From: a virus
Direction: 5' to 3' (one strand)
DNA: 56,964 nucleotides
Virus record (IMG/VR): IMGVR_UViG_3300046507_000328
Coordinates: 1-56,964 of that record
In this document: piece by piece, positions 1 through 56,964 of the stretch
Layout of the letters: each line of letters starts with the position of its first letter
Numbering within the stretch: the stretch's first letter is position 1
Program-made: the position numbers and the translations under genes
The notes under the pieces: model-generated
The model's input: the letters and a program-made list of their open reading frames with translations, nothing else
Told to the model about the DNA's origin: nothing
Database searches by the model: none

Positions 1-214
1 GCATGCAAAGAATGATCCAATTATAAAATCCGCCGTCAGGCCGGAACGACGTCCAGTGCGACAGGATATATGCGATGGTGTCTTGAAGCAGTTCTTCTTG
101 TTCGGATTTGTTGTTTGTGAGTTTGTAGGCTTTTCGCTTTAGGTGGCTGTAGTAGGACATTAGGCGTTGGTCGAATTCTGGCGGCCTGGTAGCAGTGGGT
201 TCGTTGTCGGTCAT
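1..214 (-). CDS. Sigma-70-like protein, N-terminal part (cut by window edge)
   Basis: The first 71 codons of a gene running off the left edge. A consensus AGGAGAC lies upstream of the ATG at 214. After a short Pro-rich start the visible part resembles sigma region 2: a helix with SYYSHLKRKAYKLT, an acidic QEELLQDTIAYILSHW stretch as in ECF-type sigma factors, then FRPDGGFYNWIIL, where sigma factors have their F..W...I motif. It would bind host RNA polymerase core and redirect it, for example to late promoters. It is the last visible gene of the leftward early operon. Region 4 is outside the window, so the family call is tentative. Confidence 0.6.
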   Translation of the reverse strand, partial: MTDNEPTATRPPEFDQRLMSYYSHLKRKAYKLTNNKSEQEELLQDTIAYILSHWTSFRPDGGFYNWIILCM

Positions 215-271
215 GTTGTCTCCTCTTGTGGTGTGTGGCTGGTGAGGCCGTAAATTGAATATAAACTTTGG

Positions 272-607
272 TCAGGCGTTGGTGGCGGCCCATATCTTGC
301 GAACGGCCGCAGGTACTAGAGCGGCCCGCTCCTTCGGCATGTGCATCATGTGGCAATCGCTCTCAGGCCAGCCTGTTGCCCACGACAAGGCTTGGTAAGC
401 CTCGCCGCGTCCGAGATGGCCAGACTGCCAGAGTTGGTCGAAAACGCTGTGCGCAACGCGCCTGGCAGCGTGCGTCTCTGCATCCGCAAGCGGCTTGTTT
501 CCCCATGACCACAGGCCGCAATGATCGTGCCGACGTCCGTATTGCGTCATGGTGCGGTTGGCGCGCTCGCCGCAGATTGGACAGATGGGGCGCGGTTTCT
601 TGCTCAT
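272..607 (-). CDS. DUF3268-type zinc-finger protein
   Basis: 111 aa. CPICG at residues 9-13 with a later H-x-C pair (RHDHCG) looks like a zinc site, followed by the GLWSWGNKPLAD and LSWATGWPESDCHMMHM stretches that I recognise from the DUF3268 zinc-finger-containing family. Role unknown; such proteins are common in phage replication regions. Its ATG overlaps the stop of the upstream nuclease gene by 4 bases, so translation is probably coupled. Confidence 0.75.
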   Translation of the reverse strand: MSKKPRPICPICGERANRTMTQYGRRHDHCGLWSWGNKPLADAETHAARRVAHSVFDQLWQSGHLGRGEAYQALSWATGWPESDCHMMHMPKERAALVPAAVRKIWAATNA

Positions 608-1533
608 TGTGTCGCGCCGTCAATATAGATGTCACCGCTCGGTGATTTATAGCTTATGGTCTCCGCTTCGGGATCGACGTCAATCTGCTCATATCCAACT
701 AGCATCGCCGGAATATAAAGCATCGCAGGACAGCCCGCATCTTGCTCTGCCAGCGAAAGCGGTTTGCTCCATCGGGAACAATCCCAGCCAGCGTTGCCGT
801 CCATCAGCGGAGTGCTATGGATACACGTCCTACAGTGCGCCCTTGGCATGACTTCGCCCCAGCACACAGCAGCCTGCCTGCAGAATTGACCGCGGAAGTC
901 ATCGCGCTTGCTGCATAATTGCGTCGGCGTTTCCGGCATGTTGATGATGCGCTCGATCCTGGCAACGGAGCGGATGGCGAAGTCCGCATCGTAAGGAACG
1001 CGCTCGAAATGCATATCCTCGTCGTTCTTGTTCGACATCATGTAGTAGACGCGATCGATGCCAAGACCGTGCATATAGAATTGGAACGTGGCGTAGTGCT
1101 TCGGCATGCCGATCTTGACGCCATGCTTCTTGACCTTCTTGAAATACTCGTCTTTGGCGGACTTGCATTCGACGACGTGTTCCGTTTTCGGCGCCTCCAA
1201 TAGCCCAAGAGCGCGACCGTCTATCTTCCCTCTAAGATGGCCGCCGACGGCGCGCACGCGATCCTGCTCGCCCCAGACGGTGACGCCAACCATCCGCAGT
1301 AGATCGAGCAGGCGCTCTTCCTCTATGTTGCCTCGTTCGAAGATGCGGCGCTTGCGCCAAGTGATGACTTCGGGAACGGAAGCGCGCCGGAAGGAAAGCC
1401 AGATAGCGCGGTCGCACTCGACGCCGATATCGCCAGCCGGCACGCCGACGGATTCCCAGTCGTCGCCTTGGGATTCCAGCGCGTCTTGAACGGCGCGCTG
1501 GGTTGATGGGGTGATGCGTGGAATCGGTGCCAC
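604..1533 (-). CDS. Cas4/AddB-like PD-(D/E)XK exonuclease
   Basis: 309 aa, GTG start directly after the clamp gene with AGGA seven bases upstream. The nuclease core is visible: GKIDG (Asp about 105) and VECKSAK (Glu 122, Lys 124) form the D...ExK motif. A Cys near residue 40 and a Cys cluster at about 207-240 are placed like the Fe-S cluster ligands of Cas4/AddB-type nucleases. In phages such enzymes are 5'-3' or single-strand exonucleases that make substrates for annealing recombinases. The Sak4-like ATPase and DUF669 protein a few genes upstream fit a recombination module. Confidence 0.8.
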   Translation of the reverse strand: MAPIPRITPSTQRAVQDALESQGDDWESVGVPAGDIGVECDRAIWLSFRRASVPEVITWRKRRIFERGNIEEERLLDLLRMVGVTVWGEQDRVRAVGGHLRGKIDGRALGLLEAPKTEHVVECKSAKDEYFKKVKKHGVKIGMPKHYATFQFYMHGLGIDRVYYMMSNKNDEDMHFERVPYDADFAIRSVARIERIINMPETPTQLCSKRDDFRGQFCRQAAVCWGEVMPRAHCRTCIHSTPLMDGNAGWDCSRWSKPLSLAEQDAGCPAMLYIPAMLVGYEQIDVDPEAETISYKSPSGDIYIDGATQ

Positions 1534-1535
1534 GA

Positions 1536-2594
1536 CTAAATCCTGACCGGCATCAAGACCGCAAGCAGCCCATCAGCCTTCTCCGAAGTGAACACCGCCG
1601 GCGAGCCGCTGTCGGCAAGCGCGAGATGGATGTCGCCAGCCGGGAAGATGCCGACCAGTTCGGTGAGGTAAGCCGCATTGAATCCGATATCGATCGGCTC
1701 GCCGTCATACGAAACGAAGATTTCATCCGATGCGTCGCCCTGATCAGGGTTGTTCACCGTGAGGGCGGCCTGCCCTTCAGTGAAGGTCAACTTGACAGCG
1801 CGGCCGCGCTCGGAAGAAACAACAGAAACGCGGCCGGCTGCCTGGCGCATGTCGTCGCTGCCGAAGACGATCTTCTTGTTGTTATGGGTTGGGATGACGC
1901 GCTGGTAATCCGGGAAGGTGCCATCGATGAGCTTTGATACCAACACAAAGTCCCCTGCCTCTATGCGGATTTTTTGGGTTGATACAGAGACGTGAACGAC
2001 GCCCTTAGGGAGCAGCGATACAGTTTTGCGCGGGACGATGATGCCTTCGAACTCCGGAATGGACGGCCCTATAATCCGAGATAGTCGATGGCCGTCCGTG
2101 GCAACGGCGCGCAACTGGCCGTCCTGAACGTGCAGGAAGACGCCTTGGAGATAAAATCTGGTTTCTTCCGTCGAAATCGCAAACGACACCGGAGCAAACA
2201 GGGCTGCGAGGTCGATATCGAAGCTGGCCGTATACGTGCCGCCGTCTAGACTAGGGAAGTCATCGGCGGGAAGCGTCGCAAGCTTAAACAGGCTGCGGCC
2301 TGATTTCACAACAAGGCGATCAGCTTCCAGGCTGAGCGAAATATCGCCGCCTGCCTTCTTGCTGATGTCCGCCAAGAGCTTGGCGTCGACGCATACCGTG
2401 CCGGGTTGCTCTACTTCCGCGACGGCCGCATCGGTGGCGACGATATCAAGGTCGGTGCCGGTGACGTGCAGGCGTCCGTCTGCGGCGGTGAGCAGTACAT
2501 TCGAAAGGATGGCGATCGTATTCCTTGCCTCGACGACGCGGCCGACGTTGGAAAGAACGCGCGCAAGTTCAGCCTTGGGGATGGTAAATTTCAT
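1536..2594 (-). CDS. dnaN: DNA polymerase III beta subunit (sliding clamp)
   Basis: 352 aa, close to bacterial beta clamps (about 370). It begins MKFTIPKAELARVLSNVGRVV and carries the hallmark segments LTAADGRLHVTGTDLDI, VATDGHRLSR (about 164-173), GTFPDYQRVIP and the usual C-terminal ..AVLMPVRI. The ring tethers DNA polymerase and recruits other clamp-binding proteins. A phage-encoded bacterial-type clamp is unusual and suggests the phage loads its own clamp on its replication fork. The start has a consensus leader: a hairpin, ACCACCAC and AGGAGACC. No polymerase or clamp loader is visible in the window. Confidence 0.95.
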   Translation of the reverse strand: MKFTIPKAELARVLSNVGRVVEARNTIAILSNVLLTAADGRLHVTGTDLDIVATDAAVAEVEQPGTVCVDAKLLADISKKAGGDISLSLEADRLVVKSGRSLFKLATLPADDFPSLDGGTYTASFDIDLAALFAPVSFAISTEETRFYLQGVFLHVQDGQLRAVATDGHRLSRIIGPSIPEFEGIIVPRKTVSLLPKGVVHVSVSTQKIRIEAGDFVLVSKLIDGTFPDYQRVIPTHNNKKIVFGSDDMRQAAGRVSVVSSERGRAVKLTFTEGQAALTVNNPDQGDASDEIFVSYDGEPIDIGFNAAYLTELVGIFPAGDIHLALADSGSPAVFTSEKADGLLAVLMPVRI

Positions 2595-2664
2595 GGTGGT
2601 CTCCTCTTGTGGTGGTAAAAGGCTGCACGGTTGGTGGCCGTGCAGCTGTGGGCCTGCTGGCGCG

Positions 2665-3051
2665 CTACTTGAGGTCGATATCAGGGATAATCACCGACGG
2701 CTTGAATACGACCTTGTACCGGTAGGTACTCACGTCTACGCCGTCGAGCTGCTCGACCACGTAAGTCACGTTGTCAGAGAGGCCGACAAAGAACTTCTTG
2801 TATGCGCTTGGGCCGGTCTTGCATGTGATGGAGACTTCACGCTCCTTGTCTGCGTTGCCAAGGGAGCAAAGCCCCTCGACCGACAACAAATAGTTGTCGG
2901 TGATGCCGTTTATTGCGACGATTCGGCGGTTGATCTTGAAATTATCGGCAGCAGTCGAAAGGTTGGCCGACGCGACATCCGCGTCATTACAGCCGGCCAG
3001 CATGGCAGCCGCACCGATAGCCAACGCGGCAAGAAAATTGCGCTTCATCAT
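2665..3051 (-). CDS. Small secreted lipoprotein
   Basis: 128 aa from the ATG at 3051, chosen because GAGGAG lies 6 bases upstream; an in-frame upstream start has no such site. MMKR, a hydrophobic run AALAIGAAAMLAGC and a lipobox Cys about 21 predict a lipid-anchored envelope protein. The mature part has two more Cys that could form a disulfide. The family is not recognised. Early phage lipoproteins are often superinfection-exclusion factors, but that is only an inference here. Confidence 0.75.
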   Translation of the reverse strand: MMKRNFLAALAIGAAAMLAGCNDADVASANLSTAADNFKINRRIVAINGITDNYLLSVEGLCSLGNADKEREVSITCKTGPSAYKKFFVGLSDNVTYVVEQLDGVDVSTYRYKVVFKPSVIIPDIDLK

Positions 3052-3110
3052 TTCGTTCTCCTCGGTTGTGGTGAATGGCGAGCCGCTGGTGACGGCCCGC
3101 CGATTGGTGG

Positions 3111-3278
3111 TTAGTGGAAGAAGCCGCCGGCGTAGAGTAGGCAAGCCACCACGGCAATACGGACGAGACCAGGCGTAGCATCGTACTTATCTTGCTCGAT
3201 TGGCTTTCCGTTCCTGCTCATGATTACGCCAGCCGACAGCGCAGCAAGCGCAATCCATGTAACTTGCGGCCACCCCAT
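3111..3278 (-). CDS. Small two-helix membrane protein
   Basis: 55 aa from the ATG at 3278, which overlaps the upstream stop as TGATG and so implies coupled translation. Two hydrophobic segments (about 6-20 and 42-54) flank a charged loop RNGKPIEQDKYD. Function unknown. Confidence 0.65.
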   Translation of the reverse strand: MGWPQVTWIALAALSAGVIMSRNGKPIEQDKYDATPGLVRIAVVACLLYAGGFFH

Positions 3279-3919
3279 CACTTCGATCCCCAAGGTCGGC
3301 GAGCAGCACCAACCGCTGCTGCGGCAGGGGCAGCGGCCGCCTGCCGGTTGTCGTTCGCCGGAGCGCGCGCAGCGCGGTTGTCATTGGCGGCCGCCGGCGC
3401 CTCGTTGCGCTTCTTGCCCTGCGTACCGTCGCCGATCACGCCGAATTCAGGAATGGGCTCCTTGGCGTTGGCGTCGGTGTAGTAGAACCGCTCGATCTGG
3501 TTCTTGTCCTTGTAGAACTCGCCGGGCTTGCCGGGCACAGCGTTGCCGACCTGGATGCCGATCTCGGCCGCGAAGGACTTGAACAGCAGATCGTCCGTGT
3601 CGGTGTTGGCGGTGATTTCCTCGCCGACGGCACGGCCAAATCTATCGAACATCGGCTTGCCGTATTTGTAGGCGCCGAACTGGTAGCCATCGGCGTGAAC
3701 GATGGTCCAATACGCCCAGAACTTGCGGCCCTTGAACTCTTCCGGCTCGATCACCTCGAAAGTGATTTCGGCCTGCACGCCCTTGCTGTCCTTGGTGTCG
3801 GGCAGATTGATGGATTCCGCCTGAAGCAGGGCATACATGTGCGGCAGGATACCGCCGCCACCGCCCTGTTTCTCGGTGTTCTCGAATTCCGCCTCGTAGT
3901 TATTGCCGATCTTGGCCAA
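3278..3919 (-). CDS. DUF669-family protein (putative ssDNA-binding partner of recombinase)
   Basis: 213 aa, TTG start at 3919 with AAGGAG six bases upstream and the CCACCAC leader element before it. Residues 1-150 (NYEAEFENTEK...GGGGGILPHMYAL..., VIEPEEFKGRKFWAYWTI) match DUF669, a family regularly found beside phage Sak4/Erf-type recombinases and probably acting as an ssDNA-binding protein. The C-terminal tail is Ala/Pro/Asn-rich with two ANDN motifs and ends basic (ARRPWGSK), so it is unlike the acidic tip of a classical SSB. Confidence 0.75.
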   Translation of the reverse strand: MAKIGNNYEAEFENTEKQGGGGGILPHMYALLQAESINLPDTKDSKGVQAEITFEVIEPEEFKGRKFWAYWTIVHADGYQFGAYKYGKPMFDRFGRAVGEEITANTDTDDLLFKSFAAEIGIQVGNAVPGKPGEFYKDKNQIERFYYTDANAKEPIPEFGVIGDGTQGKKRNEAPAAANDNRAARAPANDNRQAAAAPAAAAVGAARRPWGSK

Positions 3920-3949
3920 AATAGTCTCCTTCGTGTGGTGGTTTGGTGG

Positions 3950-4138
3950 TTAGGCTGCGCGCGAGAGTTCTTTCGCGCGGATAGATGCGAGCCGCTTGTC
4001 GTCAAATTCAAGCGGCTTGTTGTCGTTGGTTACCGTCGCCCATAGGCCGCGCTCGACTTCCGCCATGATGGTGAACTTGCCGCCGGATAGGGCGACGCGA
4101 TGCTTCCGGCCGGCTATGGGGTTGCAGAAGGCGATCAT
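3950..4138 (-). CDS. Small hypothetical protein
   Basis: 62 aa, ATGA overlap with the upstream Sak4-like gene. Predicted mostly beta (KHRVALSGGKFTIMAEVERGLWATVT), with an NDN motif and a basic C-terminal helix. The conserved overlap argues that it is translated. Function unknown. Confidence 0.65.
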   Translation of the reverse strand: MIAFCNPIAGRKHRVALSGGKFTIMAEVERGLWATVTNDNKPLEFDDKRLASIRAKELSRAA

Positions 4139-4962
4139 GCGTCTTCTTCCTCTACGTCCGGCTCGACGGCCTCCTGCCGGCCCGTTGGCGCGACGACATG
4201 CGGCGCGAACATGTCGAACCCGCCGCCCTGCTTGTACGGAAGGGCGCCCTTCAGACCGTATTTGTTCTTGGCAATGAACCCTGGCCGGTTTTCTACGGCG
4301 ATCAATCGCTCGCCGCTGCCTTCGGCGCGCTTTTTCACGTTGTCCTTGTGGAACCCACCGGACTCCTTCTGGATGGAAACACGCTGATGCACAAAACCGA
4401 CGATGTCTGCGGCGTGCGCGATCGAGCTAGCGTCGTCGTCCATCCGAAGATTCAGGCGGTATCGCGGGTAACTGTCGGTCGTCACGCCGGGTTCAGTCTT
4501 TGTTTTGACGTGAGCGATGAGGATAACGGCGAAGCCGGCCTCTTTTAGATCGACGAACTTGTCGATGATCTCGCGCCAAACCTCCGCGGTGGCGTTCTTT
4601 GGCTCGGAGAATTTTCCCTCCGAAATTGAGCTCCATCCCTGCCGACGGCAAGCCTCGTCGATGACGATGGTTTCCAGGCAATCAAGCGTGTCGACAACAA
4701 ACGTCAGGCGGTCATGCTCTGCTTCAAGCATGAAGCCAATCTGATCGTTAAATTCATCGTAGGTTTCAGTCAGGCCCCACGAAACAAGCTTGTCGCCGTA
4801 CCCGGCTGCTGGCCGCTCGCGCTTGCCGGTCTGTACGTATAGCGGGTTTGGCCAGTCACCCGCGAATGAAGTCTTGCCGTCGCCCTCACCGCCATAGATA
4901 ACGATGATTGGCGGAAACGGGTCGTTCGTTCTCTTGAGCCCGTGTGTCCAGTTAATTGCCAT
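4135..4962 (-). CDS. Sak4-like RecA-fold ATPase (AAA_24), phage recombinase
   Basis: 275 aa from the ATG at 4962, which follows GGAGGAGAGAGT; a longer in-frame start at 5028 overlaps the neighbour and lacks a ribosome site. Walker A is IYGGEGDGKTSF (about 22-33) and Walker B FVVDTLD (about 88-94). This is the AAA_24 type that includes phage Sak4 single-strand annealing/Rad51-like proteins. With DUF669 and the Cas4-like nuclease it forms a homologous recombination set acting on phage DNA ends. The acidic C-terminal tail (EPDVEEEDA) could contact an SSB-like partner. Confidence 0.8.
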   Translation of the reverse strand: MAINWTHGLKRTNDPFPPIIVIYGGEGDGKTSFAGDWPNPLYVQTGKRERPAAGYGDKLVSWGLTETYDEFNDQIGFMLEAEHDRLTFVVDTLDCLETIVIDEACRRQGWSSISEGKFSEPKNATAEVWREIIDKFVDLKEAGFAVILIAHVKTKTEPGVTTDSYPRYRLNLRMDDDASSIAHAADIVGFVHQRVSIQKESGGFHKDNVKKRAEGSGERLIAVENRPGFIAKNKYGLKGALPYKQGGGFDMFAPHVVAPTGRQEAVEPDVEEEDA

Positions 4963-4973
4963 ACTCTCTCCTC

Positions 4974-5318
4974 CTATGAAAAATAGACGATTGCCCAAAT
5001 GGCAACCAAAGCCACGACGGCCGGCCACCAGCTATGTGGATTGGGCGGCCACATACCGGCGCTGTCTGCGAGCCGGTCGGATACGCGGTCGGCAAGTTTC
5101 TCGCCGCCCCACACAGAGGCAGCCATGACGCCGAGAGCGATGGCGGCAAGCCCGATAACGGGGAATGCTGCGAGGCTGATGATGGCTGCCGCTATGGCGC
5201 CGGCGAGAGCGGCGCGCTTGATTATGGGTGCGCTAAAGCGCGTGGGTGTGATTGGGCTTGTCGGCGCGTGGATCGGATAGTCGAGCGGCGTGCCGGTTAG
5301 TGGTGGTAGGGTGGTCAT
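4974..5318 (-). CDS. Membrane protein with two or three TM segments
   Basis: 114 aa. A Pro-rich N-terminus is followed by a long hydrophobic Ala/Ile-rich region (about 36-70), a charged segment (GGEKLADRVSDRLADS) and a C-terminal helix WWPAVVALVAIWAIVYF. Coupled to the upstream RNA ligase by ATGA. No family recognised. Confidence 0.65.
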   Translation of the reverse strand: MTTLPPLTGTPLDYPIHAPTSPITPTRFSAPIIKRAALAGAIAAAIISLAAFPVIGLAAIALGVMAASVWGGEKLADRVSDRLADSAGMWPPNPHSWWPAVVALVAIWAIVYFS

Positions 5319-5854
5319 GCTGCCAACCCCTTTGGTGTGTCATCGTTTTCCGCCAGCACCTTGTAGAGATGACTGGATGCCGTCATGAACACGATGATGC
5401 CCTCCGGCTTCATGAAGCCCGGCGCGGCCTGCGAGCCCATAACCCTCAGCGCGTCAAGCACGGAGTCGACGGTGTCAGTCGCGAACTGGCCGACGTAAAG
5501 CAGAGGCACGACATCGCAACATGCGGGGCGGATTGCGGCGTCAGACCAGCGGCCGGTATTGAAAAGCGAGAAGCGCTTTTCCTTGAGTCCATAGTTGCGC
5601 TGGATGCCGTTGCCCCACCATTCGCCAAAGTGCTGGCCGGGTCCGAGCTTTAGCAATTCTTCCTTGTTGCGCTCGACCCATCCAGCGAAGCCGTAGTTGT
5701 CGGCGTCAGGCGTGATCCATCGGTTACGGCTGCCGGCGCGCACGGCGCCGTCTTCACCGATGACTACTTGCGCATTCGTGCCGTCAAGCTTTTCGGTGAT
5801 GATGCAGCCTCTCTTGAGGCGTGGGATTTTAGGGAATGGGATGAAGTCGGTCAC
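5315..5854 (-). CDS. Rnl2-like RNA ligase (adenylyltransferase domain)
   Basis: 179 aa, GTG start with AGGAG six bases upstream. Motif I is TEKLDGTNAQV with Lys 22 as the expected AMP-accepting residue; a motif III-like HFGEWWGNGI and motif V-like EGIIVFM...LYKVLAEN follow. This is the fold of T4 RNA ligase 2, which seals nicked RNA. At 179 aa it is much shorter than Rnl2 (334), so it has only the nucleotidyltransferase domain. Phage RNA ligases are known to repair RNAs cut by host anticodon nucleases. No polynucleotide kinase is visible nearby. A stable cUUCGg hairpin precedes the ribosome site. Confidence 0.82.
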   Translation of the reverse strand: MTDFIPFPKIPRLKRGCIITEKLDGTNAQVVIGEDGAVRAGSRNRWITPDADNYGFAGWVERNKEELLKLGPGQHFGEWWGNGIQRNYGLKEKRFSLFNTGRWSDAAIRPACCDVVPLLYVGQFATDTVDSVLDALRVMGSQAAPGFMKPEGIIVFMTASSHLYKVLAENDDTPKGLAA

Positions 5855-5869
5855 AAAAATCTCCTCTTA

Positions 5870-5891
5870 GCCTACTGCCGAAGCAGTAGGC
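5870..5891 (-). promoter_or_regulatory. UUCG tetraloop hairpin just upstream of the RNA ligase SD
   Basis: On the minus strand GCCTACTGC-TTCG-GCAGTAGGC forms a perfect 9-bp stem with a TTCG loop, directly followed by TAAGAGGAG and the GTG start. There is no T-run, so it looks like a leader hairpin or mRNA-processing/stability element rather than a terminator. Confidence 0.6.
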
Positions 5892-5919
5892 GTTCCTGTG
5901 GTGGCTGGTTTGGTGGTGG

Positions 5920-7008
5920 TTAGGCGGCGCGCAGAACCGCAGTCTTGGTGATCACTTCGTCAGCGATCTTGCTATCCGCAAGAACGAAGACGCCGAACTC
6001 CTGGCCGGGATGCTTGAGCGCTAGCCGCTCAGCTTCCTTGGTGGCTTCCGCTTCCGTTGCGTGCACCTTCGGCGTTGCCGATGGAACAGGCTGGCCGTTC
6101 TCGATGAGGGCGACGATGGCGGTTGGGGTGGTGGGTGTGATTAGTTCAAAACGGTAGGCTTCCCATCCGTCTGGGTGACCGTTTTGTGGGTTGTTAAACT
6201 TCACGTAGTCGCCATCGACATCCGTGAGCACGACCTCATCGCCGACTTTGATAGACATGCCTCCGCTTGTCTCCTTGGCGCGAACCCGATCCCCAACCTT
6301 GAACTTCGCCTTCGTCTCCGCAGCGCGCGCCGCGTTGTCGTTGGCAACGGCGACAGGGGCGGCGGTCGAAATGTCGACAGTGCCGTCTTCCTTGAGCTTC
6401 ACCGAATACGTACCGGGAGGCAGTACGGCGGGCTCGTCGACCCATTCGGCGATGATGTGACTGCCGCTTTCTGGAAACTTCTCCTCGCCGATATAGAGGC
6501 CATTCGGCCCGTAGTAGCCGTGGTCAGCTAGGAAGAAGTCGCCTTCGTGATCGGGGCCCTCCATCGGCCCGACCTTCCGCCCATCGCGCGTCTTGTAGTA
6601 GCGGCCGGCGATGATGGTGAGGGGTGCTGGTGAAAGCTGGTCGTAACCAAAGTACCAACTGTCGGTTGACCCATCGTTTTTCACGCCGTCGTGGCCTTCT
6701 GCCCATCCGTCGAAGAACTGGACGAATGCGCCGCCCTTATTCGGTCCAGAGACGAAACCGATGTCCGTGGTGTCTCCGTAGCCGCGCCCGGTAGCTGCCA
6801 CACGATCACCAACGGCCGGTATCCACGCTTCGAAGTAGTCCTCTCGGAAACTTCCATCGTCGTTATCATTGCGCTTGCCGTCAAATAGTAGCCATTCTCC
6901 AAATGCTGTCGGTCGCGCATATCCACTCACCTTGACCGCATCGCCTTTCTTGATGATACGTAAATCCCGGCTTGCGACTACAATCTGGCCCACTTTAAAC
7001 TTACCCAT
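5920..7008 (-). CDS. Repeated SH3/KOW-like domain protein, hypothetical
   Basis: About 362 aa. The ATG at 7008 overlaps the upstream stop as TGATG; a GTG one codon earlier is the alternative. It contains several small beta domains of the type FKVGQIVVASRDL..., AVGDRVAATGRGYGD..., RYYKTRDGRKVGPMEGP... and FKVGDRVRAKETSGG...VGDEVVLTDVDGDYVKF. These resemble SH3/KOW or Mib-herc2-like modules arranged in tandem. A VANDN linker separates the last module and the C-terminus resembles an alpha/beta cap. Possibly a binding scaffold; function unknown. Confidence 0.6.
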   Translation of the reverse strand: MGKFKVGQIVVASRDLRIIKKGDAVKVSGYARPTAFGEWLLFDGKRNDNDDGSFREDYFEAWIPAVGDRVAATGRGYGDTTDIGFVSGPNKGGAFVQFFDGWAEGHDGVKNDGSTDSWYFGYDQLSPAPLTIIAGRYYKTRDGRKVGPMEGPDHEGDFFLADHGYYGPNGLYIGEEKFPESGSHIIAEWVDEPAVLPPGTYSVKLKEDGTVDISTAAPVAVANDNAARAAETKAKFKVGDRVRAKETSGGMSIKVGDEVVLTDVDGDYVKFNNPQNGHPDGWEAYRFELITPTTPTAIVALIENGQPVPSATPKVHATEAEATKEAERLALKHPGQEFGVFVLADSKIADEVITKTAVLRAA

Positions 7009-7322
7009 CACGCTACTCCTCTCGTCTTTGTGGTGTTGCGGAGCTGTCGCTCCTTGGTGAAGTCGATGACGTTGTCGTCGTCTGCAGGCGTATTTTTTAC
7101 ACCAGCCGGCGGCTCGTCGTCCTGCAAATCCATGTGGCGAAGCGTGACACCGAAGAAAGTCTTCGTCTCCATCGATCCGGCAAGCTGGACATGGTAGTAG
7201 CGGCCGAAGTCAGCCTCGCCGACTACGATACCGAAGACATCGTGGTTAAGGCGGCACTCGACCCAATCGCCCTCTTCGAAGAATGTGCAGTCGCAGGTGC
7301 TGTTGTCTGGGGTGGATGTCAT
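7008..7322 (-). CDS. Hypothetical protein with one SH3-like domain
   Basis: 104 aa. Residues 14-60 (FFEEGDWVECRLNHDVFGIVVGEADFGRYYHVQLAG) look like a single SH3/KOW-type barrel related in style to the downstream protein; the tail is acidic then basic. ATGA overlap upstream and TGATG overlap downstream place it inside a translationally coupled block. Confidence 0.6.
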   Translation of the reverse strand: MTSTPDNSTCDCTFFEEGDWVECRLNHDVFGIVVGEADFGRYYHVQLAGSMETKTFFGVTLRHMDLQDDEPPAGVKNTPADDDNVIDFTKERQLRNTTKTRGVA

Positions 7323-7456
7323 GCTTCTGCACCTCCAATGCGATTGAAGATGGCCACTCCAAGGATGTATGTGGCTGTGAGTTTGTCGCCGGTTGCGAAT
7401 GCGATGACCGCAAGAATGAGGCAGACAAGCGCCGCGATGTTCAGCGCCGCCTTCAT
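7319..7456 (-). CDS. 45-aa single-pass membrane peptide
   Basis: Starts at the ATG overlapping the upstream HTH gene's stop (ATGA). One hydrophobic helix (MKAALNIAALVCLILAVIAF) followed by a short amphipathic tail. Supported by the double overlap; function unknown. Confidence 0.55.
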   Translation of the reverse strand: MKAALNIAALVCLILAVIAFATGDKLTATYILGVAIFNRIGGAEA

Positions 7457-7734
7457 GCCGCCACCTGCGCCGACCGCGCCAACGAAACCGGCATCATTCC
7501 CGACGTCGTCGAGCAGCCGCCGTTGTGCGCCGTCATCTTGGTAATGATGTCTGGGTTGTTGTCGTTGTCGGCGACAGGCCGCACACGAGGCAAGCCGGCG
7601 CCGTAGGATCTGTTGAGGCGTTTGTAAATCGCCGCCGGGTTCATATTCCAACGCTCGGCGATTTGGGCAACACTGGCGCCCTCCGCCTTCATCGCGTACA
7701 TATCGGCCGTGGCCGCATCACTTCTGAGCTGCAT
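7453..7734 (-). CDS. Helix-turn-helix protein, first gene of leftward early operon
   Basis: 93 aa from the ATG at 7734, behind AGAGGAGACTTT. Residues 14-42 (MKAEGASVAQIAERWNMNPAAIYKRLNRS) are a classic resolvase/Hin-like HTH. A basic region and an ADNDNN motif follow. It sits directly downstream of the leftward promoter overlapped by the palindromic operator, where a Cro-like or early regulator would lie. Roles as a recombination directionality or replication-initiation factor cannot be excluded. Confidence 0.7.
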   Translation of the reverse strand: MQLRSDAATADMYAMKAEGASVAQIAERWNMNPAAIYKRLNRSYGAGLPRVRPVADNDNNPDIITKMTAHNGGCSTTSGMMPVSLARSAQVAA

Positions 7735-7783
7735 AAAGTCTCCTCTTCTCTTGCGTGGTGGTGGCATCAACGGTTGGCCGCCG

Positions 7784-7828
7784 TTGACAATTGATCTTGA
7801 CACTATTACAATTTGACAAATTTGTCAA
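7784..7828. promoter_or_regulatory. Face-to-face promoters with TTGACAAATTTGTCAA operator (immunity switch)
   Basis: Rightward promoter: TTGACA at 7784-7789, 17-bp spacer, TACAAT at 7807-7812, reading into the repressor at 7871. Leftward promoter: TTGACA (minus) at 7823-7828, 17-bp spacer, TAGTGT at 7800-7805, reading into the early operon. The perfect 16-bp palindrome at 7813-7828 contains the leftward -35 and sits at the start point of the rightward transcript. Binding there would block lytic transcription and autoregulate the repressor. A TTACAATTT half-site (7806-7814) resembling the second repressor's operator overlaps both -10 regions. Confidence 0.8.
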
Positions 7829-7870
7829 GATTTACGTCGCGTCAAGCGCGTCAAGAACGGAATTGATTAC

Positions 7871-8473
7871 ATGTCTCGTTTCTCCGATATGCTAGTTGCA
7901 GAGATAAAACGCCGGGAAATCAGCGAGAGCGTCGCTGCCGCCGAGTTCGGCTGGACGAAGCAAGCCTTCAACACTTGGAAGAACGGCGTGCTGCCGCGCC
8001 AGCAATGGTACGGGCCGCTGTCGCGCTTTCTTAATGTCGAGCTCGACGAGGTCGATTCGCTTATCGAGGAAGCGCGAACCGCTACCGAGCCGCCCGAGCC
8101 AACGGCCGGCCGTGTCACCGATCGCAAGGACGGCCGCTTTCATTTCGACGGAATACCGTCCACCCGCTATGCATTCTCCGTTGACACCCGAGTCATGGAG
8201 CCGGCGCTCGTTCTCGGCGCCAAGGCGTGGGCGCAGCCTGGCGTCTGGCCTCATGTCGGCAATGACGTGGTCGTGCACGCCAAGGGCGGGTCGGCATGGA
8301 TCGGCCAGCTTTCGGCGCTGGATGGCGACACCGCTACGCTTAAGCGGCATGCTGCCGGGTCGACCGGTGGAGAGTTGACTGTGCGAGATGTTCTGGCCGT
8401 GCATGTGATCGTGCTTTCTGAGCGCGTGGCTGGCGCCGCCGCTGTTGTGGGTGGCAATAAAAAAATAACTTGA
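7871..8473 (+). CDS. CI-like repressor with XRE HTH and protease-dead S24-like domain
   Basis: 200 aa. Residues 1-55 form an HTH (ESVAAAEFGWTKQAFNTWKNG). Residues about 85-190 align with LexA/CI S24 domains: an Ala-Gly bond (TAGRVTDRKDGRFHF), then YAFSVDTRVMEPAL where active family members have D-x-x-S-M-x-P. Val replaces the nucleophilic Ser, while a candidate general-base Lys survives (TATLKRH). It should therefore dimerise but not self-cleave. The gene lies beside the palindromic operator and is its most likely ligand. It is transcribed rightward from the promoter at 7784-7812. Confidence 0.8.
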   Translation: MSRFSDMLVAEIKRREISESVAAAEFGWTKQAFNTWKNGVLPRQQWYGPLSRFLNVELDEVDSLIEEARTATEPPEPTAGRVTDRKDGRFHFDGIPSTRYAFSVDTRVMEPALVLGAKAWAQPGVWPHVGNDVVVHAKGGSAWIGQLSALDGDTATLKRHAAGSTGGELTVRDVLAVHVIVLSERVAGAAAVVGGNKKIT

Positions 8474-8485
8474 CAAATTTGACGA
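8470..8485. promoter_or_regulatory. Degenerate operator copy after the repressor gene
   Basis: TTGACAAATTTGACGA overlaps the repressor stop codon. The left half and centre match the TTGACAAATTTGTCAA palindrome but the right half has decayed. It could be a weak operator or stop-type site. Confidence 0.35.
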
Positions 8486-8499
8486 ACCACTGGTAATGG

Positions 8500-8691
8500 T
8501 TAATCGTCGCTGTGGTGGCGATAAGGAAATCCGAGGTTCACGGCCTGGCTAAGCCAAGTCTCCTCCCTCGAGATAGTACGAACTGCATTCCGCAAGCCGC
8601 TAAGCAGGTGGTGCTGGCCTTCGGGTCGGCTTGCGAATGTGGTGTTGCAATTCAAGTTTTGCCCCTGTGGTGGGGGAAGCCGGAACGGCAT
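8500..8691 (-). CDS. Possible 63-aa protein
   Basis: The ATG at 8691 is preceded by AAGGAGAGGAG, and a CACCAC element lies further upstream as for accepted genes of this phage. The product is polar, has no recognisable motif and is rich in Pro/Gln/His. A second GGAGGAGAC lies inside the ORF without a start codon, and a 13-bp direct repeat (8605-8617 and 8738-8750) precedes both SD-like sites. The stretch may be a degraded duplication rather than an active gene. Confidence 0.3.
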   Translation of the reverse strand: MPFRLPPPQGQNLNCNTTFASRPEGQHHLLSGLRNAVRTISREETWLSQAVNLGFPYRHHSDD

Positions 8692-8721
8692 GGGGACTCC
8701 TCTCCTTGCGTAGTACGCCAT

Positions 8722-8767
8722 AAAGGGGGCTGCGTTTCAGGTGGTGCTGGCGCATATGGCCCCCTTT
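8722..8767. terminator. Bidirectional hairpin between convergent transcripts
   Basis: AAAGGGGGC (8722-8730) pairs with GCCCCCTTT (8759-8767); an inner TGCG/CGCA pairing extends the stem and the loop contains a CACCAC element on the minus strand. A second hairpin, GACCATC/GATGGTC (8784-8808), and AGGCTGCAT/ATGCAGCCT (8809-8857) lie next to it at the end of the ParB-like gene. Position and A/T flanks suit termination in both directions. Confidence 0.55.
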
Positions 8768-8855
8768 CTGTTTTGGCAATTTCGACCATCCTGTTTGGCA
8801 AGATGGTCAGGCTGCATTCCCTTTTCGGGCATCCGGTGGATGGTGGCGATGCAGC

Positions 8856-9974
8856 CTATGCGGGGTGGTGAGGCCCGCGTTTTTGTTCCTCATAGATTGT
8901 GATTAGCTCGCCAATGTCCCGACGTGAAAGGCACTCTGCCTTCTGGTCTTTTGTTAGGAACGCGAACCTTCCAAGGAATTCGTCGAACGCTTCTAACGCT
9001 TGAGTTACGGCGGCATCGCCGGCCGCTTTTGCGATCTCAGCTACGGGGGACGATAGAGTTACCGGCGCATCAACGACATGATCATCTCTACCGCGTTCTT
9101 GGTGCGCATCTCCTGCAGCCGCGCTGCTCGAAAAAAAGGCCGCTTCGGCGGCAGCCTCCCCGACCGCCATTACCGATTCTCTGTTTTCGGATAACGTTAA
9201 GTCCATCACGGGAATCGGCGCATGGGGAGCATTGTCGTTAGACGGTATTCTGCGATCTTTATTTGGCGCGCGCTTAGGCTTCCCCGCCTTGGCGCTGACT
9301 TGCTCACCAGCGATGGCGCGCTTGATTAGGTCTTTGCGAGTTTCTGGCTCCAGCTTCGCCAGTGCTTCCAATTCCGTTATGGAATTGAGTGACGTGCCTA
9401 CGAGACGAGGCGCTACGGAGCCGATCGCCTTGCCGGCTGTCGCTGCCCTCTGGATTGTCCTCTCTCCCTTGCCTGTGATTTCGGCAGCTGTTTTGGTGAA
9501 GCGGTCAGGCAGTTCGCCATTGTGGCGATCTGCCACCTTGCCACCCGTGTGCTGATTTCCTCTATCGCCGCCATTCTTCGTCTCGGGAAATTCGACTTCA
9601 TACAGCACCTTCCGGCGTGCCGTGGCGTAAACGAATTCTGCAGGCTCCAGGTCGGTGCGAGCCATATTCTCTTCGATCATGGCAAGTTCAGCCATGTTGT
9701 CACTGAGATACGCGACATTGGCGTCTATGCCCTGCCAGCCAAGTTTCTTCGCCGCTTCAAGGCGATGCCTTCCGGCGACCAGTTCCCACTCTTGCGAAGG
9801 CTGCCCTGACTTGTAGACGGTGAGTGGGCGAACGCGGATAGCTGACTGAAGGCCGTTAATGCCCATGCTCATGACGAGCTTAGCAACACCCTCTTCAGAA
9901 ACGGTACGCTTAATGACGTCGTCCCTGAGGTGGATCTCAGATACCTTGACTATTTGATAACTACCCGCGCTCAT
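8856..9974 (-). CDS. ParB-like protein (Srx/ParB N-terminal domain), copy 1
   Basis: 372 aa. Residues 5-105 form a ParB/Spo0J-type N-terminal domain: IVKVSEIHLRDDVIKR, GLQSAIRVRPLTV and the signature ELVAGRHRLEAAKKLGW (GxHR, about 66-82), then IEENMARTDLEPAEFVYA. The middle (about 140-200) has a helix-rich FTKTAAEITGKGERTIQRAATAG segment resembling the ParB central HTH. The C-terminal half is disordered (SNDNAPHAP) then helical. No ParA is visible. It may be a DNA-binding or nuclease-type ParB rather than a partition protein. Confidence 0.75.
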   Translation of the reverse strand: MSAGSYQIVKVSEIHLRDDVIKRTVSEEGVAKLVMSMGINGLQSAIRVRPLTVYKSGQPSQEWELVAGRHRLEAAKKLGWQGIDANVAYLSDNMAELAMIEENMARTDLEPAEFVYATARRKVLYEVEFPETKNGGDRGNQHTGGKVADRHNGELPDRFTKTAAEITGKGERTIQRAATAGKAIGSVAPRLVGTSLNSITELEALAKLEPETRKDLIKRAIAGEQVSAKAGKPKRAPNKDRRIPSNDNAPHAPIPVMDLTLSENRESVMAVGEAAAEAAFFSSSAAAGDAHQERGRDDHVVDAPVTLSSPVAEIAKAAGDAAVTQALEAFDEFLGRFAFLTKDQKAECLSRRDIGELITIYEEQKRGPHHPA

Positions 9975-9978
9975 CTGC

Positions 9979-11139
9979 TTAACCCTGGAACGTAGTGCCC
10001 GCGATGCGGACGTAATCAGTGTCTACTACGTGGATCTGCGTCAGAGTTTTATTGGAGAGCCACGCGTTCCAGGCCGTGGCGGGGACCGCAATGGACTGGT
10101 GCATATCACCTTTGTTCAGTGCGCGCGTCAGCATATCCATGACGAATGTATGCCGAGGGTCGCCCTTCTTGAGGCCGTCGTTCTTCGCAACCCCTGACCA
10201 AAACTCGATCGCTTCGCGCGGCCTGCCCTTGAGTGTCGCAAGTGCAACAGCAGCCACACCAGCGCCGAGCAGCTTGTTTTTGACCTTACTGTCGCCTCGC
10301 TTCAGGCATTCGTCGAAAAGACGCGCCTCATCTGCATATTTCTCCATGAGGCGCAGACGGGAGTCCACAACGCGCGCCAAGAGCACCTCACCCTCCTCGC
10401 GGGCGCGGCCGGTGCGGAAACCAGAGATGATGAACGGCATAGAATTGTAAACGGCTTTTCCGGTCTGCTTAGTAATGCCATGCTTAGCCGCGTAGCCAAT
10501 GGCGTTGAGGATCTGCGATTCAGTTCGCCCGCGAGAGTTGGTGTTGAATTTGTGGAATGCCTGGAGGAAGGACTCCTCGTCGTCGTAGTGGTCGATCTTG
10601 ATGTTCCAGACGATGGAGCAGCCAGACAACGATTGCGCCCGTAGGCGGTGGTTTCCGTCCATTGCCCACAAGCGGCCGAACAGCACGCCAAAACGAAGTT
10701 GCGTTTCATCCATCCAGGCATCGGGCGTCTGCATCATCGCCACTAGGGTTGCGATGTGCTGTTGAGCGGATTGGTGATCGAGTGGCCGGATAGACTGCTG
10801 GACCGGGTGAACGCAGTTGGTCGTCAGAAACAACGACTGCTCTGGCGTCAGTCGGATATCTCCTGCGCGGAGGAATGACAACGCGGAACTGGGATAACTA
10901 TTCAGCGGTTCGCCGCCGTCACCTGGTGCGACAAGCGCAACAACAGCATGGTCAACCGGCGTGGCTGCCGACCTCACGCTCCGCCGTTGTCTCGCCTCCA
11001 CAACAACAGGCTTAGGCGCATCTTCAAGAATGCGCGGCGATGACGCAACAGGTGATGGCGCTGCCCGCTTTGCGAACAACGCCTCAGCCGCATCCTTTGC
11101 GGTCAGAATATTGCGGGGCTGTCTCTGCATGATGTTCAT
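9979..11139 (-). CDS. ParB-like protein with DGNHR motif, copy 2
   Basis: 386 aa, ATG at 11139 with GAGGAGACTTGA before it. The disordered, basic N-terminus (about 1-90) is followed by a Srx/ParB-like core whose signature is LWAMDGNHRLRAQSLSG, then FNTNSRGRTESQILNAIGYAAKHGI. The C-terminus is a helical domain. Sequence similarity to copy 1 is slight, so these are paralogous folds rather than a recent duplication. It is divergent from the S24 repressor gene and 4 bases upstream of copy 1. Confidence 0.65.
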   Translation of the reverse strand: MNIMQRQPRNILTAKDAAEALFAKRAAPSPVASSPRILEDAPKPVVVEARQRRSVRSAATPVDHAVVALVAPGDGGEPLNSYPSSALSFLRAGDIRLTPEQSLFLTTNCVHPVQQSIRPLDHQSAQQHIATLVAMMQTPDAWMDETQLRFGVLFGRLWAMDGNHRLRAQSLSGCSIVWNIKIDHYDDEESFLQAFHKFNTNSRGRTESQILNAIGYAAKHGITKQTGKAVYNSMPFIISGFRTGRAREEGEVLLARVVDSRLRLMEKYADEARLFDECLKRGDSKVKNKLLGAGVAAVALATLKGRPREAIEFWSGVAKNDGLKKGDPRHTFVMDMLTRALNKGDMHQSIAVPATAWNAWLSNKTLTQIHVVDTDYVRIAGTTFQG

Positions 11140-11529
11140 TCAAGTCTCCTCTTCGGTTTATCTGTGCGGAGCGGTGCTCCTATTAAAAGGAAAGCCGCCT
11201 CAGTGGGCGGCTCTCTTCTTGGGGCTTCATGCCCCGGCGATCTTCTGGGTGGTCCCGCGCCTTTCGGCGCTGCTGCTCTTCTCGGAGGGTTTTCCTTCTG
11301 GGCATGCCGCATTTTTGCACTCCTTAAATTTTGCCTCGAAAAATCGTCAGTCTAAAAATCGTCTGTCTAAAAAAAGCCGCCGTCTTAAATTTGATATTTT
11401 TAGCTAAACGCTTCGGCTTAGCCCTACTTACAATTTCACTACTACCATTTACGTATTTGAGTCGTCAATAAGATTGTTTGTAAATTGTGGAGATAAATGA
11501 TAAGTAGTTGAAAAAATGAGGACAAAACT
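11140..11529. promoter_or_regulatory. Divergent control region: hairpins, operator half-sites, promoter
   Basis: No convincing gene. It holds three hairpins: GGAG/CTCC (11168-11180), AGCCGCC/GGCGGCT (11193-11212) and GGGGC/GCCCC (11221-11235). A tandem repeat follows at 11341-11370, then half-sites TTACAATTT (11428-11436) and AAATTGTGG (11482-11490) resembling the operator at 12265-12297. A candidate rightward promoter is TTGAGT (11457-11462), 17 bp, GTAAAT (11480-11485). The hairpins would lie in the 5' leader of the ParB-like operon. Confidence 0.5.
11341..11370. repeat. Two tandem 15-bp repeats
   Basis: AAATCGTCAGTCTAA followed directly by AAATCGTCTGTCTAA, one mismatch, then AAAAAGCCGCCGTCTTAAAT. 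Tandem iterations upstream of a ParB-like gene pair could be a binding array (parS-like or iteron-like). Confidence 0.55.
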
Positions 11530-12261
11530 ATGAGCCGACTTTCCGATACGTTAACTTCGAAGGCCGAGGAGCTTGGCATCAGCCAGACAGAATTGGCTGA
11601 GCGTACAGGCGTCCTGCAGCAGAGCATCAGCGCGCTATTCAATGGAGATGTCGTGTCGCCGCGCAGGTGGCGTGAGATAGCGCGCGAGCTGCAGATACCT
11701 GAGAGCGATATGCGCGAGATGATGATAGAGGCTGGCCGCGTTGCTGGAAAGACGACGAGGCTCCCGCGGACATTTAAGGTGGAGGACGCATTCCAAGAAG
11801 TGCAGCACCACAAGCAGAATGGGCGCATTGATCTAACGGAAACGCCCGCAGCAACGCGGCCAGCCAAGCTTATCCCAGTGCTCGGCGAGGCTGCCGGCGG
11901 GTCGGATGGCCGCTACTGGTTCAACGGGAATCCGATCGATTATGTCGCATGCCCTCCATCTCTTGATGGCGTGCCGGGGGCATACGCGATTTATGTGGAC
12001 GGCGAATCGATGGCTCCACGCTACCTTCCAGGCGAGGTCGTGTGGGTGCATCCGCATAAGCCGGCTCGTCGAGGCGATGACGTGATCATTCAGATTCGGC
12101 CTAAGGAAGATGGCGAGCCGCCGTATGGCTATATAAAGGAATATGTTGGCTGGTCGGGTAACCTCCTTACTCTTCGACAGCACAATCCAGAATCACAACT
12201 GACATTTGATCGGGATGAAGTTGTAAGCATCCATCCGATCGTTCTTGCCGGGAAGTACTAA
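11530..12261 (+). CDS. LexA/CI-type repressor with XRE HTH and active S24 peptidase domain
   Basis: 243 aa. HTH at about 14-40 (LGISQTELAERTGVLQQSISALFNG). The C-terminal S24 domain has an Ala-Gly cleavage bond (GEAAGGSDGRYWF), the nucleophile in YVDGESMAPRYLPGE, and the Lys partner in YGYIKEYVG. All elements for RecA-stimulated self-cleavage are present, so it should be inactivated on DNA damage. Its HTH residues differ from the other repressor's, implying a different operator. The candidate is the CTACAATTTT/AAAATTGTAG repeat 4 bp downstream on the promoter of the integrase operon. Confidence 0.9.
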   Translation: MSRLSDTLTSKAEELGISQTELAERTGVLQQSISALFNGDVVSPRRWREIARELQIPESDMREMMIEAGRVAGKTTRLPRTFKVEDAFQEVQHHKQNGRIDLTETPAATRPAKLIPVLGEAAGGSDGRYWFNGNPIDYVACPPSLDGVPGAYAIYVDGESMAPRYLPGEVVWVHPHKPARRGDDVIIQIRPKEDGEPPYGYIKEYVGWSGNLLTLRQHNPESQLTFDRDEVVSIHPIVLAGKY

Positions 12262-12264
12262 TTT

Positions 12265-12306
12265 CTACAATTTTCCGTTGACATGGTAAAATTGTAGCCA
12301 TATAAC
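12265..12306 (+). promoter_or_regulatory. Strong sigma-70 promoter with inverted-repeat operator driving the integrase operon
   Basis: TTGACA (12278-12283), 17-bp spacer, TATAAC (12301-12306). The inverted repeat CTACAATTTT (12265-12274) and AAAATTGTAG (12288-12297) brackets the -35 and fills the spacer, so a dimeric repressor bound there would exclude polymerase. The site follows the S24 repressor gene directly. Confidence 0.75.
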
Positions 12307-12368
12307 ACTCCTCAGACGCCCAACCGTGCGTCACCGCCAACGAGGCGGCCACCACTGAGGAGACGACA

Positions 12369-12560
12369 ATGCTCAGAGAGCTTGCTGAAATTGAGGACTA
12401 CATTCCGCTGGCGTGCGCCGCTGGCAGCGCCGAGCCCATGCGCCGCGCAGATTACAAAGCAAAGAAACATCCCCGCCCGCGCAATGTAGATTGCCGCGGT
12501 CGTTTTGCGTTGCGCCACCAGAAGCCGGGCCGCGTGCTGGCAGCGATGGGTGGTGAGTGA
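12369..12560 (+). CDS. Small hypothetical protein
   Basis: 63 aa, first gene after the promoter at 12278, behind the leader hairpin CCGCC/GGCGG, CCACCAC and GAGGAGACGACA. Acidic N-terminus, then a basic Arg/Lys-rich C-terminus (RRADYKAKKHPRPRN). No family recognised. Confidence 0.6.
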   Translation: MLRELAEIEDYIPLACAAGSAEPMRRADYKAKKHPRPRNVDCRGRFALRHQKPGRVLAAMGGE

Positions 12561-12823
12561 TGGGCAACCGCCTTAACGTTGCCGTCGCTGGCGGCAAGTA
12601 CACCTACATTCAACGTGAGGACTATTCGTCGACAGCCCTGCGCTACGGCGAGCCTTGGCCCGCATATGACATCGCGCCGCCTGACAACCTGCACCACGCG
12701 CTTGCCGCAGAGGTTAAGCAATTGCGGGATGGCCTGCGCGCCATCGTCGACGAGTGGGGTCCGGACTCCTACGCAAAAGAGATCGCGCGCAACCTGCTTG
12801 CGAAGCATGGTGGTGCAGAATGA
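12560..12823 (+). CDS. Small hypothetical protein
   Basis: 87 aa; the ATG at 12560 overlaps the previous stop as TGATG. Predicted a short beta segment (VAVAGGKYTYIQRED) then helices (LHHALAAEVKQLRDGLRAIVDEW, KEIARNLLAKHGG). Function unknown; position suggests a lysogeny- or excision-associated accessory gene. Confidence 0.6.
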   Translation: MGNRLNVAVAGGKYTYIQREDYSSTALRYGEPWPAYDIAPPDNLHHALAAEVKQLRDGLRAIVDEWGPDSYAKEIARNLLAKHGGAE

Positions 12824-12960
12824 ACCCCCGCCAAATAGAGATTGTCGAGAAAACCATAGTCGGCGCGGTCGTGCTTGTTTTTGGCGTGCCGATCGTGGCC
12901 ATAGTGGCATATTCGCTTTGGTTCACACTGCTCCATGTCGTGCTGGGGGTTATCCAATGA
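12820..12960 (+). CDS. 46-aa membrane peptide
   Basis: ATGA overlap with the preceding gene. One long hydrophobic helix (TIVGAVVLVFGVPIVAIVAY) follows a short polar N-terminus. Too short for confident homology; the overlap at both ends supports translation. Confidence 0.55.
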   Translation: MNPRQIEIVEKTIVGAVVLVFGVPIVAIVAYSLWFTLLHVVLGVIQ

Positions 12961-13061
12961 CCACCACAGCCAAAGACCTACTCCAAGACTTATGCGCCGC
13001 CGTATCGGCCGGTGCGTTCGTCGCAGCATTCACCGTTTGGGCGTCTTACGTTATCCATTAA
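12957..13061 (+). CDS. 34-aa membrane peptide
   Basis: ATGA overlap with the previous peptide gene. MTTTAKDLLQDLCAAV leads into a hydrophobic segment SAGAFVAAFTVWASYVI. Two adjacent tiny membrane peptides in the integrase operon may alter the lysogen's envelope; this is inference only. Confidence 0.5.
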   Translation: MTTTAKDLLQDLCAAVSAGAFVAAFTVWASYVIH

Positions 13062-13074
13062 GGCACCCAAAAGG

Positions 13075-13120
13075 AGCGCGGCCGCTGATGGCTGGCTGCA
13101 ACTACCGTTGCGGCCGCGCT
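13075..13120 (+). promoter_or_regulatory. GC-rich 11-bp hairpin in the leader of the next gene
   Basis: AGCGCGGCCGC (13075-13085) and GCGGCCGCGCT (13110-13120) are perfect inverted arms around a 24-nt loop. They are followed by TTCCAATCA, ACCACCAC and AAGAGGAG. It may act as an attenuator or processing site; the T-run is too short for a strong terminator. Confidence 0.55.
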
Positions 13121-13151
13121 TTCCAATCAACCACCACAAGAGGAGACCACT

Positions 13152-13376
13152 ATGAGCACACCAAGAAGACACCAGCCAGCACCACGGACGCCGGCAAACA
13201 ACAACCAACCCCTACTCACGATCGAGCGCGCCATCGCCGACGTCCTTACGCCAGCGTCGCTAAGGCAGGTTGCAGAAGCTAACATAAACTGCGGTGCGCG
13301 GCGCGAGCGTCAGGCTCGCAATCTGCTGGCTGTTGCCGAAAGGCTTGAACTGTTGGGCTATAGGAGCGCGGCGTGA
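13152..13376 (+). CDS. Small hypothetical protein
   Basis: 74 aa with the consensus leader ACCACCACAAGAGGAGACC. Disordered Pro/Asn-rich N-terminus (about 1-20), then helical LTIERAIADVLTPASLRQVAEANI and RQARNLLAVAERLELLGY. The next gene starts with a GTG that overlaps its stop. Confidence 0.6.
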   Translation: MSTPRRHQPAPRTPANNNQPLLTIERAIADVLTPASLRQVAEANINCGARRERQARNLLAVAERLELLGYRSAA

Positions 13377-14182
13377 GCGAGAAAAGTTTTGCGGCAATGG
13401 GCGCTGCTGCTGGCCGGTCTCTTGTTGAGTCCTACATGCGCGCCGCCACCCCACACCCCGTAGATGCTGAACGGCGCTGGCCCATCGAAACAGATGATCA
13501 GGTTGAAGCGCTTGCTCATGAATGCGGTTGGAGAAATCGCAGATACATGACAACGGGCGATTATGCCATTTGGTGCGAGCAGATGCGCACGTTTGCTCGT
13601 CTATCCGCCATAGCCCCAGCCGGGACGGTGGCGCAGGAGCCGGTGGCGATACCGGACGGCTGGCAGTTGGTGCCGAAAGAGCCGACAATTGAAATGCTTA
13701 AGGCCGCCGACTTGACGGTTCTTACGGATGAGGAAATTCATCACGGGCCATTCGAGTTGAGCAAAGCAGAATGGACAGCGATGCTTGCCGCCTCCCCACA
13801 ACCCGCAGCAGTGCAAGAGCCGGTGGCCGTGAAGGCGCTGGATTGGCGGCCGGGATATCGCGATTTTCAAGTGAAAATACAGCAAGCTTCAACCGGCCCG
13901 CATTATCAGGTTCGGGAACTTGATGGCGTTGTATGGCTCGACGCCGACAACGTACAGACCATTTATCCCTCCGTCGAGGACGCCAAAGCCGCAGCCCAAG
14001 CCGATTACGAACGGCGTATCAAATCCGCCCTTGTCGCCTCCCCACCAAGCGAGCCCGCGCCGCAGGTGGTGGATGCAGCACAGGCGGTATGCTGGTTCGA
14101 TTGGAGCAACAACGACAGCGATGCTGTCGCGGCTATTGACCGTCTACGCGCCGCCCTCGCCAGCCAGGAGAAGAAGGGATGA
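13373..14182 (+). CDS. Hypothetical phage protein with repeated 'PEPV' linker modules
   Basis: 269 aa, GTG start overlapping the upstream stop. Three short modules are joined by Ala/Pro linkers: about 75-130 contains IPDGWQLVPKEPTIEMLKAAD, which recurs in many phage proteins; about 148-225 (VKALDWRPGYRDFQVKI...) is a second small alpha/beta module; about 235-265 is a helical tail. It looks like an assembly of accessory domains in early regions. No enzymatic motif seen. Confidence 0.65.
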   Translation: MSEKSFAAMGAAAGRSLVESYMRAATPHPVDAERRWPIETDDQVEALAHECGWRNRRYMTTGDYAIWCEQMRTFARLSAIAPAGTVAQEPVAIPDGWQLVPKEPTIEMLKAADLTVLTDEEIHHGPFELSKAEWTAMLAASPQPAAVQEPVAVKALDWRPGYRDFQVKIQQASTGPHYQVRELDGVVWLDADNVQTIYPSVEDAKAAAQADYERRIKSALVASPPSEPAPQVVDAAQAVCWFDWSNNDSDAVAAIDRLRAALASQEKKG

Positions 14183-14520
14183 AGACGGCGGCGAATGATA
14201 ACATTGGACCCAACACACCGCTGCGCCTCGCCCGCGCAGCGGAATTGGCGTTTCCTGATGGATCAATGAGCGAGAAGGGCTTGCGACGGGAATTTAACCG
14301 CGGCAGGCTCGTAGTTGAAAGAATTGCAGGCAAAGATTACACAACATTGTCTGCCATCGAAGAGATGAGAATACTATGCCGGCTCGAAAAGAACCTCCAC
14401 GGCTTTGGCTCCGACCAGCGCGAGGCAAGCGGCGCGCAACGTGGCTCATCGTTTACGAACGAAGGCAGCATAGCACTGGCTGCGGCCAGGGCGACACTGA
14501 GGGCGCGCAGGAAAAGCTAG
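14179..14520 (+). CDS. Putative excisionase-like DNA-binding protein
   Basis: 113 aa, ATGA overlap with the previous gene and a 145-bp overlap with the integrase ORF in another frame. Residues 12-70 (TPLRLARAAELAFPDGSMSEKGLRREFNRGRLVVERIAGKDY) look like a winged-helix excisionase/MerR-type domain, and such genes commonly sit directly before integrases in Rhizobiales elements. It would bend att DNA and favour excision. The last third overlaps int and is probably unconstrained. Confidence 0.65.
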   Translation: MKTAANDNIGPNTPLRLARAAELAFPDGSMSEKGLRREFNRGRLVVERIAGKDYTTLSAIEEMRILCRLEKNLHGFGSDQREASGAQRGSSFTNEGSIALAAARATLRARRKS

Positions 14521-15557
14521 AGGAATTCCTTGCCAAGTTGCGCCGATCCGAGGATGCGCCACGGAGCGTTAATTCCGATAAGGTTTTCATTGCGGACGTG
14601 CTCATTAGGTATCTTGATGCGAAATCACCATCTGTCGCCCGCGTCAAAGAATTGGAATCGCGCATAGACAGATTGACGGAGTGGTGGGGAGCGAAGCCCC
14701 TATCCGCCATAACGCGCTACAACTGCATGGCATATGCTGCCGACCAGAAATCGAAAAGTCTGGCTCGTCGAGAGCTAGAGGATTTGCGCTCCGCCATCAA
14801 CATGGCGATACAAGACGGATACTGCCGCGAGAACGTCAAGGTCACGCTTCCCGAAAAGCCAAAGGCGCGAGATCGGTTCCTGACGCGCCGAGAGGCTGCC
14901 CATCTGCTTTGGACGGCATGGTCGTTCAAGGAAAAGCAGAAAGGCGTCATTACAGACAAGCGCCCGACAAAGCACGTTGCTCGCTTCATCCTGACGGCGC
15001 TGTACACCACCAGCCGCTCCGCTCGCATCTGGCGCGCTTCGTTCAAAAAGATTGAGGGCCATCCGTGGGTAGATCTGAAAAACGGTCTCTTCTTCCGCGA
15101 AGCTCCAGGCGAGAAAGCCGCTGACAACAAGCGCGCTCCGCCCATCCGCCTACCGGATCGACTTCTTGCTCACATGCGAAGGTGGGAAAAGAACGGCGCC
15201 AAGTTCGTTGTCGAGTATCAGGGCCGCCATGCGGATCCAAAGAAAGCATACAAGCATACGGTGGAGCGCGCAGGACTCGACACAAAGGTAGTCCGTCACA
15301 CGCTCCGGCACACTGGCGTCACGTGGCTCATGCAGGCCGCCGTCGATAAGTGGGAAGTTTCCGGCTATGCCGGCATGTCACTGCAGACGATCGAACGCAC
15401 CTACGGGCATCACCATCCTGACCACCAAAAGTCTGTTGGCAACGCCTTCAGCAGCGGTCGTGCTGGCCGTGAACAGCAAGGGAACGGGCCAATCACGGCC
15501 AATCAATCGCGTGAACAAACGGTGTCTAAAGGCACCAAATCAGCGCGAAAAGCATAA
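14376..15557 (+). CDS. int: Tyrosine site-specific integrase
   Basis: 393 aa. The N-terminal PPRLWLRPARGKRRATWLI segment is an arm-binding start seen in related integrases, so the long overlap with xis is real. Core-binding domain about 65-165. The catalytic domain shows Arg in TTSRSARIWR (about 214), His-x-x-Arg in RHTLRHTGV (about 308-311) and the nucleophile Tyr in IERTYGHHH (about 342). The gene ends 20 bp before the tRNA-derived attP core, the usual arrangement for tRNA-targeting integrases. Confidence 0.93.
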   Translation: MPARKEPPRLWLRPARGKRRATWLIVYERRQHSTGCGQGDTEGAQEKLEEFLAKLRRSEDAPRSVNSDKVFIADVLIRYLDAKSPSVARVKELESRIDRLTEWWGAKPLSAITRYNCMAYAADQKSKSLARRELEDLRSAINMAIQDGYCRENVKVTLPEKPKARDRFLTRREAAHLLWTAWSFKEKQKGVITDKRPTKHVARFILTALYTTSRSARIWRASFKKIEGHPWVDLKNGLFFREAPGEKAADNKRAPPIRLPDRLLAHMRRWEKNGAKFVVEYQGRHADPKKAYKHTVERAGLDTKVVRHTLRHTGVTWLMQAAVDKWEVSGYAGMSLQTIERTYGHHHPDHQKSVGNAFSSGRAGREQQGNGPITANQSREQTVSKGTKSARKA

Positions 15558-15577
15558 TAAAATCAATGGAAGCAGGC

Positions 15578-15634
15578 TAGAGCGCCTCGTTTACACCGAG
15601 GATGTCGGGAGTTCGAGTCTCTCATCGCCCACCA
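15578..15634 (+). other. attP: attP core: 3' part of a tRNA-Val (TAC) gene
   Basis: The sequence from the end of the D-arm to the CCA end of a tRNA is present: anticodon arm CCTCG-TTTACAC-CGAGG (anticodon TAC), variable loop, T-arm with TTCGAGT, and acceptor strand ending CGCCCACCA. The 5' third is missing, so it is not a functional tRNA but the identity segment that restores the host gene after integration. Phage genes lie on both sides, so this is attP rather than attL/attR. Confidence 0.88.
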
Positions 15635-15709
15635 TTATTTTTCAATCACTTAGCTTTTTGTTTGTTTCGGTTGGTCCACTCAATGGGCCAATCAATCAAC
15701 GCAAAGAAA

Positions 15710-15728
15710 GGCCCGCACTTGGCGGGCC
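15710..15728 (-). terminator. Intrinsic terminator of the 15738 gene
   Basis: On the minus strand GGCCCGC-CAAGT-GCGGGCC is followed by TTTCTTTG. It lies 10 bp beyond the stop of the leftward regulator gene and shields attP from its transcription. Confidence 0.7.
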
Positions 15729-15737
15729 AATCCTTCT

Positions 15738-16655
15738 TTACATCAATCGGCGTTCAACGCGGATGGCCGGCTTTGCGCTCTGAACTCGCCTCACGTCTCG
15801 CACTATCTTCGGTGCGCAGCACAGATGCTTTGCAATCTGAGCATCTGTATACGGCCCGGCTTCCAGTAGCATCGTAATCTGCTGCGTCAGCCTGCCGGTT
15901 ACTTCATCGACATGCCGTTCGCGTTGCGCCTCTATGGGTGTCTGGCCGACCACCTTTCCTATCACCATCATCGCCGGTCGCGTCCTGGTCCCGTCTCGGT
16001 GATCGCGCCACGGCCCGTATGCAGACCTGTTGCCAAAGGCGGCTACATCGCGCGCATCCGTCTCGACTACTTCGATGCTGAGTTCGCCGCCCCACAGCAT
16101 CACCACGGCAAGCTCATTGTGAAGGCGGTGTGCGTTTGTATCGATGAAGACTGGCTGACCGTTCACGACCATGGCGCAGAGGTTCTGTACGGGTGGCTGG
16201 ACGCGGTCGGCGATAGCCTCAATGCGGTCGATGCTCTTCTTAAGGCGAATCGCGTCGTCAACCTTTGTGGACGTGCGGCGCTCATGCTCGCGAACGTGGA
16301 TTGGCTTGTCGGAAGTGTAGGCGTCGAATACCTCAACCATCTGTATCGTGACTTCCGTCGCGTTTTCGGTGTCAGACTTCGTGCAGATGTAAAGCGCCTG
16401 CTTCTTGTTGAGATAGTAGGCTTTGCCAGGGCGGCCGCCTCTCTCTGTGGTTTTTTCCACGATGGAAACAACCCTTCCGAAGCGCTCCATCGGCTTTGCG
16501 TGGCGGGATATCAGTTTCCTTATCATGTGGAAGTTTGCAAATCCGAGCGCGCCGGCCAGCGTCAGATCAAGCATACGCGGCTGTCCGTCGATGGTTGAAT
16601 TGAGGTCTGCAATATCGAAGGTATTTCTGCTATTTTCCGTTCTAGCTCTGGTCAT
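15738..16655 (-). CDS. Rha/KilA-like phage regulatory (antirepressor-type) protein
   Basis: 305 aa, ATG at 16655 with AAGG upstream. The N-terminal domain (about 25-115) has FANFHMIRKLISRH...FGRVVSIVEKTTERGGRPGKAYYLNKKQALYI followed by EVTIQMVEVFDAY, the layout of Rha/AntA-type N-terminal domains. The C-terminus carries an HTH-like stretch LEAGPYTDAQIAKHLCCAPKIVRDVRR (about 268-294). Such proteins relieve repression or interfere with host regulation. Its promoter region is shared with the divergent ribbon-helix-helix gene. Confidence 0.6.
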   Translation of the reverse strand: MTRARTENSRNTFDIADLNSTIDGQPRMLDLTLAGALGFANFHMIRKLISRHAKPMERFGRVVSIVEKTTERGGRPGKAYYLNKKQALYICTKSDTENATEVTIQMVEVFDAYTSDKPIHVREHERRTSTKVDDAIRLKKSIDRIEAIADRVQPPVQNLCAMVVNGQPVFIDTNAHRLHNELAVVMLWGGELSIEVVETDARDVAAFGNRSAYGPWRDHRDGTRTRPAMMVIGKVVGQTPIEAQRERHVDEVTGRLTQQITMLLEAGPYTDAQIAKHLCCAPKIVRDVRRVQSAKPAIRVERRLM

Positions 16656-16681
16656 AGTGCCTTATCCTTTGGCTAGGGTTA

Positions 16682-16776
16682 GGCTCATCCTTAAGTGTTA
16701 CAGCACCGGATGAGCCGACCACTAAGACCTATATAGGTTATATATCATTGTCAATATGAGCGATATCGGCTATAGT
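16682..16776. promoter_or_regulatory. Divergent promoter region with two palindromes; predicted leaderless start
   Basis: TTGTCA (16748-16753), 17 bp, TATAGT (16771-16776) reads rightward; the ATG at 16783 is 7 bases after the -10, so the mRNA probably begins at the start codon. The same hexamer read leftward is TTGACA, with a -10-like TATAGG/TAGGTC about 15-17 bp on, serving the gene at 16655. ACCTATATAGGT (16727-16738) is a perfect 12-bp palindrome over that -10, a likely operator for the RHH protein. GGCTCATCC/GGATGAGCC (16682-16716) is a 9-bp hairpin in the leftward leader. Confidence 0.6.
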
Positions 16777-16782
16777 GCCTCT

Positions 16783-17043
16783 ATGTCCAAGCCCATGACC
16801 CTGACAGAAAAGAAATTGATTGCGATGTCACCAGAGATGGTCGACGCGATCAGGGAATTTCGCTTCGCCAATCGCATTGAAACGGAATCTCAAGCCATCC
16901 GCCAACTAATCCACACTGGCCTTGCCGCTCGCCCTATCCTGCTTGACGTACAGAAGATGCTGGTGAGCCTCCGGCCAGTCGGCGGCGAGTCTGATCTCGA
17001 CAGGCACATTGAAGCGATACAGGCCGCGCTAGGCCACAAATAA
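16783..17043 (+). CDS. Ribbon-helix-helix (CopG/Arc-type) regulator
   Basis: 86 aa from the ATG at 16783; the earlier in-frame ATG at 16756 lies inside the promoter. MTLTEKKLIAMSPEMVDAIREFRFANRIETESQAIRQLIHTGL is a ribbon-helix-helix domain (beta strand about 8-14, helices about 17-42). A C-terminal helix (about 50-84) may mediate oligomerisation. It likely autoregulates through the palindrome at 16727 and controls the divergent antirepressor-like gene. Confidence 0.75.
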   Translation: MSKPMTLTEKKLIAMSPEMVDAIREFRFANRIETESQAIRQLIHTGLAARPILLDVQKMLVSLRPVGGESDLDRHIEAIQAALGHK

Positions 17044-17045
17044 AA

Positions 17046-17065
17046 AGGCCCTCCGAAGAGGGCCT
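17046..17065. terminator. Bidirectional intrinsic terminator
   Basis: AGGCCCTC-CGAA-GAGGGCCT, a perfect 8-bp stem with A-rich and T-rich flanks, between the convergent genes ending at 17043 and 17074. Confidence 0.85.
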
Positions 17066-17073
17066 ATCTTATT

Positions 17074-17211
17074 TCAGGCTGCGCGATAGTCTCCCGGCAG
17101 ACTAAGCTTCTTCCACAACTGTTGCGCAGATAACCGGCCGAACACTCGATGAGCCTCGCGGCACAATTCTATTTTTTCTGCGGCGCTGCACTTCTCGAAA
17201 TCGTACTTCAT
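17074..17211 (-). CDS. 45-aa hypothetical protein
   Basis: Starts at the ATG at 17211 behind AGGTGGAAA; the longer ORF upstream is a shadow of the rha gene. Two helices are predicted (FEKCSAAEKIELCREAHRVFG and LSAQQLWKKLSLPGDY). It is the second gene of the rha transcript. Confidence 0.55.
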   Translation of the reverse strand: MKYDFEKCSAAEKIELCREAHRVFGRLSAQQLWKKLSLPGDYRAA

Positions 17212-17218
17212 TTTCCAC

Positions 17219-17758
17219 CTATGCTGCGTGAGAAATCGAGATTGAGATGTTCTGGTTCGCCGGTTGGAAAAGATTACCTTGCCTGAGTGGCTCATGTCCC
17301 GGAGGGCAATAGAAGCCCATCGAATCCCAGAGAGCATCTGCAAAACGTTCACCCTTCACCCGACAGGCCAGCCTTACGAACTCCATCTCGGCTGAGTCTG
17401 GAACAGATGGCCTTGCTGGCGTGGCCTCTCGTCTCCGAATCTCCGCCTCCATCACATTGAACTGGTTGATGTAGGCGATCTTGAATTTCAGAGCCCTCTC
17501 CCCTGTGAAGCCCATAGCCAGAAGCGTGAAGCCATCCTTGGTGATCTCATAATGGGATGTTGACTGCCCTGTTAAGTCATTGATTTTAAACGGTCGAAAA
17601 TTCGCGACAACGAATTCCGGCTCATAGTCACCAAGATTTCGTATCGCCTCATGGACATGCCGCACTTCCTTGAGGAAGTAAGCAGCGACATCCCGGCTGT
17701 TAGCAACGACGCTTCCGTCCTTTACGGACAGTACGGGCAATCTGATTTGTTCAGTCAT
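17219..17758 (-). CDS. rha: Rha-family phage regulatory protein
   Basis: 179 aa from the ATG at 17758, behind a 10-bp hairpin, CACCAC and AAGAGGAGACTTC. Residues 8-110 match Rha (Phage_pRha): VANSRDVAAYFLKEVRHVHEAIRNL, NFRPFKINDLTGQSTSHYEITKDGFTLLAMGFTGERALKFKI and AYINQFNVMEAEI. Rha proteins interfere with lytic growth in certain host backgrounds and act as DNA-binding regulators. The C-terminal third is variable and contains two Cys. Confidence 0.85.
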   Translation of the reverse strand: MTEQIRLPVLSVKDGSVVANSRDVAAYFLKEVRHVHEAIRNLGDYEPEFVVANFRPFKINDLTGQSTSHYEITKDGFTLLAMGFTGERALKFKIAYINQFNVMEAEIRRREATPARPSVPDSAEMEFVRLACRVKGERFADALWDSMGFYCPPGHEPLRQGNLFQPANQNISISISHAA

Positions 17759-18214
17759 GAAGTCTCCTCTTGTGGTGAAGTCGCCGGCAGGTTTTCCGAC
17801 GACTTGGATATATAGTGTCAACGTTCGTTTTTTACAACTCAGGTCTGCTTAAAATCCCACATATTCGCATCCTAATTATATCAGGTGCCAACAGCACACT
17901 TTTGTAACATCTTAACAACATACATCTAACGCAAGGGCACCCTCATAAATAATGTATTGTCCACTAGCCCGTTTTGCTTATTATTCAACGTGGGCTTGAT
18001 AACCCTGACCGTTTATAGGCATGCCGGAAAAGAGTGCGTGCTGAAACTGTGCGCAGCTTAGCGGCTAGCGCACGCCTTGGCCAATGATGGCCGGGGGCGT
18101 GTGGCTATGTCCAATGATCCCTGCGCGCAGGGAACTAAAAACCCACGGCTCGTCTAAACGGCGTGTTATCAACCCCCGGCTCGGCGCCGTCAGCCGTCTT
18201 GGGGATCAAAGGGA
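17759..18214. promoter_or_regulatory. Intergenic region: rha promoter and AT-rich spacer
   Basis: 456 bp without a supported ORF. The minus strand carries a plausible rha promoter, TTGTAA, 17 bp, TATATA (near 17812-17840), and the leader stem AAGTCGTCGG/CCGGCGACTT just before the SD. The middle (about 17850-17980) is AT-rich. The right part holds the structured segment listed separately. Confidence 0.45.
18030..18205 (+). ncRNA. Candidate structured RNA
   Basis: A GC-rich segment with consecutive stems: GTGCGC-AGC/GCT-A-GCGCAC (18049-18073), GGCC/GGCC around AATGAT (18079-18092) and CCCTGCGCGCAGGG (18119-18132). CCAATGAT occurs in two equivalent loop or flank positions (18081 and 18111), and CCCC/GGGG pairing surrounds 18172-18204. 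It lies upstream of a small plus-strand gene and next to antirepressor-type genes, where phages carry leader or antisense RNAs. The family is not recognised. Confidence 0.35.
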
Positions 18215-18433
18215 ATGTCAGTAGCAATCGACGCAGGGAGAAGAGCGCGAGTAGGCGTTTATAATGCAATATGGAAATTTAGAATCGGGCAGGTAGTTTC
18301 ATTCGGTGAATTGCAGGCAATCGTTCTGTCGAGACAGTGTAGCGCCATGGGGCGCCAGATATTCAATCTATGGATTGCAGAGACCGACGGCCGGCAGATG
18401 CGCTGGGTGCTCGGCAATGCGCTTACGGGATAA
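18215..18433 (+). CDS. Small hypothetical protein
   Basis: 72 aa, ATG preceded by AAAGGGA. Basic N-terminus, then RVGVYNAIWKFRIGQVVSFGELQAIVLSRQ... and IFNLWIAETDGRQMRWVL, predicted mixed alpha/beta. Followed by a terminator, so it is a monocistronic unit isolated between leftward operons. Confidence 0.55.
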   Translation: MSVAIDAGRRARVGVYNAIWKFRIGQVVSFGELQAIVLSRQCSAMGRQIFNLWIAETDGRQMRWVLGNALTG

Positions 18434-18477
18434 GGCATGGCGTGAGGCGCGTGAGGGGATGCGGGAGGAGAAAGAAA

Positions 18478-18499
18478 AACCCGCCATTGCTGGCGGGTT
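18478..18499. terminator. Bidirectional intrinsic terminator
   Basis: AACCCGCCA-TTGC-TGGCGGGTT, a perfect 9-bp stem preceded by AAAGAAA (a T-run on the minus strand), between convergent transcripts ending at 18433 and 18531. Confidence 0.8.
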
Positions 18500-18530
18500 A
18501 TGACTGTCGCGAATTTGAGATGCGGGAAAG

Positions 18531-18752
18531 TTACTGGTTGAGGATGGCGGCTTCTAGTAGCTCCGGTTCGTCATCGCGCATATCGCATCCGGCCAGGTCT
18601 TCAAGATACGCCCTGGCCACATCCGCGCACCTTTGACGCTCTGCGAGGATGGCGCGGGCGACTATGCCTACATTACCCTCTGACGGCATGGCCTCGATGG
18701 TCCCGACAACCTCGCGCGCCACCCGCATTACATCCTCCGGAATCTCACCCAT
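18531..18752 (-). CDS. Small helical hypothetical protein
   Basis: 73 aa, overlapping the upstream kinase gene by 8 bases. Helices IPEDVMRVAREVVGTIEAM and VARAILAERQRCADVARAYLEDL; this style of protein (AILAERQRCA) is frequent in alphaproteobacterial phages. Last gene of the operon. Function unknown. Confidence 0.65.
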   Translation of the reverse strand: MGEIPEDVMRVAREVVGTIEAMPSEGNVGIVARAILAERQRCADVARAYLEDLAGCDMRDDEPELLEAAILNQ

Positions 18753-19419
18753 AACGCCGCAACGCCTCCTCTATCTTGCCGTGCAGTTGTTCAATCGGGC
18801 CGTCGTTCACGATGACCGAATCGGCCAGGAAGTCCAGCCGCTCGCTTGAGTGCGAACCGGCAATGCCGCCGCGACCGTCTAACTTGAAGATGTCGCCACC
18901 CAGCTTGCGGATAGCCTGCGCTTCGTTCGGGTAGCGGCAATCGTCGACGACTACGCGCTTGCCTTCAGACGCAGCCCGCTCGACGCGAGCGCGCCAGAGT
19001 CGGATCCAGAAGTCATCGCCGATGATGTCGCGCCCGAACTGTGTTCCTAGCTGCTGCATAGCATATCGCGGCGTCCTTCCGCACAACAGATGGCTTGGCT
19101 TCTCTTTCAAGTCGCCCTCGATCTCCCTTTCGCTCAGTCCCACCGCCCGAAGCATATCTTTCAAAGGCCCGGCAAACTTCACGAGCGTGTAGCCGTGCTG
19201 CTCGACGAGGTAGCGCGTCGCGGTTGACTTGCCGCTGCCCGCCACGCCAGTGAAGGCGACGACGTCGGGAAGGTTGTCGTTGGCGGCATGATCCCCGCGG
19301 CGCGCACTCGGCTCGCGGGCCTCCACCTTCCCAATCGCCGCGCCGAGCGCGCGCAACTGGTTGTCGTTGGCCGGCACGGCGGTAAGGTCGCCGTCGGCGG
19401 TGAAAACTGGGTTGGTCAT
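18745..19419 (-). CDS. Deoxynucleoside monophosphate kinase-like P-loop kinase
   Basis: 224 aa. Walker A GVAGSGKST (about 58-66) follows an N-terminal extension with two ANDN motifs. Then come TLVKFAGPLKDMLRAVGLSEREIEGDLKEKP, TPRYAMQQLGTQFGRDIIGDDFW and VVVDDCRYPNEAQAIRKLGG, the order found in phage dNMP kinases (T4 gp1-like). It would convert dNMPs, including modified ones, to dNDPs for DNA synthesis. It is coupled to its neighbours by ATGA-type overlaps. Confidence 0.85.
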   Translation of the reverse strand: MTNPVFTADGDLTAVPANDNQLRALGAAIGKVEAREPSARRGDHAANDNLPDVVAFTGVAGSGKSTATRYLVEQHGYTLVKFAGPLKDMLRAVGLSEREIEGDLKEKPSHLLCGRTPRYAMQQLGTQFGRDIIGDDFWIRLWRARVERAASEGKRVVVDDCRYPNEAQAIRKLGGDIFKLDGRGGIAGSHSSERLDFLADSVIVNDGPIEQLHGKIEEALRRYG

Positions 19420-19712
19420 ACTGTCTCCTCAATCTTCGTGGTGGCTTTGGTCTTCGACTGCACCAGCGGCCTGAACCGCGACGCACGGAAAGGCATGTCT
19501 GCCGCTCCGTATCCTTCCGGCCCGTCATCATTGCCCCGGTCTACCTCGAGCAGCTTGATGCCGTAGAAATCGCCGTCGACATAATGCCGGTAGTCGCCAG
19601 CCCATCGCACGGTATATTCCTGGCCGGCGCGAATGCCCTGATCAATGCTGACGTGCTTGAACGTGTCGTCGACGCAGACGACGCGCTCGCCTATGCGGTA
19701 GCGGTAGGTCAT
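19416..19712 (-). CDS. Small SH3-like domain protein
   Basis: 98 aa. RYRIGERVVCVDDTF...GIRAGQEYTVRWAGDYRHYVDGDFYGIKLLEV and a final FRASRFRPLV resemble a small beta-barrel protein common in alphaproteobacterial phages. ATGA overlaps on both sides. Function unknown. Confidence 0.65.
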   Translation of the reverse strand: MTYRYRIGERVVCVDDTFKHVSIDQGIRAGQEYTVRWAGDYRHYVDGDFYGIKLLEVDRGNDDGPEGYGAADMPFRASRFRPLVQSKTKATTKIEETV

Positions 19713-20434
19713 GCAGCCCTCCTCTCGCTAACACGCAGATCCGCCGGCCCGAGATACATGATCGGCTTGCCCGCCTTCATAAACTCCTCGATTTCGTAGG
19801 TCAGTCCGACCGATTCGCGCCAGCCATGCATCTCCAAAACCACCAACGCCACCGCAGCATCGATAAGCGGCTGGTCTTGCTCCTTCCAGAAATCCCACGT
19901 CCGCGGCAAGGCGACATTGCGTGACGCTGAATGGCCATGGGCGATCGGGCAATAGATGCGCAAGCCGCGCTGCATGAGAACGCCTGCGCATTCCGAGACG
20001 ACGCGCGCCGCCTCTTCTAGGCCATGAGGATATTTTGCATACGGCGAGCCGAGATAGACGAAGCCGGGCAACTCTGCCAGCGCTTCGACGCCCTGCTGCT
20101 TTCGATATGGGAGCGTATCGTTGGCCCGCCACTTGGCAACGTTGTCGCTGTGCTCATCGTGGGTGGCGCGGAGTTGGTCTGGTGTGCGACGAAGCCCAAT
20201 ATAGCCGCCAACCGCAAAGCCAGCCGACGCGCCGCTTTCGTCTACGGGAACAAGGCCGCCATCCCTGCCGTAGCGCTTGGCGCCTTGGAAGTTATCATTC
20301 GCCGGGACGCACTTCGGCGACGCGACGGGCAACGCGCCGAAGCCTTCGACCATTAGCGGTTCGTTATAAGTTTTTGGCGAAAAGGTTATAACCTCGCCGT
20401 CTTCGTTGGGTATTCTCCCGCCAAATAACGTCAT
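19709..20434 (-). CDS. DUF1937 / nucleoside 2-deoxyribosyltransferase-like protein
   Basis: 241 aa. Residues about 115-225 form the DUF1937 domain: GFVYLGSPYAKYPHGLEEAARVV, YCPIAHGHSASRN, WDFWKEQDQPLIDAAVALVVLEMHGWRESVGLTYEIEEFMKAGKPIMYL. The Glu in YEIEEF is placed like the nucleophile of 2-deoxyribosyltransferases, which exchange bases between deoxynucleosides. The N-terminal about 110 residues are unrelated and contain a PANDN motif. With the dNMP kinase it suggests nucleotide salvage or modified-nucleotide supply. Confidence 0.75.
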   Translation of the reverse strand: MTLFGGRIPNEDGEVITFSPKTYNEPLMVEGFGALPVASPKCVPANDNFQGAKRYGRDGGLVPVDESGASAGFAVGGYIGLRRTPDQLRATHDEHSDNVAKWRANDTLPYRKQQGVEALAELPGFVYLGSPYAKYPHGLEEAARVVSECAGVLMQRGLRIYCPIAHGHSASRNVALPRTWDFWKEQDQPLIDAAVALVVLEMHGWRESVGLTYEIEEFMKAGKPIMYLGPADLRVSERRAA

Positions 20435-20607
20435 GCTGCGGCCTCCTTACTTTCCCAAAACCGGCAATGTTTGGCGCCGATGCCCACTTCCTTCTCCGGG
20501 TAGCCGTCTCGCACCAGCGTGTCTTCCAGCGTCTCGCCGGGCACGGGGTTGTAAACTTTCGGGAAGCCGTGGCGCCATCCGCCGGGCGGGTCGTAAATCG
20601 TCGTCAT
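20431..20607 (-). CDS. 58-aa hypothetical protein
   Basis: ATG at 20607 behind a hairpin with TCACCAG loop, ACCACCAC and AAGAGGAGAATTC; ATGA overlap with the downstream DUF1937 gene. Begins MTTIYDPPGGWRHGFPK and contains a central PGETLEDTLVRDGYPE. Function unknown. Confidence 0.65.
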   Translation of the reverse strand: MTTIYDPPGGWRHGFPKVYNPVPGETLEDTLVRDGYPEKEVGIGAKHCRFWESKEAAA

Positions 20608-20664
20608 GAATTCTCCTCTTCGTGGTGGTGTCTGCGGCCGGCTGGTGACCGGCGGCAGTGGTGG

Positions 20665-20856
20665 TTATATTGTGACGGTGTTGGCATTGATGTAGGCGGC
20701 CAAAGACCGCGCAGACTCTTCGGTCGGCGCCTCACAAGCGACTGTGTAGTTTGCATCCCAAACTTGATGCAGGACGCGAACCGTATCGCTTGCATCCGCA
20801 GGGCCGTTACCATCGGCATTGATTGGCATAGGCATGTAGTAGACCGGCAGATCCAT
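20665..20856 (-). CDS. 63-aa hypothetical protein
   Basis: ATG at 20856 overlaps the phosphoesterase stop (TGATG). Reads like a compact beta-beta-alpha unit: DTVRVLHQVWDANYTVACEAPTEESARSLAAYINAN. Small double-stranded-RNA-binding-like or ACT-like folds would fit, but no family is claimed. Confidence 0.6.
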   Translation of the reverse strand: MDLPVYYMPMPINADGNGPADASDTVRVLHQVWDANYTVACEAPTEESARSLAAYINANTVTI

Positions 20857-22121
20857 CAAGCCACCGCCCTCATTGGTTCATTGTCGTTGGCTGCGCGGTA
20901 GGCGCCGGCAACCATTTCAGGCCGTAGAATATGGCGGCCGACTTCGCCGAACTTCTTGCTGTACGTGATGACCTTGGCGGAGCGTCCAGATAGCCACCCA
21001 CCGCCCGCAGCGTAGGCGTCCGGAGCGGCAAGCGTCTCGTGGCGCTCGATGTACATCAGGCCCGACTTGCGCCCCTCGTCGCTATGCAAATGGCCAATGT
21101 GGCCGTATGCGTATTTTGAGCGACCGAACAGCTCCCTGAACATCCCGGCGAACGTCACGTCGACGTTGCTGATGCTGCGCTTATGGCCGTGATGCATAAA
21201 GAGTGCCGTGCTGCCCCACTCGTAGGCATAATAAAGAGAGGGAGAATTATCGACGGTGACGCGTGGCTCGTTTTCATAAATTGTCGCGAACATTTCTCGC
21301 AACCACGCCGATGAAGCCGGATCGTGATTTCCGGATGCCATGATGACGTGGACGTGCCGATGCTTCTGCAGGAGCATGTCGATAACCTGCCGCATACACC
21401 TGATGACAACCCTAATGATTTTCTGCAATCTCGAATCTGCGTCGAGGACGTGCCTGTGCGCTGGCGTTACCGACTCAAGTGAATCGTGATGCATCAGGTC
21501 GCCGAGCTGCCCAAACACGGCGGTATGCGCTTGCGGACTTTGGGCTATTGCTGCGGCGAACCAGTCGATGAATATCTGTTCGGCCAGCCGCAAGTCATAG
21601 TCTGAACCTGTCTCCTCACGCCACGCAAGCATTCCGAAATGATTATCGGACACTCCGTAGAAATTGAGAAGGTCTTCGCAGACGCTCGCCGGCGGCAACA
21701 TCATCGTGACGCGCGGAAGCTCTTCCTTGAACGCCTCAACGGCCGACCGCATGGCGGCAATCTGTTGCTCCTTGTCCTTCTCGACGATATCCCAGCGGGC
21801 GATCGTTCTGCCCTGCCCATCGGAAAGGTTCGAAATACGCTTATGCGCAAAGCCCTCCGGCATCTCGAAGACTTCGCCGGGAGCCTTGACCTGCTTCACC
21901 CAAGCGCCATCTTCTGTCTTGCTGGCAATGCTCTTGATGGCGAAGCCCGGCAACACCGGCTTCGTCCCAAGCATACCGCGCTCAGCCGCAACCTTCAATC
22001 TTGATTGGAGTGTCTGGCGCGGCAAGCCAAGTAAAATTGCCGCTGCTTTTTGTCCGCCAAGCGCGATGAACGCGTCTGCGGCTTCTTTGGCTAGTTCGTC
22101 ACTAAGGGGAGGAGTAGGCAA
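20856..22121 (-). CDS. Calcineurin-like metallophosphoesterase with N-terminal HTH
   Basis: 421 aa, TTG start at 22121 with AAGGA eight bases upstream. Residues about 18-50 (DAFIALGGQKAAAILLGLPRQTLQSRLKVAAERG) are an HTH. The catalytic domain (about 150-400) shows the metal-binding series GVSDNHFG, GQLGDLMHHDS, ASGNHDPA, MHHGHKR and GHIGHLH. It could hydrolyse nucleotides, nucleic acid ends or a cyclic nucleotide signal. A family with an HTH fused to a phosphoesterase is known in phages but its substrate is not. Confidence 0.8.
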   Translation of the reverse strand: MPTPPLSDELAKEAADAFIALGGQKAAAILLGLPRQTLQSRLKVAAERGMLGTKPVLPGFAIKSIASKTEDGAWVKQVKAPGEVFEMPEGFAHKRISNLSDGQGRTIARWDIVEKDKEQQIAAMRSAVEAFKEELPRVTMMLPPASVCEDLLNFYGVSDNHFGMLAWREETGSDYDLRLAEQIFIDWFAAAIAQSPQAHTAVFGQLGDLMHHDSLESVTPAHRHVLDADSRLQKIIRVVIRCMRQVIDMLLQKHRHVHVIMASGNHDPASSAWLREMFATIYENEPRVTVDNSPSLYYAYEWGSTALFMHHGHKRSISNVDVTFAGMFRELFGRSKYAYGHIGHLHSDEGRKSGLMYIERHETLAAPDAYAAGGGWLSGRSAKVITYSKKFGEVGRHILRPEMVAGAYRAANDNEPMRAVA

Positions 22122-22122
22122 A

Positions 22123-22311
22123 TTAGGATTCCTTTGTTCGTGCGGCGAGCATTGCGTCGGCTTCGGAGTATTTGAGCGCGGCGCGATAGCTGACGATGTT
22201 CTCGACCGTCATGGCGTCCTTGCCGTTCAGGGACAGCATCTCAAAAACCGAGTTCCACGGAATGTCGGCGGCCATAGCGAATTCGTCTCGGAGTGTCTTT
22301 GTGTCGATCAT
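22123..22311 (-). CDS. 62-aa helical protein
   Basis: ATGA overlap upstream. MIDTKTLRDEFAMAADIPWNSVFEMLSLNGKDAMTVEN and a second helix KYSEADAMLAARTK. No motif recognised. Confidence 0.55.
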   Translation of the reverse strand: MIDTKTLRDEFAMAADIPWNSVFEMLSLNGKDAMTVENIVSYRAALKYSEADAMLAARTKES

Positions 22312-22484
22312 TTCGCCACCACCCTAGTAATCATGAGATTGATTGATCCCATGATGAAGCCAAACCAATACGACGCATCACTTTGAACATGGACGCCGGC
22401 GGCCAAGAACAGCAGCTTTAGTGCGATGTAGGCGGCCACAAGAGCAGCGACCGTGACGGTGAATCTTCCTATGGCTTCCATCAT
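22308..22484 (-). CDS. 58-aa membrane protein
   Basis: ATG at 22484 overlaps the previous stop in TGATGATG. Two hydrophobic segments (about 8-30 and 40-53: FGFIMGSINLMIT) separated by VHVQSDASYW. Function unknown. Confidence 0.55.
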   Translation of the reverse strand: MMEAIGRFTVTVAALVAAYIALKLLFLAAGVHVQSDASYWFGFIMGSINLMITRVVAK

Positions 22485-22633
22485 CACGCCAGCCGCCACA
22501 CCAGCACGCACGGCGGATTGCGGCACGTCTTTTCCAACTGCCGCGTCTCCATCGGCGCTGGCTGGAATGCATAGGTGATGCCGCTGAATAGAAGCGCGGC
22601 TAGCGCTATAACGAGGACTTTGTAATATCTCAT
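22484..22633 (-). CDS. 49-aa secreted or anchored peptide, first gene of operon
   Basis: ATG at 22633 with AGAGGAGAACGCC, first gene after the operator-promoter. MRYYKVLVIALAALLFSGITYA is a signal peptide or anchor; the remainder carries two Cys spaced C-x4-C (TCRNPPC) that could pair in the periplasm. Function unknown. Confidence 0.6.
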   Translation of the reverse strand: MRYYKVLVIALAALLFSGITYAFQPAPMETRQLEKTCRNPPCVLVWRLA

Positions 22634-22681
22634 GGCGTTCTCCTCTAGTTCGTGGTGGTGGCTTTGGTCGTGGTGATTTTT

Positions 22682-22710
22682 ACACTAAATCAATTTGACA
22701 AATTTGTCAA
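22682..22710 (-). promoter_or_regulatory. Promoter with TTGACAAATTTGTCAA operator
   Basis: Minus strand: -35 TTGACA within the perfect palindrome 22695-22710, 17-bp spacer, -10 TAGTGT (22682-22687). The -35, spacer start and -10 are nearly identical to the leftward immunity promoter at 7800-7828, so both operons should respond to the same repressor. Confidence 0.8.
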
Positions 22711-22743
22711 GATGGACAATGGCGGGAGTGGGTTACTAAAAAC

Positions 22744-22780
22744 AAAAAAAGCCCGCTCGCCGGTTAGGGCAAGCGGGCTT
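22744..22780 (-). terminator. Strong intrinsic terminator after the lysis cassette
   Basis: Minus strand AAGCCCGCT...AGCGGGCTT stem (22749-22757 with 22772-22780) followed by a run of seven T. It ends the lysis transcript before the next operon's promoter. Confidence 0.85.
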
Positions 22781-22783
22781 GTG

Positions 22784-23170
22784 TTAGCTGCGAGTGGTAG
22801 TGCGCCGAGGCGGATTTTCGTAAAGGCGATCCATACGCCCGCTAAGGCTGGCAAGACCGCTATCAAGGCGATCGCTCAAGCCGGCGAGCCCGCTATCGAG
22901 CCGGTTGCCGAAGGTCTCCATCGCGCGCATGATTTTGTTGGTTTGCTCTTCCATGCCGGTCTTGGTTGCGAATGTTTCGGCCGCGTGGACCTGATGGGTG
23001 GCTAAATCGGAGATCGCCTTGTCTGCCTTCTCTTCGGCCGCCTTAATTCGCTCGTTGGCGGCCTTTTCGACCTTCTCAACGCGACCGTCGATCTTCCACC
23101 AGATGGCCCAACCAGCGCCGGCGACGGACAAGAAGAACATCACCGCCTTCATGATTTCTTCTGGCGTCAT
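22784..23170 (-). CDS. Membrane-anchored coiled-coil protein of the lysis region
   Basis: 128 aa. One TM segment (about 7-24, AVMFFLSVAGAGWAIWW) followed by a heptad-rich Glu/Ala/Lys coiled coil (VEKVEKAANERIKAAEEKADKAI), then three similar LSDRLDSGLASLSGRMDRL-type units. The layout resembles XhlA-like or holin-associated proteins. Overlaps the o-spanin gene by 4 bases. Confidence 0.65.
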   Translation of the reverse strand: MTPEEIMKAVMFFLSVAGAGWAIWWKIDGRVEKVEKAANERIKAAEEKADKAISDLATHQVHAAETFATKTGMEEQTNKIMRAMETFGNRLDSGLAGLSDRLDSGLASLSGRMDRLYENPPRRTTTRS

Positions 23171-23460
23171 TTCCGACCCGCCAATCTGCGATCGCGGTCA
23201 GCGTAGTAATCGCGCAACGCGCGCTTGCTGCGCCCGCAAGCGATTAGGGCGCTGCGATCCTTGATCCAGAAGCCTTCCGTCTGCTCTTGCGTCAATTCCT
23301 TGTCGCCGAGATCCACCGGCCGCGGGCAGTCTTTGGTGAGCGCCGAATCTGGCGCGGCAAGGTGCGGCATAGGAGGCGGACTAACGTACTTGGTTGATGC
23401 GCTGCACGCTGGAAGCGCCAAGAGCAGGCTTGCCAGCATCAGGATCTTGGCTAGCTTCAC
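23167..23460 (-). CDS. Rz1: Outer-membrane spanin lipoprotein (Rz1-like)
   Basis: 97 aa. Signal sequence LAKILMLASLLLALPAC with lipobox Cys about 19, then a Pro-containing linker YVSPPPMPHLAAPDS. The second half (LTQEQTEGFWIKDRSALIACGRSKRALRDYYADRD) is the part expected to contact the i-spanin. Its 5' end overlaps the Rz-like gene by 80 bp in another frame, the typical overlapping spanin arrangement. It would bridge to the outer membrane in the last step of lysis. Confidence 0.8.
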   Translation of the reverse strand: MKLAKILMLASLLLALPACSASTKYVSPPPMPHLAAPDSALTKDCPRPVDLGDKELTQEQTEGFWIKDRSALIACGRSKRALRDYYADRDRRLAGRK

Positions 23461-23752
23461 GCTGCAGCTCCTCTATTTTGTTTTGAAGGGTGTCGTTATC
23501 GTCCTGCATCTGCGCGATGCTTCGGGCTTCGCTGGCCTTGGCTGCGTCGTTCACTGCGACCTGCCGTTCGATCTCGTTGGCGCGCGCCGTGGTGGCGTCG
23601 GCCTGCATCTGCGCAATCTGCGCTGTGTAGGCCGTGGCGGCCCGCTGGTAGCCGCGGTGGTCGGCGAGTACATACACGCCAGCCAGAAGCGCCAAGGCAG
23701 CCAGCGCGCCGATAAGCCAGCGGCCTGCCGTGCTTGCGAGTAGCGCCATCAT
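23381..23752 (-). CDS. Rz: Inner-membrane spanin (Rz-like)
   Basis: 123 aa from the ATG at 23752, which overlaps the endolysin stop. N-terminal TM helix (WLIGALAALALLAGVYVLA, about 11-30) and a long periplasmic coiled coil (TARANEIERQVAV...SEARSIAQMQDDNDTLQNKIEELQRE). This is the topology of i-spanins, which with the lipoprotein disrupt the outer membrane. Confidence 0.8.
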   Translation of the reverse strand: MMALLASTAGRWLIGALAALALLAGVYVLADHRGYQRAATAYTAQIAQMQADATTARANEIERQVAVNDAAKASEARSIAQMQDDNDTLQNKIEELQREASQDPDAGKPALGASSVQRINQVR

Positions 23753-24354
23753 GATTTCACCTCGGCAGCAGGCAGCCCCGAAACGCAGAGCTCCGCCTCG
23801 CCGATGCGCTGAGCGTCCCCCATCTCGCGGCGGCGCACGATACCGACGATTACGCGGCCGCCTGCCTTGTTGAATGCCGTCGCAGCCTTGCAGCTCTGTT
23901 CGAATTCGCCAGCCCTGCCGAGGCGTGCCGCCGTCGAATTGCAGGTGGCGCCAACTCCGATGTTCCACGAAAGCGAAAGCATCATGGCGCGCCAGCTCAG
24001 CGGCTTCTTGTCCCAATCGCCAACGCAGGCAACCAGCGGCTTGCGATAATCCCGCTCCATCTTGACGGCTACGCGCTTGTTGCAGCCGGCGGGCGTCTCG
24101 ACCATACCGGCCTTAACGTTGTCGGTGTCGCCGTCGCAAATCGTCCAGACAGGATGCTTCGGGATCGTGTCGAGATAAGCCTTAAGCGATCGGCCTTCCC
24201 ATGGCTGGACAAGCGTTTGCACAGCCAGCGCGGTGTCGTCATGAACGGGCGACTGGCCAGGGAATAGCGCAACGCTTCCGCTAATCGCCGCAGCGACCAC
24301 AGCCGCAATGGCTGCCTTGCCGCGCTTGGTGGCGACAATCTTATTTATCGGCAT
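23749..24354 (-). CDS. GH24 endolysin with signal-anchor-release N-terminus
   Basis: 201 aa from the ATG at 24354. A weakly hydrophobic, Ala/Gly-rich segment KAAIAAVVAAAISGSVALFPG (about 13-33) is a SAR domain. The lysozyme core has the catalytic Glu in VQPWEGRSLKAY (E53) and the Thr/Asp motif TICDGDT (about 71-77), plus LSWNIGVGATCNSTAARLG. It cleaves the peptidoglycan glycan strands after release from the membrane. It overlaps the holin gene by 14 bp. Confidence 0.88.
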   Translation of the reverse strand: MPINKIVATKRGKAAIAAVVAAAISGSVALFPGQSPVHDDTALAVQTLVQPWEGRSLKAYLDTIPKHPVWTICDGDTDNVKAGMVETPAGCNKRVAVKMERDYRKPLVACVGDWDKKPLSWRAMMLSLSWNIGVGATCNSTAARLGRAGEFEQSCKAATAFNKAGGRVIVGIVRRREMGDAQRIGEAELCVSGLPAAEVKS

Positions 24355-24553
24355 TGGCAGGATCCTTTTCGGGCTGCAGGATGAATCGGCCGAGATACGC
24401 GCCGCCGAGGAGGACAAGCGTGAGCCACCACGGCATGTAATTGGAGACGGACGGCACAACGTTGAGGACGATGTCGGCGAGAGCGGCGAGCTCCATCAGC
24501 CGCAGCGACCAGGCGCGCCGAAGCACCCGGCGGGCGTCGGGGATGAGTTTCAT
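24341..24553 (-). CDS. Small holin-like membrane protein
   Basis: 70 aa from the ATG at 24553 (AGGAAATCAA upstream). KLIPDARRVLRRAWSLRLM is the conserved start of a small phage family next to endolysins; two hydrophobic segments follow (ELAALADIVLNVVPSV and MPWWLTLVLLGGAYLG). It begins the lysis cassette and is the best holin or pinholin candidate, matching the SAR endolysin. Confidence 0.75.
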   Translation of the reverse strand: MKLIPDARRVLRRAWSLRLMELAALADIVLNVVPSVSNYMPWWLTLVLLGGAYLGRFILQPEKDPANADK

Positions 24554-24651
24554 TTGATTTCCTGTGGATAGAAGTTGCGGCCGATCTCTCAAGACATCGA
24601 CTATCGGTTGAGATGGTGCCTTTCTAGGCCATCCCAACGAGGAGAGATTCG

Positions 24652-25029
24652 ATGACTGGTGAAATATCGCTTGGACAAGCAATGAAACGGATCGAAGAGC
24701 TCGAGGCTCGTATTCGTCAGATCGAGAACAATGTAGACCTAAAGCAAGTAGGTTTTTGGAAGAGCGTGCTTCAACGCCTGATCAATCAAGATATGATCCG
24801 CAGCCTGTTCCATACCGAAATTCTTCGTGAAGCCGGCTTGATCCAAAAGGCTTCAATTCTAGCGATCGAAGCCAAGGCAAAAGAACTATTTGTCAATGAG
24901 CCTGACTATTCGCTCACCCCACGATTGGCCGACCTGAACCTACAGGCGGTCATGAGTGAAATGCGCGGGGAGTATAAGAGTGCAGATGATTTCAACCCGA
25001 TGTTTGCTAACAAGAAAACTGATACTTGA
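24652..25029 (+). CDS. Coiled-coil hypothetical protein
   Basis: 125 aa on the plus strand against its neighbours, with GAGGAGAGATTCG before the ATG. N-terminal coiled coil (SLGQAMKRIEELEARIRQIENNVDL), then helical and loop regions. No family recognised. Together with the methyltransferase at 25520 it makes a small plus-strand accessory island between lysis and tail genes. Confidence 0.65.
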   Translation: MTGEISLGQAMKRIEELEARIRQIENNVDLKQVGFWKSVLQRLINQDMIRSLFHTEILREAGLIQKASILAIEAKAKELFVNEPDYSLTPRLADLNLQAVMSEMRGEYKSADDFNPMFANKKTDT

Positions 25030-25183
25030 GCCCACGTCTATCCGCCTCGCATAGCGCGATGTGTAGATGCCTTTCGGGAATACTCCGCGGGCCGTGGTCT
25101 GGGTAATTCTGGATCTCCGTGCGAAGTTCTTCGTCGCTCCAAAGCCTCACGGCTTCTTGGATCTGCTCTGCTGTTTTTGTCAT
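25007..25183 (-). CDS. 58-aa hypothetical protein
   Basis: ATG at 25183 behind AAGGAACAGCT. MTKTAEQIQEAVRLWSDEELRTEIQNYPDHGPRS...IALCEADRRGLKYQF. Its 3' end overlaps the convergent coiled-coil gene by 23 bases. Function unknown. Confidence 0.6.
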   Translation of the reverse strand: MTKTAEQIQEAVRLWSDEELRTEIQNYPDHGPRSIPERHLHIALCEADRRGLKYQFSC

Positions 25184-25519
25184 AGCTGTTCCTTTATTTC
25201 GCATGCGAGCGCGCGAGAACGCGCCGCCAGCGCGGTACGAGTTTCATAGCGATGTCCTGAAAAGGAAAAGGCCCGCGTTAGCGAGCCTTTGTGTCGTGAT
25301 TGAAAGCAGTGTAAGTTTAGTACTGGCCGCCGGCCTTTCTGACCTGCGCAATGAAAAGCCAACCGTTTGGCGCTGTGTTGGTTGCAGGCATCATTGGCTC
25401 ATGCCGCTTGAGCCTGCATTAGTTGAATGATATTCGATCCTAATGCCTGCTAAGTTTTGAGACGAAAACATTGCCGATAGATTGAGATATCGACGCTTTA
25501 TATTAACGGAGACTTATTA
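25184..25519. other. Intergenic stretch with one terminator
   Basis: 336 bp containing the terminator at 25267-25290 and, on the minus strand, a 24-codon ORF (25317-25391) without a ribosome site. I see no convincing promoter for the methyltransferase gene, only an AT-rich run before its SD. Confidence 0.4.
25267..25290 (-). terminator. Intrinsic terminator of the GGCTCGC...GCGGGCC family
   Basis: Minus strand AAAGGCTCGC-TAAC-GCGGGCCTTT then TTCC. The stem has a U-G wobble on the minus strand but a C-A mismatch on the plus strand, so it acts on leftward transcripts. Near-identical copies occur at 33005, 37176 and 42525. Confidence 0.7.
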
Positions 25520-26485
25520 ATGGATAATTCGGAAACGGTGACGAGAGCCGATGTCATCGCATGTTATAAATATTTGCTCGGCCGCGAACCTGAAAATGAA
25601 GAGACCATACTCTGGCATCAGCAACGCAATGGCAGCGTTGTCCAACTTGTAGACAGTTTCGTTAAAAATGGTGAATTTGCCGGTCGATTTGGCGTCTTTA
25701 GAACCGGCATGTACTTAGACGCGAACAAGTTCGACGTTCGCCTCGACGCGACCGAAAGGCAGATCGAAACACTGCTGGATCGAACGGCGGCGACATGGCG
25801 TGAGCTCGGCGCAGAGGAACCGCATTGGTCAGTCATAACCGATCCCTCTTTCAGATCAGGCAACATAAACGACAACCTGACGCAATTTTATGCCACCGGA
25901 AAAGATCAGATAGAACTTATCGGCGCGCTTCTCGAGCGCAACAATCTGTCCTTCCGTTCTGTGGGGACATGCCTTGATTTTGGTTGCGGAGTCGGTCGGC
26001 TGACACTCCCGCTCGCACAAAGACATTCAAGAACGATCGGGGTCGATATATCGAAGGCGCACATCACGCAAGCAGAACAGGCGGCAAAGATTTTCAACAT
26101 CAACAACGTAGCGTTTCAAGACATCAATAGCGTTGCCGACATCGACAATTTGCCCACTTGCGGTCTATTGGTTTCGCTTATCGTGCTGCAACACAATCCG
26201 CCGCCGATCATGTGCGCGATGTTGCAAAAACTGCTAGGACGGCTAGAGCCTCGCGGGGTCGCAGTCTTCCAACTCCCCATATTCAAAGCTGACTATTCCT
26301 TTTCGGTAGAGGAGTATCTAAAAACGCCTCGCTCTCACGACATGGAAATGCATCCACTACCGCCGCGCTATGTGTTTAAGGCGATTGCCGATGCGGGTTG
26401 TTCCGTTCTTGAAGTGCGTGAGGATTTGCACGCGTACATGGTGAACATGGTGTCTCAAACGTTCCTAGTGCAACGTAAGTCCTAA
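25520..26485 (+). CDS. Class I SAM-dependent methyltransferase with DUF4214-like N-terminus
   Basis: 321 aa, GGAGACTTATTA before the ATG. Residues 8-50 (DVIACYKYLLGREPENEETILWHQQRNGS) look like a DUF4214-type surface-associated module. The methyltransferase core starts at CLDFGCGVGRLTLPLAQRH (motif I, about 153-171), with GVDISKAHITQAEQAA as motif II. Such two-domain proteins belong to carbohydrate/surface-polymer modification in bacteria. Orientation and position beside the tail-spike gene suggest a lysogenic-conversion gene altering the receptor polysaccharide. That role is inferred. Confidence 0.72.
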   Translation: MDNSETVTRADVIACYKYLLGREPENEETILWHQQRNGSVVQLVDSFVKNGEFAGRFGVFRTGMYLDANKFDVRLDATERQIETLLDRTAATWRELGAEEPHWSVITDPSFRSGNINDNLTQFYATGKDQIELIGALLERNNLSFRSVGTCLDFGCGVGRLTLPLAQRHSRTIGVDISKAHITQAEQAAKIFNINNVAFQDINSVADIDNLPTCGLLVSLIVLQHNPPPIMCAMLQKLLGRLEPRGVAVFQLPIFKADYSFSVEEYLKTPRSHDMEMHPLPPRYVFKAIADAGCSVLEVREDLHAYMVNMVSQTFLVQRKS

Positions 26486-26535
26486 GCGATCCTTTGCGCA
26501 ACAGGCCAGCATTAAGCCGGCCTGTTGCTGGATTC

Positions 26536-29268
26536 TTACGGCTGGAAGATCATCATGGCATCACAGCGCATTCGCGAAAGACCCTGAGAAACAAGCCCCG
26601 CGTATCCTTCGGTGATATTGGGAGACGCCACCGTAGCAACCATCAATCCATCTTTGTAAACAAGGATGCCGCCGGCCGACGATACGGTCATAGAGAGCGA
26701 CCCTTCGAAATCCACGCCTGACGTAAAGACGCTCGCTATCGTGGTGGTCGTTACCACTCCGGCTACGATTTTGTGGACCAGCAAACTCGTCGTTGACCTG
26801 ACCGCCATAATTTGATTGTCGGACAGGAAATCACTCTGCGCGCCAAGGTCGCCCATCAAAGATATGCCGCTCACGCGGTCGGACGGCAACAGCACCCGGC
26901 TTTCTATAAAGCCGCCCGAAGGGATCTTCTGTTCGGTGTCTCGCGCCGCCCACCAATCAGTAAGCGACCAATGCACGGACGGCGCGCAAACGCCAGACAG
27001 AGAAGATTTGCGATATACCCCGCGGGTCGTGGCTATGCCATCCACTCGCTCGAAGCGAATGCTCTCTATGAAGGCAGTTTCTGCACTTTCATTGCGAATA
27101 TGCATAAGGCGGATACCACGATGCAGCTTCGGCCCCTTCATGCGGGTGCGCAAGAAGGAACCGTCATTTTCCGCTATCAAGACTTGCGAAAACCAGCCTT
27201 GGGCGTAAGTGAATTTGATCGCGCGGGGATCAGTTCCAGCGTTCACTAGCGTGATAACAGGTACACAGTCATCGTCAACCCGGCAGGCTATGCTAAAGTT
27301 CGTGTCTGTAGGAAGCGCGACGAGAAAGTGCGTCCAACCTGATGCAGGGTCAGGATTTTGCCGAAAGGTTGATTCCCATTCGTCAATCAGGCGGTCTTCC
27401 ACGAAGTATTCCGCACCTGGCACAGCTCGGCGTATTTCTTCGCCATGCGTAAAGAGCGCGGCCAAATGTGCACCGCACTCTACGTACCCGGCTGGCGCAA
27501 GATGCACGCCGTCCGTCCACACAAGACCAGTCGAGTTGATCTCCGGGTCATATATGCCAGATAGCTGCTCTGCCAGGTCAACAAACGGCACGCCATACTG
27601 CGCTGCCACTCGACGAGCGGCCGAAACATAGCTGCGCAACACCTTGTCCTGATCGCGGTCAAGCACTGGCGGAGGTCCAAGAATGATCACGGCCGCGCCT
27701 TTTGCGAGCTCCCGTTCGATCATAAATCCGAGATTCAGCCTATATTGGTCGACCGGTACGAGACCTTCGCCGCCGTAGTTATTAGCGTCGTTGTGGCCGT
27801 ACATGATGAATGCGACATCGGTCGCGGAGGCCGAAGCCCACCGCGTAGTGCCCACAATGGTATTATCGCCTGGGAATCCGCGATTGATTACATTGGCGCT
27901 GATGTTCGAGAAGAACAGAGCGTTAGAGAGCGTTTCAGGGATCGGGTTTGGCGAGCGAGTTTGCGTCGCACCGTTTTCCGGCGGAAGAAGGCCGGCAGAT
28001 ACCAGATCCTGACCGTACGTGATGCTATCGCCGTACATTGCGATGGAGATCGTTTCGCCCGCACGAGCCTTTTTGATCACGTCGCCAAGGTTATTACGCG
28101 TGCCGGGGTATATTAGGTTTGGCGAGAACTCCCACCATGCGCCGCCAGCACTTTGAAATTTTCGGAATTGCGATGGTTCAGCGCTAACACGCTTAAACGC
28201 ACCTCCTTGTCCGTCTCCGAGATCAGTTTTAGCGTCGACCCGGATTGTATCAATGCCGCTAGGCACATTGACAGAACTCATGCCGTCGATGGTCGGGTAC
28301 GATCGCGCCTGCTCAGCAACAATGCGCCAATCTGCTCCGTCTGCGCTTTGAAACTCGCCAGTTCCGGAGGCGACGCGCTCGTACGTCGCGAACCCGCCGT
28401 CGCCTGCGGCAGCCTCACCCAGAACCTCCACTTGCTTGACAGATGCGGGGACGGTCGCCGCTACCAAGTCCGACCTTGTAGCAAGACGCAAACTATTCGG
28501 AGTTGTTACCTGCCCCTCGAGTGCCGTCAACCTCGACCCTGCGTCAACGCTTTCCAGCGCCGTAACCTGCCCGGTCAGGGCCGTCAGGTCCGGAGAAAAC
28601 GCCGAAGCATTGGTGATATCTGTCCAGCGAATGACCTCGACGTCAGACTGCACCAAGGTGCCAAAGGTCTGAACGTAGGGGCGGCAATAACGCGCGCCAT
28701 CAGGGCTGACGACGTTGACGCCACTTGCTGAGGATCGCGACACGACTGCAGCTACGGTAAGCCTGCCGGAACCGGAGGTTACCCCCAGCAAGTTTTGCAC
28801 AACTGTTTGTGTCGTAGCGCCGCGCGCCTGATCATACCAAGCTAGAGCGCAGCGGATTGCATCGTTGTCGGGATCCGGGGAATTGACGCGACGCTGCACA
28901 GCGTATTCAACAAGGTACTTCTTGCCAGGCTCCAATGGATAGAGCGATCGAGAAGCAACAAGGCCATCACCAACCACCCGGATTACAAGGCCAGCATCAC
29001 CGAAACTCAGGCCCGACGAGGGATAGTTTGGCAAGGTGGCAGGATCTCCGCCGGCAAGCGAGGTCGTGTAATATAGATTGGACTCACCGGGCCGGGTGTG
29101 GACAGGCATAGGTAGCGGCACCGCGGCAATTGCGACGTTACGAGCATCCGTTTCGGCCTGAAGTGCCACTTGCGCAGCCTTGCTATCGACAAGGTTGGCC
29201 TTGTCGATAGCCTGGTTGATCTTGCTGATGGATTCAACGTCCCCCACCGAAATTGGTGCGATTGTCAT
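26536..29268 (-). CDS. Tail spike/fibre with SGNH (GDSL) esterase domain
   Basis: 910 aa from the ATG at 29268 (GGAGATATCGC upstream); the longer upstream reading overlaps the previous gene. The N-terminus (about 1-60) is helical and probably trimeric; 60-400 are beta-rich. The SGNH hydrolase lies at about 405-600: ISIAMYGDSITYG (Ser in GDS, about 413), NRGFPGDNT, IMYGHNDANN (about 493) and WTDGVHLAPAGY (Asp/His, about 588). The C-terminal about 300 residues form further beta domains for receptor binding. It probably de-acetylates capsular or O-polysaccharide during adsorption. Confidence 0.85.
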   Translation of the reverse strand: MTIAPISVGDVESISKINQAIDKANLVDSKAAQVALQAETDARNVAIAAVPLPMPVHTRPGESNLYYTTSLAGGDPATLPNYPSSGLSFGDAGLVIRVVGDGLVASRSLYPLEPGKKYLVEYAVQRRVNSPDPDNDAIRCALAWYDQARGATTQTVVQNLLGVTSGSGRLTVAAVVSRSSASGVNVVSPDGARYCRPYVQTFGTLVQSDVEVIRWTDITNASAFSPDLTALTGQVTALESVDAGSRLTALEGQVTTPNSLRLATRSDLVAATVPASVKQVEVLGEAAAGDGGFATYERVASGTGEFQSADGADWRIVAEQARSYPTIDGMSSVNVPSGIDTIRVDAKTDLGDGQGGAFKRVSAEPSQFRKFQSAGGAWWEFSPNLIYPGTRNNLGDVIKKARAGETISIAMYGDSITYGQDLVSAGLLPPENGATQTRSPNPIPETLSNALFFSNISANVINRGFPGDNTIVGTTRWASASATDVAFIMYGHNDANNYGGEGLVPVDQYRLNLGFMIERELAKGAAVIILGPPPVLDRDQDKVLRSYVSAARRVAAQYGVPFVDLAEQLSGIYDPEINSTGLVWTDGVHLAPAGYVECGAHLAALFTHGEEIRRAVPGAEYFVEDRLIDEWESTFRQNPDPASGWTHFLVALPTDTNFSIACRVDDDCVPVITLVNAGTDPRAIKFTYAQGWFSQVLIAENDGSFLRTRMKGPKLHRGIRLMHIRNESAETAFIESIRFERVDGIATTRGVYRKSSLSGVCAPSVHWSLTDWWAARDTEQKIPSGGFIESRVLLPSDRVSGISLMGDLGAQSDFLSDNQIMAVRSTTSLLVHKIVAGVVTTTTIASVFTSGVDFEGSLSMTVSSAGGILVYKDGLMVATVASPNITEGYAGLVSQGLSRMRCDAMMIFQP

Positions 29269-29326
29269 GCGATATCTCCGTGCGTAAGTGATCCGGCACG
29301 CAGCCGGAGGCGTCAAGCGAAATTTT

Positions 29327-31948
29327 TTAGATGATACTGACGGTAATCGGCCCGCTTGACGGACCAGCGATGCCAGATCCGTTGACCGGCATAGCGTAGT
29401 AGTCCCATTGCCCCTGCGGAGCACTTGAGGGTGTTTGTGCGTACACTGCAACGTCGTCTACTGAACCGACAAGTGTCGCGCTGGCAGCAATGGCGAATGT
29501 GTCGTTTCCGCTTATAGAAACAAGCGAGCCTCGGTAAATGCCGTCTGCCGATATCGTCGGCCCACTGACGTTCGCGCCACCAGTGAAGCGGGGGACGACA
29601 ACGCCGGCGGAAAGACCAGATACCGTCAACCCATAGCGCCAAACAGAACCAACAATGCTACCTGGCGTAGGGCTAAGAAGTTGCGATATGGCGGCCGCCG
29701 TCCCGGCTGCGTGCGTTGCTTTGCCCGCGGCTATTGTCCAGCCTGTGCCCTTGGACCATGCGCCGGGGTCAACAGAGAAGTCACCATTTGAAACTGCATT
29801 CGTTATGGTGGCGTCGCCGTCAGTGTAGCTGTAGGTGCCAAGCGGAGAGACCGCCAGACTTGCGATCGGAGACTGTGAAGCCGGATTAAACGCCGTGCCT
29901 GATGTGACTCTATAAATCGCAACAGACTTGATGTGCGCGTCATTGCCGGTCGCAAACGCAAGAACGGCTTTGCCCAAATGTGGCGCTGAATCGCTATTGC
30001 TAAACGATGGCAGATCTGCCGGCGCCGTCGGATCGACGGTAGACGTTACATCTGCCGTCACCGAGAATGGCCCATAGGAGTCATTCGAGCCAATGAATGC
30101 GACTTCGATGTCCAGCTCTGCGTCAACCGGAACCGGATTCGTGTTTAGATCGATAAAGCCTCCCGCGGGGGGGGCGTCAGGAAATTGCTGTTCAATCCAG
30201 GCACCTGGATTACCCCCGCCTACATCGTGCAGGCGATAGCGCACCACTGGCGTGAGGCTGTCATCTTCCGGGTCGATGATTACGACTCGGATGTATACAG
30301 AGCCGCCATTTGGCTTTGCCTGCACCAGATTGATGACTGGCGTCGCGATGGTGTCTGAACTCAAGACTTGCGGAACTGGTGGCTGCTGGCCCTCATCAAC
30401 GGCCGGATTCCAATCATCGATTGTATCCGGGTGTTGAACGATCTGCATCGAATAGCCGCCACGCGTAATCGCCACCGTAGACGTGCGATTTTCGACAAGC
30501 TTGCCGTCGAGCCGCGGTAGGCGATTAGGCGTGCTTAAGCGAACCCACCGGCTATAGACGGAATTTAGACCAGATGACCTAACGTCGATAGATCCTTTGA
30601 CCTTCTGCAGAAAACGCAGCCAGTCGCGCTTTCCGAGCCTGCGAGCCTGGCGCCATTGATGACACCAGCCGTAATCTCCTTCCTGCGCGAGCACACGGCC
30701 GGCTTCTAACTGCGCTGCGGTATCTTCGAAAAAGTCCGTATCGCAGGTCGAATAGGCGGTTTCTGGATAGGTGAATTTCGGAACTAGCCGGTTGCACTCA
30801 TCCTCGAAAAGCACGTCATATTGAATCTGATGGCCGATGATATCGGCATCAGTCAGCGTTTCGACGCGGCTTTCTCTGAACTTGCCGACGGTGAGCAGCA
30901 ACGCGCCATCGCCGCGCTCGCACATCCACCCATCGCACGTCGCTAGAATTGCGTTCGTGCCGACCTTCGGCCCGTTTTCGGTCGTGTCGAAGCCGTTGCA
31001 CTCGTAGCGCTTTTCTGTACCACCGCCCGCAAGCGGTACGTCCTCGTCGCAGATATCGGCCTCTTCCTTCCACATATCGATGACAGGAAGGATGGCCTTG
31101 CGGTAATCGCGCCGCTCGCCAAATTCATTGAAGCACTGGTGCCACGCCAGAATGAGCGCGCTGTTTTGCGTCCAAGTCCATGTGGCAGGATTGTTCGGGT
31201 CTTGCGCCGGGTCGCGGAAATCCCAGCACAACGCGCCATCAACCTCGACAGACAGAGACGGCGCCCCGAATGGGAAACGCTTCTGCTGGTTCTTGGCTTC
31301 GGTCGACTCTGCAATCATCGCAACGGACGCTTGTCCGTCGCCACGGTGATTGTTCGTCCAAACGCCAGATGCCGCCAGATCTGCTACCAGCGGCGCATAG
31401 GCCGTCTCCGTCGCTAGACCAAGACGAGAGAATATGCGGACGTTGTTGCCATACCGGCCGTTGTTGTCATTGGTGGTTGTGCCGCTTCCGTCGATCTCGA
31501 CTTCGTCGTCGTGCAGCCAATAGCGGTTTACCGCATGTATGCGATGTCCGGCGATGGCCTGGACCGAATAGAGAAACTTGCCGCTTGCCTCCCAAAGCAT
31601 ATATGCGCCGGCGAGACGTGTGCGACCGACAACCCATGAGCGATTGGGCACGCCCTGCGTCTTCGGAACCTTGCCGCTTTCAGGCTTGGGTGGCTTCGGC
31701 GCCATCAACATCTGAACGCCGACGGCTAGAGCCGTGGTGGCGACAGCAGATAAGATCGAGGCAAAAGAGATTGTCGCCGTGCCGATCGTGATACTGCCGG
31801 TAACGCCCGCCGCGATGAAGAGCGGCGTGAAGATTGGGTCGCGTCGCGCAAGAGGATAATGCGTCGTCGTGTTCTTTAGCGAGGCTTCCCAAATCGCACG
31901 CTGAATCGGTAAAGCGTAGGCGTGATCGTAAAATCTCTCCCTCCTCAA
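29327..31948 (-). CDS. Tail tip / host-specificity protein (J-like)
   Basis: About 873 aa. I chose the TTG at 31948 because it overlaps the upstream stop as TTGA and has GGAGG five bases upstream; GTG codons at 31951 and 31963 are alternatives. A hydrophobic segment (PIFTPLFIAAGVTGSITIGTATISFASILSAVATTALAVGVQML) near residues 38-80 is followed by GVPNRSWVVGRTRLAGAYMLWEASG, typical of J-type proteins. Later regions carry fibronectin-like repeats (about 520-660). It forms the central tail tip. Confidence 0.82.
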   Translation of the reverse strand: MRRERFYDHAYALPIQRAIWEASLKNTTTHYPLARRDPIFTPLFIAAGVTGSITIGTATISFASILSAVATTALAVGVQMLMAPKPPKPESGKVPKTQGVPNRSWVVGRTRLAGAYMLWEASGKFLYSVQAIAGHRIHAVNRYWLHDDEVEIDGSGTTTNDNNGRYGNNVRIFSRLGLATETAYAPLVADLAASGVWTNNHRGDGQASVAMIAESTEAKNQQKRFPFGAPSLSVEVDGALCWDFRDPAQDPNNPATWTWTQNSALILAWHQCFNEFGERRDYRKAILPVIDMWKEEADICDEDVPLAGGGTEKRYECNGFDTTENGPKVGTNAILATCDGWMCERGDGALLLTVGKFRESRVETLTDADIIGHQIQYDVLFEDECNRLVPKFTYPETAYSTCDTDFFEDTAAQLEAGRVLAQEGDYGWCHQWRQARRLGKRDWLRFLQKVKGSIDVRSSGLNSVYSRWVRLSTPNRLPRLDGKLVENRTSTVAITRGGYSMQIVQHPDTIDDWNPAVDEGQQPPVPQVLSSDTIATPVINLVQAKPNGGSVYIRVVIIDPEDDSLTPVVRYRLHDVGGGNPGAWIEQQFPDAPPAGGFIDLNTNPVPVDAELDIEVAFIGSNDSYGPFSVTADVTSTVDPTAPADLPSFSNSDSAPHLGKAVLAFATGNDAHIKSVAIYRVTSGTAFNPASQSPIASLAVSPLGTYSYTDGDATITNAVSNGDFSVDPGAWSKGTGWTIAAGKATHAAGTAAAISQLLSPTPGSIVGSVWRYGLTVSGLSAGVVVPRFTGGANVSGPTISADGIYRGSLVSISGNDTFAIAASATLVGSVDDVAVYAQTPSSAPQGQWDYYAMPVNGSGIAGPSSGPITVSII

Positions 31949-32355
31949 CACACCACCTCCCACGCAGCAATGAATTCAGCCTGCTTCGCCCGCACGCCTC
32001 CGGGTCCGATCGCGGCCCAAAGCGGCCCAAAGCGGATCGCGCCTATTTCTTTCACGTCGCCATCGAGGCCGGATGGCGCGCGGATAATGCCGATGTCGCC
32101 AGTCTGCGGTTCGTCGGTGCGCTTCAGGCCAGCACGAGCCGCATAGGTGCCTACAAGCGCGACAATGCCGCCATGAGCAGCCACAAGCGCGGCTGCCTCT
32201 TCGGCTGTGCTGTATGTGCCGCGGAACTCCTCGACTGGATCAACGCCGGTTACCTCTGCGACCCACGAGGCGCAGAACATCAGGCAGTCGTCGCCAGCAG
32301 CGCCGCCCCACCGGAAACGGTGCGACGGCTTCTCAAGCCATTCTCGCAATGTCAT
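31945..32355 (-). CDS. DUF6950 / NlpC-P60-like tail-tip peptidase
   Basis: 136 aa. MTLREWLEKPSHRFRWGGAAGDDCLMFCASWVAEVTGVDP is the start of the DUF6950 family, with the candidate catalytic Cys in DDCLMFCASW. The position between a minor tail protein and the J-like protein is that of the NlpC/P60 (lambda K-like) peptidase. It would locally open peptidoglycan during DNA injection. Confidence 0.75.
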   Translation of the reverse strand: MTLREWLEKPSHRFRWGGAAGDDCLMFCASWVAEVTGVDPVEEFRGTYSTAEEAAALVAAHGGIVALVGTYAARAGLKRTDEPQTGDIGIIRAPSGLDGDVKEIGAIRFGPLWAAIGPGGVRAKQAEFIAAWEVVC

Positions 32356-32383
32356 TTATTTGCCTTCGCTGTAGCCGTAGCCG

Positions 32384-32983
32384 TCAGTAGTTCGGCCACA
32401 CTGGAGCAAGACCGCGCGCCAGGCGCTGCACCTGCTTGCAGAAGTCATCAGTCGGTGACAAAGCCTTTTGCATCGCGTCTGACCAGAGCGCCTGCGCCGG
32501 CCTCGAACGCGTCACGCTACCGGTAACGACGGAAAGGCTGAGTGTGATCGATGGTGTGGCGTCGCCCTGAACAGACGAGCTCGCCTCTGAAACGTGCGAC
32601 GCCGTACCCTTCCAAATAGGAACGATCGGCCCCATGGGCTGATAGTATTGGTCGAGCGTCGCAATGCCAATTTGGACTGCTGCGCCTCGGATCGGCGGAA
32701 TGCTGTCGATCGCCTTGGCGCTTGTCGCTGGATCAATGCCTGACAACGTAAAATCCACGCTGTCGGCCGTGCCGTTCACAAGCACCTGCAATTCCGGAAC
32801 ACCAATGAGGCGGCCGCCGCCCATGTAGACCGTGCCGTCCGCGTCGATGCTATCGAAGCGCGCCGGGATGTCGTTGATGCCGAACCAGATATGCAGCGCT
32901 GGATCTGTATCGATGCGCAGGAAGATGCCCAACTGATAGCTGCCGCGCATGGCGGCAATAGTCGCGTCTGGTATCCAGCCCAT
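32384..32983 (-). CDS. Minor tail protein
   Basis: 199 aa with GGAGGCCGC before the ATG. Beta-rich throughout (GSYQLGIFLRIDTDPALHIWFGINDIPARFD..., ELQVLVNGTADSVDFTLSGID) with no catalytic motif. It stands where lambda L/DUF2163-like baseplate proteins are found. Confidence 0.65.
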   Translation of the reverse strand: MGWIPDATIAAMRGSYQLGIFLRIDTDPALHIWFGINDIPARFDSIDADGTVYMGGGRLIGVPELQVLVNGTADSVDFTLSGIDPATSAKAIDSIPPIRGAAVQIGIATLDQYYQPMGPIVPIWKGTASHVSEASSSVQGDATPSITLSLSVVTGSVTRSRPAQALWSDAMQKALSPTDDFCKQVQRLARGLAPVWPNY

Positions 32984-33004
32984 GCGGCCTCCAGAAATAG
33001 AAAA

Positions 33005-33022
33005 GGCCCGCGCGCGCGAGCC
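33005..33022 (-). terminator. Intrinsic terminator inside the tail operon
   Basis: Minus strand GGCTCGC-GCGC-GCGGGCC followed by TTTTCT, between two tail genes. Same stem as at 25267, 37176 and 42525. Confidence 0.65.
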
Positions 33023-33048
33023 TATCGGTGGATGGGTGGGCGGGTGGC

Positions 33049-33774
33049 CTAGAAGGCTTCAGAAAACTGGATAGTCTGCTGCGTCACGAAAAACGCCTCG
33101 ATGACCGAAGGCAACGTAAAGTCCGCCTTGAACTTGGCGACGAACCGAGGCCGCGCAAACTCGACGCGCGTGCCGACCGTTACCGCCTCACGAAGAGGCG
33201 GCGAAAGTGCCAGCGTATAGACAGGGTTTTCTTCAACGGTAACCGCGAGCACATCCCAATCGCGGTAGGCGCGCCAGCCTTTGGTAGGATGGCTAATCGA
33301 AAACCAGTCGCCCTCGATTGCGCGAGAAAACCCAAAGACGCGCACCTTAAGGATGCCTGCATTCAATGCTGCAGCCTCCGTCACCTCTCCGTAAACGGTA
33401 GCTTCTGTGTAGTCTGTGCCAACCGAAAACAGCGACCCATCTGAATTTGGAATCGCGGTGACAAAGGGCGTCGGCAATCTACCGATCGTTGGAAACGGAC
33501 CATAATAATCCGTCGGAATCGGCACTACGATGTATCTAAACCCACCGTTCAGCCTTGCGCCGAGCCGGTTGATGTATCGCATCTGTTCTTTGCTGACGAT
33601 CTTGCAGTCCTCTAGGGTGGCGGAGACAAGTCCGCCGCCACTCATTTCTATCGTCTGGGTTTCGCCAAGACCGTTTCGACCGCCGTCGATCGCAGATCCG
33701 ACCACGTCATAACTTGCCTTTGGGCACGCCAGAAAGTCCAAATCTAGTATCGGCTGGTTAATCAGGCTGCCCAC
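33049..33774 (-). CDS. Tail protein (distal tail/baseplate candidate)
   Basis: 241 aa, GTG start two bases after the tape-measure stop with AAGGGA upstream. It begins MGSLINQPILDLDFLACPKASYDVVG and is beta-rich with a central FRYIVVPIPTDYYGPFP. Location after the tape measure fits a distal tail (Dit-like) or lambda M/L-like protein. No stronger family evidence. Confidence 0.65.
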   Translation of the reverse strand: MGSLINQPILDLDFLACPKASYDVVGSAIDGGRNGLGETQTIEMSGGGLVSATLEDCKIVSKEQMRYINRLGARLNGGFRYIVVPIPTDYYGPFPTIGRLPTPFVTAIPNSDGSLFSVGTDYTEATVYGEVTEAAALNAGILKVRVFGFSRAIEGDWFSISHPTKGWRAYRDWDVLAVTVEENPVYTLALSPPLREAVTVGTRVEFARPRFVAKFKADFTLPSVIEAFFVTQQTIQFSEAF

Positions 33775-33776
33775 GA

Positions 33777-36700
33777 CTATCCCTTCTGAGCGTTAAACCG
33801 GCTCTGCAATGTTCCAAAGCCGCCGCGCTGTTGCTGCTGGTTGTATTGTCCAAGCCCCTCGCCCACGCCCTGCTTTACAAGCTCGCGTACGTGGTCATCC
33901 CCATTCGCGCCGTTGATGTGGACCTGCAGAACGCCAGGCTGCCCGCCCCTATCGCCCGTCGCCGCCATTGTCGGCCGCAAGGCTGGCGCGCGAGGCGCGG
34001 AGACTAGCGCCGGGGTGACTAGGCCGCCGTTGGCGTAACCCTTCATCATTGTCGACAAAGCCGGAACGCCGATCTTGTCAACGATGTGCTTCGGCACGAC
34101 GAACTCGCCGGCGTGGACGATACCGGCAGGCGTGTTCTTGCCGCCGGGGCCGGTGTAGCCGCCGTCGGCGAAGAGACCAACGCCACCGCTTGCCAGCGCG
34201 CCTGCAAACTGCGGTGAGGCCGCAGCAACGGACGAGCCGTAACTGGTAAGCCCGCCACCGAAGAGCCGCGAGAACAAGCCACCAATGCCGGCTGATGGAG
34301 CCGCTGGGAAAGCGCCTGCGCCGCCTAGTTGCTGGCCAAGTTGGCCGAGGCCCTGCGTCGTCGAATTGGCAGAGCTAGCTACCTTGCCAAGCGCGTTCGC
34401 AGAATCGGTTGCCCGTCGCGCCTGCACGCTCATGGCGTTAACCCATGTCGTCTGCACGCTATCGGCTGAGTTGCCGGAAAGCATTTGCACTTGCTGCTGG
34501 CCGCCGAACATGCGGGTTGAGCCGGTAGCAAAGCCGACGTGGCCGCCGGCATCAGTTGCGCCAAGGCCGCGGTCCTCAACGAGAACGTCGCCCTTCAGCA
34601 CCTTTGACGGATCAATTTTCGTTCCCCAATTCAGGAACGAATTGGCGGTAAGCGACCCCGTTCCCTTGACGCCAACCTGCGCCAGAGAGGAATTGACGAA
34701 CGCCGCGCACCAAGCCGTCTGCGCAGCGTTGATGTCGACGCCGCCCTGCTTCAGAAACGAATTTATCTGGCCGTTGTTGGTGTTCTCGTTCGCGCCGAAT
34801 AGCGACATTGCCTTGTCGACGGCTGAGCCTGTGCTGGTGACGGCGCCGGCAGATGTGCCGCTCGACGACCCGCCGCCGCTACTGCCACCGCCTAATATCT
34901 TGCCGACTACGCCCACGCCGGCGGTAGCAATGCCGCCACCGCCACCCGTGGCTGCGCCACTCGTGCCAGTACCCAAGATAACATTGGCAATCTGATTGAA
35001 CAGATTATCCCAAAGCTTGTCGGCTTCCTTCATCAGCGCGTTGGATATGGCTGTGCCGAATGCCTTGCCTATGCTGTCGCCGTTCTTGACCAATCCGTCT
35101 TTGAAATCGGTCATGAATCCGGTGATGGCCTGCCGGTTGTCATCCATTTGCAACGACTGGCGAATCTGATTTGCTTGCGGGCTATTCAGATCCTTGTTGT
35201 CAATGCCGTATTGCTGCAGCGTGGTCGCAACCTGCCGCTCCTGCGACGGCAGGGCTGCTAGACGGTTATGGTCGGCTAGATCCTGGCTGAGCTTTGCCTT
35301 GGCGGCCGCGTCTGCCAATCTGCCGAGCTCGGCTGTTTTCTGCTGAATTCTGGCAATTTCCGCCTCATCAGCGGGAATGCCGTCCTTCGCAGCCTCAAGG
35401 CGAATTTGCGAGGTAAGCTCATATTCCTTCCGAAGGGCAGCCTGCTCACCGGCCGTTTTGCCGATAAGAGCTATTTCCTGCTGCTGGCTCTCAATCGCTT
35501 GGTTAAGCGAATCCGATCGAGATTTCGCCGCATCCCTAAGCTCTATCTGCTGACGATTGGCCTCTGCCTGCACTGCTCGAGCAGCGCGCGCGTCAGCGCC
35601 GCCGCCTTCGTCTGCATTGGCGGGATGCTGCGCGCGCGAAGAGGCGGCTGCAGCGGCAATGCGTTCAGCGAACGTTCTAGCCGATGCTGTCTGCTGCTCC
35701 GCCGCGAACTGCGCGTTGACGTTGGCCAAGTCTTTTGCGCGTCGCGCAACGTATCCCGTTAGCGCGTTGCGGTCGGCTAGCCCCGGACGCGTATCCTCGC
35801 GATCGATTGCTTGCAGTTCTCTGTTGAGCTTCTCAACATTCTGCGTGAGTTGGACAATATCTTTGCCCTTGGCTATGAGCTCGTCAGCAAGTTTGCCGAT
35901 GCCTTGCTCTTCGCCGATCTTATGAACCTGATCGACGAATTTCGAAAGGCCGTCAATGCCTTGGACCTTCAGGAGGTTGATGGCGTCCTGAAATGGCTTG
36001 AATTTACCGCTAGAAGAAAAGGCAGCGTCTGCGATTTCCTCTACGGCGTCCGCAGTTGCCCTAAGTGCCTGCGGATTGTCCGACGACTTTACCAGATTGT
36101 TGTAAAGGTCTTCGACATCCTTGTTAAATGTCTCAAGATCGGTGTGGCCGTTCTTCACGCTCTCCAGCAATGCGGAGACAGGCGCGGCGAACTGCTTTTG
36201 ATCTCCGTTGAGACTTTGCAGGTTGCCAAGCGCCTTGAGGCTGTTCGTACCATATACGGAGCTGCCGACTCTGGTGTCGTTTATGTCACCGACGAATCCG
36301 CCAAGCTGGTTTCGCAATACAGCATCGATGGATGTTTTCTGATTGCGCGCATCAGCGAGAACGAACGAGCCGCCCGCTACGTTGGTAGCCGTTACCTTGG
36401 TAAGTTCGCCGTATTTCTCCTTCAGGAGATCAAGCGTATCAGCATTATCTTTAAGAGCCTGATCGAGCTTCTTGGTGTCGCTCTCCATGCTGAGGAGCGA
36501 TGCGCCAACGGCAATAGCGCCGCCGGCAAGAACGGCCGGGATGCTGCCGAATGCGCCAAGGATATCTGGCACCTGGATTGCGAGCGCCTGCAGATAATTG
36601 CCAGTGGCAACGCCCTGCTGCGCAACCTGGTTTACCTGCTGAGCGATGTTTCTGAAAACGAATGAATTGCTGCCAGCAACCTTCTCGTTGTCGTTCTGCG

Positions 36701-37154
36701 CAGTTGGCTTTTTGCCTTGCGGAGCGCCCTTAATGACTGCGATGCTTGCAAGGGCAGCTTGCCGTTGTCTGGATAGCGCCGCGGTATATTCATCAGCGCC
36801 GATGGCGCCGCTTTTATAAAGCGTGCGAATATCAGAAACTGCAGACTGATATTGCTTAATGGTCGAAAAAAGCGGGCTATACTTAGCGCGCAAAGCGTCC
36901 AGCGCCTTGCCCTGATCGGCAAGCGCGCCGTTCCACTCCTTGGCGGCGCTGGTGCCGATGCCAACCATGGAATTGATGCGCTGCTGTAGCGAGCTGGAGA
37001 TGCCCTTGTCTATCGCTCCGCCAAGCGCAGTAAATTTCTTGGAAATCTTATCTGTAGCGCTGGTAACGTCGCTGTTGAACTTGTCCAGTCCGCGCGACGC
37101 GGCGCCCATGTCTGAGCTGACGGTAAAGACTAGATTATTGTCGTTGTCAGCCAT
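33777..37154 (-). CDS. Tail tape measure protein with C-terminal TIGR02594/CHAP-like peptidase
   Basis: 1125 aa, AAGGAATAAGC before the ATG. The long helical N-terminal two thirds includes a hydrophobic stretch around 180-225 (IPAVLAGGAIAVGASLL) and Ala/Gln-rich coiled coils (about 500-660). At about 785-910 lies a small peptidase-like domain: QTAWCAAFVNSSLAQVGVKGTGS (Cys about 815) and GGHVGFATG (His about 870), as in TIGR02594. A Gly/Ser-rich linker precedes it. It sets tail length; the enzymatic part could digest peptidoglycan during injection. Confidence 0.9.
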   Translation of the reverse strand: MADNDNNLVFTVSSDMGAASRGLDKFNSDVTSATDKISKKFTALGGAIDKGISSSLQQRINSMVGIGTSAAKEWNGALADQGKALDALRAKYSPLFSTIKQYQSAVSDIRTLYKSGAIGADEYTAALSRQRQAALASIAVIKGAPQGKKPTAQNDNEKVAGSNSFVFRNIAQQVNQVAQQGVATGNYLQALAIQVPDILGAFGSIPAVLAGGAIAVGASLLSMESDTKKLDQALKDNADTLDLLKEKYGELTKVTATNVAGGSFVLADARNQKTSIDAVLRNQLGGFVGDINDTRVGSSVYGTNSLKALGNLQSLNGDQKQFAAPVSALLESVKNGHTDLETFNKDVEDLYNNLVKSSDNPQALRATADAVEEIADAAFSSSGKFKPFQDAINLLKVQGIDGLSKFVDQVHKIGEEQGIGKLADELIAKGKDIVQLTQNVEKLNRELQAIDREDTRPGLADRNALTGYVARRAKDLANVNAQFAAEQQTASARTFAERIAAAAASSRAQHPANADEGGGADARAARAVQAEANRQQIELRDAAKSRSDSLNQAIESQQQEIALIGKTAGEQAALRKEYELTSQIRLEAAKDGIPADEAEIARIQQKTAELGRLADAAAKAKLSQDLADHNRLAALPSQERQVATTLQQYGIDNKDLNSPQANQIRQSLQMDDNRQAITGFMTDFKDGLVKNGDSIGKAFGTAISNALMKEADKLWDNLFNQIANVILGTGTSGAATGGGGGIATAGVGVVGKILGGGSSGGGSSSGTSAGAVTSTGSAVDKAMSLFGANENTNNGQINSFLKQGGVDINAAQTAWCAAFVNSSLAQVGVKGTGSLTANSFLNWGTKIDPSKVLKGDVLVEDRGLGATDAGGHVGFATGSTRMFGGQQQVQMLSGNSADSVQTTWVNAMSVQARRATDSANALGKVASSANSTTQGLGQLGQQLGGAGAFPAAPSAGIGGLFSRLFGGGLTSYGSSVAAASPQFAGALASGGVGLFADGGYTGPGGKNTPAGIVHAGEFVVPKHIVDKIGVPALSTMMKGYANGGLVTPALVSAPRAPALRPTMAATGDRGGQPGVLQVHINGANGDDHVRELVKQGVGEGLGQYNQQQQRGGFGTLQSRFNAQKG

Positions 37155-37175
37155 GCTTATTCCTTAAAATAAAAT

Positions 37176-37195
37176 GGCCCGCCAGATGGCGAGCC
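37176..37195 (-). terminator. Hairpin/terminator between tail chaperone and tape measure
   Basis: Minus strand GGCTCGCC-ATCT-GGCGGGCC followed by ATTTTATTTT. It would cut transcription between the abundant tail-tube genes and the tape measure. Confidence 0.65.
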
Positions 37196-37211
37196 TTAAA
37201 TCGGGGTGGCG

Positions 37212-37400
37212 CTAACCGTACTTAGCCAGCAAGCCAGCCATTTCGTTTTCGCTTGGCGCCGCCGGTTCGGTCTCGCCGCCCTGCGCTTCGTTGTGGCCAC
37301 GAATAGCCTCAAAGAATTCCGTCATAGTGGCTTCCCAGAAGTCGACAGGCCGCCATGCTAGGCCACCTAACGCCGTCCGCATCCATTGGCGAAATGGCAT
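37212..37400 (-). CDS. Second tail assembly chaperone ORF (rcc01693-like), read by -1 frameshift
   Basis: 62 codons from the first ATG, but there is no SD and the frame is open back to the slippery site at 37457-37463. MPFRQWMRTALGGLAWRPVDFWEATMTEFFEAIRG matches the small tail-chaperone/rcc01693 type found between tail tube and tape measure. It is the analogue of the T part of lambda G-GT and is likely made mainly as a fusion to the upstream ORF. Confidence 0.8.
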   Translation of the reverse strand: MPFRQWMRTALGGLAWRPVDFWEATMTEFFEAIRGHNEAQGGETEPAAPSENEMAGLLAKYG

Positions 37401-37429
37401 CGGCTCGTCGTCAGGTGAGCCGGATTTGT

Positions 37430-37786
37430 TTACGCCGCCTCGTCGACGGCTTCCTCGTTTCCCTCGTCACCATCGAAGTGATGGGCCAGGATTGCCGAGA
37501 ACGTCGCGCCACATGCGGGGAAATGCTTGAGCTTTAGTTTTTCGAGAGCTGCGACAACGTCGCCTTTGATGGTCAGCAACTCGATACCAGCCCAAGTGGC
37601 TGCCGCCTCAACGCCAGAAAGGCGCAAAAACAAATCGTTCAGCGACTTGCACTGCAGGCGGGTCGATACGGAGGCAAGCCCTTGCATAGTTGCGGCAAGA
37701 ACGAGCTCTACGTCATCGATGACGAGACGCGCTTCGCCGCGCGCCTCATTGACTGCGTATTTGTAGACCGGCTCTTTTGCTGCCAT
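37430..37786 (-). CDS. First tail assembly chaperone (GTA-gp10-like)
   Basis: 118 aa from the ATG at 37786 (AGGAGAAAACC upstream); an earlier in-frame ATG at 37807 has no SD. VYKYAVNEARGEARLVIDDVELVLAATMQGLASVSTRLQCKSLNDLFLRLSGV resembles GTA_gp10-type chaperones. The acidic C-terminus HHFDGDEGNEEAVDEAA contains the frameshift site at codons GGA-AAC. The protein coats the tape measure during tail assembly. Confidence 0.8.
   Translation of the reverse strand: MAAKEPVYKYAVNEARGEARLVIDDVELVLAATMQGLASVSTRLQCKSLNDLFLRLSGVEAAATWAGIELLTIKGDVVAALEKLKLKHFPACGATFSAILAHHFDGDEGNEEAVDEAA
37457..37463 (-). promoter_or_regulatory. -1 programmed ribosomal frameshift site GGGAAAC
   Basis: In the frame of the first chaperone the heptamer reads G GGA AAC (X XXY YYZ). 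After a -1 slip the codons become GGG AAA CGA and stay open for 21 codons to the ATG of the second ORF and on to its stop at 37212. Lambda uses GGGAAAG at the equivalent point of gene G/T. Confidence 0.85.
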
Positions 37787-37809
37787 GGTTTTCTCCTCTT
37801 TCGCCATGA

Positions 37810-38250
37810 TTATGGTTCCGCCGTGAAGGTCAGGACGCCCGCCGCTTCAAAGGTAGCGCTGAAATCCATGTTCGGGTCTACGTCGCCGCTCAGGCTGGAG
37901 TTGGAAACGAAATACGGCCCCTCGAACGTGCCAAGACCAGGGACAACCACCTGCGCATTGAAGATGGTGGCGTTCATGACATGCGTCATAAAAGCGGTCG
38001 TGTTGGCGCTCTTCACGAATGCGCCTGAGCCGGTAAACGTACGCGACGCCTGGCCTGGTCGGCTGGTCTTCTGAACGACATCGCCGGGGTTGGTGCACGA
38101 TGGGATGGTCGTGTCTACCGAAGCGGTGTCGAGGGTAAAGCTGCGAGTTTTCAGGCCGCACAGCGGATTGAAAACTTCTGGATCGGCCCCATCGCCAATT
38201 TTAATGAGGAGCAGGCGGCCAAGTTGCTGGCCGTCAAAAGTATCGGGCAT
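37810..38250 (-). CDS. Major tail tube protein (TP901-1 type)
   Basis: 146 aa from the ATG at 38250 (GGAGACGACA upstream). GRLLLIKIGDGADPEVFNPLCGLKTRSFTLDTASVDTTIP and FEGPYFVSNSSLSGDVDPNMDFSATFEAAGVLTF are the signatures of TP901-1/GTA gp9-like tail tube proteins, which stack as hexamers to form the tail shaft. Confidence 0.88.
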   Translation of the reverse strand: MPDTFDGQQLGRLLLIKIGDGADPEVFNPLCGLKTRSFTLDTASVDTTIPSCTNPGDVVQKTSRPGQASRTFTGSGAFVKSANTTAFMTHVMNATIFNAQVVVPGLGTFEGPYFVSNSSLSGDVDPNMDFSATFEAAGVLTFTAEP

Positions 38251-38311
38251 TGTCGTCTCCAATAATGTGGTGGTGTGGTTGCGCGGTAGCGCGACGGTAT
38301 GCCGACCGCGC

Positions 38312-38722
38312 TTACGTCAGCGGTTTTTCGACGTATGCCACTAGGCTGATAACCGCATGGCTCGTTAAACCGTCAGGATCGCGGAAAACCTGCGTCTGAC
38401 GATGGTTCAAGGAAATCAGTCTGTTAGTTGGCAGCGTGAGCGGCGCGTGGTGCAGACTTTCAACTATGGAGTCGGCAACTCGCCGGACCTCCGGGAAGCC
38501 GACCGCTTGTGACCATGCGTGCATAGTCAAATGGACTTGGCCGCCGCTTATGCACGTTGCGTCATCGCGGATTGTCTGCGCCTCGCCGATCGTTGCGTAC
38601 GGATAGGTGACTGGTGTCGGCGGCTGGTCGTAGAAGCGGCCGCCGGCAACTGAGGCAAAAGTCGCGTCTGCCTTGAGGCGCGCGACAATAGCGCCCTGCA
38701 ATTCCAATTCGACGCTCGCCAT
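38312..38722 (-). CDS. Tail completion/terminator protein (DUF3168)
   Basis: 136 aa. VELELQGAIVARLKADATFASVAGGRFYDQPP...YPYATIGEAQTIRDDA...HLTMHAWSQAVGFPEVRRVADSIVESLH is a typical DUF3168 sequence. The protein caps the tail tube and joins it to the head. Confidence 0.88.
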   Translation of the reverse strand: MASVELELQGAIVARLKADATFASVAGGRFYDQPPTPVTYPYATIGEAQTIRDDATCISGGQVHLTMHAWSQAVGFPEVRRVADSIVESLHHAPLTLPTNRLISLNHRQTQVFRDPDGLTSHAVISLVAYVEKPLT

Positions 38723-38739
38723 CCGTCACCTACCTACAA

Positions 38740-39231
38740 TCAGCTTTTAAAGAATTCTCTGAACGCCTTGTTGATGGCGTTGCGCTTTATTCTGTTGGCC
38801 GTAGCCTTGAAGGCGTTCCACGTCGGGTAGATGTGCGGCTGCGCCGCTGTGCCTGGGTGCAGGTTTCCATTGCCTTGGGTAAAGTCAGACCGACCCTTGA
38901 CTGTTCCGCCGCCCGATGCCGTGTTGTGCGGCGCAGTGCCGTATTCCAAGAAACGCCAGATCCACGGCGCGAATAGGCCTGCCGCGTCTGGATCCTTGGT
39001 GGGGCTATCGCTGAAATTCAGCGCGCCTGGCTTGTTCTTGAGGAAATCACCCTCGATGCTCTCCGCATATTCCAAGGTTGCGCCTCGAGGAGCGGCGTCG
39101 CTGATCTTTTCCGCTACCTGTTCGACAATCTGAAGATTGGCGTCTGCGGCGTACTTGAGAGCATTCGGAACAATGGCCTTCAGGTCTCTCGTCAGTTGCG
39201 CGCGACCAAGAACTGTGACCTTCAAAGCCAT
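38740..39231 (-). CDS. HK97 gp10-like head-tail/neck protein
   Basis: 163 aa. MALKVTVLGRAQLTRDLKAIVPNALKYAADANLQIVEQVAEKISDAAPRGAT...LEYGT...AQPHIYPTWN follows the HK97 gp10 pattern, including the W.FLEYGT and P..P. motifs. TAATG overlap with the upstream gene. Confidence 0.85.
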   Translation of the reverse strand: MALKVTVLGRAQLTRDLKAIVPNALKYAADANLQIVEQVAEKISDAAPRGATLEYAESIEGDFLKNKPGALNFSDSPTKDPDAAGLFAPWIWRFLEYGTAPHNTASGGGTVKGRSDFTQGNGNLHPGTAAQPHIYPTWNAFKATANRIKRNAINKAFREFFKS

Positions 39232-39623
39232 TAGGATGCCTCGCCCTCAACCAAAAGCATTTCCAGATAAGCGTTTTTTTCATCTGGATTGACGATCGTC
39301 TTGATATCGAAAACGCGCTTTGGGTTTCCGCTAAGGTCAATTCCTGCGCGGGCATCGTACACGCGCCAACCAACCGCGCTAATCTGTCTGGTCGCCGTGA
39401 TTGACCTGATAGTTAGGTTGTACGGCTGCTTCGATTGTAGGCGAGCCTCGGCGACGGCCTCGACATTTAGCTTGCTCGAAAAGATCGGCATCAAGCGCGC
39501 TGATGTGGTGAGTTGACTTACCCACTGCCCAGCAGTTGTATTGCCGTACTCATCTTCCACCATTTCGCGAGTCTGGAATGTCACTTGGCAGTTGAGGCTG
39601 CCGGCACCGCTACGTTTTGCCAT
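39231..39623 (-). CDS. Head closure/head-tail joining protein
   Basis: 130 aa. LNCQVTFQTREMVEDEYGNTTAGQWVSQLTTSARLMP...ARLQSKQPYNLTIRSITATRQISAVGWRVYDAR...GNPKRVFDIKTI is the phage head-tail joining (SPP1 gp16-like) family. It lies in standard order between neck and connector. Confidence 0.85.
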   Translation of the reverse strand: MAKRSGAGSLNCQVTFQTREMVEDEYGNTTAGQWVSQLTTSARLMPIFSSKLNVEAVAEARLQSKQPYNLTIRSITATRQISAVGWRVYDARAGIDLSGNPKRVFDIKTIVNPDEKNAYLEMLLVEGEAS

Positions 39624-39804
39624 TTCTCAGCCTCCCTAATCCTTCCGGCCTCGCGCAAGGCATGGCCTTCTCGCCAGCTGCGGCGGCGCACGCGCGAGTC
39701 ACCAGATAGCGACCGTCCTTGAGAGGACCGCCATCTGGCTTGAATACGACGCTAACCGCAGGCGTGGCCCTCCAGCAGTAGCGGTCCAGAAACCGCACCC
39801 ACAT
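39610..39804 (-). CDS. Small hypothetical protein of the head module
   Basis: 64 aa from the ATG at 39804, directly after the decoration-like gene. VSVVFKPDGGPLKDGRYLVTRACAAAAGEKAMPCARPEG resembles short proteins common at this spot in Rhizobiales phages. 14-bp overlap with the next gene. Confidence 0.6.
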   Translation of the reverse strand: MWVRFLDRYCWRATPAVSVVFKPDGGPLKDGRYLVTRACAAAAGEKAMPCARPEGLGRLRNGKT

Positions 39805-39805
39805 T

Positions 39806-40216
39806 TTACAGTGCGACGCCCGCGCTCTGGATGTCGACGGCGAGAATGGTCGTGCTTTTGGCAATACCAAGGAAGCATGTGAAATCGCCAGTCGCGAGGT
39901 CTGCTACTGGCGCAATGCCGCCAGGAGTCCCCGAGAGATAGTAGCCGACGCCTTTTGTCAGGACTGCGTTAAGCGTAAGGTCGCCTGATTTAAGCACGGC
40001 AACAGGTTGATTAATGGCCGCGCCGTTGAGTGCGATGCCCTTTGCGACCCGCGCCTCCGCAGTTGCTGAATCAGTGTCTGCCAGCATCCATCTGTTAATC
40101 GCGGATGACAGGTAAACAACCTGGCCAGCCGTAATTGCTTCGCCGGCAATGCCTGCGTCTCGGGTTGCATTGCTGCCCGCAACTACTGCAGTTGCGGTTA
40201 CGCTGATATCGGTCAT
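39806..40216 (-). CDS. Capsid decoration-like protein
   Basis: 136 aa with AAGGGATAAATC before the ATG. Low-complexity beta protein: AGEAITAGQVVYLSSAINRWMLADTDSATAEARVAKGIALNGAAINQPVAVLKSGDLTLNAVLTKGVGYYLSGTPGGI. This is the style of DUF2190/head decoration-type trimers that stud the capsid. Confidence 0.7.
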   Translation of the reverse strand: MTDISVTATAVVAGSNATRDAGIAGEAITAGQVVYLSSAINRWMLADTDSATAEARVAKGIALNGAAINQPVAVLKSGDLTLNAVLTKGVGYYLSGTPGGIAPVADLATGDFTCFLGIAKSTTILAVDIQSAGVAL

Positions 40217-40234
40217 GATTTATCCCTTGGCGGC

Positions 40235-40780
40235 CTACGCGCCGCGCCTATGGTTACAGAGAAGCGCGTCTAGCGCGGTCCAATCGTCAATTGCTGCATT
40301 CTCGCGCACCTCGTAGGCGTCTGCGATAAACAGCAGGATCGCATGCTTGATGGCCGCCGGCGCGACATCGTATCCAACGACTGCGGTAACTGTGATGCGA
40401 GAATTGTGTTGGGCAACAGGCCATTGCTTGCCGTACGCCCTCACGATAGACGTATCGAGGCCGTCGGCGCGAAGCTCGTAGATATCTGCATCCACGGTCG
40501 CATTGGCGCCGTCTGTACCGACGTACGAAATAGACGCGATGGATTGCACCGGACCTTCAGGCAACCACTCGAAATCCCTGAAAGCATCACACTTGACTTC
40601 GACGGTCTGAGTTGCCAGACGCGTGTTGCAGTATTTCTCTGCGTGGTCGCGCGCGGCCGCAATCATCAACCCTAGATCTTCATCGTCGTCGCCAAAGTCG
40701 ACGCGCAAACGACGCTTCACTTCGTCGACGGACACCGGCTCATCGGTTGCCGCCACCGTTATTTTGGCCGGATACCACAT
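40235..40780 (-). CDS. Head-tail connector (HK97 gp6-like)
   Basis: 181 aa. DEPVSVDEVKRRLRVDFGDDDEDLGLMIAAARDHAEKYCNTRLATQTV and the C-terminal AAIKHAILLFIADAYEVRENA are the hallmarks of the gp6-like connector that forms the adaptor ring below the portal. Confidence 0.9.
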   Translation of the reverse strand: MWYPAKITVAATDEPVSVDEVKRRLRVDFGDDDEDLGLMIAAARDHAEKYCNTRLATQTVEVKCDAFRDFEWLPEGPVQSIASISYVGTDGANATVDADIYELRADGLDTSIVRAYGKQWPVAQHNSRITVTAVVGYDVAPAAIKHAILLFIADAYEVRENAAIDDWTALDALLCNHRRGA

Positions 40781-40967
40781 TGTGCTTTCTCCCGCGTCTT
40801 TCTACGATCGGCGCATCAACGGCGCGCTCAATGCTCTTCTCTTCAACGGGAATGGCGAACCCCGCAGCAACGATGCGCAACGCCTCGCCCTGCGGGAAGT
40901 CTCTCTCATCGCCTGGACTAAGTGAGTAGGCCGATCCAGAGAGACCAACCAGCATGCGGATAAGCAT
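40740..40967 (-). CDS. Small hypothetical protein of the head module
   Basis: 75 aa. MLIRMLVGLSGSAYSLSPGDERDFPQGEALRIVAAGFAIPV reads like a short protein found between capsid and connector genes in many phages. TAATG overlap upstream and a 41-bp overlap with the connector gene. Confidence 0.7.
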   Translation of the reverse strand: MLIRMLVGLSGSAYSLSPGDERDFPQGEALRIVAAGFAIPVEEKSIERAVDAPIVERRGRKHNVVSGQNNGGGNR

Positions 40968-41176
40968 TACGGGCCGTTGCTTATGGTCAGAACGCCGGCA
41001 TTGCTATAGAGCGCGCCAACTGCGGCCGGCTCAGTGGTGGGAAGGCCGGTAACAATGATGTTGCCATTGGCGTCGACCGTGAAAACGACGTTGCCAAGCT
41101 TTATGGAGCCACCCGGATCGACCGTCTGACGATCGCCGCCAATTTCGACGTGAACTTTTGCACTATAATCGGACAT
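40967..41176 (-). CDS. Small beta-rich hypothetical protein
   Basis: 69 aa, AGGAGGACGAC before the ATG, preceded by a GGCGGC/GCCGCC hairpin after the capsid gene. KVHVEIGGDRQTVDPGGSIKLGNVVFTVDANGNIIVTGL. Possibly a minor head or decoration component; no family recognised. Confidence 0.6.
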   Translation of the reverse strand: MSDYSAKVHVEIGGDRQTVDPGGSIKLGNVVFTVDANGNIIVTGLPTTEPAAVGALYSNAGVLTISNGP

Positions 41177-41228
41177 GTCGTCCTCCTGTTAGAGAATGGG
41201 CGGCCCGCTTCCGAGCCGCCAAAGCCGA

Positions 41229-42506
41229 TTAGGCGTGAGTGATCAGGTGCTTGACAGCAGCGGTGTCGCCGAGCTCGCCGTCAAGGTAGATCAGGCCAGC
41301 GATGCCGAGATCAGGCCAGAAGCGCTCACGAAGAACGCCGATCAGCGGAGTGCCCACCTTGCGAACGAAGTACTTGCCGAAATCGCCGAACAGCATGACT
41401 TTCTTGGCCGCAGCCAGCGAGTCCATCGCCTGGTTGATCGAGTAGCGATAACCAAGGATGTTGCCGGGAACGCCATTCTGAACGTCGCCCATCGTCCAAA
41501 TGTAGCGGCCGTCGCCGTCCTTCAATTTTCTCAACGCTGCGAGCGTCAGGTCGTTGAACATGAAGCGAACCTTCGGCGACTGGCGGTAAGCAGGATCGAC
41601 CGAGTGGACGAGATCGATGATTTCGTCGTAGGTAATGGCCGCAACAGCTGCCGACGTGGTGCCGAGCGTAGATGCGGTAACAATGCCGTTCGGGTCGCCA
41701 GTGCCGTCGCCAGTCGTCAGTTGCAGGTTGGCGATGCGGCCGAGGCGTTCGCCGAGAAGCTGACCGAGCAGGCTTTCCATGTTGAAGATGGAATCGCGAG
41801 CGAGTTCCAGCGAGAACTTCACGAACTCGGTGTCGTAGCCGAACGAGTCTAGCGACTTCTGGCCGAATGTTGCGTCCTTGCTGCCGTCGTCGGTCAGCGC
41901 AACGCCTTCTGCGTGGGCGCCGGCGGTAACAGCAGTGTCGTCAACCGTCGGGATCTTGATCGAATTGCCGGACGACGTGGCGATCGTGGTGCAGATGTCC
42001 TCATCGTACATCGGTCCCCAGGCCTTCATCGACTTGATGATCTGGTTGGCGAGCTCGACGGGAACGGTGAAGCCGCCTGCAGTGGTCGTGCCGACCGTCT
42101 GGGTGCGCTTTTCGTCCTTGCCCTGCACGATACCGGCGCGGAGGATAGAGCGCTCTTCAGCAGAAAGCTCGCCAAGGTCGGCGCCGCCAGCCAGGAAGCG
42201 ATAGAACACTTCGCGATATTCAGGCTTAGCGCCGTCGTCAGAGCCGCGTGCTTCGCCGTCGGATACCGGGCGCTTCTTGGCGCGCTCTTCAGCCGAACGC
42301 TCTTCGAAACGCTTCTCGATGTCGGCAAGCTTCTGCTCGCGCTCAATCAGCTTCTCGACCTTGTCGAAGTCAGCCATGATCGCATCGTGACGGGAATCGA
42401 GCTCGGCGGCGCGCGCTTCGTCGGTGTTCTTCTTGATCTCGTCGAGAGCTTCGCGAGCCTGCGCTACCAGATGGCCGCGCTTTTCATTCAGTTCCTTAAG
42501 GGACAT
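41229..42506 (-). CDS. Major capsid protein (HK97 fold)
   Basis: 425 aa from MSLKELNEKRG (ATG at 42506, GGAGAAAAGC upstream). The N-terminal delta domain (about 1-110) is a charged coiled coil removed by the protease. The capsid core runs from about 140 (GTTTAGGFTVPVELANQIIKSM) through YDEIIDLVHSVDPAYRQSPKVRFMFNDLTLAALRKLKDGDGRYIW and VMLFGDFGKYFVRKVG to the C-terminus, the usual HK97 order. Confidence 0.95.
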   Translation of the reverse strand: MSLKELNEKRGHLVAQAREALDEIKKNTDEARAAELDSRHDAIMADFDKVEKLIEREQKLADIEKRFEERSAEERAKKRPVSDGEARGSDDGAKPEYREVFYRFLAGGADLGELSAEERSILRAGIVQGKDEKRTQTVGTTTAGGFTVPVELANQIIKSMKAWGPMYDEDICTTIATSSGNSIKIPTVDDTAVTAGAHAEGVALTDDGSKDATFGQKSLDSFGYDTEFVKFSLELARDSIFNMESLLGQLLGERLGRIANLQLTTGDGTGDPNGIVTASTLGTTSAAVAAITYDEIIDLVHSVDPAYRQSPKVRFMFNDLTLAALRKLKDGDGRYIWTMGDVQNGVPGNILGYRYSINQAMDSLAAAKKVMLFGDFGKYFVRKVGTPLIGVLRERFWPDLGIAGLIYLDGELGDTAAVKHLITHA

Positions 42507-42523
42507 GCTTTTCTCCAATAAAA

Positions 42524-42542
42524 AGCCCGCCGAAGCGAGCCT
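42524..42542 (-). terminator. Terminator-like hairpin ahead of the capsid gene
   Basis: Minus strand GGCTCGC-TTCG-GCGGGCTTTTT, only 7 bases before the capsid SD and after a CACCACACCACCAC run and a GGCAGG/CCTGCC hairpin. It could set relative capsid/protease expression by partial termination. Confidence 0.6.
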
Positions 42543-42596
42543 GTGGTGGTGTGGTGAATTGGCAGGAAGACCTGCCCTCCGGTGGTTGCCGGGTGA

Positions 42597-43229
42597 CTAC
42601 GGTGCTTCCTGCCGGATGCCCCGAATTCTCTGTTCCATTGCTGCGCGCTTTTCGGCTACGCGCCGAGCCGCGGCAGCCGCGTTCTCTTCTTTGCGTCTCT
42701 CCGCATCGTCGCGCGCATTTCCTTCGGCTCTGGCCGCCTCTAGCGACCTCATGCCGAGAGTTGTGTCGTCATAAGCCGGGAAGGCCACGGCAGAGACCTC
42801 AATCAAATTGAGGGCCTGTATGGTGCGCACAGGCATATCGCCTGTTTCGTCCCATGTTTCTTTGGTCACGCGAAATCCAAATGACATCCCAGAGATGTCG
42901 CCTCGGGAAACAAGTTCCCAAAGGTCATTGCCGTCGCTGGTGTTGGGGACGTCGATTTCGACGCGGAGCCCGGTGCCGTCCTCCTGCAACCGCAGCGTTC
43001 CTGACTTGGTGCGGCCGATGACGCGGCCGCAGTCATGATCAACTAAGGCGCGGACGTCGCCGCCGATCGCATCGGCGAAAGCGCCTGGCGCAATCTGCTC
43101 CTGAAAGTATCCGCCAATGTCCGCAAGCCGCTCAAATACAGCGGCGTAGCCAACCAGGGTCCTTTTATCGTTCTCCGCGCGCACCTCGACGCCAAGGCCG
43201 GCGGCGCGTTTTTCCATTTCAGTCGTCAT
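42597..43229 (-). CDS. HK97-type prohead maturation protease
   Basis: 210 aa. VGYAAVFERLADIGGYFQEQIAPGAF, the His-containing RALVDHDCGRVIGRTKSGTLRL and the Ser-containing SGMSFGFRVTKETW are the catalytic-family blocks of the U35/HK97 prohead protease. The Glu/Ala/Arg-rich C-terminal tail may act as a scaffold. ATGA overlap with portal. Confidence 0.9.
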   Translation of the reverse strand: MTTEMEKRAAGLGVEVRAENDKRTLVGYAAVFERLADIGGYFQEQIAPGAFADAIGGDVRALVDHDCGRVIGRTKSGTLRLQEDGTGLRVEIDVPNTSDGNDLWELVSRGDISGMSFGFRVTKETWDETGDMPVRTIQALNLIEVSAVAFPAYDDTTLGMRSLEAARAEGNARDDAERRKEENAAAAARRVAEKRAAMEQRIRGIRQEAP

Positions 43230-44512
43230 GCGGCGTCAGCCTTATTGTCTTGATTGTCGTTCGCCGGTTCAGGAGCGCCATCAGCGGCGCCCACTGGCTG
43301 AGATCCGAGCGGTACCGTAGCACCCTGCACGAGAAGCTTGTCTGCCTCGCCGCCCTTGGCCGGGAGGTTCTCCATCCCGCGCACTTCATCTGGCGTACGG
43401 ATAGCATTCTGAATCGCCGTTGCGTAACCAGCCATACGAGACGCGAAGTCTCCGCGAAGCAACCCATCCAGATTGTGCTCAACGTATCTGCTTGTATTCA
43501 GGCGGCCGAACATCTTAAGGTTCATCTCGCCCTCGAGAGCCTTAGCCCACTGGCCAATCAGGTGCTTAACAAGATGCAAGTCTTGCTGCTCAACGTTGCT
43601 GAACGTTGCCCGCGTCAAATCCTGCAAGAACACAGGCGGCAATTGCCATCCACGGGCGATTTCCTCGACTTGGAATCGCCTCGCCTCGATCATCTGCCCT
43701 TTGGCGGGGTCAAGGCCGACTGGTGTTAGCTTGTAGCCGGCAGGGATTGGAAAAACTGGCTCATTTGCATTCTTTGCCGCATCTACCGACCGCTTAATGT
43801 CGGCCTGCGCGCGCTTCATCGCCTCAGCGCCTGCTGGCAATGGCCCTTCAAGCGCCAGAGGGGGAACGCCGCCACCAGCAAAGAAATTTGAGCCGTAGTC
43901 GTTCATCGCTAGAGCTAGCTGAATGGCACGCGACGCCATAGTGACAGGCCCGTAGTGCCTAATGCCGCACGGCCTAAGCATAAACGGCACGTCGATGATA
44001 TCGGCTGCAGGATATTCTTTATCCTCAAACTGATATACGACGTTCCAACCGTTGCGCTTCACGACAGTCTTGGTCGGATCCATCGGCCACAGCGCTTCGA
44101 TGCCCTGCGGCGTCCGCTCAATCCATGCCAGACCACGGCCGCCGGTAAAAACCTGCTGCCAGAAGTACTGGCGGAACTTGAAGCCATCCATGAAATCGTT
44201 CGGATTGTCATGCACGACAGTTTCAAGCTTACCGCTAACACGAACCGGACCTGTCTTTGACGACCGATATGCATGAAGTGGAATAGCCGCGAGCGTCCTA
44301 GACAGAAACGTCACGGCAGCCCATACAGCCGGCACAGTCAAGGCACTGTCGATCGTGACATGCGGCAAATGCGCCGTCTGCACACCGAAGAATGCCAGGA
44401 AGTTTTCAGAGCTTACTGGTATAGTGGGATTTTCGATCGTTCCACGCGATTCCACCGCAGTTTCCGGTGATTTGTCCGCATTTCGGCGGGACTTGAACCC
44501 AAATATGTTCAT
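43226..44512 (-). CDS. Portal protein (HK97 family)
   Basis: 428 aa. ALTVPAVWAAVTFLSRTLAAIPLHAYR, NPNDFMDGFKFRQYFWQQVFTGGRGLAWIERTPQG and GWQLPPVFLQDLTRATFSNVEQQDLHLVKHLIGQW follow the HK97 portal pattern. The C-terminus has a PANDN motif. It forms the dodecameric DNA gate. TAATG overlap with the terminase. Confidence 0.93.
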   Translation of the reverse strand: MNIFGFKSRRNADKSPETAVESRGTIENPTIPVSSENFLAFFGVQTAHLPHVTIDSALTVPAVWAAVTFLSRTLAAIPLHAYRSSKTGPVRVSGKLETVVHDNPNDFMDGFKFRQYFWQQVFTGGRGLAWIERTPQGIEALWPMDPTKTVVKRNGWNVVYQFEDKEYPAADIIDVPFMLRPCGIRHYGPVTMASRAIQLALAMNDYGSNFFAGGGVPPLALEGPLPAGAEAMKRAQADIKRSVDAAKNANEPVFPIPAGYKLTPVGLDPAKGQMIEARRFQVEEIARGWQLPPVFLQDLTRATFSNVEQQDLHLVKHLIGQWAKALEGEMNLKMFGRLNTSRYVEHNLDGLLRGDFASRMAGYATAIQNAIRTPDEVRGMENLPAKGGEADKLLVQGATVPLGSQPVGAADGAPEPANDNQDNKADAA

Positions 44513-46452
44513 TATGCCGCCTTATTGAGTGAAAATTCCGGGTCATCCCAAGGGCTCGCCGCGGGCTTGATGTCGACGAAGCCATCAACCGCCGCCCCTA
44601 TTGCCATCGCGCTAGCGACAGCCGGGTCAATGCGAACGGTCGATTTCTTCTTCGAGAACCACTGGTTGCCCATGAGTGGGTCCGTTTCGATCGCAACACC
44701 CATTAGCGCGCCGAGCAGAACGGGCGAGCGGCGAAGCCTGATCCGCTCTTCAAGGATGAGCGTTTCTAGCGCCGCAACCGAGCCAGGCATCCAAAGACCA
44801 AGCGGAGGCTCGAGGCCGGCGTCTTTTGCCGCCTGCACCTTCTCTTCGTCTGGCTTTGCGCGTTTCTTGCCGCCCTGCGGATGCGCAACGGTCTTGATGT
44901 CGACACCATATTCGTCGAGCTCGGCTTCGAACTTGTCGAACGCATATCGGTCGAACGCCAAAACGCCTATGCCGTGCTCAGTGTTGAGGCGAGCAAACAG
45001 CGCAGCAACATGGTCATAGCGAATGCGCTGGCCTTCAGGTGCGTTGATGTAGCCTTGCTCCAACCACAGACGATATGGAACGTGGTCTTGCTTCGACCGT
45101 TCGTCCATCGTGTCGCGCGGCGTCCAAGCCTCAATCCAAAGATCGTATGTAGGCAAGTCCGCTTCCGTGCCATCCTCGCGCTTTACGCTCTTGGTGCCGG
45201 TCTCCACGGCGAATGCTGCGGCTGTCAAATCCTTTGCGCCGGACAAATCGAGACCGGCCGCGCAGATCTTCTTGCCCTTGTGCTCAACATACGGGTCGAA
45301 GTCGACCATCACCTTCTCAAGGATTGGCCGCGGTATCCAAGCCGTGTCGGCTTCAGTCCAAACGCAGAAGTGCAACCGCAAAATGCCGTTTCGCTTCGAC
45401 GGAATGTCTTTGGCCTGGTTTACAACGCCAGCCAAATAATCGTGCTTCAGCGTCACGCCAAAAAGCGGATTCGCCTTCTGCCAGCATGTCGGATCCGTAA
45501 AAGGATCGTCGTCCTTGTCGAGCGCACACACATACGAAAACGTCGTGTCGTCGACCACCTCACCGACGTAGGTGAAATCGTCATCCGGCGTTTGCGTGCC
45601 GGCCGCCGCCTTGACTGCGTGCTGGTGTTCGTCCCAGCAAATCGAATTCCTATCGCTGCCCGAGTTCGTAATCATGAACAGGAGCGGCTGGCGCCGGAAC
45701 TTAAAGCCGCGCTCGAGCATCTCGATGACCTTGCCATCAGGATGCTCGTGGATTTCGTCGCATAGCGCGATATACGGACGTGGGCCGCTGTGCGCGCCTT
45801 CGCGCGAGATCGGCCGAAAGAAGGACCGCTTCTTGAGGTACGAAAGATTCCAAACCGGGTTGCCACCCGACGGCGTCAGCTTCGACTTGAGCGAAGGCGA
45901 CTGCTCGTACATGGCGACGGCGTCGCGGAACAGAACGAAAGCCTGGTCCTTATTGGCAGCGGCCGCATAGATTTCAGCCGCAGCCTCGCCGTCGGATGTT
46001 AGGCAGTAGTGCCCGATGCCAGCAGCAAGCGGCGACTTGCCGTTGCCTTTGCCTTCCTCGATGTAGGCGCGTCGAAAGCGTCGCAGGATTGCGCCGTCAG
46101 ATTCTACGCGCTTCCATCCGAAGATTGAGCCGATCTTGAACTGCTGCGAGATGTGCGGATTGAACGGCCGCCCTTCGAACTGGCCGCCATTGAGGCGAAG
46201 CACAGCCGGGAAGAACCGCAATACACGACTGGCCGCCTCCGGATCCCAATGGATGCCGCGAGCCGGGCCGTTCTTGCGGTCGTCTTTATGTCGACGGCAC
46301 GCGTTGCGCACATGCGGGCCGGCGACAATCTCGCCTTTGATTACGGCTTCTGCATATTCGTCTACGGGACCAGTCGGATAAGGTGGATTGAAATAGGCCG
46401 GGAGCTCGACGCTAGTCGAAGAACTCGTCGGCCGGATCCTTCTTTTCGCCAT
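44512..46452 (-). CDS. terL: Terminase large subunit
   Basis: 646 aa from MAKRRIRPTS (ATG at 46452, GGAG nine bases upstream), overlapping the small-subunit gene by 41 bp. RAYIEEGKGNGKSPLAAGI is the Walker A region and PYIALCDEIHEH the Walker B/catalytic carboxylate. The nuclease domain has CAAGLDLSGAKDLTAAAF (first Asp), LAFDRYAFDKFEAEL and DPAVASAMAIGAAVDG. It is of the HK97/cos-type Terminase_1 lineage and packages DNA through the portal. Confidence 0.93.
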   Translation of the reverse strand: MAKRRIRPTSSSTSVELPAYFNPPYPTGPVDEYAEAVIKGEIVAGPHVRNACRRHKDDRKNGPARGIHWDPEAASRVLRFFPAVLRLNGGQFEGRPFNPHISQQFKIGSIFGWKRVESDGAILRRFRRAYIEEGKGNGKSPLAAGIGHYCLTSDGEAAAEIYAAAANKDQAFVLFRDAVAMYEQSPSLKSKLTPSGGNPVWNLSYLKKRSFFRPISREGAHSGPRPYIALCDEIHEHPDGKVIEMLERGFKFRRQPLLFMITNSGSDRNSICWDEHQHAVKAAAGTQTPDDDFTYVGEVVDDTTFSYVCALDKDDDPFTDPTCWQKANPLFGVTLKHDYLAGVVNQAKDIPSKRNGILRLHFCVWTEADTAWIPRPILEKVMVDFDPYVEHKGKKICAAGLDLSGAKDLTAAAFAVETGTKSVKREDGTEADLPTYDLWIEAWTPRDTMDERSKQDHVPYRLWLEQGYINAPEGQRIRYDHVAALFARLNTEHGIGVLAFDRYAFDKFEAELDEYGVDIKTVAHPQGGKKRAKPDEEKVQAAKDAGLEPPLGLWMPGSVAALETLILEERIRLRRSPVLLGALMGVAIETDPLMGNQWFSKKKSTVRIDPAVASAMAIGAAVDGFVDIKPAASPWDDPEFSLNKAA

Positions 46453-46795
46453 CCGGTTTAGCTCCAGCCTTGCTGGCATCAGCCGGCGTCGCGCCCATTT
46501 GCCCGTAGCACTGGCGCAGAAGGTTCATGGCTTGCACGCCAACGTCTTCGCCCTTCATCATCCGGCCGCGTATGTTCGCGGCGATCGCCAGGTGCCCTCG
46601 GTGGCTCCAGTTGAGCCAAGGCACTTCAGATGCAATTTCGCGCCATGCCTGTTGCGCGTGTTCATTCAGCCATTCGAAAGGCTCGCCGACGCTCTCGTCG
46701 ACGGCTGGTTCGTTGCGGCTTTCAAATTTGGTTTTTTGCTTGTCGGCGTAGCCGGTAATTTCGGCTTTGGCCTTTGGCGTTCTCGGCCTAGCCAT
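46412..46795 (-). CDS. terS: Terminase small subunit
   Basis: 127 aa. FEWLNEHAQQAWREIASEVPWLNWSHRGHLAIAANIRGRMMKGEDVGVQAMNLLRQCYGQMGATPADASK resembles P27-type small terminases. The acidic C-terminus (KKDPADEFFD) overlaps terL. It would recognise the cos region immediately upstream. Confidence 0.8.
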   Translation of the reverse strand: MARPRTPKAKAEITGYADKQKTKFESRNEPAVDESVGEPFEWLNEHAQQAWREIASEVPWLNWSHRGHLAIAANIRGRMMKGEDVGVQAMNLLRQCYGQMGATPADASKAGAKPDGEKKDPADEFFD

Positions 46796-46813
46796 ATTTT
46801 TTCCATTGCTATC

Positions 46814-46829
46814 TTGACAAAATTGTCAA
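46814..46829. promoter_or_regulatory. Operator-like palindrome ahead of terS
   Basis: TTGACAAAATTGTCAA differs from the main operator only at its centre. A leftward -10 is poor (ATGGAA at 17 bp), whereas the rightward direction has TAGAGT at 16 bp, so the promoter polarity is uncertain. Confidence 0.6.
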
Positions 46830-47079
46830 TTTTGATAGAGTGCGATTATAGGCTGTAGAGCATCGCTCCGGCCTCAGCACCCCCACACAAAACCTCAACT
46901 TTTCAATCGAAAAAATGTGTACGAATGACCCCCGCCGGTACCCGGCTGGTGCGACTCCAGAGATTCGACCCACCCCTCCCGGCCAAACCTTCCATCATAC
47001 CACGTTTTTCCATGCTATGTCAACAACAAAATGCAACAAAATCATCGATTTATCTATTTATTTTCATGTGATGGGTGAG
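46830..47079. other. Intergenic region between HNH and terS: candidate cos site
   Basis: No ORF is supported. In HK97-like phages with this gene order (HNH, terS, terL) the cos site lies here. GCCGG-TAC-CCGGC (46934-46946) gives a short dyad suitable for a staggered cut and is followed by GC-rich then AT-rich DNA. The exact site cannot be fixed from sequence alone. Confidence 0.4.
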
Positions 47080-47379
47080 CTAAATCGGCCATCCATCCGC
47101 GCCATACCGCACCACCGTCTTGCCGTTGTCCTCAAGCTGGCCTCGTGAGGAATGGCACGGTTTGCATGTCGAGACGAATGGGCCATACCAGAACAGGTAA
47201 AGGTCGCCTCTATGTGGGGTTGCGTGGTGCACTTCGGTAGCGGCCGTGACTTCTTCGCGCTCTAGGCACCACTCGCAAAGTGGTTGCATCGACAACTGCG
47301 CATGCCGCAGCGCTTGCCAACGTGCGCTTTTATAGAGGCGCCTGTACTTGGCCGCTTCTTCGCTGCGGTGGTCAGTCAT
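47080..47379 (-). CDS. HNH endonuclease (packaging-associated)
   Basis: 99 aa. CEWCLEREEVTAATEVHHATPHRGDLYLFW...STCKPCHSSRG is the HNH fold with two zinc CxxC pairs. Small HNH proteins beside terS are needed with the terminase for cos cleavage in HK97-like phages. Confidence 0.85.
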   Translation of the reverse strand: MTDHRSEEAAKYRRLYKSARWQALRHAQLSMQPLCEWCLEREEVTAATEVHHATPHRGDLYLFWYGPFVSTCKPCHSSRGQLEDNGKTVVRYGADGWPI

Positions 47380-47733
47380 GCATCACCAGAAAGCAAAAGC
47401 GGCGAGGAGCCTGCATAACAAGCTCTACTCGCCGCACGATCGCCCGTCGCCAGAGGAGGAGATATAGCGCCAGGAGATGGGGAGCGAAGATGGCTGCGTG
47501 TCACAAACACCACGACAGCATAGTCGGCGGCCAGAGCTTGTGGTTTCTGGTTATCGCCTAGCCAGCGTCCGTCACCGGAGTGGGGCATCTTCGTTTTCTT
47601 GGATAGTTACCCGCAGCGTTCAGCGGCTGCACTAAATGCAGCATGACGGCGGGGCGGTCGCAACCGCAAAGGGGCGAGAACTAATTGAATAGTTCTCTCA
47701 ACCCTTGGTGACTTGAGTGCGCATGGCATACGG
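47380..47733. other. Hairpin-rich intergenic region
   Basis: 354 bp without a convincing gene. Stems: GCGGCGAG/CTCGCCGC (near 47400-47436, with inner GAGC/GCTC), GCTGCA-CTAAA-TGCAGC (47626-47642), GCGGT/ACCGC (47654-47667) and GAGAACTA-ATTGAA-TAGTTCTC (47676-47697). The last would end the transcript of the 47734 gene. The others could be cos-flanking sites or a small RNA. Confidence 0.45.
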
Positions 47734-48684
47734 TCACGCGGCACGACTGCGAAAGCGCGACAATGCGATGGACTCCAAAAGCTTTTCGCGCTTATCGATC
47801 TCTTGCCATTTTACAGATATGCTGCCTATAGCCATTCCAACAAGAATGCGCCCGCCAACTGCCGGCTGCGTTTTCTCGCCTTTTTGCCGGCCAATCTCAG
47901 TGTATGATTTACCGCCAAGCACGGCGTCTTCAAAAGGCTCGACCAGTGGGCCAAGCGATGACCGTAGCTCTGCAAGAATAGGTTTTGCATCAACGTGCGC
48001 ATTGAGCACTTCGTCTGTCAGCTTTACATGCAGGCTTTCCGTCTTGACGACGCTGCCAGCGGCTATGTTGTCGTTATCGGCAACGACGGTTCTTCGGGCG
48101 GGCGTAGCGTGAGCGCCCTTGCTCTTTTTAATCTTGGACGATTGTTTGATTTCGCCATCGGGGATTTCTTTCCAACCGCTGGCTGCTGCAGCGTCAATAT
48201 CGGCCTCTGGCGTCAATCGCTTGCTAACGCGAACAACCTCGCCGCCGTCAGACTTGCTGTAGTCCAGGCCCTTGAGTGGCTCGGCTTCGCATAGGGCGAC
48301 AAGCTTGCGATAACGCAGAACAACGGCAACAGCATCGTTCTTCTCGTCACGACGCAGCGCCTCAAGCAGAGGGAAATCCTCGCTGCGGCTCTGCACAACC
48401 GACGGATCACCGATAGACTGGCGCTTTGCTATTACCTTGATCATCTTGCCCATGGCGCGCTTCTCCTCCTTGGCCTTCTTTGCAGCGGCCACACGTCCTG
48501 CTGCTCGATCCTCCGGTGTCGATTGGCGGCGAGGCGTGCGGATGTATGGCGTGTCGGCAATAGGCTCCCATTTGCCATCGACTTTGTGAAAGCGGGTCTT
48601 GGTTCGGTATGGGTGCGGCTGGTCGCCGGTGTACGCTACTCGGCCTGTTGCATCCAAAACGTCATCGTCATCGCTATCGGCCAT
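47734..48684 (-). CDS. Hypothetical protein with possible C-terminal HTH
   Basis: 316 aa. The start at 48684 has AAGGGG six bases upstream; 48690 is in frame but too close to it. Acidic N-terminus (MADSDDDDVLDATG), a basic helix AAGRVAAAKKAKEEKRAMGKMIKVI and a C-terminal stretch PFEDAVLGGKSYTEIGRQKGEKTQPAVGGRILVGMAIGSI that looks like an HTH. It has its own operator-controlled promoter at 48728-48756, so it may be a regulator of the neighbouring late genes. No family recognised. Confidence 0.6.
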   Translation of the reverse strand: MADSDDDDVLDATGRVAYTGDQPHPYRTKTRFHKVDGKWEPIADTPYIRTPRRQSTPEDRAAGRVAAAKKAKEEKRAMGKMIKVIAKRQSIGDPSVVQSRSEDFPLLEALRRDEKNDAVAVVLRYRKLVALCEAEPLKGLDYSKSDGGEVVRVSKRLTPEADIDAAAASGWKEIPDGEIKQSSKIKKSKGAHATPARRTVVADNDNIAAGSVVKTESLHVKLTDEVLNAHVDAKPILAELRSSLGPLVEPFEDAVLGGKSYTEIGRQKGEKTQPAVGGRILVGMAIGSISVKWQEIDKREKLLESIALSRFRSRAA

Positions 48685-48727
48685 TTTCATCCCCTTAAAT
48701 CGTCGTGGTGCTATTGCGGTAGGTGTA

Positions 48728-48756
48728 GTTATATGATAATTTGACAAATTTGTCAA
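48728..48756 (-). promoter_or_regulatory. Promoter with perfect TTGACAAATTTGTCAA operator
   Basis: Minus strand: -35 TTGACA inside the palindrome 48741-48756, 17-bp spacer, -10 TATAAC (48728-48733). The best -10 of the operator-linked promoters; it reads into the 47734-48684 gene. Confidence 0.82.
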
Positions 48757-48784
48757 GGTGGACGGGTTGGCGATGAACAAAGAA

Positions 48785-48806
48785 AAGGCCGCACGATGGC
48801 GGCCTT
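48785..48806 (-). terminator. Intrinsic terminator
   Basis: Minus strand AAGGCCGC-CATCGT-GCGGCCTT followed by TTCTTTG, after the 48832 gene and before the next promoter. Confidence 0.75.
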
Positions 48807-48831
48807 GGTGTGGGGGTGGTTGGTGGCGAAG

Positions 48832-49068
48832 TTAGAACCAGTTTGGCTCGCCAGCATCGTTGAGGCGCGGAAGTAGTTCCCGACCGCGGCTGTCGTAGCG
48901 GTCGTCGCATGAGATGCCGTAGCGACGGGAAATGCCTTCGTCGCTGTCGTCTTCAGCGTCGGCGCTCATCGTATCCATGTATTCGATGTTGAGATCTTCG
49001 GCGATATCCGTCGCTGTCATCCCGTTAGCCAGCATGTCTGCGATGCGCTCGATTTCTTCTCTTCTCAT
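48832..49068 (-). CDS. Small HTH-like acidic protein
   Basis: 78 aa from the ATG at 49068 (CACCAC then GAGGCGAGAC). RREEIERIADMLANGMTATDIAEDLNIEYMDTM resembles an HTH of the sigma-4/resolvase kind; the rest is acidic (DAEDDSDE). It is alone between an operator-promoter and a terminator, suggesting a regulator expressed when the repressor is lost. Confidence 0.6.
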   Translation of the reverse strand: MRREEIERIADMLANGMTATDIAEDLNIEYMDTMSADAEDDSDEGISRRYGISCDDRYDSRGRELLPRLNDAGEPNWF

Positions 49069-49105
49069 GTCTCGCCTCCTCAGTGTGGTGCGTTTCGGTA
49101 ATTCT

Positions 49106-49167
49106 GTTCTAAGCCGACTCGACAAATTTGTCAACATGGACGAAATGAAAAACTACAAATTTGTCAA
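49106..49167 (-). promoter_or_regulatory. Promoter with two spaced operator copies
   Basis: Site 1 TCGACAAATTTGTCAA (49119-49134) contains the leftward -35 TTGACA with TAGAAC (49106-49111) 17 bp away. Site 2 ACTACAAATTTGTCAA (49152-49167) is 33 bp upstream, about three helical turns. The pair would allow cooperative binding of two dimers on the same face of the DNA. Confidence 0.75.
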
Positions 49168-49226
49168 ACCAACATAGCGGCCACGCCAACGGCCTCCACC
49201 ATCAAAGCTAGGCAATCTACCGTGGC

Positions 49227-49985
49227 CTACCCACAAAGCTTGCTGGCGGGCAACGTCGTGGCGTGGTGGTTATCATTGGCGGATGCTGCTGGGAGGTGTT
49301 GCTCAAGGATCTTCGCGCCCTTGCTCATGTTTTCCTTTCCCCACAATGGTTGCAGGTTGGACAACGCCCAAGCTAGTTTGAAACCTTGGCAATCTGGCGT
49401 TTCGTAATCATGCGCTGCCAGCGGCATCTTGTGGTCGATGTGCCATTCACCATAGTTTTCCCAAGACATGCCGACGGTGAATTGCTTCTCTATGTGCGTC
49501 TTCAATTCGTCCGAGGTGTACCCGAGTAATTCAAATGTCCGTCGTCCAGCCTTAGAGCCAACCACCAACCCGCGCCGGATGCCTCGACGTACGTTTGCCT
49601 CAAGCTTACCCTTGGCGGTTGAAAGTAGCTTTTTCTTGTGTTTTGCCTTAATCGCCCGAGATTCTTCCGGGTGGTCCTTTGCCCATTGTGATGCCTGTTT
49701 AGCGACGGCATCAGGGTTGGCTTCGCGCCAAAGCTTCGTCCTTTCCCTGTCTTTTCCCTTTGTCTTGTCACGACTACGATTCAACTTCAATTTTTCGCCC
49801 TCTGGGTCTCGAAGGCGTCGCGCCTTGTTTGTCGCATTTATCTTTTCACGGCTACCCTTCTGAACTTCGCTTACACAAGCCTTGCATCGAGAATAAACGC
49901 CATAGAGGCAGTCATTCCGCTTGTAATACTCACTCAGCAGTTTTACCTCGCCGCAAATACTGCATTTCTTCGTCGTCTCGTCCAA
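49227..49985 (-). CDS. HNH endonuclease with N-terminal zinc ribbon (homing-type)
   Basis: 252 aa, TTG start at 49985 with GAGGG before it, overlapping the XRE gene by 56 bp. CSICGEVKLLSEYYKRNDCLYGVYSRCKACVSE is a zinc ribbon; a basic, Arg/Lys-rich middle follows; the HNH domain is WHIDHKMPLAAHDYETPDCQGFKLAWALSNLQPLWGKENMSKG (about 182-224). Free-standing enzymes of this form are usually homing endonucleases that spread between phages. Confidence 0.8.
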   Translation of the reverse strand: MDETTKKCSICGEVKLLSEYYKRNDCLYGVYSRCKACVSEVQKGSREKINATNKARRLRDPEGEKLKLNRSRDKTKGKDRERTKLWREANPDAVAKQASQWAKDHPEESRAIKAKHKKKLLSTAKGKLEANVRRGIRRGLVVGSKAGRRTFELLGYTSDELKTHIEKQFTVGMSWENYGEWHIDHKMPLAAHDYETPDCQGFKLAWALSNLQPLWGKENMSKGAKILEQHLPAASANDNHHATTLPASKLCG

Positions 49986-50187
49986 TTTTGTCCCTCGGCC
50001 ATTCTGGCGGCCTGTAGCCGCTAATCATCCACTCGACCACCCTGACCGCTATAGGGTTAGGTGGTCGCGTCCCGTCGTCGCTCTCCCACTTCCTGATCGT
50101 CCTTGGATCAACGTTCAGGATGGATGCCATCTGCGATGCAGAAAGCCCCAAAAAGGCGCGCGCTTTTCTAAAATCATTCGCGTTCAT
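49930..50187 (-). CDS. XRE-type HTH regulator
   Basis: 85 aa from the ATG at 50187. FRKARAFLGLSASQMASILNVDPRTIRKWESDDGTRPPNPIAVRVVEWMISGY is a complete XRE/Cro-type HTH of a kind frequent in Rhizobiales. The perfect palindrome at 50201-50219 in front of it is a likely autoregulatory operator. Confidence 0.8.
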   Translation of the reverse strand: MNANDFRKARAFLGLSASQMASILNVDPRTIRKWESDDGTRPPNPIAVRVVEWMISGYRPPEWPRDKIGRDDEEMQYLRRGKTAE

Positions 50188-50200
50188 TACATCACCATAT

Positions 50201-50219
50201 ATAGGCCCAATGGGCCTAT
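50201..50219. promoter_or_regulatory. 19-bp perfect palindrome before the XRE gene
   Basis: ATAGGCCCA-A-TGGGCCTAT, 14 bp upstream of the XRE start codon, overlapping the last codon of the VRR-NUC gene. Probably an operator; as RNA it would also form a short hairpin. Confidence 0.6.
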
Positions 50220-50725
50220 GCAACAAGAGGGGTGGAAATATTATTGTCGTTTTCTGCAATCCATTTCTTCACCAGGCTGATAGCGGCCGCTGCGGCTTCG
50301 GTCGTCGTCGTGGCGCGAACCACCTCGACGACGTGGCCAATGTTGGCCAGCGCTGCGTGCCGTTCTTTTTGCTCTGGCGACAGACGTCCGTTGGCTGCCT
50401 TGTTCTCGATCATGGCAACCTTGCCGTTGGTGAGGAAGATGGTCAGGTCTGGATGGCCGGCCGTTAGTCCTGTCGCCTTTGCCTTAACCTGCTCTTGCTT
50501 GCCGCGTCTCCCTGCCTCCATGCCGCCGACTAGGAGAAACTGCTTACCGTACTCTGGCATGCTGCGTAGAGCACGACACTGCTCGGCCTGTAACTGCCAC
50601 TCAAGCACCGGCGCATCCTCCACCTTCACCTTCGTGCCGCTGGCCGACGTGGTGGTGACGATTTTAACTCGTCGCCCATTAAGGCGGGTGGTTTGTGTCT
50701 GGGTCTTGCTGGTCTGGCGGGCCAT
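50216..50725 (-). CDS. VRR-NUC domain nuclease
   Basis: 169 aa from the ATG at 50725 (CACCACCAC then AGGAGACACC). The VRR-NUC core lies at about 75-150: VGGMEAGRRGKQEQVKAKATGLTAGHPDLTIF (Asp), AMIENKAANGRLSPEQKERHAAL (ExK) and GHVVEVVRATTTTEA. Family members are structure-specific nucleases that can resolve Holliday junctions or cut branched DNA, suiting a role in recombination or in debranching before packaging. Confidence 0.85.
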   Translation of the reverse strand: MARQTSKTQTQTTRLNGRRVKIVTTTSASGTKVKVEDAPVLEWQLQAEQCRALRSMPEYGKQFLLVGGMEAGRRGKQEQVKAKATGLTAGHPDLTIFLTNGKVAMIENKAANGRLSPEQKERHAALANIGHVVEVVRATTTTEAAAAAISLVKKWIAENDNNISTPLVA

Positions 50726-50823
50726 GGTGTCTCCTGTGTGGTGGTGGGTGTGGGTGGTGAGGCAAAAGGGGAAATCATCCATTCTCCCCCTCTATTCTAC
50801 ACAAATGTAAGAAAACTAAGAAA

Positions 50824-50888
50824 AATAGGTATTCTCTATAACGTTAGGATGAAATGGATGAATGTATATATAGAGTATATTACCTATT
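50824..50888. repeat. Long imperfect inverted repeat in AT-rich DNA
   Basis: AATAGGTA..TCTCTATA (50824-50840) is matched by TATAGAGTATATTACCTATT (50869-50888) in inverted orientation around a 28-nt centre. It lies in the 311-bp gap between the VRR-NUC gene and the primase. Candidates are a terminator-like structure, a regulatory cruciform or part of a replication origin. Confidence 0.5.
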
Positions 50889-50938
50889 GATATCATTACA
50901 CTTTTCAACTTCGACTTTCGTCCGAAGATGCGTGGTTT

Positions 50939-50981
50939 CGTCCATGGACGTTTCTATCGGGCAAATATTCGTCCATGGACG
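50939..50981. repeat. Two copies of the palindrome CGTCCATGGACG, 31 bp apart
   Basis: Perfect 12-bp palindromes at 50939-50950 and 50970-50981, each preceded by TT or AT. Their spacing is three helical turns. A partial TTCGTCCGAAG lies at about 50918. A pair of operators for a yet unassigned regulator, or origin-type sites, downstream of the primase gene. Confidence 0.6.
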
Positions 50982-51036
50982 GAAGTCGACGTTGGATGGA
51001 AGTTCTGGATAAAAGAGTCCGGCCTGTAGCGACGGG

Positions 51037-53409
51037 CTATCCAACCCAAACAAGCCGCCGTTTTGGGCGCCCGACCTTGTTGTCATTGTCCGCAACAATG
51101 ACCTGTCCTGTCTTGTGCAGATCCTTCAGAATCTCGTCGCGCTGCCACCCGTCGATGGCCTTGCATCGATCGGCAATGCGGCCTTCGGTGACGCCTTTTT
51201 CACCCGCCTTTTTGATTAGCGCCTGTATCTTCTTGTAATTCGCCTCTCGCTGGTTGTCTGACAGACGCTCCCCAACCTCGGCAAGCATGGCCGCAGCGCA
51301 CGTCCACGACACGGCAGCCGCCCATTCGAATATCGCCTCCGTTATCATCGGCTCCTTTGGGTCCGTTCCGACCGCAGCGATAAGCGCGAGCTTGATTGCA
51401 TTCTCGATGATACGCCGGACGAACGGACGCGATTCCGCCGCAACCATCGATTCCTTTGCCTCGATCGTTTCCTTGACCGAACTTAGAATTCCGAGCGCAT
51501 CAGTCGTCCACTTCACTACTGTTGGGGCCGTTTCAACGCTGGTGTCGTTGTCAGCCTTGTAGCCGCGCCTGCCAAGATCACCGCGCACAGCGGCAACGTT
51601 GATGCCGGCAACGTCAGCCATGCGTGACATCAAGATGTGAGGCACCTTTCTGACATCCTGTTTCGGCGTCACAGCTTTGGGCTTCTTGCCAGTGACGTGG
51701 AACAGGATTAGGCGAGGCAGTAATCCGTCCTCTGCGCTCGCAGATGATAGCGCTGACCAGAATTGTTCTGGCGTGGATGTGCCGTGAACACACAAGTTCG
51801 GGTTATAGATGCGCTTTGGCGGGCTGCCTCGGTATGCTGCGCCCTCAAAGAATGTCGAGCTGGCGCTGTAGTAGTCGCGCAGGTCAGTTGAGATAGCCCG
51901 CTGATGGCTGCCTGCCTTACGGTCTGTGATCTCGCGCACAAAGCCACCAAACTCGTCGATCTGGCAATTCACTGACTGGTTTGCCTCCAGAACTTCACGC
52001 AGCGCTGATGCAGACATGATGCGCGCCGGGCCACTGAACTTCGAGAATATCCCATGATCCGACATGAGCAGACGCTTGATCTGCGAACGGGCGTGCTCCT
52101 TGCCAAACCCGGATTCCGCAAGCGCCACGGTGTAGATGTTGGGGCGAGTGTCGTGGCTTCCGGTGGAATAGCGGGGGCCGCATAGGCTGGCCACCAGAGG
52201 CAGCACGGCCGCCATGGCAAGTGTGCGTGACGGTTGCTCGGCGCTGGACACAATCCAGTCGATAAGCTCTTCAATCAACCCGCCTGGATAGGTCAGGCTC
52301 TCGAGATCGGCCACGGCCTCGAGCTTGTATTCTGGTGGTTCGTCTTCTTCGGCGGGGGTGTCGTGGGGGGCGGGTTCTGTGGGGGTTGGTTCGGGTGCTG
52401 TGTGTTCGGTGGGCGCGGCGGTCTTGGCAAGTTTGTTAGCCACCAGCCGCGCAGTATCGATCGACGGGGTGCCGTCATCACGATATGGTGATTCAGGAAT
52501 GACACGCGGCTGTTTTATGCCAGCATCCAAGCCTCGACGGATCTTCGCTCTTATCTCGCGCTCGCCATCTTTTGCCACGACGCCGTTTGCGTATGCGGCG
52601 TCATAAAGGCCAACCTCCGCCTCTGCGCGAGAAAGCGCTCCGGCGCCTACCAGCGTGCCAAGACTGAACGCAGATTTGTTGACCTGCTCGCCGCGGCCAC
52701 CTTGCGAAGTGGTGGCCAACAGATTGAGTTCTGCCTCGACGGCGCGCTCTACATAGGCTGCGTTCTCGCCGGATTCGTAGTTGTAGTGCGTGGTTAGCGT
52801 CGCGGCCGCTGGTGGTGGCAACACGAGTTGCAATAGCCACTGCGGAGCATCAGCAAGCGGCGGAATGCCCTCGCCGTCGTAGTCGAGCCAGACGTATTCC
52901 TTGCCTTCGGCCGTGACGCTGCCGGGTGCTATGACGTAGCCGCCGCTCGAACGAACGTCGAGACCGCGCCCCATTTTCCCTCTGTTTCTTATTCCTGGAA
53001 CATGCTTGAAATAACGGTGCTCACCGCCACCCGCCGTCCTTGCTGTTGCCGTGGGCGGCAGTTGACCGTACCTGTCCTCAAGAGCGGCGAGCGTCTCATA
53101 TCCATTAATGATGTTGCCATCATCGTCTTTGTGAACATCCACATCGAGAACCCAGGCGCCGATCTGCTCGCCTGTTGGCAAGCCAATCATCGATCCTGGG
53201 TTTCTGTCCCAAAGTATGCCAGTAACGCGCGCGTTCTTCGATGCGCCCTTAAATCCATTTGAGACTCTCGGCGTCTTCACCTTGAGAACCTCGATCTCGC
53301 CAGTTTCCGAATCGTATCGATCGGTTTCCTCATCCCGTTCTCTACAGGGAAACACCGGGATGTTATTCGCAATGTAGGAGAGTGCGAGGTCTTTGGGTGA
53401 TTTGGTCAT
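51037..53409 (-). CDS. Primase-polymerase / helicase replication protein
   Basis: 790 aa. The N-terminal prim-pol domain (about 1-200) has AWVLDVDVHKDDDG (Asp 89, Asp 91) and TAGGGEHRYFKH (His about 130). A Thr/Pro-rich linker (about 335-365) leads to a DUF3987/YfjI-like ATPase domain with AESGFGKEHARSQIK (about 436-450) and NCQIDEFGGFVREI as Walker B. A C-terminal winged-helix-like segment follows. It should prime and unwind phage DNA. ATGA overlap with the HNH gene upstream. Confidence 0.88.
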   Translation of the reverse strand: MTKSPKDLALSYIANNIPVFPCRERDEETDRYDSETGEIEVLKVKTPRVSNGFKGASKNARVTGILWDRNPGSMIGLPTGEQIGAWVLDVDVHKDDDGNIINGYETLAALEDRYGQLPPTATARTAGGGEHRYFKHVPGIRNRGKMGRGLDVRSSGGYVIAPGSVTAEGKEYVWLDYDGEGIPPLADAPQWLLQLVLPPPAAATLTTHYNYESGENAAYVERAVEAELNLLATTSQGGRGEQVNKSAFSLGTLVGAGALSRAEAEVGLYDAAYANGVVAKDGEREIRAKIRRGLDAGIKQPRVIPESPYRDDGTPSIDTARLVANKLAKTAAPTEHTAPEPTPTEPAPHDTPAEEDEPPEYKLEAVADLESLTYPGGLIEELIDWIVSSAEQPSRTLAMAAVLPLVASLCGPRYSTGSHDTRPNIYTVALAESGFGKEHARSQIKRLLMSDHGIFSKFSGPARIMSASALREVLEANQSVNCQIDEFGGFVREITDRKAGSHQRAISTDLRDYYSASSTFFEGAAYRGSPPKRIYNPNLCVHGTSTPEQFWSALSSASAEDGLLPRLILFHVTGKKPKAVTPKQDVRKVPHILMSRMADVAGINVAAVRGDLGRRGYKADNDTSVETAPTVVKWTTDALGILSSVKETIEAKESMVAAESRPFVRRIIENAIKLALIAAVGTDPKEPMITEAIFEWAAAVSWTCAAAMLAEVGERLSDNQREANYKKIQALIKKAGEKGVTEGRIADRCKAIDGWQRDEILKDLHKTGQVIVADNDNKVGRPKRRLVWVG

Positions 53410-53981
53410 GCTGCCGCTCCGCGCAATTTCTCACTAACCCACACGCTCATTTCGTATGCCTCTTCTGCTGTTTTGTTTCGCAAGAGGCCGCGACTCTCCT
53501 TCTCTTTCCAATAAGCCATATGGAAGGCTTGCTCTGTGGCATAAAGCTTGTAGCCTTCACTGCGGATCTCGCTCACATCAACCATTTCGACTGTCGTCGC
53601 GCTGCCATTGAGGAAGGAATACAGTTGGATGATGCAGGTGCTGCTGTCGGCCATACCTAAAATCCGGAACTGGTTATGGATGTGCCGGTCTTCATCGAGC
53701 CTATGCCCAAATAGCCCGACAAGGCCGTTGTCGTTCGCGGCCGGTTGTGACGATATTTTCTTTCTCAAGGATTTGGCGCCTTTTCCATAGTTGCAGTCCT
53801 GGCAGGAAGTGACAAGATTTGTCATGCCGTCGCTGCCTCCCTTCGAATGCGCGACGACGTGGTCACAATGCAGCGTCACCTCTGGCGAACTTCTGCCGCA
53901 ATAAACGCAGGTGAAGTTGTCCCGCCGAAATACGTCAAAGCGGACGCCCTGCGGTATTGTTTCCCGCTTTCTCGCCATCAT
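53406..53981 (-). CDS. HNH endonuclease
   Basis: 191 aa. FRRDNFTCVYCGRSSPEVTLHCDHVVAHSKGGSDGMTNLVTSCQDCNYGKG is a textbook HNH domain (about 19-70). An AANDN linker joins it to a C-terminal helical part of unknown function. Its start codon overlaps the stop of the overlapping ORF 53978-54796 (ATGA), not the end of the C5 methyltransferase. Confidence 0.85.
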   Translation of the reverse strand: MMARKRETIPQGVRFDVFRRDNFTCVYCGRSSPEVTLHCDHVVAHSKGGSDGMTNLVTSCQDCNYGKGAKSLRKKISSQPAANDNGLVGLFGHRLDEDRHIHNQFRILGMADSSTCIIQLYSFLNGSATTVEMVDVSEIRSEGYKLYATEQAFHMAYWKEKESRGLLRNKTAEEAYEMSVWVSEKLRGAAA

Positions 53982-54796
53982 GCTGCCTTTTCTATGTTGT
54001 CACCAAGCGGTGAATTGTCGTTGTCAGCCTGTGGCATCGAGATAGGCTCCGATGACTTCGGCCGCGACTTGCGGGACGATGGCGTTGCCGTAGGCGCGCA
54101 ACTGCCCCACTCTTCCGGGAACCCCATGAGCCAAGAGACGAATGCTGGGGTTAACGCGCCTTCCTGTCTGGATCTCGCTGTTGGCCCAATGTGGTCGGCT
54201 ACCTGCTCCGGAAGGTAAAGCCCGGGCTTCGATTGCTTCGACCTGAGTTCCGCCCATTCGGCCCGTCCGAAGTTCTTGCCGTCCCTCGCCGTCGGTGTCG
54301 ACCACAGCCTCGCCTCCATCGCCAGCCCGATCTCCTTGCCGAGACTTATCCGCCGCAGGATGCCGGGGATCATGCAATCCAACTTGTCGCCGTCCCTCGC
54401 TAGAGGAGTGTGCCACAAACCACAGTCGATCTCTTCTATGGGGCGCATCGACGGCACAAGCCGGGACAACGGCCGCCCCGACGGAGTAGCCGATTCCTTC
54501 CAAGTCAACACACACTCCGTCGAGCCAATCCTTGCCAACCGCAGCCGCAACCTGCTCTCCCATAACGACATCGGGAGCTCTGGCACGGATAAGACGGAAA
54601 TATTCTGGCCAGAGGTGGCGCTCGTCTTTTTGGCCTTCGCCTTTGCCGGCGACACTAAACGGCTGGCAGGGACAGGAACCGGTCCAAAGAGGTCGATCGT
54701 CTGGCCAGCCTGCCAAACGTGCTGCATATGACCACCCGCCGATGCCTGCGAAGAAGTGGCACTGCGTATAGCTTTTGAGGTCGTCTGGCTGGACAT
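53978..54796 (-). CDS. Overlapping gene coded out of frame inside the C5 methyltransferase
   Basis: 272 aa, reading a different frame across most of the methyltransferase gene. Support: AAGGAG eight bases before the ATG at 54796; an ATGA junction with the HNH gene downstream; and segments (SLWESRLRLRLARIGSTECVLTWKE, LWHTPLARDG, LWSTPTARDG, FVSWLMGFPEEWGSCAPTATPSSRKS) that resemble phage proteins found next to DNA cytosine methyltransferases. The C-terminal DNDN motif is also typical of this phage. Function unknown; a methyltransferase partner is plausible. Confidence 0.65.
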   Translation of the reverse strand: MSSQTTSKAIRSATSSQASAGGHMQHVWQAGQTIDLFGPVPVPASRLVSPAKAKAKKTSATSGQNISVLSVPELPMSLWESRLRLRLARIGSTECVLTWKESATPSGRPLSRLVPSMRPIEEIDCGLWHTPLARDGDKLDCMIPGILRRISLGKEIGLAMEARLWSTPTARDGKNFGRAEWAELRSKQSKPGLYLPEQVADHIGPTARSRQEGALTPAFVSWLMGFPEEWGSCAPTATPSSRKSRPKSSEPISMPQADNDNSPLGDNIEKAA

Positions 54797-54905
54797 CCAC
54801 GATGCTCCTTTCGTCTACGTCGCCTGGCGCAATGTGGCCGGCGCTTATGAGGTTCCGCAGCCATTGGGCGGCGTAGGGATCGATTTCGTTGTAATAGGCG
54901 GTCAA
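54024..54905 (-). CDS. C5-cytosine DNA methyltransferase
   Basis: 293 aa. The TTG at 54905 overlaps the DUF6511 stop (TTGA) and has GGGAG eight bases upstream. Motif I HFFAGIGGWSYAARLAGW (about 50-67), motif IV GSCPCQPFSVAGKG (nucleophile Cys 80), a motif VI-like VVMGEQVAAAV, motif VIII HRRDRLWFVA and motif X YGNAIVPQVAAEVIGAYL are present. The usual ENV of motif VI reads EQV. The region between motifs VIII and IX is short and low-complexity, possibly because it is constrained by the overlapping gene. Protects phage DNA from restriction. Confidence 0.88.
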   Translation of the reverse strand: MTAYYNEIDPYAAQWLRNLISAGHIAPGDVDERSIVDVQPDDLKSYTQCHFFAGIGGWSYAARLAGWPDDRPLWTGSCPCQPFSVAGKGEGQKDERHLWPEYFRLIRARAPDVVMGEQVAAAVGKDWLDGVCVDLEGIGYSVGAAVVPACAVDAPHRRDRLWFVAHSSSEGRRQVGLHDPRHPAADKSRQGDRAGDGGEAVVDTDGEGRQELRTGRMGGTQVEAIEARALPSGAGSRPHWANSEIQTGRRVNPSIRLLAHGVPGRVGQLRAYGNAIVPQVAAEVIGAYLDATG

Positions 54906-55282
54906 AACGGCGCACTCCCTTCCCTCAACAACTGCCGCAGCCGATCGACGCAGCCCATCCATGCGGCCTTGACTAGAAGTTTCTGGTCTAGCTCGTCGAA
55001 ATAGGCGAGATCCGAAATTCCCTTGGCGGCGATGTATTCGCCGACCGCATCAATGCCGCCATCCAACGCGGCAAGCTCGTAGACGTCGAGCCTGCGCACC
55101 TTGCGCAGCTCCTCGACGAGCAGGACGCATTCCCCGCAGACATATTGTGGATCTTGTTTGGGGGCGCCGATTCCAATGCCAATCGCGCGGCGACCGCAGC
55201 AGTGGCACACGGTCGGGTTGTGGTTCTCATCAACCGTCGGCGAAAACGGCAGTATGGGCTTCCCCGTAGGTATTTTGCTCAT
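54902..55282 (-). CDS. DUF6511 protein
   Basis: 126 aa. PTVCHCCGRRAIGIGIGAPKQDPQYVCGECVLLVEELRKVRRLDVYELAALDGGIDAVGEYIAAKGISDLAYFDELDQ shows the zinc-ribbon CxxC pairs and D.YE/GEY..DLA pattern of DUF6511, a family frequent in Rhizobiales phages. Coupled to both methyltransferase neighbours (ATGA and TTGA). Confidence 0.85.
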   Translation of the reverse strand: MSKIPTGKPILPFSPTVDENHNPTVCHCCGRRAIGIGIGAPKQDPQYVCGECVLLVEELRKVRRLDVYELAALDGGIDAVGEYIAAKGISDLAYFDELDQKLLVKAAWMGCVDRLRQLLREGSAPF

Positions 55283-56343
55283 GCTGATATCCTCGAAAAG
55301 AGGTCGTTATCGTTGGCGGCGGTCGGATTAGCAGCAGGTTGCGCTGTCGCGGCAACTTGGCGCCGTTTCTTGGTTGGCTGTGGCGCGTCTATCCGTTCGC
55401 GAGCCATGGCTGCGTATTCAGGGTTGAGTTCGCAGAGGATGGCATTCCGGCCATGTGCTTGCGCGACAAGGCCAGTTGTTCCAGCTCCGCCGAAAGGATC
55501 CAGAACTGTGCCGTCAAGTGGGCAGCCGGCTAGGATGCACGGCTCAATCAGTTCAGGCGGAAAGGTTGCGAAGTGTGCGCCTTTGAATGGCTTGGTGCTG
55601 ACGGTCCAGACGGAACGCTTGTTGCGCATCTCGGTAACAGCACGGAATGCGTTCTGTCCCGTGTCCGCCATCGCCTCCGTCTTGCCATTGAATGATCCCT
55701 TGGCTGCGCTTGGGCGAACCTTTTGGCTTTTGCCGAGCTGATGTTCTCCAGTTTTCCCGGTGTGGAATTCGCTACCGCGAGGGCCGCAAATAGCCGGCTC
55801 CTTAATCGCCTCCGCATCGAAGTAGTATCGCGGCGCCTTGCTGAACAGGAAAATGTACTCGTGCGCCTTGGTGCAGCGATCAGTAACGCTTTCCGGCATG
55901 GGGTTTGGCTTGTGCCAGATGATATCCTGGCGAAGATACCAACCGTCGGCTTGCAGTGCGAAAGCGACTTTCCACGGTATGCCGATCAGGTCTTTAGGTT
56001 TGCCGGGTATTTTGAAATCGCGAATAGCAAGCGAGCCGTGGCCAGATGCAGCCTTATTGTCAAAGCCCGGCTTTTCTTTTGTGTTTCCGCGATTAGCTAC
56101 GTAGCTATCCCCCAAGTTCAGCCACAACGTCCCGTCATCACGCAGAACGCGCTTAACTTCGCGAAACACAGCAACCATGGCCGCGACAAACTCGTCTGGC
56201 GTAGGCTCAAGACCTAGCTGGCCGTCTACGCCATAATCGCGCAGACCGAAGTACGGCGGGCTGGTCACGCAGCAATGAACTGACTGCGGCTCCATTGCGG
56301 CTAGCAAGGTGCGGCAGTCGCCTATCTGGATATCTACTGTCAT
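55279..56343 (-). CDS. DNA methyltransferase, N4-cytosine/N6-adenine type (beta class)
   Basis: 354 aa. The catalytic motif CVTSPPYFGLRDYG (TSPPY at 27-31) precedes the SAM motif VLDPFGGAGTTGLVA (about 285-299), the beta-class order. TSPPY favours cytosine-N4 specificity. A long target-recognition region lies between (DIIWHKPNPMPESVTDR, YIFLFSKAPRYYFDAEAIKEP). C-terminal TAANDND. Anti-restriction or regulatory methylation of phage DNA. Confidence 0.9.
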   Translation of the reverse strand: MTVDIQIGDCRTLLAAMEPQSVHCCVTSPPYFGLRDYGVDGQLGLEPTPDEFVAAMVAVFREVKRVLRDDGTLWLNLGDSYVANRGNTKEKPGFDNKAASGHGSLAIRDFKIPGKPKDLIGIPWKVAFALQADGWYLRQDIIWHKPNPMPESVTDRCTKAHEYIFLFSKAPRYYFDAEAIKEPAICGPRGSEFHTGKTGEHQLGKSQKVRPSAAKGSFNGKTEAMADTGQNAFRAVTEMRNKRSVWTVSTKPFKGAHFATFPPELIEPCILAGCPLDGTVLDPFGGAGTTGLVAQAHGRNAILCELNPEYAAMARERIDAPQPTKKRRQVAATAQPAANPTAANDNDLFSRISA

Positions 56344-56369
56344 GCCACCACCGCCCTATATTTCCCAAC

Positions 56370-56627
56370 ATGGCCCCCGTCACACACACACGAACGTTCA
56401 AACCACTTGAGCTGCAGCTCCACGGCCCCGGTAAATACCGGCACGTCAACACCGTGCGGGGTTCCGCCGAATGCCTTATGGATCACTGGCCGGTTGCCGA
56501 GGGCGAGAAGTTCGAGAAGGCGTTGCTGGCCTGCCTTGACGGCATGGAGGGGCGGGTTGGGGGTGAGGTTGTGCGGGCTGCGTTGATTGAGGCGGCCGAT
56601 GAGGCTGGGGTGCGGTGGATGGAGTAG
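56370..56627 (+). CDS. DUF982 protein, antisense within the methyltransferase operon
   Basis: 85 aa on the plus strand. LELQLHGPGKYRHVNTVRGSAECLMDHWPVAEGEKFEKALLACLDGMEGRVGGEVVRAALIEAADEAGV matches the DUF982 pattern (..AxxxLxxxWP...G..y..Al.aC....G....AR.a...AA.EAG). No good SD precedes the ATG at 56370, so an internal promoter or leaderless start is needed. DUF982 genes are typical of Rhizobiales. Confidence 0.6.
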   Translation: MAPVTHTRTFKPLELQLHGPGKYRHVNTVRGSAECLMDHWPVAEGEKFEKALLACLDGMEGRVGGEVVRAALIEAADEAGVRWME

Positions 56628-56644
56628 TTTGGGTTGGGTGGTGG

Positions 56645-56964
56645 TCATGCTGCACATGCTAGGGCGGGAGCGGCAAAGAGGTCGGCGCCGACTTGCGTAG
56701 GAGCCGGCTTGTTGTCGTTGGCGGCGAGGAACATATCGCCCTTACTGTAAGCCTGCTCGATACGGCGGCAGGCGATGTCGAAGTAAGACGGCTCGCGCTC
56801 GATGCCGATGAAGGAACGGTCGGCAAGTCGGCAAGCGACGCCAGTTGTCCCGCTGCCCATCGTGTTGTCGAGAACCGTCTCGCCCTCGTTCGTGTAGGTA
56901 CGAATGAGGTATTCGAACAGAGCGACTGGCTTTTGGGTGGGGTGGGCTGGGTTGGTTTCGTGCA
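56645..56964 (-). CDS. N6-adenine DNA methyltransferase, C-terminal part (cut by window edge)
   Basis: About 106 codons visible, running off the right edge. [66 protein letters not shown] contains the HPTQKP and SAM-binding D-x-x-x-GSGTT motifs of beta-class MTases. An AANDN motif follows, then the C-terminus. The catalytic DPPY-type motif is outside the window. Confidence 0.88.

Follow-up and report, generated by a model that had tools for sequence, protein, structure and literature searches.

The 56,964-nucleotide stretch analysed here (the window, IMG/VR record IMGVR_UViG_3300046507_000328) carries scattered copies of a palindrome, TTGACAAATTTGTCAA, and the question raised by the region around the gene at 7871-8473 is which protein reads these copies and what is controlled through them. 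We think it fairly likely that TTGACAAATTTGTCAA is the operator of the protein encoded there, P0001, and that an RNA under P0001 control pairs with the leaders of non-virion genes, probably blocking their translation.

A scan allowing up to three mismatches found seven TTGACAAATTTGTCAA sites in the window against 0.13 expected from dinucleotide shuffles, and none of 100 shuffles of the window gave seven. The palindromes called perfect in the original prediction (7813, 22695 and 48741) came back as exact copies, its variants at 46814 and 49119 with one mismatch each and that at 49152 with three. A further site at 8470, with two mismatches and absent from the earlier list, reads rightward and overlaps the 7871-8473 gene at its stop codon. 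The six listed sites do lie between genes as had been claimed. No good leftward -10 accompanies 46814, and 49152 has none. All of these "operators" are to be regarded as candidate repressor sites, to which a protein would bind:

7813..7828, minus strand: operator, perfect palindrome, forming the -35 of a leftward promoter with -10 TAGTGT at 7800-7805; serves the Cro-position gene and is also upstream of P0001
8470..8485, plus strand: operator TTGACAAATTTGACGA, at the RNA promoter, with -10-like GGTAAT at 8492-8497
22695..22710, minus strand: operator, perfect palindrome, leftward promoter with -10 TAGTGT at 22682-22687
46814..46829, no strand assigned: operator variant TTGACAAAATTGTCAA, 19 bp before the small terminase start; leftward -10 not clear
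48741..48756, minus strand: operator, perfect palindrome, leftward promoter with -10 TATAAC at 48728-48733
49119..49134, minus strand: operator variant, leftward promoter with -10 TAGAAC at 49106-49111
49152..49167, no strand assigned: weak site resembling the operator, with a single intact arm, 33 bp away from 49119

The leftward promoters at the other four listed sites are as first described, with -35 TTGACA, 17 bp and then TAGTGT (7813, 22695), TATAAC (48741) or TAGAAC (49119); of the six positions of the -10 consensus, TAGTGT matches only 3. Across the family, TANNNT stands at spacing 17 in 58 of 135 sites (43%) and at 6% or less for every other spacing tried, the 135 being distinct oriented TTGACAAATTTGT sites with the RNA promoter class left out. 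The 17-bp promoter geometry is genuine family-wide. A P0001 dimer seated there would mask the -35 and keep the promoter shut, and one protein would in this way silence several separate operons as well as its own control region.

The sites could instead be stoperators, at which bound repressor halts passing RNA polymerase rather than initiation; their arrangement is dispersed, and those at 46814 and 49152 lack a clear promoter. Cluster A mycobacteriophages likewise have a single repressor with many sites over the genome (PMC9283540); their stoperators are asymmetric, bind a monomeric repressor and also stop elongation. In contrast, the window sites are palindromic and lie on promoters, and the 17-bp geometry is enriched family-wide, in agreement with the earlier description of them as symmetric, promoter-borne and unlike stoperators in form. 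We regard the halting of elongation as quite unlikely and prefer a block of initiation by P0001. Dispersed operators under a single repressor are already known: the P1 c1 operators and the conserved inverted repeats of phiC31 are dispersed at lytic promoters, and these are the nearest functional parallel to the operators of the window. To our knowledge, their repressors and sites are unrelated to those of the window, and neither system is known to us to have an accompanying RNA and a leader common to many genes.

Palindrome sites were present in all 10 of the records with a P0001 homologue that were first scanned, including 16-3 and TM3_3_14B, and the exact 13-mer in 36 of 40 additional records bearing such a homologue; two of the four records negative for the exact 13-mer have AAAATT-type site variants at their loci. 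The near-complete genomes among the relatives scanned carry 5-9 dispersed sites each, and the palindrome is essentially absent in rhizobial phages where no homologue of the 7871-8473 gene was detected. The dispersed promoter-operator network proposed originally is thus supported both by conservation in the 10 homologue-bearing records first scanned and by the fixed promoter geometry.

The following genes bear on which protein reads the palindrome, and the last of them, a second repressor, went unnoticed in the original prediction:

7871..8473, plus strand: P0001, candidate repressor of 200 aa, homologue of 16-3 p070
7453..7803, minus strand: P0002, small HTH gene in the Cro position, served by the 7813 promoter and with CACCAC..GAGGAGAC in its leader
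11530..12261, plus strand: P0003, homologue of the 16-3 C repressor with HTH and S24 domains, 54% identical to C

P0001 is 44-48% identical to 16-3 p070 and TM3_3_14B EVB67_036, and Pfam and PHROG searches gave no family for it. Its N-terminal XRE/Cro-type HTH has a profile match to the LexA-annotated HTH 2kpj (1.5e-7) and a weak one to the 434 repressor, and the predicted HTH superposes on that of 434/P22 at about 2 A. The top Foldseek matches of the model were the lambda-186 hybrid repressor, LexA and the lambda repressor (6e-5 to 3e-4), and by this fold comparison the C-terminal half is LexA-like, though the whole-length TM scores are low (about 0.27-0.37). The S24 catalytic Ser and Lys were not found in P0001, nor was a Peptidase_S24 match; by eye, VDGESM of P0003 aligns with VDTRVM of P0001, where Val replaces Ser, and the relatives look similar. 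We picture P0001 as a CI/LexA-shaped repressor without S24 protease residues, separate from C, that would bind TTGACAAATTTGTCAA.

Reading of the dispersed palindrome by the C repressor has to be weighed, for the window carries a C homologue in P0003, the C operators annotated for 16-3 are of unequal length (12 and 14 bp) and, because these operators have ACAA and TTGT half-sites in common, C might bind the palindromes with a third spacing. However, between the window and two relatives (L009 and L010) the C DNA-binding domains are just 27% alike while the operators are identical; the corresponding P0001 domains are 78-83% alike. Four C-bearing rhizobial phages in which no P0001 homologue was detected are without the sites, and phages of this kind show no sites, RNA or leaders beyond stray matches. 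Moreover, a conserved site pair brackets the P0001 gene and not c, and the other sites are dispersed rather than tied to c and its promoters in the manner of 16-3 ImmC. P0003 is probably not the reader, and control of the dispersed sites by C seems very improbable. P0002, the divergent neighbour of P0001 and itself controlled by the 7813 promoter, is a poorer candidate still, and we find it hardly credible as the reader given that the homologue found in another relative (L013) lacks the N-terminal HTH part and the dispersed sites are still present. Across relatives, the operator varies in symmetry and centre along with the P0001 helix. P0001, whose DNA-binding domain tracks the form of the site, is the best candidate to read the palindrome; the choice of 7871-8473, originally made from adjacency, is now favoured by the domain comparison and by the missing sites where P0001 was undetected.

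The 8470 site, missed earlier, led us to a conserved non-coding RNA, whose promoter-like sequence it overlaps:

8501..8657, plus strand: RNA core (model R1, 150.5 bits), with loop UGUGGUG at 8511-8517, GUCUCCUC at 8558-8565 and loop GGUGGUG at 8607-8613
8656..8790, plus strand: second, diverged tandem copy (model R1, 41.5 bits), containing UGUGGUG, CUCCUC, AGUACG, GGUGGUGC and a terminator-like stem with a U-run

We infer that 8501-8657 is transcribed into a structured RNA about 150 nt long. Rfam at gathering score gave no family match in the window and two chance-level matches near the RNA. Covariation is strong, with double changes in 27 of 32 RNA pairs (193 such cells versus 61 in shuffles), counts that lean towards the hand-set structure because the pairs were set by hand from single sequences, the automatic alignment and fold having mis-registered helix 2. 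The strand was assigned because G-U outnumbers A-C at paired positions (136 versus 35); an antisense reading was rejected on this bias and on its weaker consensus fold. GUCUCCUC is invariant or nearly so among the RNAs compared. When viral contigs were scanned for CACCACNNGAGGAGAC, the matches listed were mostly scattered single ones, probably due to chance, and only a few of the source records among those listed also carry the RNA.

The RNA promoter -35 lies 39-41 nt from the first loop in 53 loci, and the 8470 site, where the P0001 gene ends, would control this promoter. In the timing that we prefer, release of P0001 would let the RNA rise together with the early operons, and the RNA would then shut the early genes off. 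Alternatively, the lysogen may already contain the RNA, as the 3' part of the P0001 message, in which case protein and RNA would jointly keep the prophage silent; throughout the family the RNA lies on the P0001 strand and begins straight after its stop codon. This second timing is possible, if doubtful, as the RNA has its own promoter-like sequence under the operator, and in Agrobacterium-type relatives the operator has moved into the spacer yet covers the RNA promoter. We prefer a rise of the RNA upon P0001 release.

The apparent targets share a two-part leader, CACCAC..GAGGAGAC-N-ATG, which is complementary to the UGUGGUG loops and GUCUCCUC of the RNA. The window has 14 such leaders where 0.54 would be expected, and 13 genes are listed here:

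220..233, minus strand: leader CACCACAAGAGGAG, before ATG 214
2601..2614, minus strand: leader, before ATG 2594
3058..3073, minus strand: leader, before ATG 3051
7016..7035, minus strand: leader, start GTG or ATG near 7008
7740..7763, minus strand: leader of P0002, before ATG 7734
12350..12362, plus strand: leader CACCAC..AGGAG, before ATG 12369
13132..13145, plus strand: leader CACCACAAGAGGAG, before ATG 13152
17764..17777, minus strand: leader, before ATG 17758
19425..19443, minus strand: leader, before ATG 19419
20613..20630, minus strand: leader, before ATG 20607
22640..22675, minus strand: leader downstream of operator 22695, before ATG 22633
49076..49090, minus strand: leader downstream of operator 49119, before ATG 49068
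50731..50759, minus strand: leader, before ATG 50725

Virion blocks hold 1 of the 94 leaders in six phages. TACCAC leaders go with the loop UGUGGUA (7:5 versus 34:620, p=1e-6), ACACGAGGAG goes with CUCCUCGUGU (14/24 versus 1/205, p=3e-15) and AGGAG[CT]NA[CT] with UUGUAGCUCCUC (5/11 versus 2/241, p=1e-6), in Fisher tests that used motifs first spotted in the same data and few divergent lineages of one or two genomes each. When the RNAs were reassigned among genomes, only 8 of 5040 permutations paired as well as the true assignment. For the main lineages, however, the matrix of RNA swaps lacks a diagonal, and foreign-lineage RNAs often pair equally well or better. As judged from these sequences, RNA and leaders have changed together in at least three diverged lineages.

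The leader might be a mere family-specific translation signal, with the complementarity of the RNA to it coincidental or serving as a decoy or protein-binding site. Consistent with this, the RNA loops are almost invariant within the main lineage, so that covariation with leaders is not visible there, and a whole-RNA duplex calculation against shuffled RNA did not pick out leader-bearing genes; such energies are uninformative, since internal structure is disregarded in long duplexes. Against it stand the matched changes in the diverged lineages, and we consider it unlikely. An exposed anti-Shine-Dalgarno GUCUCCUC, leaders with GAGGAGAC and matched changes are what a trans-acting anti-Shine-Dalgarno small RNA would present. 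We suggest that the UGUGGUG loops and exposed GUCUCCUC would pair in trans with CACCAC..GAGGAGAC over the ribosome site, most likely stopping translation of many non-virion phage genes. Protein repressor and small RNA most likely control the non-virion genes at two levels. On balance, we favour the view that the RNA switches translation of the phage's non-virion genes across the genome, coevolving with the shared leader and wired into the dispersed-operator network, and that this switch would span a group of temperate phages widespread in rhizobia, including 16-3.

Phage 16-3 resembles the window in gene order around the repressors, in its C and in p070. The palindrome occurs there at 8 sites, and the RNA (at 36875-37026) and the leaders are found as well. 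Its immunity has been studied for decades via C and immX, its annotated regulators. The immX locus maps at 18306-18740 and not at p070, and P0001 as the immX repressor is ruled out. The 16-3 record gives p070, the palindrome sites and the RNA no regulatory annotation, and we found no description of them in the literature searched.

The rhizobial RNAs AbcR, NfeR1/alpha-r14 and MmgR are hairpin RNAs with exposed anti-Shine-Dalgarno motifs that target mRNA ribosome sites (PMC7143759). They are host-encoded, whereas the window RNA is phage-encoded, has no Rfam family and has phage genes with the two-part leader as its apparent targets. OOP, sar, 24B_1, VpdS and PreS are phage-encoded RNA regulators of phage development, described as acting on host processes or on single transcripts or small sets of them (PMC12197685), whereas the leader matched by the window RNA is common to most non-virion operons. 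The candidate small RNA of this phage family is previously undescribed as far as Rfam and the literature searched show. Because the changes of RNA and leader are matched, the proposed control is directly testable in Sinorhizobium with existing phage. If it is true, the 16-3 family would have a second repressor regulon and, by way of one operator in it, a small RNA silencing many phage mRNAs at once; regulation at two levels, one exerted by a DNA-binding protein and the other by an RNA, would be new as a design for lysis-lysogeny control.

The window (virus record, 56,964 bases) is kin to Rhizobium phage 16-3 and RHph_TM3_3_14B. The palindrome of the original prediction was borne out, with 7 sites seen versus 0.13 expected, far beyond chance, and the site coordinates and four promoter spacings that it gave all proved correct on re-check. 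A seventh site, TTGACAAATTTGACGA at 8470, was absent from its list and shares bases with the stop codon that closes the 7871-8473 gene. Three leftward operator-promoters also have in common a GTCCA just upstream of the -35, outside the palindrome:
22710-22720, GTCCA upstream of -35
48757-48765, GTCCA upstream of -35
49135-49143, GTCCA upstream of -35

Dispersed palindrome matches were found in all 10 records with a homologue of P0001, the 7871-8473 (+) product, in the first set searched. Phage 16-3 has eight and TM3_3_14B six, and X2_25, NV1.1.1 and AP-16-3 likewise contain them. Among 40 further records bearing P0001 homologues, the exact 13-mer TTGACAAATTTGT was present in 36, and a reversed-control search gave 0 matches; loci from two of the four negative records, L055 and L110, bear AAAATT/AATTTT variants. 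Two conserved sites bracket the P0001 gene: one separates it from the divergent Cro-position gene, the other is at its 3' end. When 135 distinct oriented sites were pooled, 58 showed a spacing of 17 to TANNNT, and every other spacing tried accounted for at most 8.

Two repressors are encoded by the window: P0003, which shares 54% identity with 16-3 C, and P0001, which shares 44% with 16-3 p070. Three sequence comparisons favour P0001 as the reader of the sites. First, the perfect operator of the window recurs unchanged in relatives L009 and L010; their P0001 DNA-binding domains are 78-83% identical to that of the window, and their C domains 27%. Second, P0001 helix and operator form go together with few exceptions (e.g., L054): W[ST][KQ]Q[AS]F types accompany symmetric arms, QQT[FY] types accompany operators with one relaxed arm, and AAAATT centres occur mostly with SQQ types. 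Third, a C homologue is present in the rhizobial phages RHph_Y25, Rivra, RHph_I3_18 and RR1-A, which are absent from the P0001 tblastn matches and lack palindrome sites apart from one stray near-match. The P0001 HTH is related to LexA/434, and a structural model suggests likeness to CI/LexA repressors; inspected by eye, P0001 lacks the S24 serine and lysine. As for P0003, an inverted repeat, CTACAATTTT...AAAATTGTAG, surrounds TTGACA directly after the C-repressor gene (12255-12300), where 16-3 has its left operators, and is probably the C operator of the window. Cro-position proteins (7453-7803 and homologues) have in common a conserved C-terminal stretch like PHNGGCSTTSG.MPVS; the L013 homologue is without the HTH part.

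Sequence 3' of site 8470 is kept downstream of the P0001 homologues examined, and we gathered 84 such loci. It corresponds to a predicted conserved non-coding RNA that matches no Rfam family:
8501-8657 (+), RNA, directly downstream of P0001
8656-8790, diverged tandem second RNA copy (41.5 bits)

In 40 sequences (A2) with pairs set by hand, standard pairs made up 85.4% versus 69.4% when shuffled, 27 of 32 pairs showed double changes, and double-change cells numbered 193 versus 61 shuffled. Covariation was 0.440 versus 0.173 shuffled and at most 0.158 when slid, although the unslid structure has an advantage here, since some of these sequences were used to set the pairs. Conservation is complete or nearly complete in the loops UGUGGUG and GUGGUG and in the stretch UCUCCU; the stems vary. 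We assigned the strand because G-U exceeds A-C in pairs, 136 to 35. The first loop lies 39-41 nt from the -35 (53 loci), and in Agrobacterium-type relatives the operator falls within the spacer of the RNA promoter, with the -35 retained.

The covariance model scores 150.5 bits in the window and matches once, rarely twice, per relative genome; it matches 23 of 299 Rhizobiaceae genomes at E<=0.001, many weakly or partially. By motif, the tandem copy occurs in the window only (1 of 84 loci); weak second matches were seen in L084 (9849-9946, 19.4 bits) and L265 (10762-10895, 14.7 bits). Diverged forms occur in L241, L255, L238 and L260 (Rhizobiaceae genomes and phage records); a check of these short loci gave no clear P0001 homologue, which suggests that the RNA is more widely distributed than P0001.

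The window contains 14 CACCAC-N1-25-AGGAG leaders (0.54 expected) immediately 5' of start codons, as in relatives; the four control phages that carry C gave 0, 0, 1 and 0. Leader CACCACA is complementary to RNA UGUGGUG, and leader GAGGAGAC to RNA GUCUCCUC. With block limits taken from annotation, or set by us for the window, the virion-gene block holds 1 of 94 leaders in six phages (0.008 versus 0.37 per kb elsewhere). In few lineages, and with motifs noticed in the same data as tested, leaders and RNA change together: G040 has loop UGUGGUA and TACCAC:CACCAC leaders at 7:5 (34:620 elsewhere), G061a and G341 have RNA CUCCUCGUGU and CACGAGGAG in 14/24 leaders (versus 1/205), and G063 has RNA UUGUAGCUCCUC and AGGAG[CT]NA[CT] in 5/11 (versus 2/241). 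When RNAs were permuted among seven genomes, 8 of 5040 assignments paired as well as the true one; inside the main lineage a test of co-change is powerless.

In the openly licensed papers searched, which did not include the original 16-3 immX paper, neither the repressor-site network nor the RNA was found described. We suggest that P0001 would cover the -35 and thereby block promoters, that the RNA would be the product of one such promoter, and that it would obstruct the ribosome sites of many non-virion genes. The RNA may serve in early-gene shut-off after derepression, or may be a second layer in the lysogen.

Follow-up and report, generated by a model that had tools for sequence, protein, structure and literature searches.

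A probable two-repressor control region with an RNA layer in a relative of Rhizobium phage 16-3, and a candidate antisense RNA for its leader-tagged genes

The question raised by this locus is what a temperate phage would do with two S24-type repressors of which only one has a complete protease site. The window, i.e., the whole stretch of 56,964 nucleotides analysed here (IMG/VR record IMGVR_UViG_3300046507_000328), belongs to a relative of Rhizobium phage 16-3, a virus of root-nodule-type bacteria, and its features are collected in Table 1. We think it likely that this is the region from which two repressors control a 16-3-like temperate phage, with RNA as an additional, third layer.

Table 1. 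Features of the control region and associated sites in the window.
Feature	Position	Strand	Support
First gene of leftward early operon (HTH, Cro position); start with RNA-complementary leader	7453..7734	-	
Putative P0001 promoter, TTGACA-N17-TACAAT	7784..7812	+	11/12 consensus bases
P0001-type operator TTGACAAATTTGTCAA between P0001 and leftward early operon	7813..7828		0 mismatches
P0001, p070-type repressor: HTH and protease-dead S24/LexA-like domain	7871..8473	+	
P0001-type operator TTGACAAATTTGacgA, doubling as RNA promoter -35	8470..8485	+	
Structured RNA, copy 1 (candidate antisense): GUGGUG loops, GUCUCCUC element, AGUA/GAA internal loop	8503..8643	+	133.7 bits, E 1e-33
Structured RNA, diverged tandem copy 2	8658..8777	+	38.5 bits, E 3e-8
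ParB-like protein, PR-equivalent operon, convergent with P0001 and RNA	8856..9974	-	
Second protein of ParB-like operon; leader GAGGAGACTTG, 11-nt match to RNA	9979..11139	-	
OR-equivalent region between P0002 and ParB-like operon	11425..11500		aligned to 16-3 OR1/OR2
P0002, C repressor homologue with Ser, Lys and Ala-Gly	11530..12261	+	
OL-equivalent CTACAATTTT...AAAATTGTAG around TTGACA-N17-TATAAC, PL promoter of int operon	12265..12306		match to 16-3 OL1/OL2/PL
Leader of first PL-operon gene (ACCACTGAGGAGACGACAATG)	12351..12371	+	
Tyrosine integrase	14376..15557	+	sub-threshold Pfam match
Weak Rha-like protein	15738..16655	-	below Pfam cut-off
Rha-like regulator/anti-repressor family; start with leader CACCACAAGAGGAGACTTCATG	17219..17758	-	
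P0001-type operator upstream of leader-bearing gene starting at 22633 (-)	22695..22710		
P0001-type operator about 20 nt upstream of terS, terminase small subunit (46412-46795, -)	46814..46829		
P0001-type operator upstream of gene 47734-48687 (-)	48741..48756		
Two P0001-type operators (49119, 49152) upstream of leader-bearing gene starting at 49068 (-)	49119..49167		

The second repressor, P0002, scores above the Pfam cut-offs for both HTH_3 and Peptidase_S24 and is 54% identical to the 16-3 C repressor over its full length (243 aa), and this combination of full-length homology with the two domains identifies it, at the sequence level, as a 16-3-type C repressor. The layout is also that of 16-3 (DQ500118), with OL on the int/xis promoter, 3' of the repressor's stop codon, and OR on the divergent operon, although the window differs in having a ParB-like pair in the PR operon. 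An earlier note on this DNA had placed CTACAATTTT / AAAATTGTAG behind the second repressor on the integrase-operon promoter, and both were found at 12265-12306, the position of 16-3 OL1/OL2; its assignment of this repressor to the promoters of the int operon and the ParB-like pair likewise agrees with OL/PL and OR/PR as mapped in 16-3. The agreement with 16-3 is one of position and promoter, the operator halves being kept only in part (ACAATTTT / AAAATTGT). The note was also right that P0002 (DGESMAPRY) keeps its Ser and Lys. This dyad together with an Ala-Gly pair matches what is expected of a RecA-cleavable S24 repressor, and SOS cleavage of P0002 is possible. Ala-Gly is uncommon, however: among some 40 relatives compared it was seen in only 3, the window included, with Val-Gly in 16-3 C and Lys-Gly in others; because of this rarity and these replacements, RecA-driven cleavage is not, judging by the aligned proteins, a trait of the C-type family.

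The first repressor, P0001, reads DTRVMEPAL where P0002 has its nucleophile, i.e., Val in place of Ser as the note had stated, and both open reading frames lie where it had put them. Neither HTH_3 nor Peptidase_S24 was detected in P0001 above Pfam cut-offs. Nevertheless, in a Foldseek search its AlphaFold model (pLDDT 86.9) scored best against LexA (3k2z) and lambda CI (3bdn), and P0001 is 33% identical to P0002 in an alignment of the C-terminal domain; the predicted structure is that of an HTH followed by a LexA-like C-terminal fold. Sequence and predicted fold together support a pair of S24-type repressors, one protease-dead and one catalytically complete. P0001 is 43% identical to the uncharacterised 16-3 protein p070 and matched no other 16-3 protein; the two share the same operator and the same RNA behind the gene. 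All of the approximately 37 p070 family members examined lack the catalytic Ser and Lys: the Ser position is Val, Ile or Leu in every member found, and the Lys position of P0001 is Gly across the family alignment. The Lys of P0001 TLKRH does not fall at this position, nor is it conserved. P0001 shares the predicted HTH and S24 fold with LexA and lambda CI, but its family has neither their nucleophile nor their Lys or cleavage dipeptide, so that P0001 is without the Ser-Lys dyad that a RecA-cleavable S24 repressor requires. A homology of P0001 to 16-3 immX (pXu/pXl) was likewise discarded, as immX lies at 18.3-18.7 kb of 16-3 and p070 separately at 37.1-37.7 kb.

The two repressors appear to have separate operator sets. 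TTGACAAATTTGTCAA is present exactly at 7813-7828, beside P0001 as the note had it, and at no more than 2 mismatches the window has 6-7 copies and 16-3 has 8 (0.0 expected), including early, terS and other operons. Four control phages that also encode C-type repressors have none. This recurrence makes the note's model of different operators broadly right, and its proposal that a dead repressor holds the lytic operons stands in so far as P0001-type operators sit on several of them. Among p070-type genes, the upstream operator is kept in 35 of 36 loci, and each family member has a second one after its stop codon (30/36 by the strict pattern). The half-site TTACAATTT that the note had read as a link between the circuits is real, but the link is not needed: the best promoter match for P0001 has TACAAT as its -10 hexamer, which is the simpler reading. 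That match was the only promoter detected in a scan of 7700-8900, and no usable terminator was found there.

Whether P0001 maintains lysogeny is a separate matter. It could instead be a Cro-like regulator of the lytic stage, with C alone maintaining lysogeny, which we regard as possible though rather doubtful. Unlike an immunity determinant, its operator hardly varies among phages that have different C operators, and 16-3 immunity was reportedly mapped to c and immX, not p070; perfect palindromes on distant late and regulatory promoters, however, are what one would expect of a prophage-silencing repressor. We favour the latter role: because its sites span its own, the early, the RNA and several distant promoters, P0001 would be a global repressor of lytic genes, and one that RecA-driven cleavage could not remove.

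A predicted non-coding RNA, with the operator as its putative -35 and a weak -10, follows every p070-type gene found; it is conserved, previously unlisted and absent from the earlier note. It also occurs at a locus obtained only through its C repressor (L011), and since some RNA loci have no p070-type gene, RNA and repressor are not inseparable. L149, L150 and L156 have it in permuted form. Compensatory (double) changes affect 19 of its 23 base pairs, 94.5% of alignment cells are paired, and the 137 double-change cells compare with 35.8 in shuffles, of which 0/500 reached as high; the signal collapses once the structure is slid along the alignment. Reading the region as a gene was rejected, as any one frame stays open in at most 14 of 35 sequences and the lengths show no preference modulo 3. 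No Rfam family, C4 antisense RNA included, matched at gathering score among 14 sources, nor did any relevant one match the window region at E up to 5.

It is unlikely that this RNA is incidental, as it would be if the note's model were the whole account, with SOS cleavage of P0002 releasing int and the ParB-like pair and an antirepressor removing P0001. The intact residues of P0002 and the dead site of P0001 suit that model, as does one of the two Rha-like genes the note had named as antirepressors: the gene at 17219-17758 matches anti-repressor PHROGs, whereas 15738-16655 gave only a sub-threshold Rha match. Against it stand the replacement of Ala-Gly in nearly all relatives and the presence of the RNA, under strong structural selection, behind every P0001-type gene found.

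The GUCUCCUC and GUGGUG elements of the RNA are complementary to a gene leader, CACCAC...GAGGAGAC...ATG, which precedes 12 genes of the window (at most 1 match in shuffles) and 12 starts in 16-3, 10 of which coincide with annotated starts; four control phages have 0. In a scan of 2.9 million viral contigs, the exact leader was found in 31 IMG/VR contigs, 22 of which have the RNA; no RNA was found in the two large leader-bearing contigs G796 and G792. That these phages share the leader only because an efficient ribosome-binding site was copied from gene to gene, and that it matches the RNA by coincidence, is very unlikely: GAGGAG is indeed a standard Shine-Dalgarno sequence, but exact leaders are rare, mostly accompanied by the RNA and absent from the controls. 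Since GAGGAG is also generic, simple duplex energies failed as a target finder, leader genes not being separated from others.

Where the RNA element has changed, the leaders have in several divergent phages changed with it. The L099 element fits 5/12 of its own leaders versus 1/372 others (p 7e-8), those of L106 and L107 fit 6/13 and 6/17 versus 4/384 others (p below 1e-6), and that of L097 fits 2/16 versus 1/368 others, with a 12-nt match. Four of eight altered-element RNAs (L098, L051, L059 and 16-3) do not best fit their own leaders, the elements of the first three having no match there. In L097, L099 and L106/L107, complementarity to the leader is kept, as far as the sequences tell, by changes on both sides, as in a phage antisense RNA acting at the ribosome-binding site.

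The RNA might instead be a structured protein- or ribosome-binding element, with CUCCUCC a mere anti-Shine-Dalgarno copy. Its nearly invariant AGUA/GAA internal loop resembles the sarcin-ricin (loop E) motif, typical of protein-binding or tertiary elements, and CUCCUCC resembles the 16S tail. We nevertheless consider this improbable, as the complementarity reaches leader-specific bases beyond GAGGAG (AC, CACCAC), and the RNA/leader variants UUGUAGCUCCUC / GAGGAGCUACAA and CGUCUCUCC / GGAGAGACG have changed on both sides. We infer that the RNA acts in antisense to repress a large set of early genes together, alongside a repressor that cannot be cleaved.

The proposed mechanism would run as follows. 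P0002, the C-type immunity repressor with its dyad intact, would act on the ParB-like (PR) and int (PL) operons. P0001 would bind TTGACAAATTTGTCAA at the promoters of its own gene and of the leftward early operon, at distant promoters (terS and others) and at the RNA promoter, repressing the RNA. The RNA, whose predicted fold has two hairpins with GUGGUG loops and a further domain that exposes GUCUCCUC, would pair with CACCAC...GAGGAGAC...ATG and mask the Shine-Dalgarno sequences of about a dozen phage genes, so that these would be repressed jointly in translation, probably as a brake on early genes after P0001 is lifted. Antisense transcription from PR across the RNA and P0001 would probably link the circuits.

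In the c4 antisense RNA of P1/P7 and the sar RNA of P22, complementary stretches block the ribosome-binding site, in c4 from within loops (PMC12197685). The RNA described here likewise has stretches complementary to that region, and a gene of the Rha/anti-repressor family is again among the candidate targets. Its predicted fold differs, however, it would have about a dozen leader-tagged targets rather than a single ant mRNA, and unlike c4 and sar it follows the gene of a non-cleavable repressor, whose operator supplies its -35. T4 RegA represses translation of about 30 mRNAs at the initiation region (PMC3014915); by analogy, one phage factor would again control translation of many early genes, although RegA is a protein and here the factor would be an RNA and the target a defined leader. 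In the papers covered, on this subject later ones on 16-3 relatives (e.g., PMC10460002), we found nothing on p070 or the RNA.

We lean towards the view that in 16-3-like phages at least a dozen phage genes are tagged with a standard leader, by which a single dedicated antisense RNA controls all of them. This RNA, comparable to RegA in its role, would in turn be under a conserved protease-dead repressor that also controls several of these genes. Work on phage 16-3 goes back to the 1960s, its C repressor and immX being among the parts studied. If the view is correct, a regulatory layer has been missed in it, i.e., a repressor beyond RecA-driven cleavage and an RNA acting on about twelve genes, and a phage would encode an RNA directed at a genome-wide set of its own genes that share one tag. 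Because element and leader co-vary in trans, the pairing can be tested directly by exchanging them, and the leader/RNA pair, if real, would be an orthogonal translational switch for alphaproteobacteria.

In the window, itself a viral record, the two repressor ORFs and the pair of inverted repeats agree with the earlier note's description, as does the contrast between the proteins at the nucleophile position, where the p070-type repressor P0001 reads DTRVMEPAL, i.e., Val for Ser, whereas the C-type repressor P0002 reads DGESMAPRY and also keeps the Lys (within GYIKEY). P0001 retrieved no match to any Pfam or PHROG family; the best PDB matches to its AlphaFold model, built from 35 relatives (pLDDT 86.9, pTM 0.56), are LexA (3k2z) and lambda CI (3bdn). 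P0002 matches HTH_3 and Peptidase_S24 in Pfam. A search of annotated phages returned P0001 as a homologue of 16-3 p070, which carries no function in the 16-3 annotation, and P0002 as a homologue of 16-3 C (54%), with both proteins represented in Rhizobium phage 16-3 and in the 16-3 relatives AP-16-3, NV1.1.1, RHph_TM3_3_14B, and RHph_X2_25. In all of about 40 additional p070-family loci, taken from viral contigs and Rhizobiaceae genomes, the Ser position is Val, Ile, or Leu, and the conserved Lys and Ala-Gly are missing; the loss is therefore ancient and fixed, and not a defect of a single prophage. Ser and Lys are kept in every one of about 40 C-type homologues, among which Ala-Gly is found only in the window (within GEAAGG) and in the loci L011 and L032, with Val-Gly in most and Lys-Gly in some. 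SOS cleavage of P0002, as the earlier note proposed, is plausible in the window from its sequence; since Ala-Gly is rare among the homologues, it is not to be assumed for the whole group.

The 16-3 annotation places OR1/OR2, Pr, and Pc 5' of c, and OL1/OL2 with PL right after the c stop codon, leading into xis and int. By position and sequence, the repeat that follows P0002 is the putative equivalent of 16-3 OL/PL: the promoter TTGACA-N17-TATAAC is retained, and so, from both 16-3 OL sites, is the outer half. The C-type operators around the PL -35 vary by phage (ACAATTTT, CTATAGG, ATTGATT, and other types), in contrast to the predicted p070 operator, TTGACAAATTTGTCAA, which is almost invariant across phages, and the sequences thus support the different operators that the earlier note proposed for the two repressors. 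The p070 operator occurs at seven places in the window (≤3 mismatches) and at eight in 16-3 (≤2), and at none in simulated sequences of equal dinucleotide make-up; the window sites lie 5' of the leftward early operon, the RNA described below, the terminase small subunit gene, and three further genes. Both operator kinds contain ACAA/TTGT half-sites, so some cross-talk is possible. At the window's PL site and its counterparts, C-type operators diverge widely even among close relatives while the flanking promoter is kept, a pattern as expected for diverging immunity groups. The PR operon of the window also holds a ParB-like pair, absent at the corresponding place in 16-3 and RHph_TM3_3_14B; locus L094 has a similar pair.

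Directly 3' of each p070-type stop codon, the operator is repeated as the -35 of a putative promoter, followed by a conserved region of ~140 nt. RNAalifold, run on a 35-sequence alignment, gave 23 pairs, 19 of them showing changes on both sides. With the structure fixed, paired cells reached 94.5% vs. 76.6% in shuffles and double-change cells 137 vs. 35.8; 0 of 500 shuffles scored as high on any of five measures, and the signal was lost when the partner was slid 1-3 columns. The RNA is assigned to the plus strand because standard pairs are more frequent there (94%, complement 82%) and G-U cells (118) exceed A-C cells (16). Its parts are a hairpin with the loop UGUGGUG, a domain closed by a sarcin-ricin-like internal loop ([CG]GAA / AGUA[GC]) with GUCUCCUCC inside, and a branched hairpin with GUGGUG, often with a UUCG or GAAA tetraloop. 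No Rfam family matched.

A covariance model found the RNA once in each of 14 relatives and, in the window, a diverged tandem second copy. This second copy, with the element GGGACUCCUCUCC, is nearer to the single copy of L098 than to copy 1, and may have other targets. Further members came from 15 of the 394 Rhizobiaceae genomes sampled and, across the order, from 3 of 397, with two counted in both samples, and L011, fetched through its C repressor only, has both the p070-type gene and the RNA. Contig G798 has a related RNA that is permuted, as judged by eye. Related RNAs in L149, L150, and L156 (7070-7160) have a changed element order, with GUCUCCUC preceding both GUGGUG loops, in phages with leaders and without the p070 operator. 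L100-L103 and L105-L107, apparently a separate phage group, have family members without a p070-type gene, adjoining a divergent gene start whose leader is ACACGAGGAG or ACGAGGA.

Features of the window
Feature	Position	Remark
P0001	7871-8473 (+)	p070-type
P0002	11530-12261 (+)	C-type
P0001-type (p070) operators, predicted	7813, 8470, 22695, 46814, 48741, 49119, 49152	≤3 mismatches
Putative OL/PL-equivalent repeat	12265-12306	
RNA copy 1	8503-8643	
RNA copy 2	8658-8777	
ParB-like pair	8856-11139	
Sliding clamp (DnaN), phage's own	2594 (-)	leader at its start
RNA ligase, phage-encoded	5854 (-)	
Leaders with a CACCA-loop hairpin	214, 2594, 3051, 20607	e.g., GCCGGTCACCAGCCGGC
Anti-repressor-family gene	17758	leader

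Twelve window genes start with the pattern ACCAC-(0-18)-GAGGAG-(3-8)-ATG, mostly CACCACAAGAGGAGAC, and among Shine-Dalgarno starts this leader marks 11 of the 25 before 23 kb vs. 1 of the 21 after it (p 0.003). Its halves are complementary, in correct order, to the RNA elements GUCUCCUC and GUGGUG. Phage 16-3 likewise has 12 leader starts, 10 of which coincide with annotated gene starts (p046, p061, p072, p077, p079, p086, p089, p096, p103, and p106), while four rhizobial or related control phages, with C-type repressors and no RNA, have neither leaders nor P0001-type operators. An exact-leader scan of 2.9 million viral contigs found 31, of which 14 were already known to have the RNA; 8 of the 17 others have it too, two of them weakly. 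Many leaders contain, 5' of CACCAC, a small hairpin whose loop reads CACCA; the GUGGUG loops may make a second contact there.

Distant RNA members were fetched together with their surroundings and compared for co-change. L099 has the RNA element CGUCUCUCC and own leaders GGAGAGACG, L106/L107 have CUCCUCGUGUGG and CCACACGAGGAG, and L097 has UUGUAGCUCCUC and GAGGAGCUACAA. Matching leaders were far commoner in the own phage than in others (p 7e-8 for L099, 6e-8 and 4e-7 for L106/L107, 0.005 for L097), values to be read in light of these variants having been picked after inspection. For four of the eight altered elements, the own leaders give the best or almost the best fit; for the remaining four they do not. 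For both reasons, we regard pairing between RNA and leader as likely, not proven.

We infer a working model in which, during lysogeny, C would repress PR and PL, and P0001 would repress the early, late, and RNA promoters. A drop in P0001 would let early genes and RNA be expressed together, and the RNA would then limit translation of leader genes, a brake that may be likened to T4 RegA (PMC3014915). Since p070 operator and leader both lie near the 16-3 starts p061, p072, p089, p104, and p106, those genes may be under double control. Loss of C would release PR; in the window, transcription from PR would, unless halted, cross the RNA and P0001 in antisense and could couple both circuits without P0001 cleavage. 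The leader on the anti-repressor-family gene would follow a logic similar to that of c4 and sar (PMC12197685). What the earlier note found is real and its reading partly right; the most informative feature, absent from its account, is the RNA that is linked to the protease-dead repressor and whose family is unlisted.
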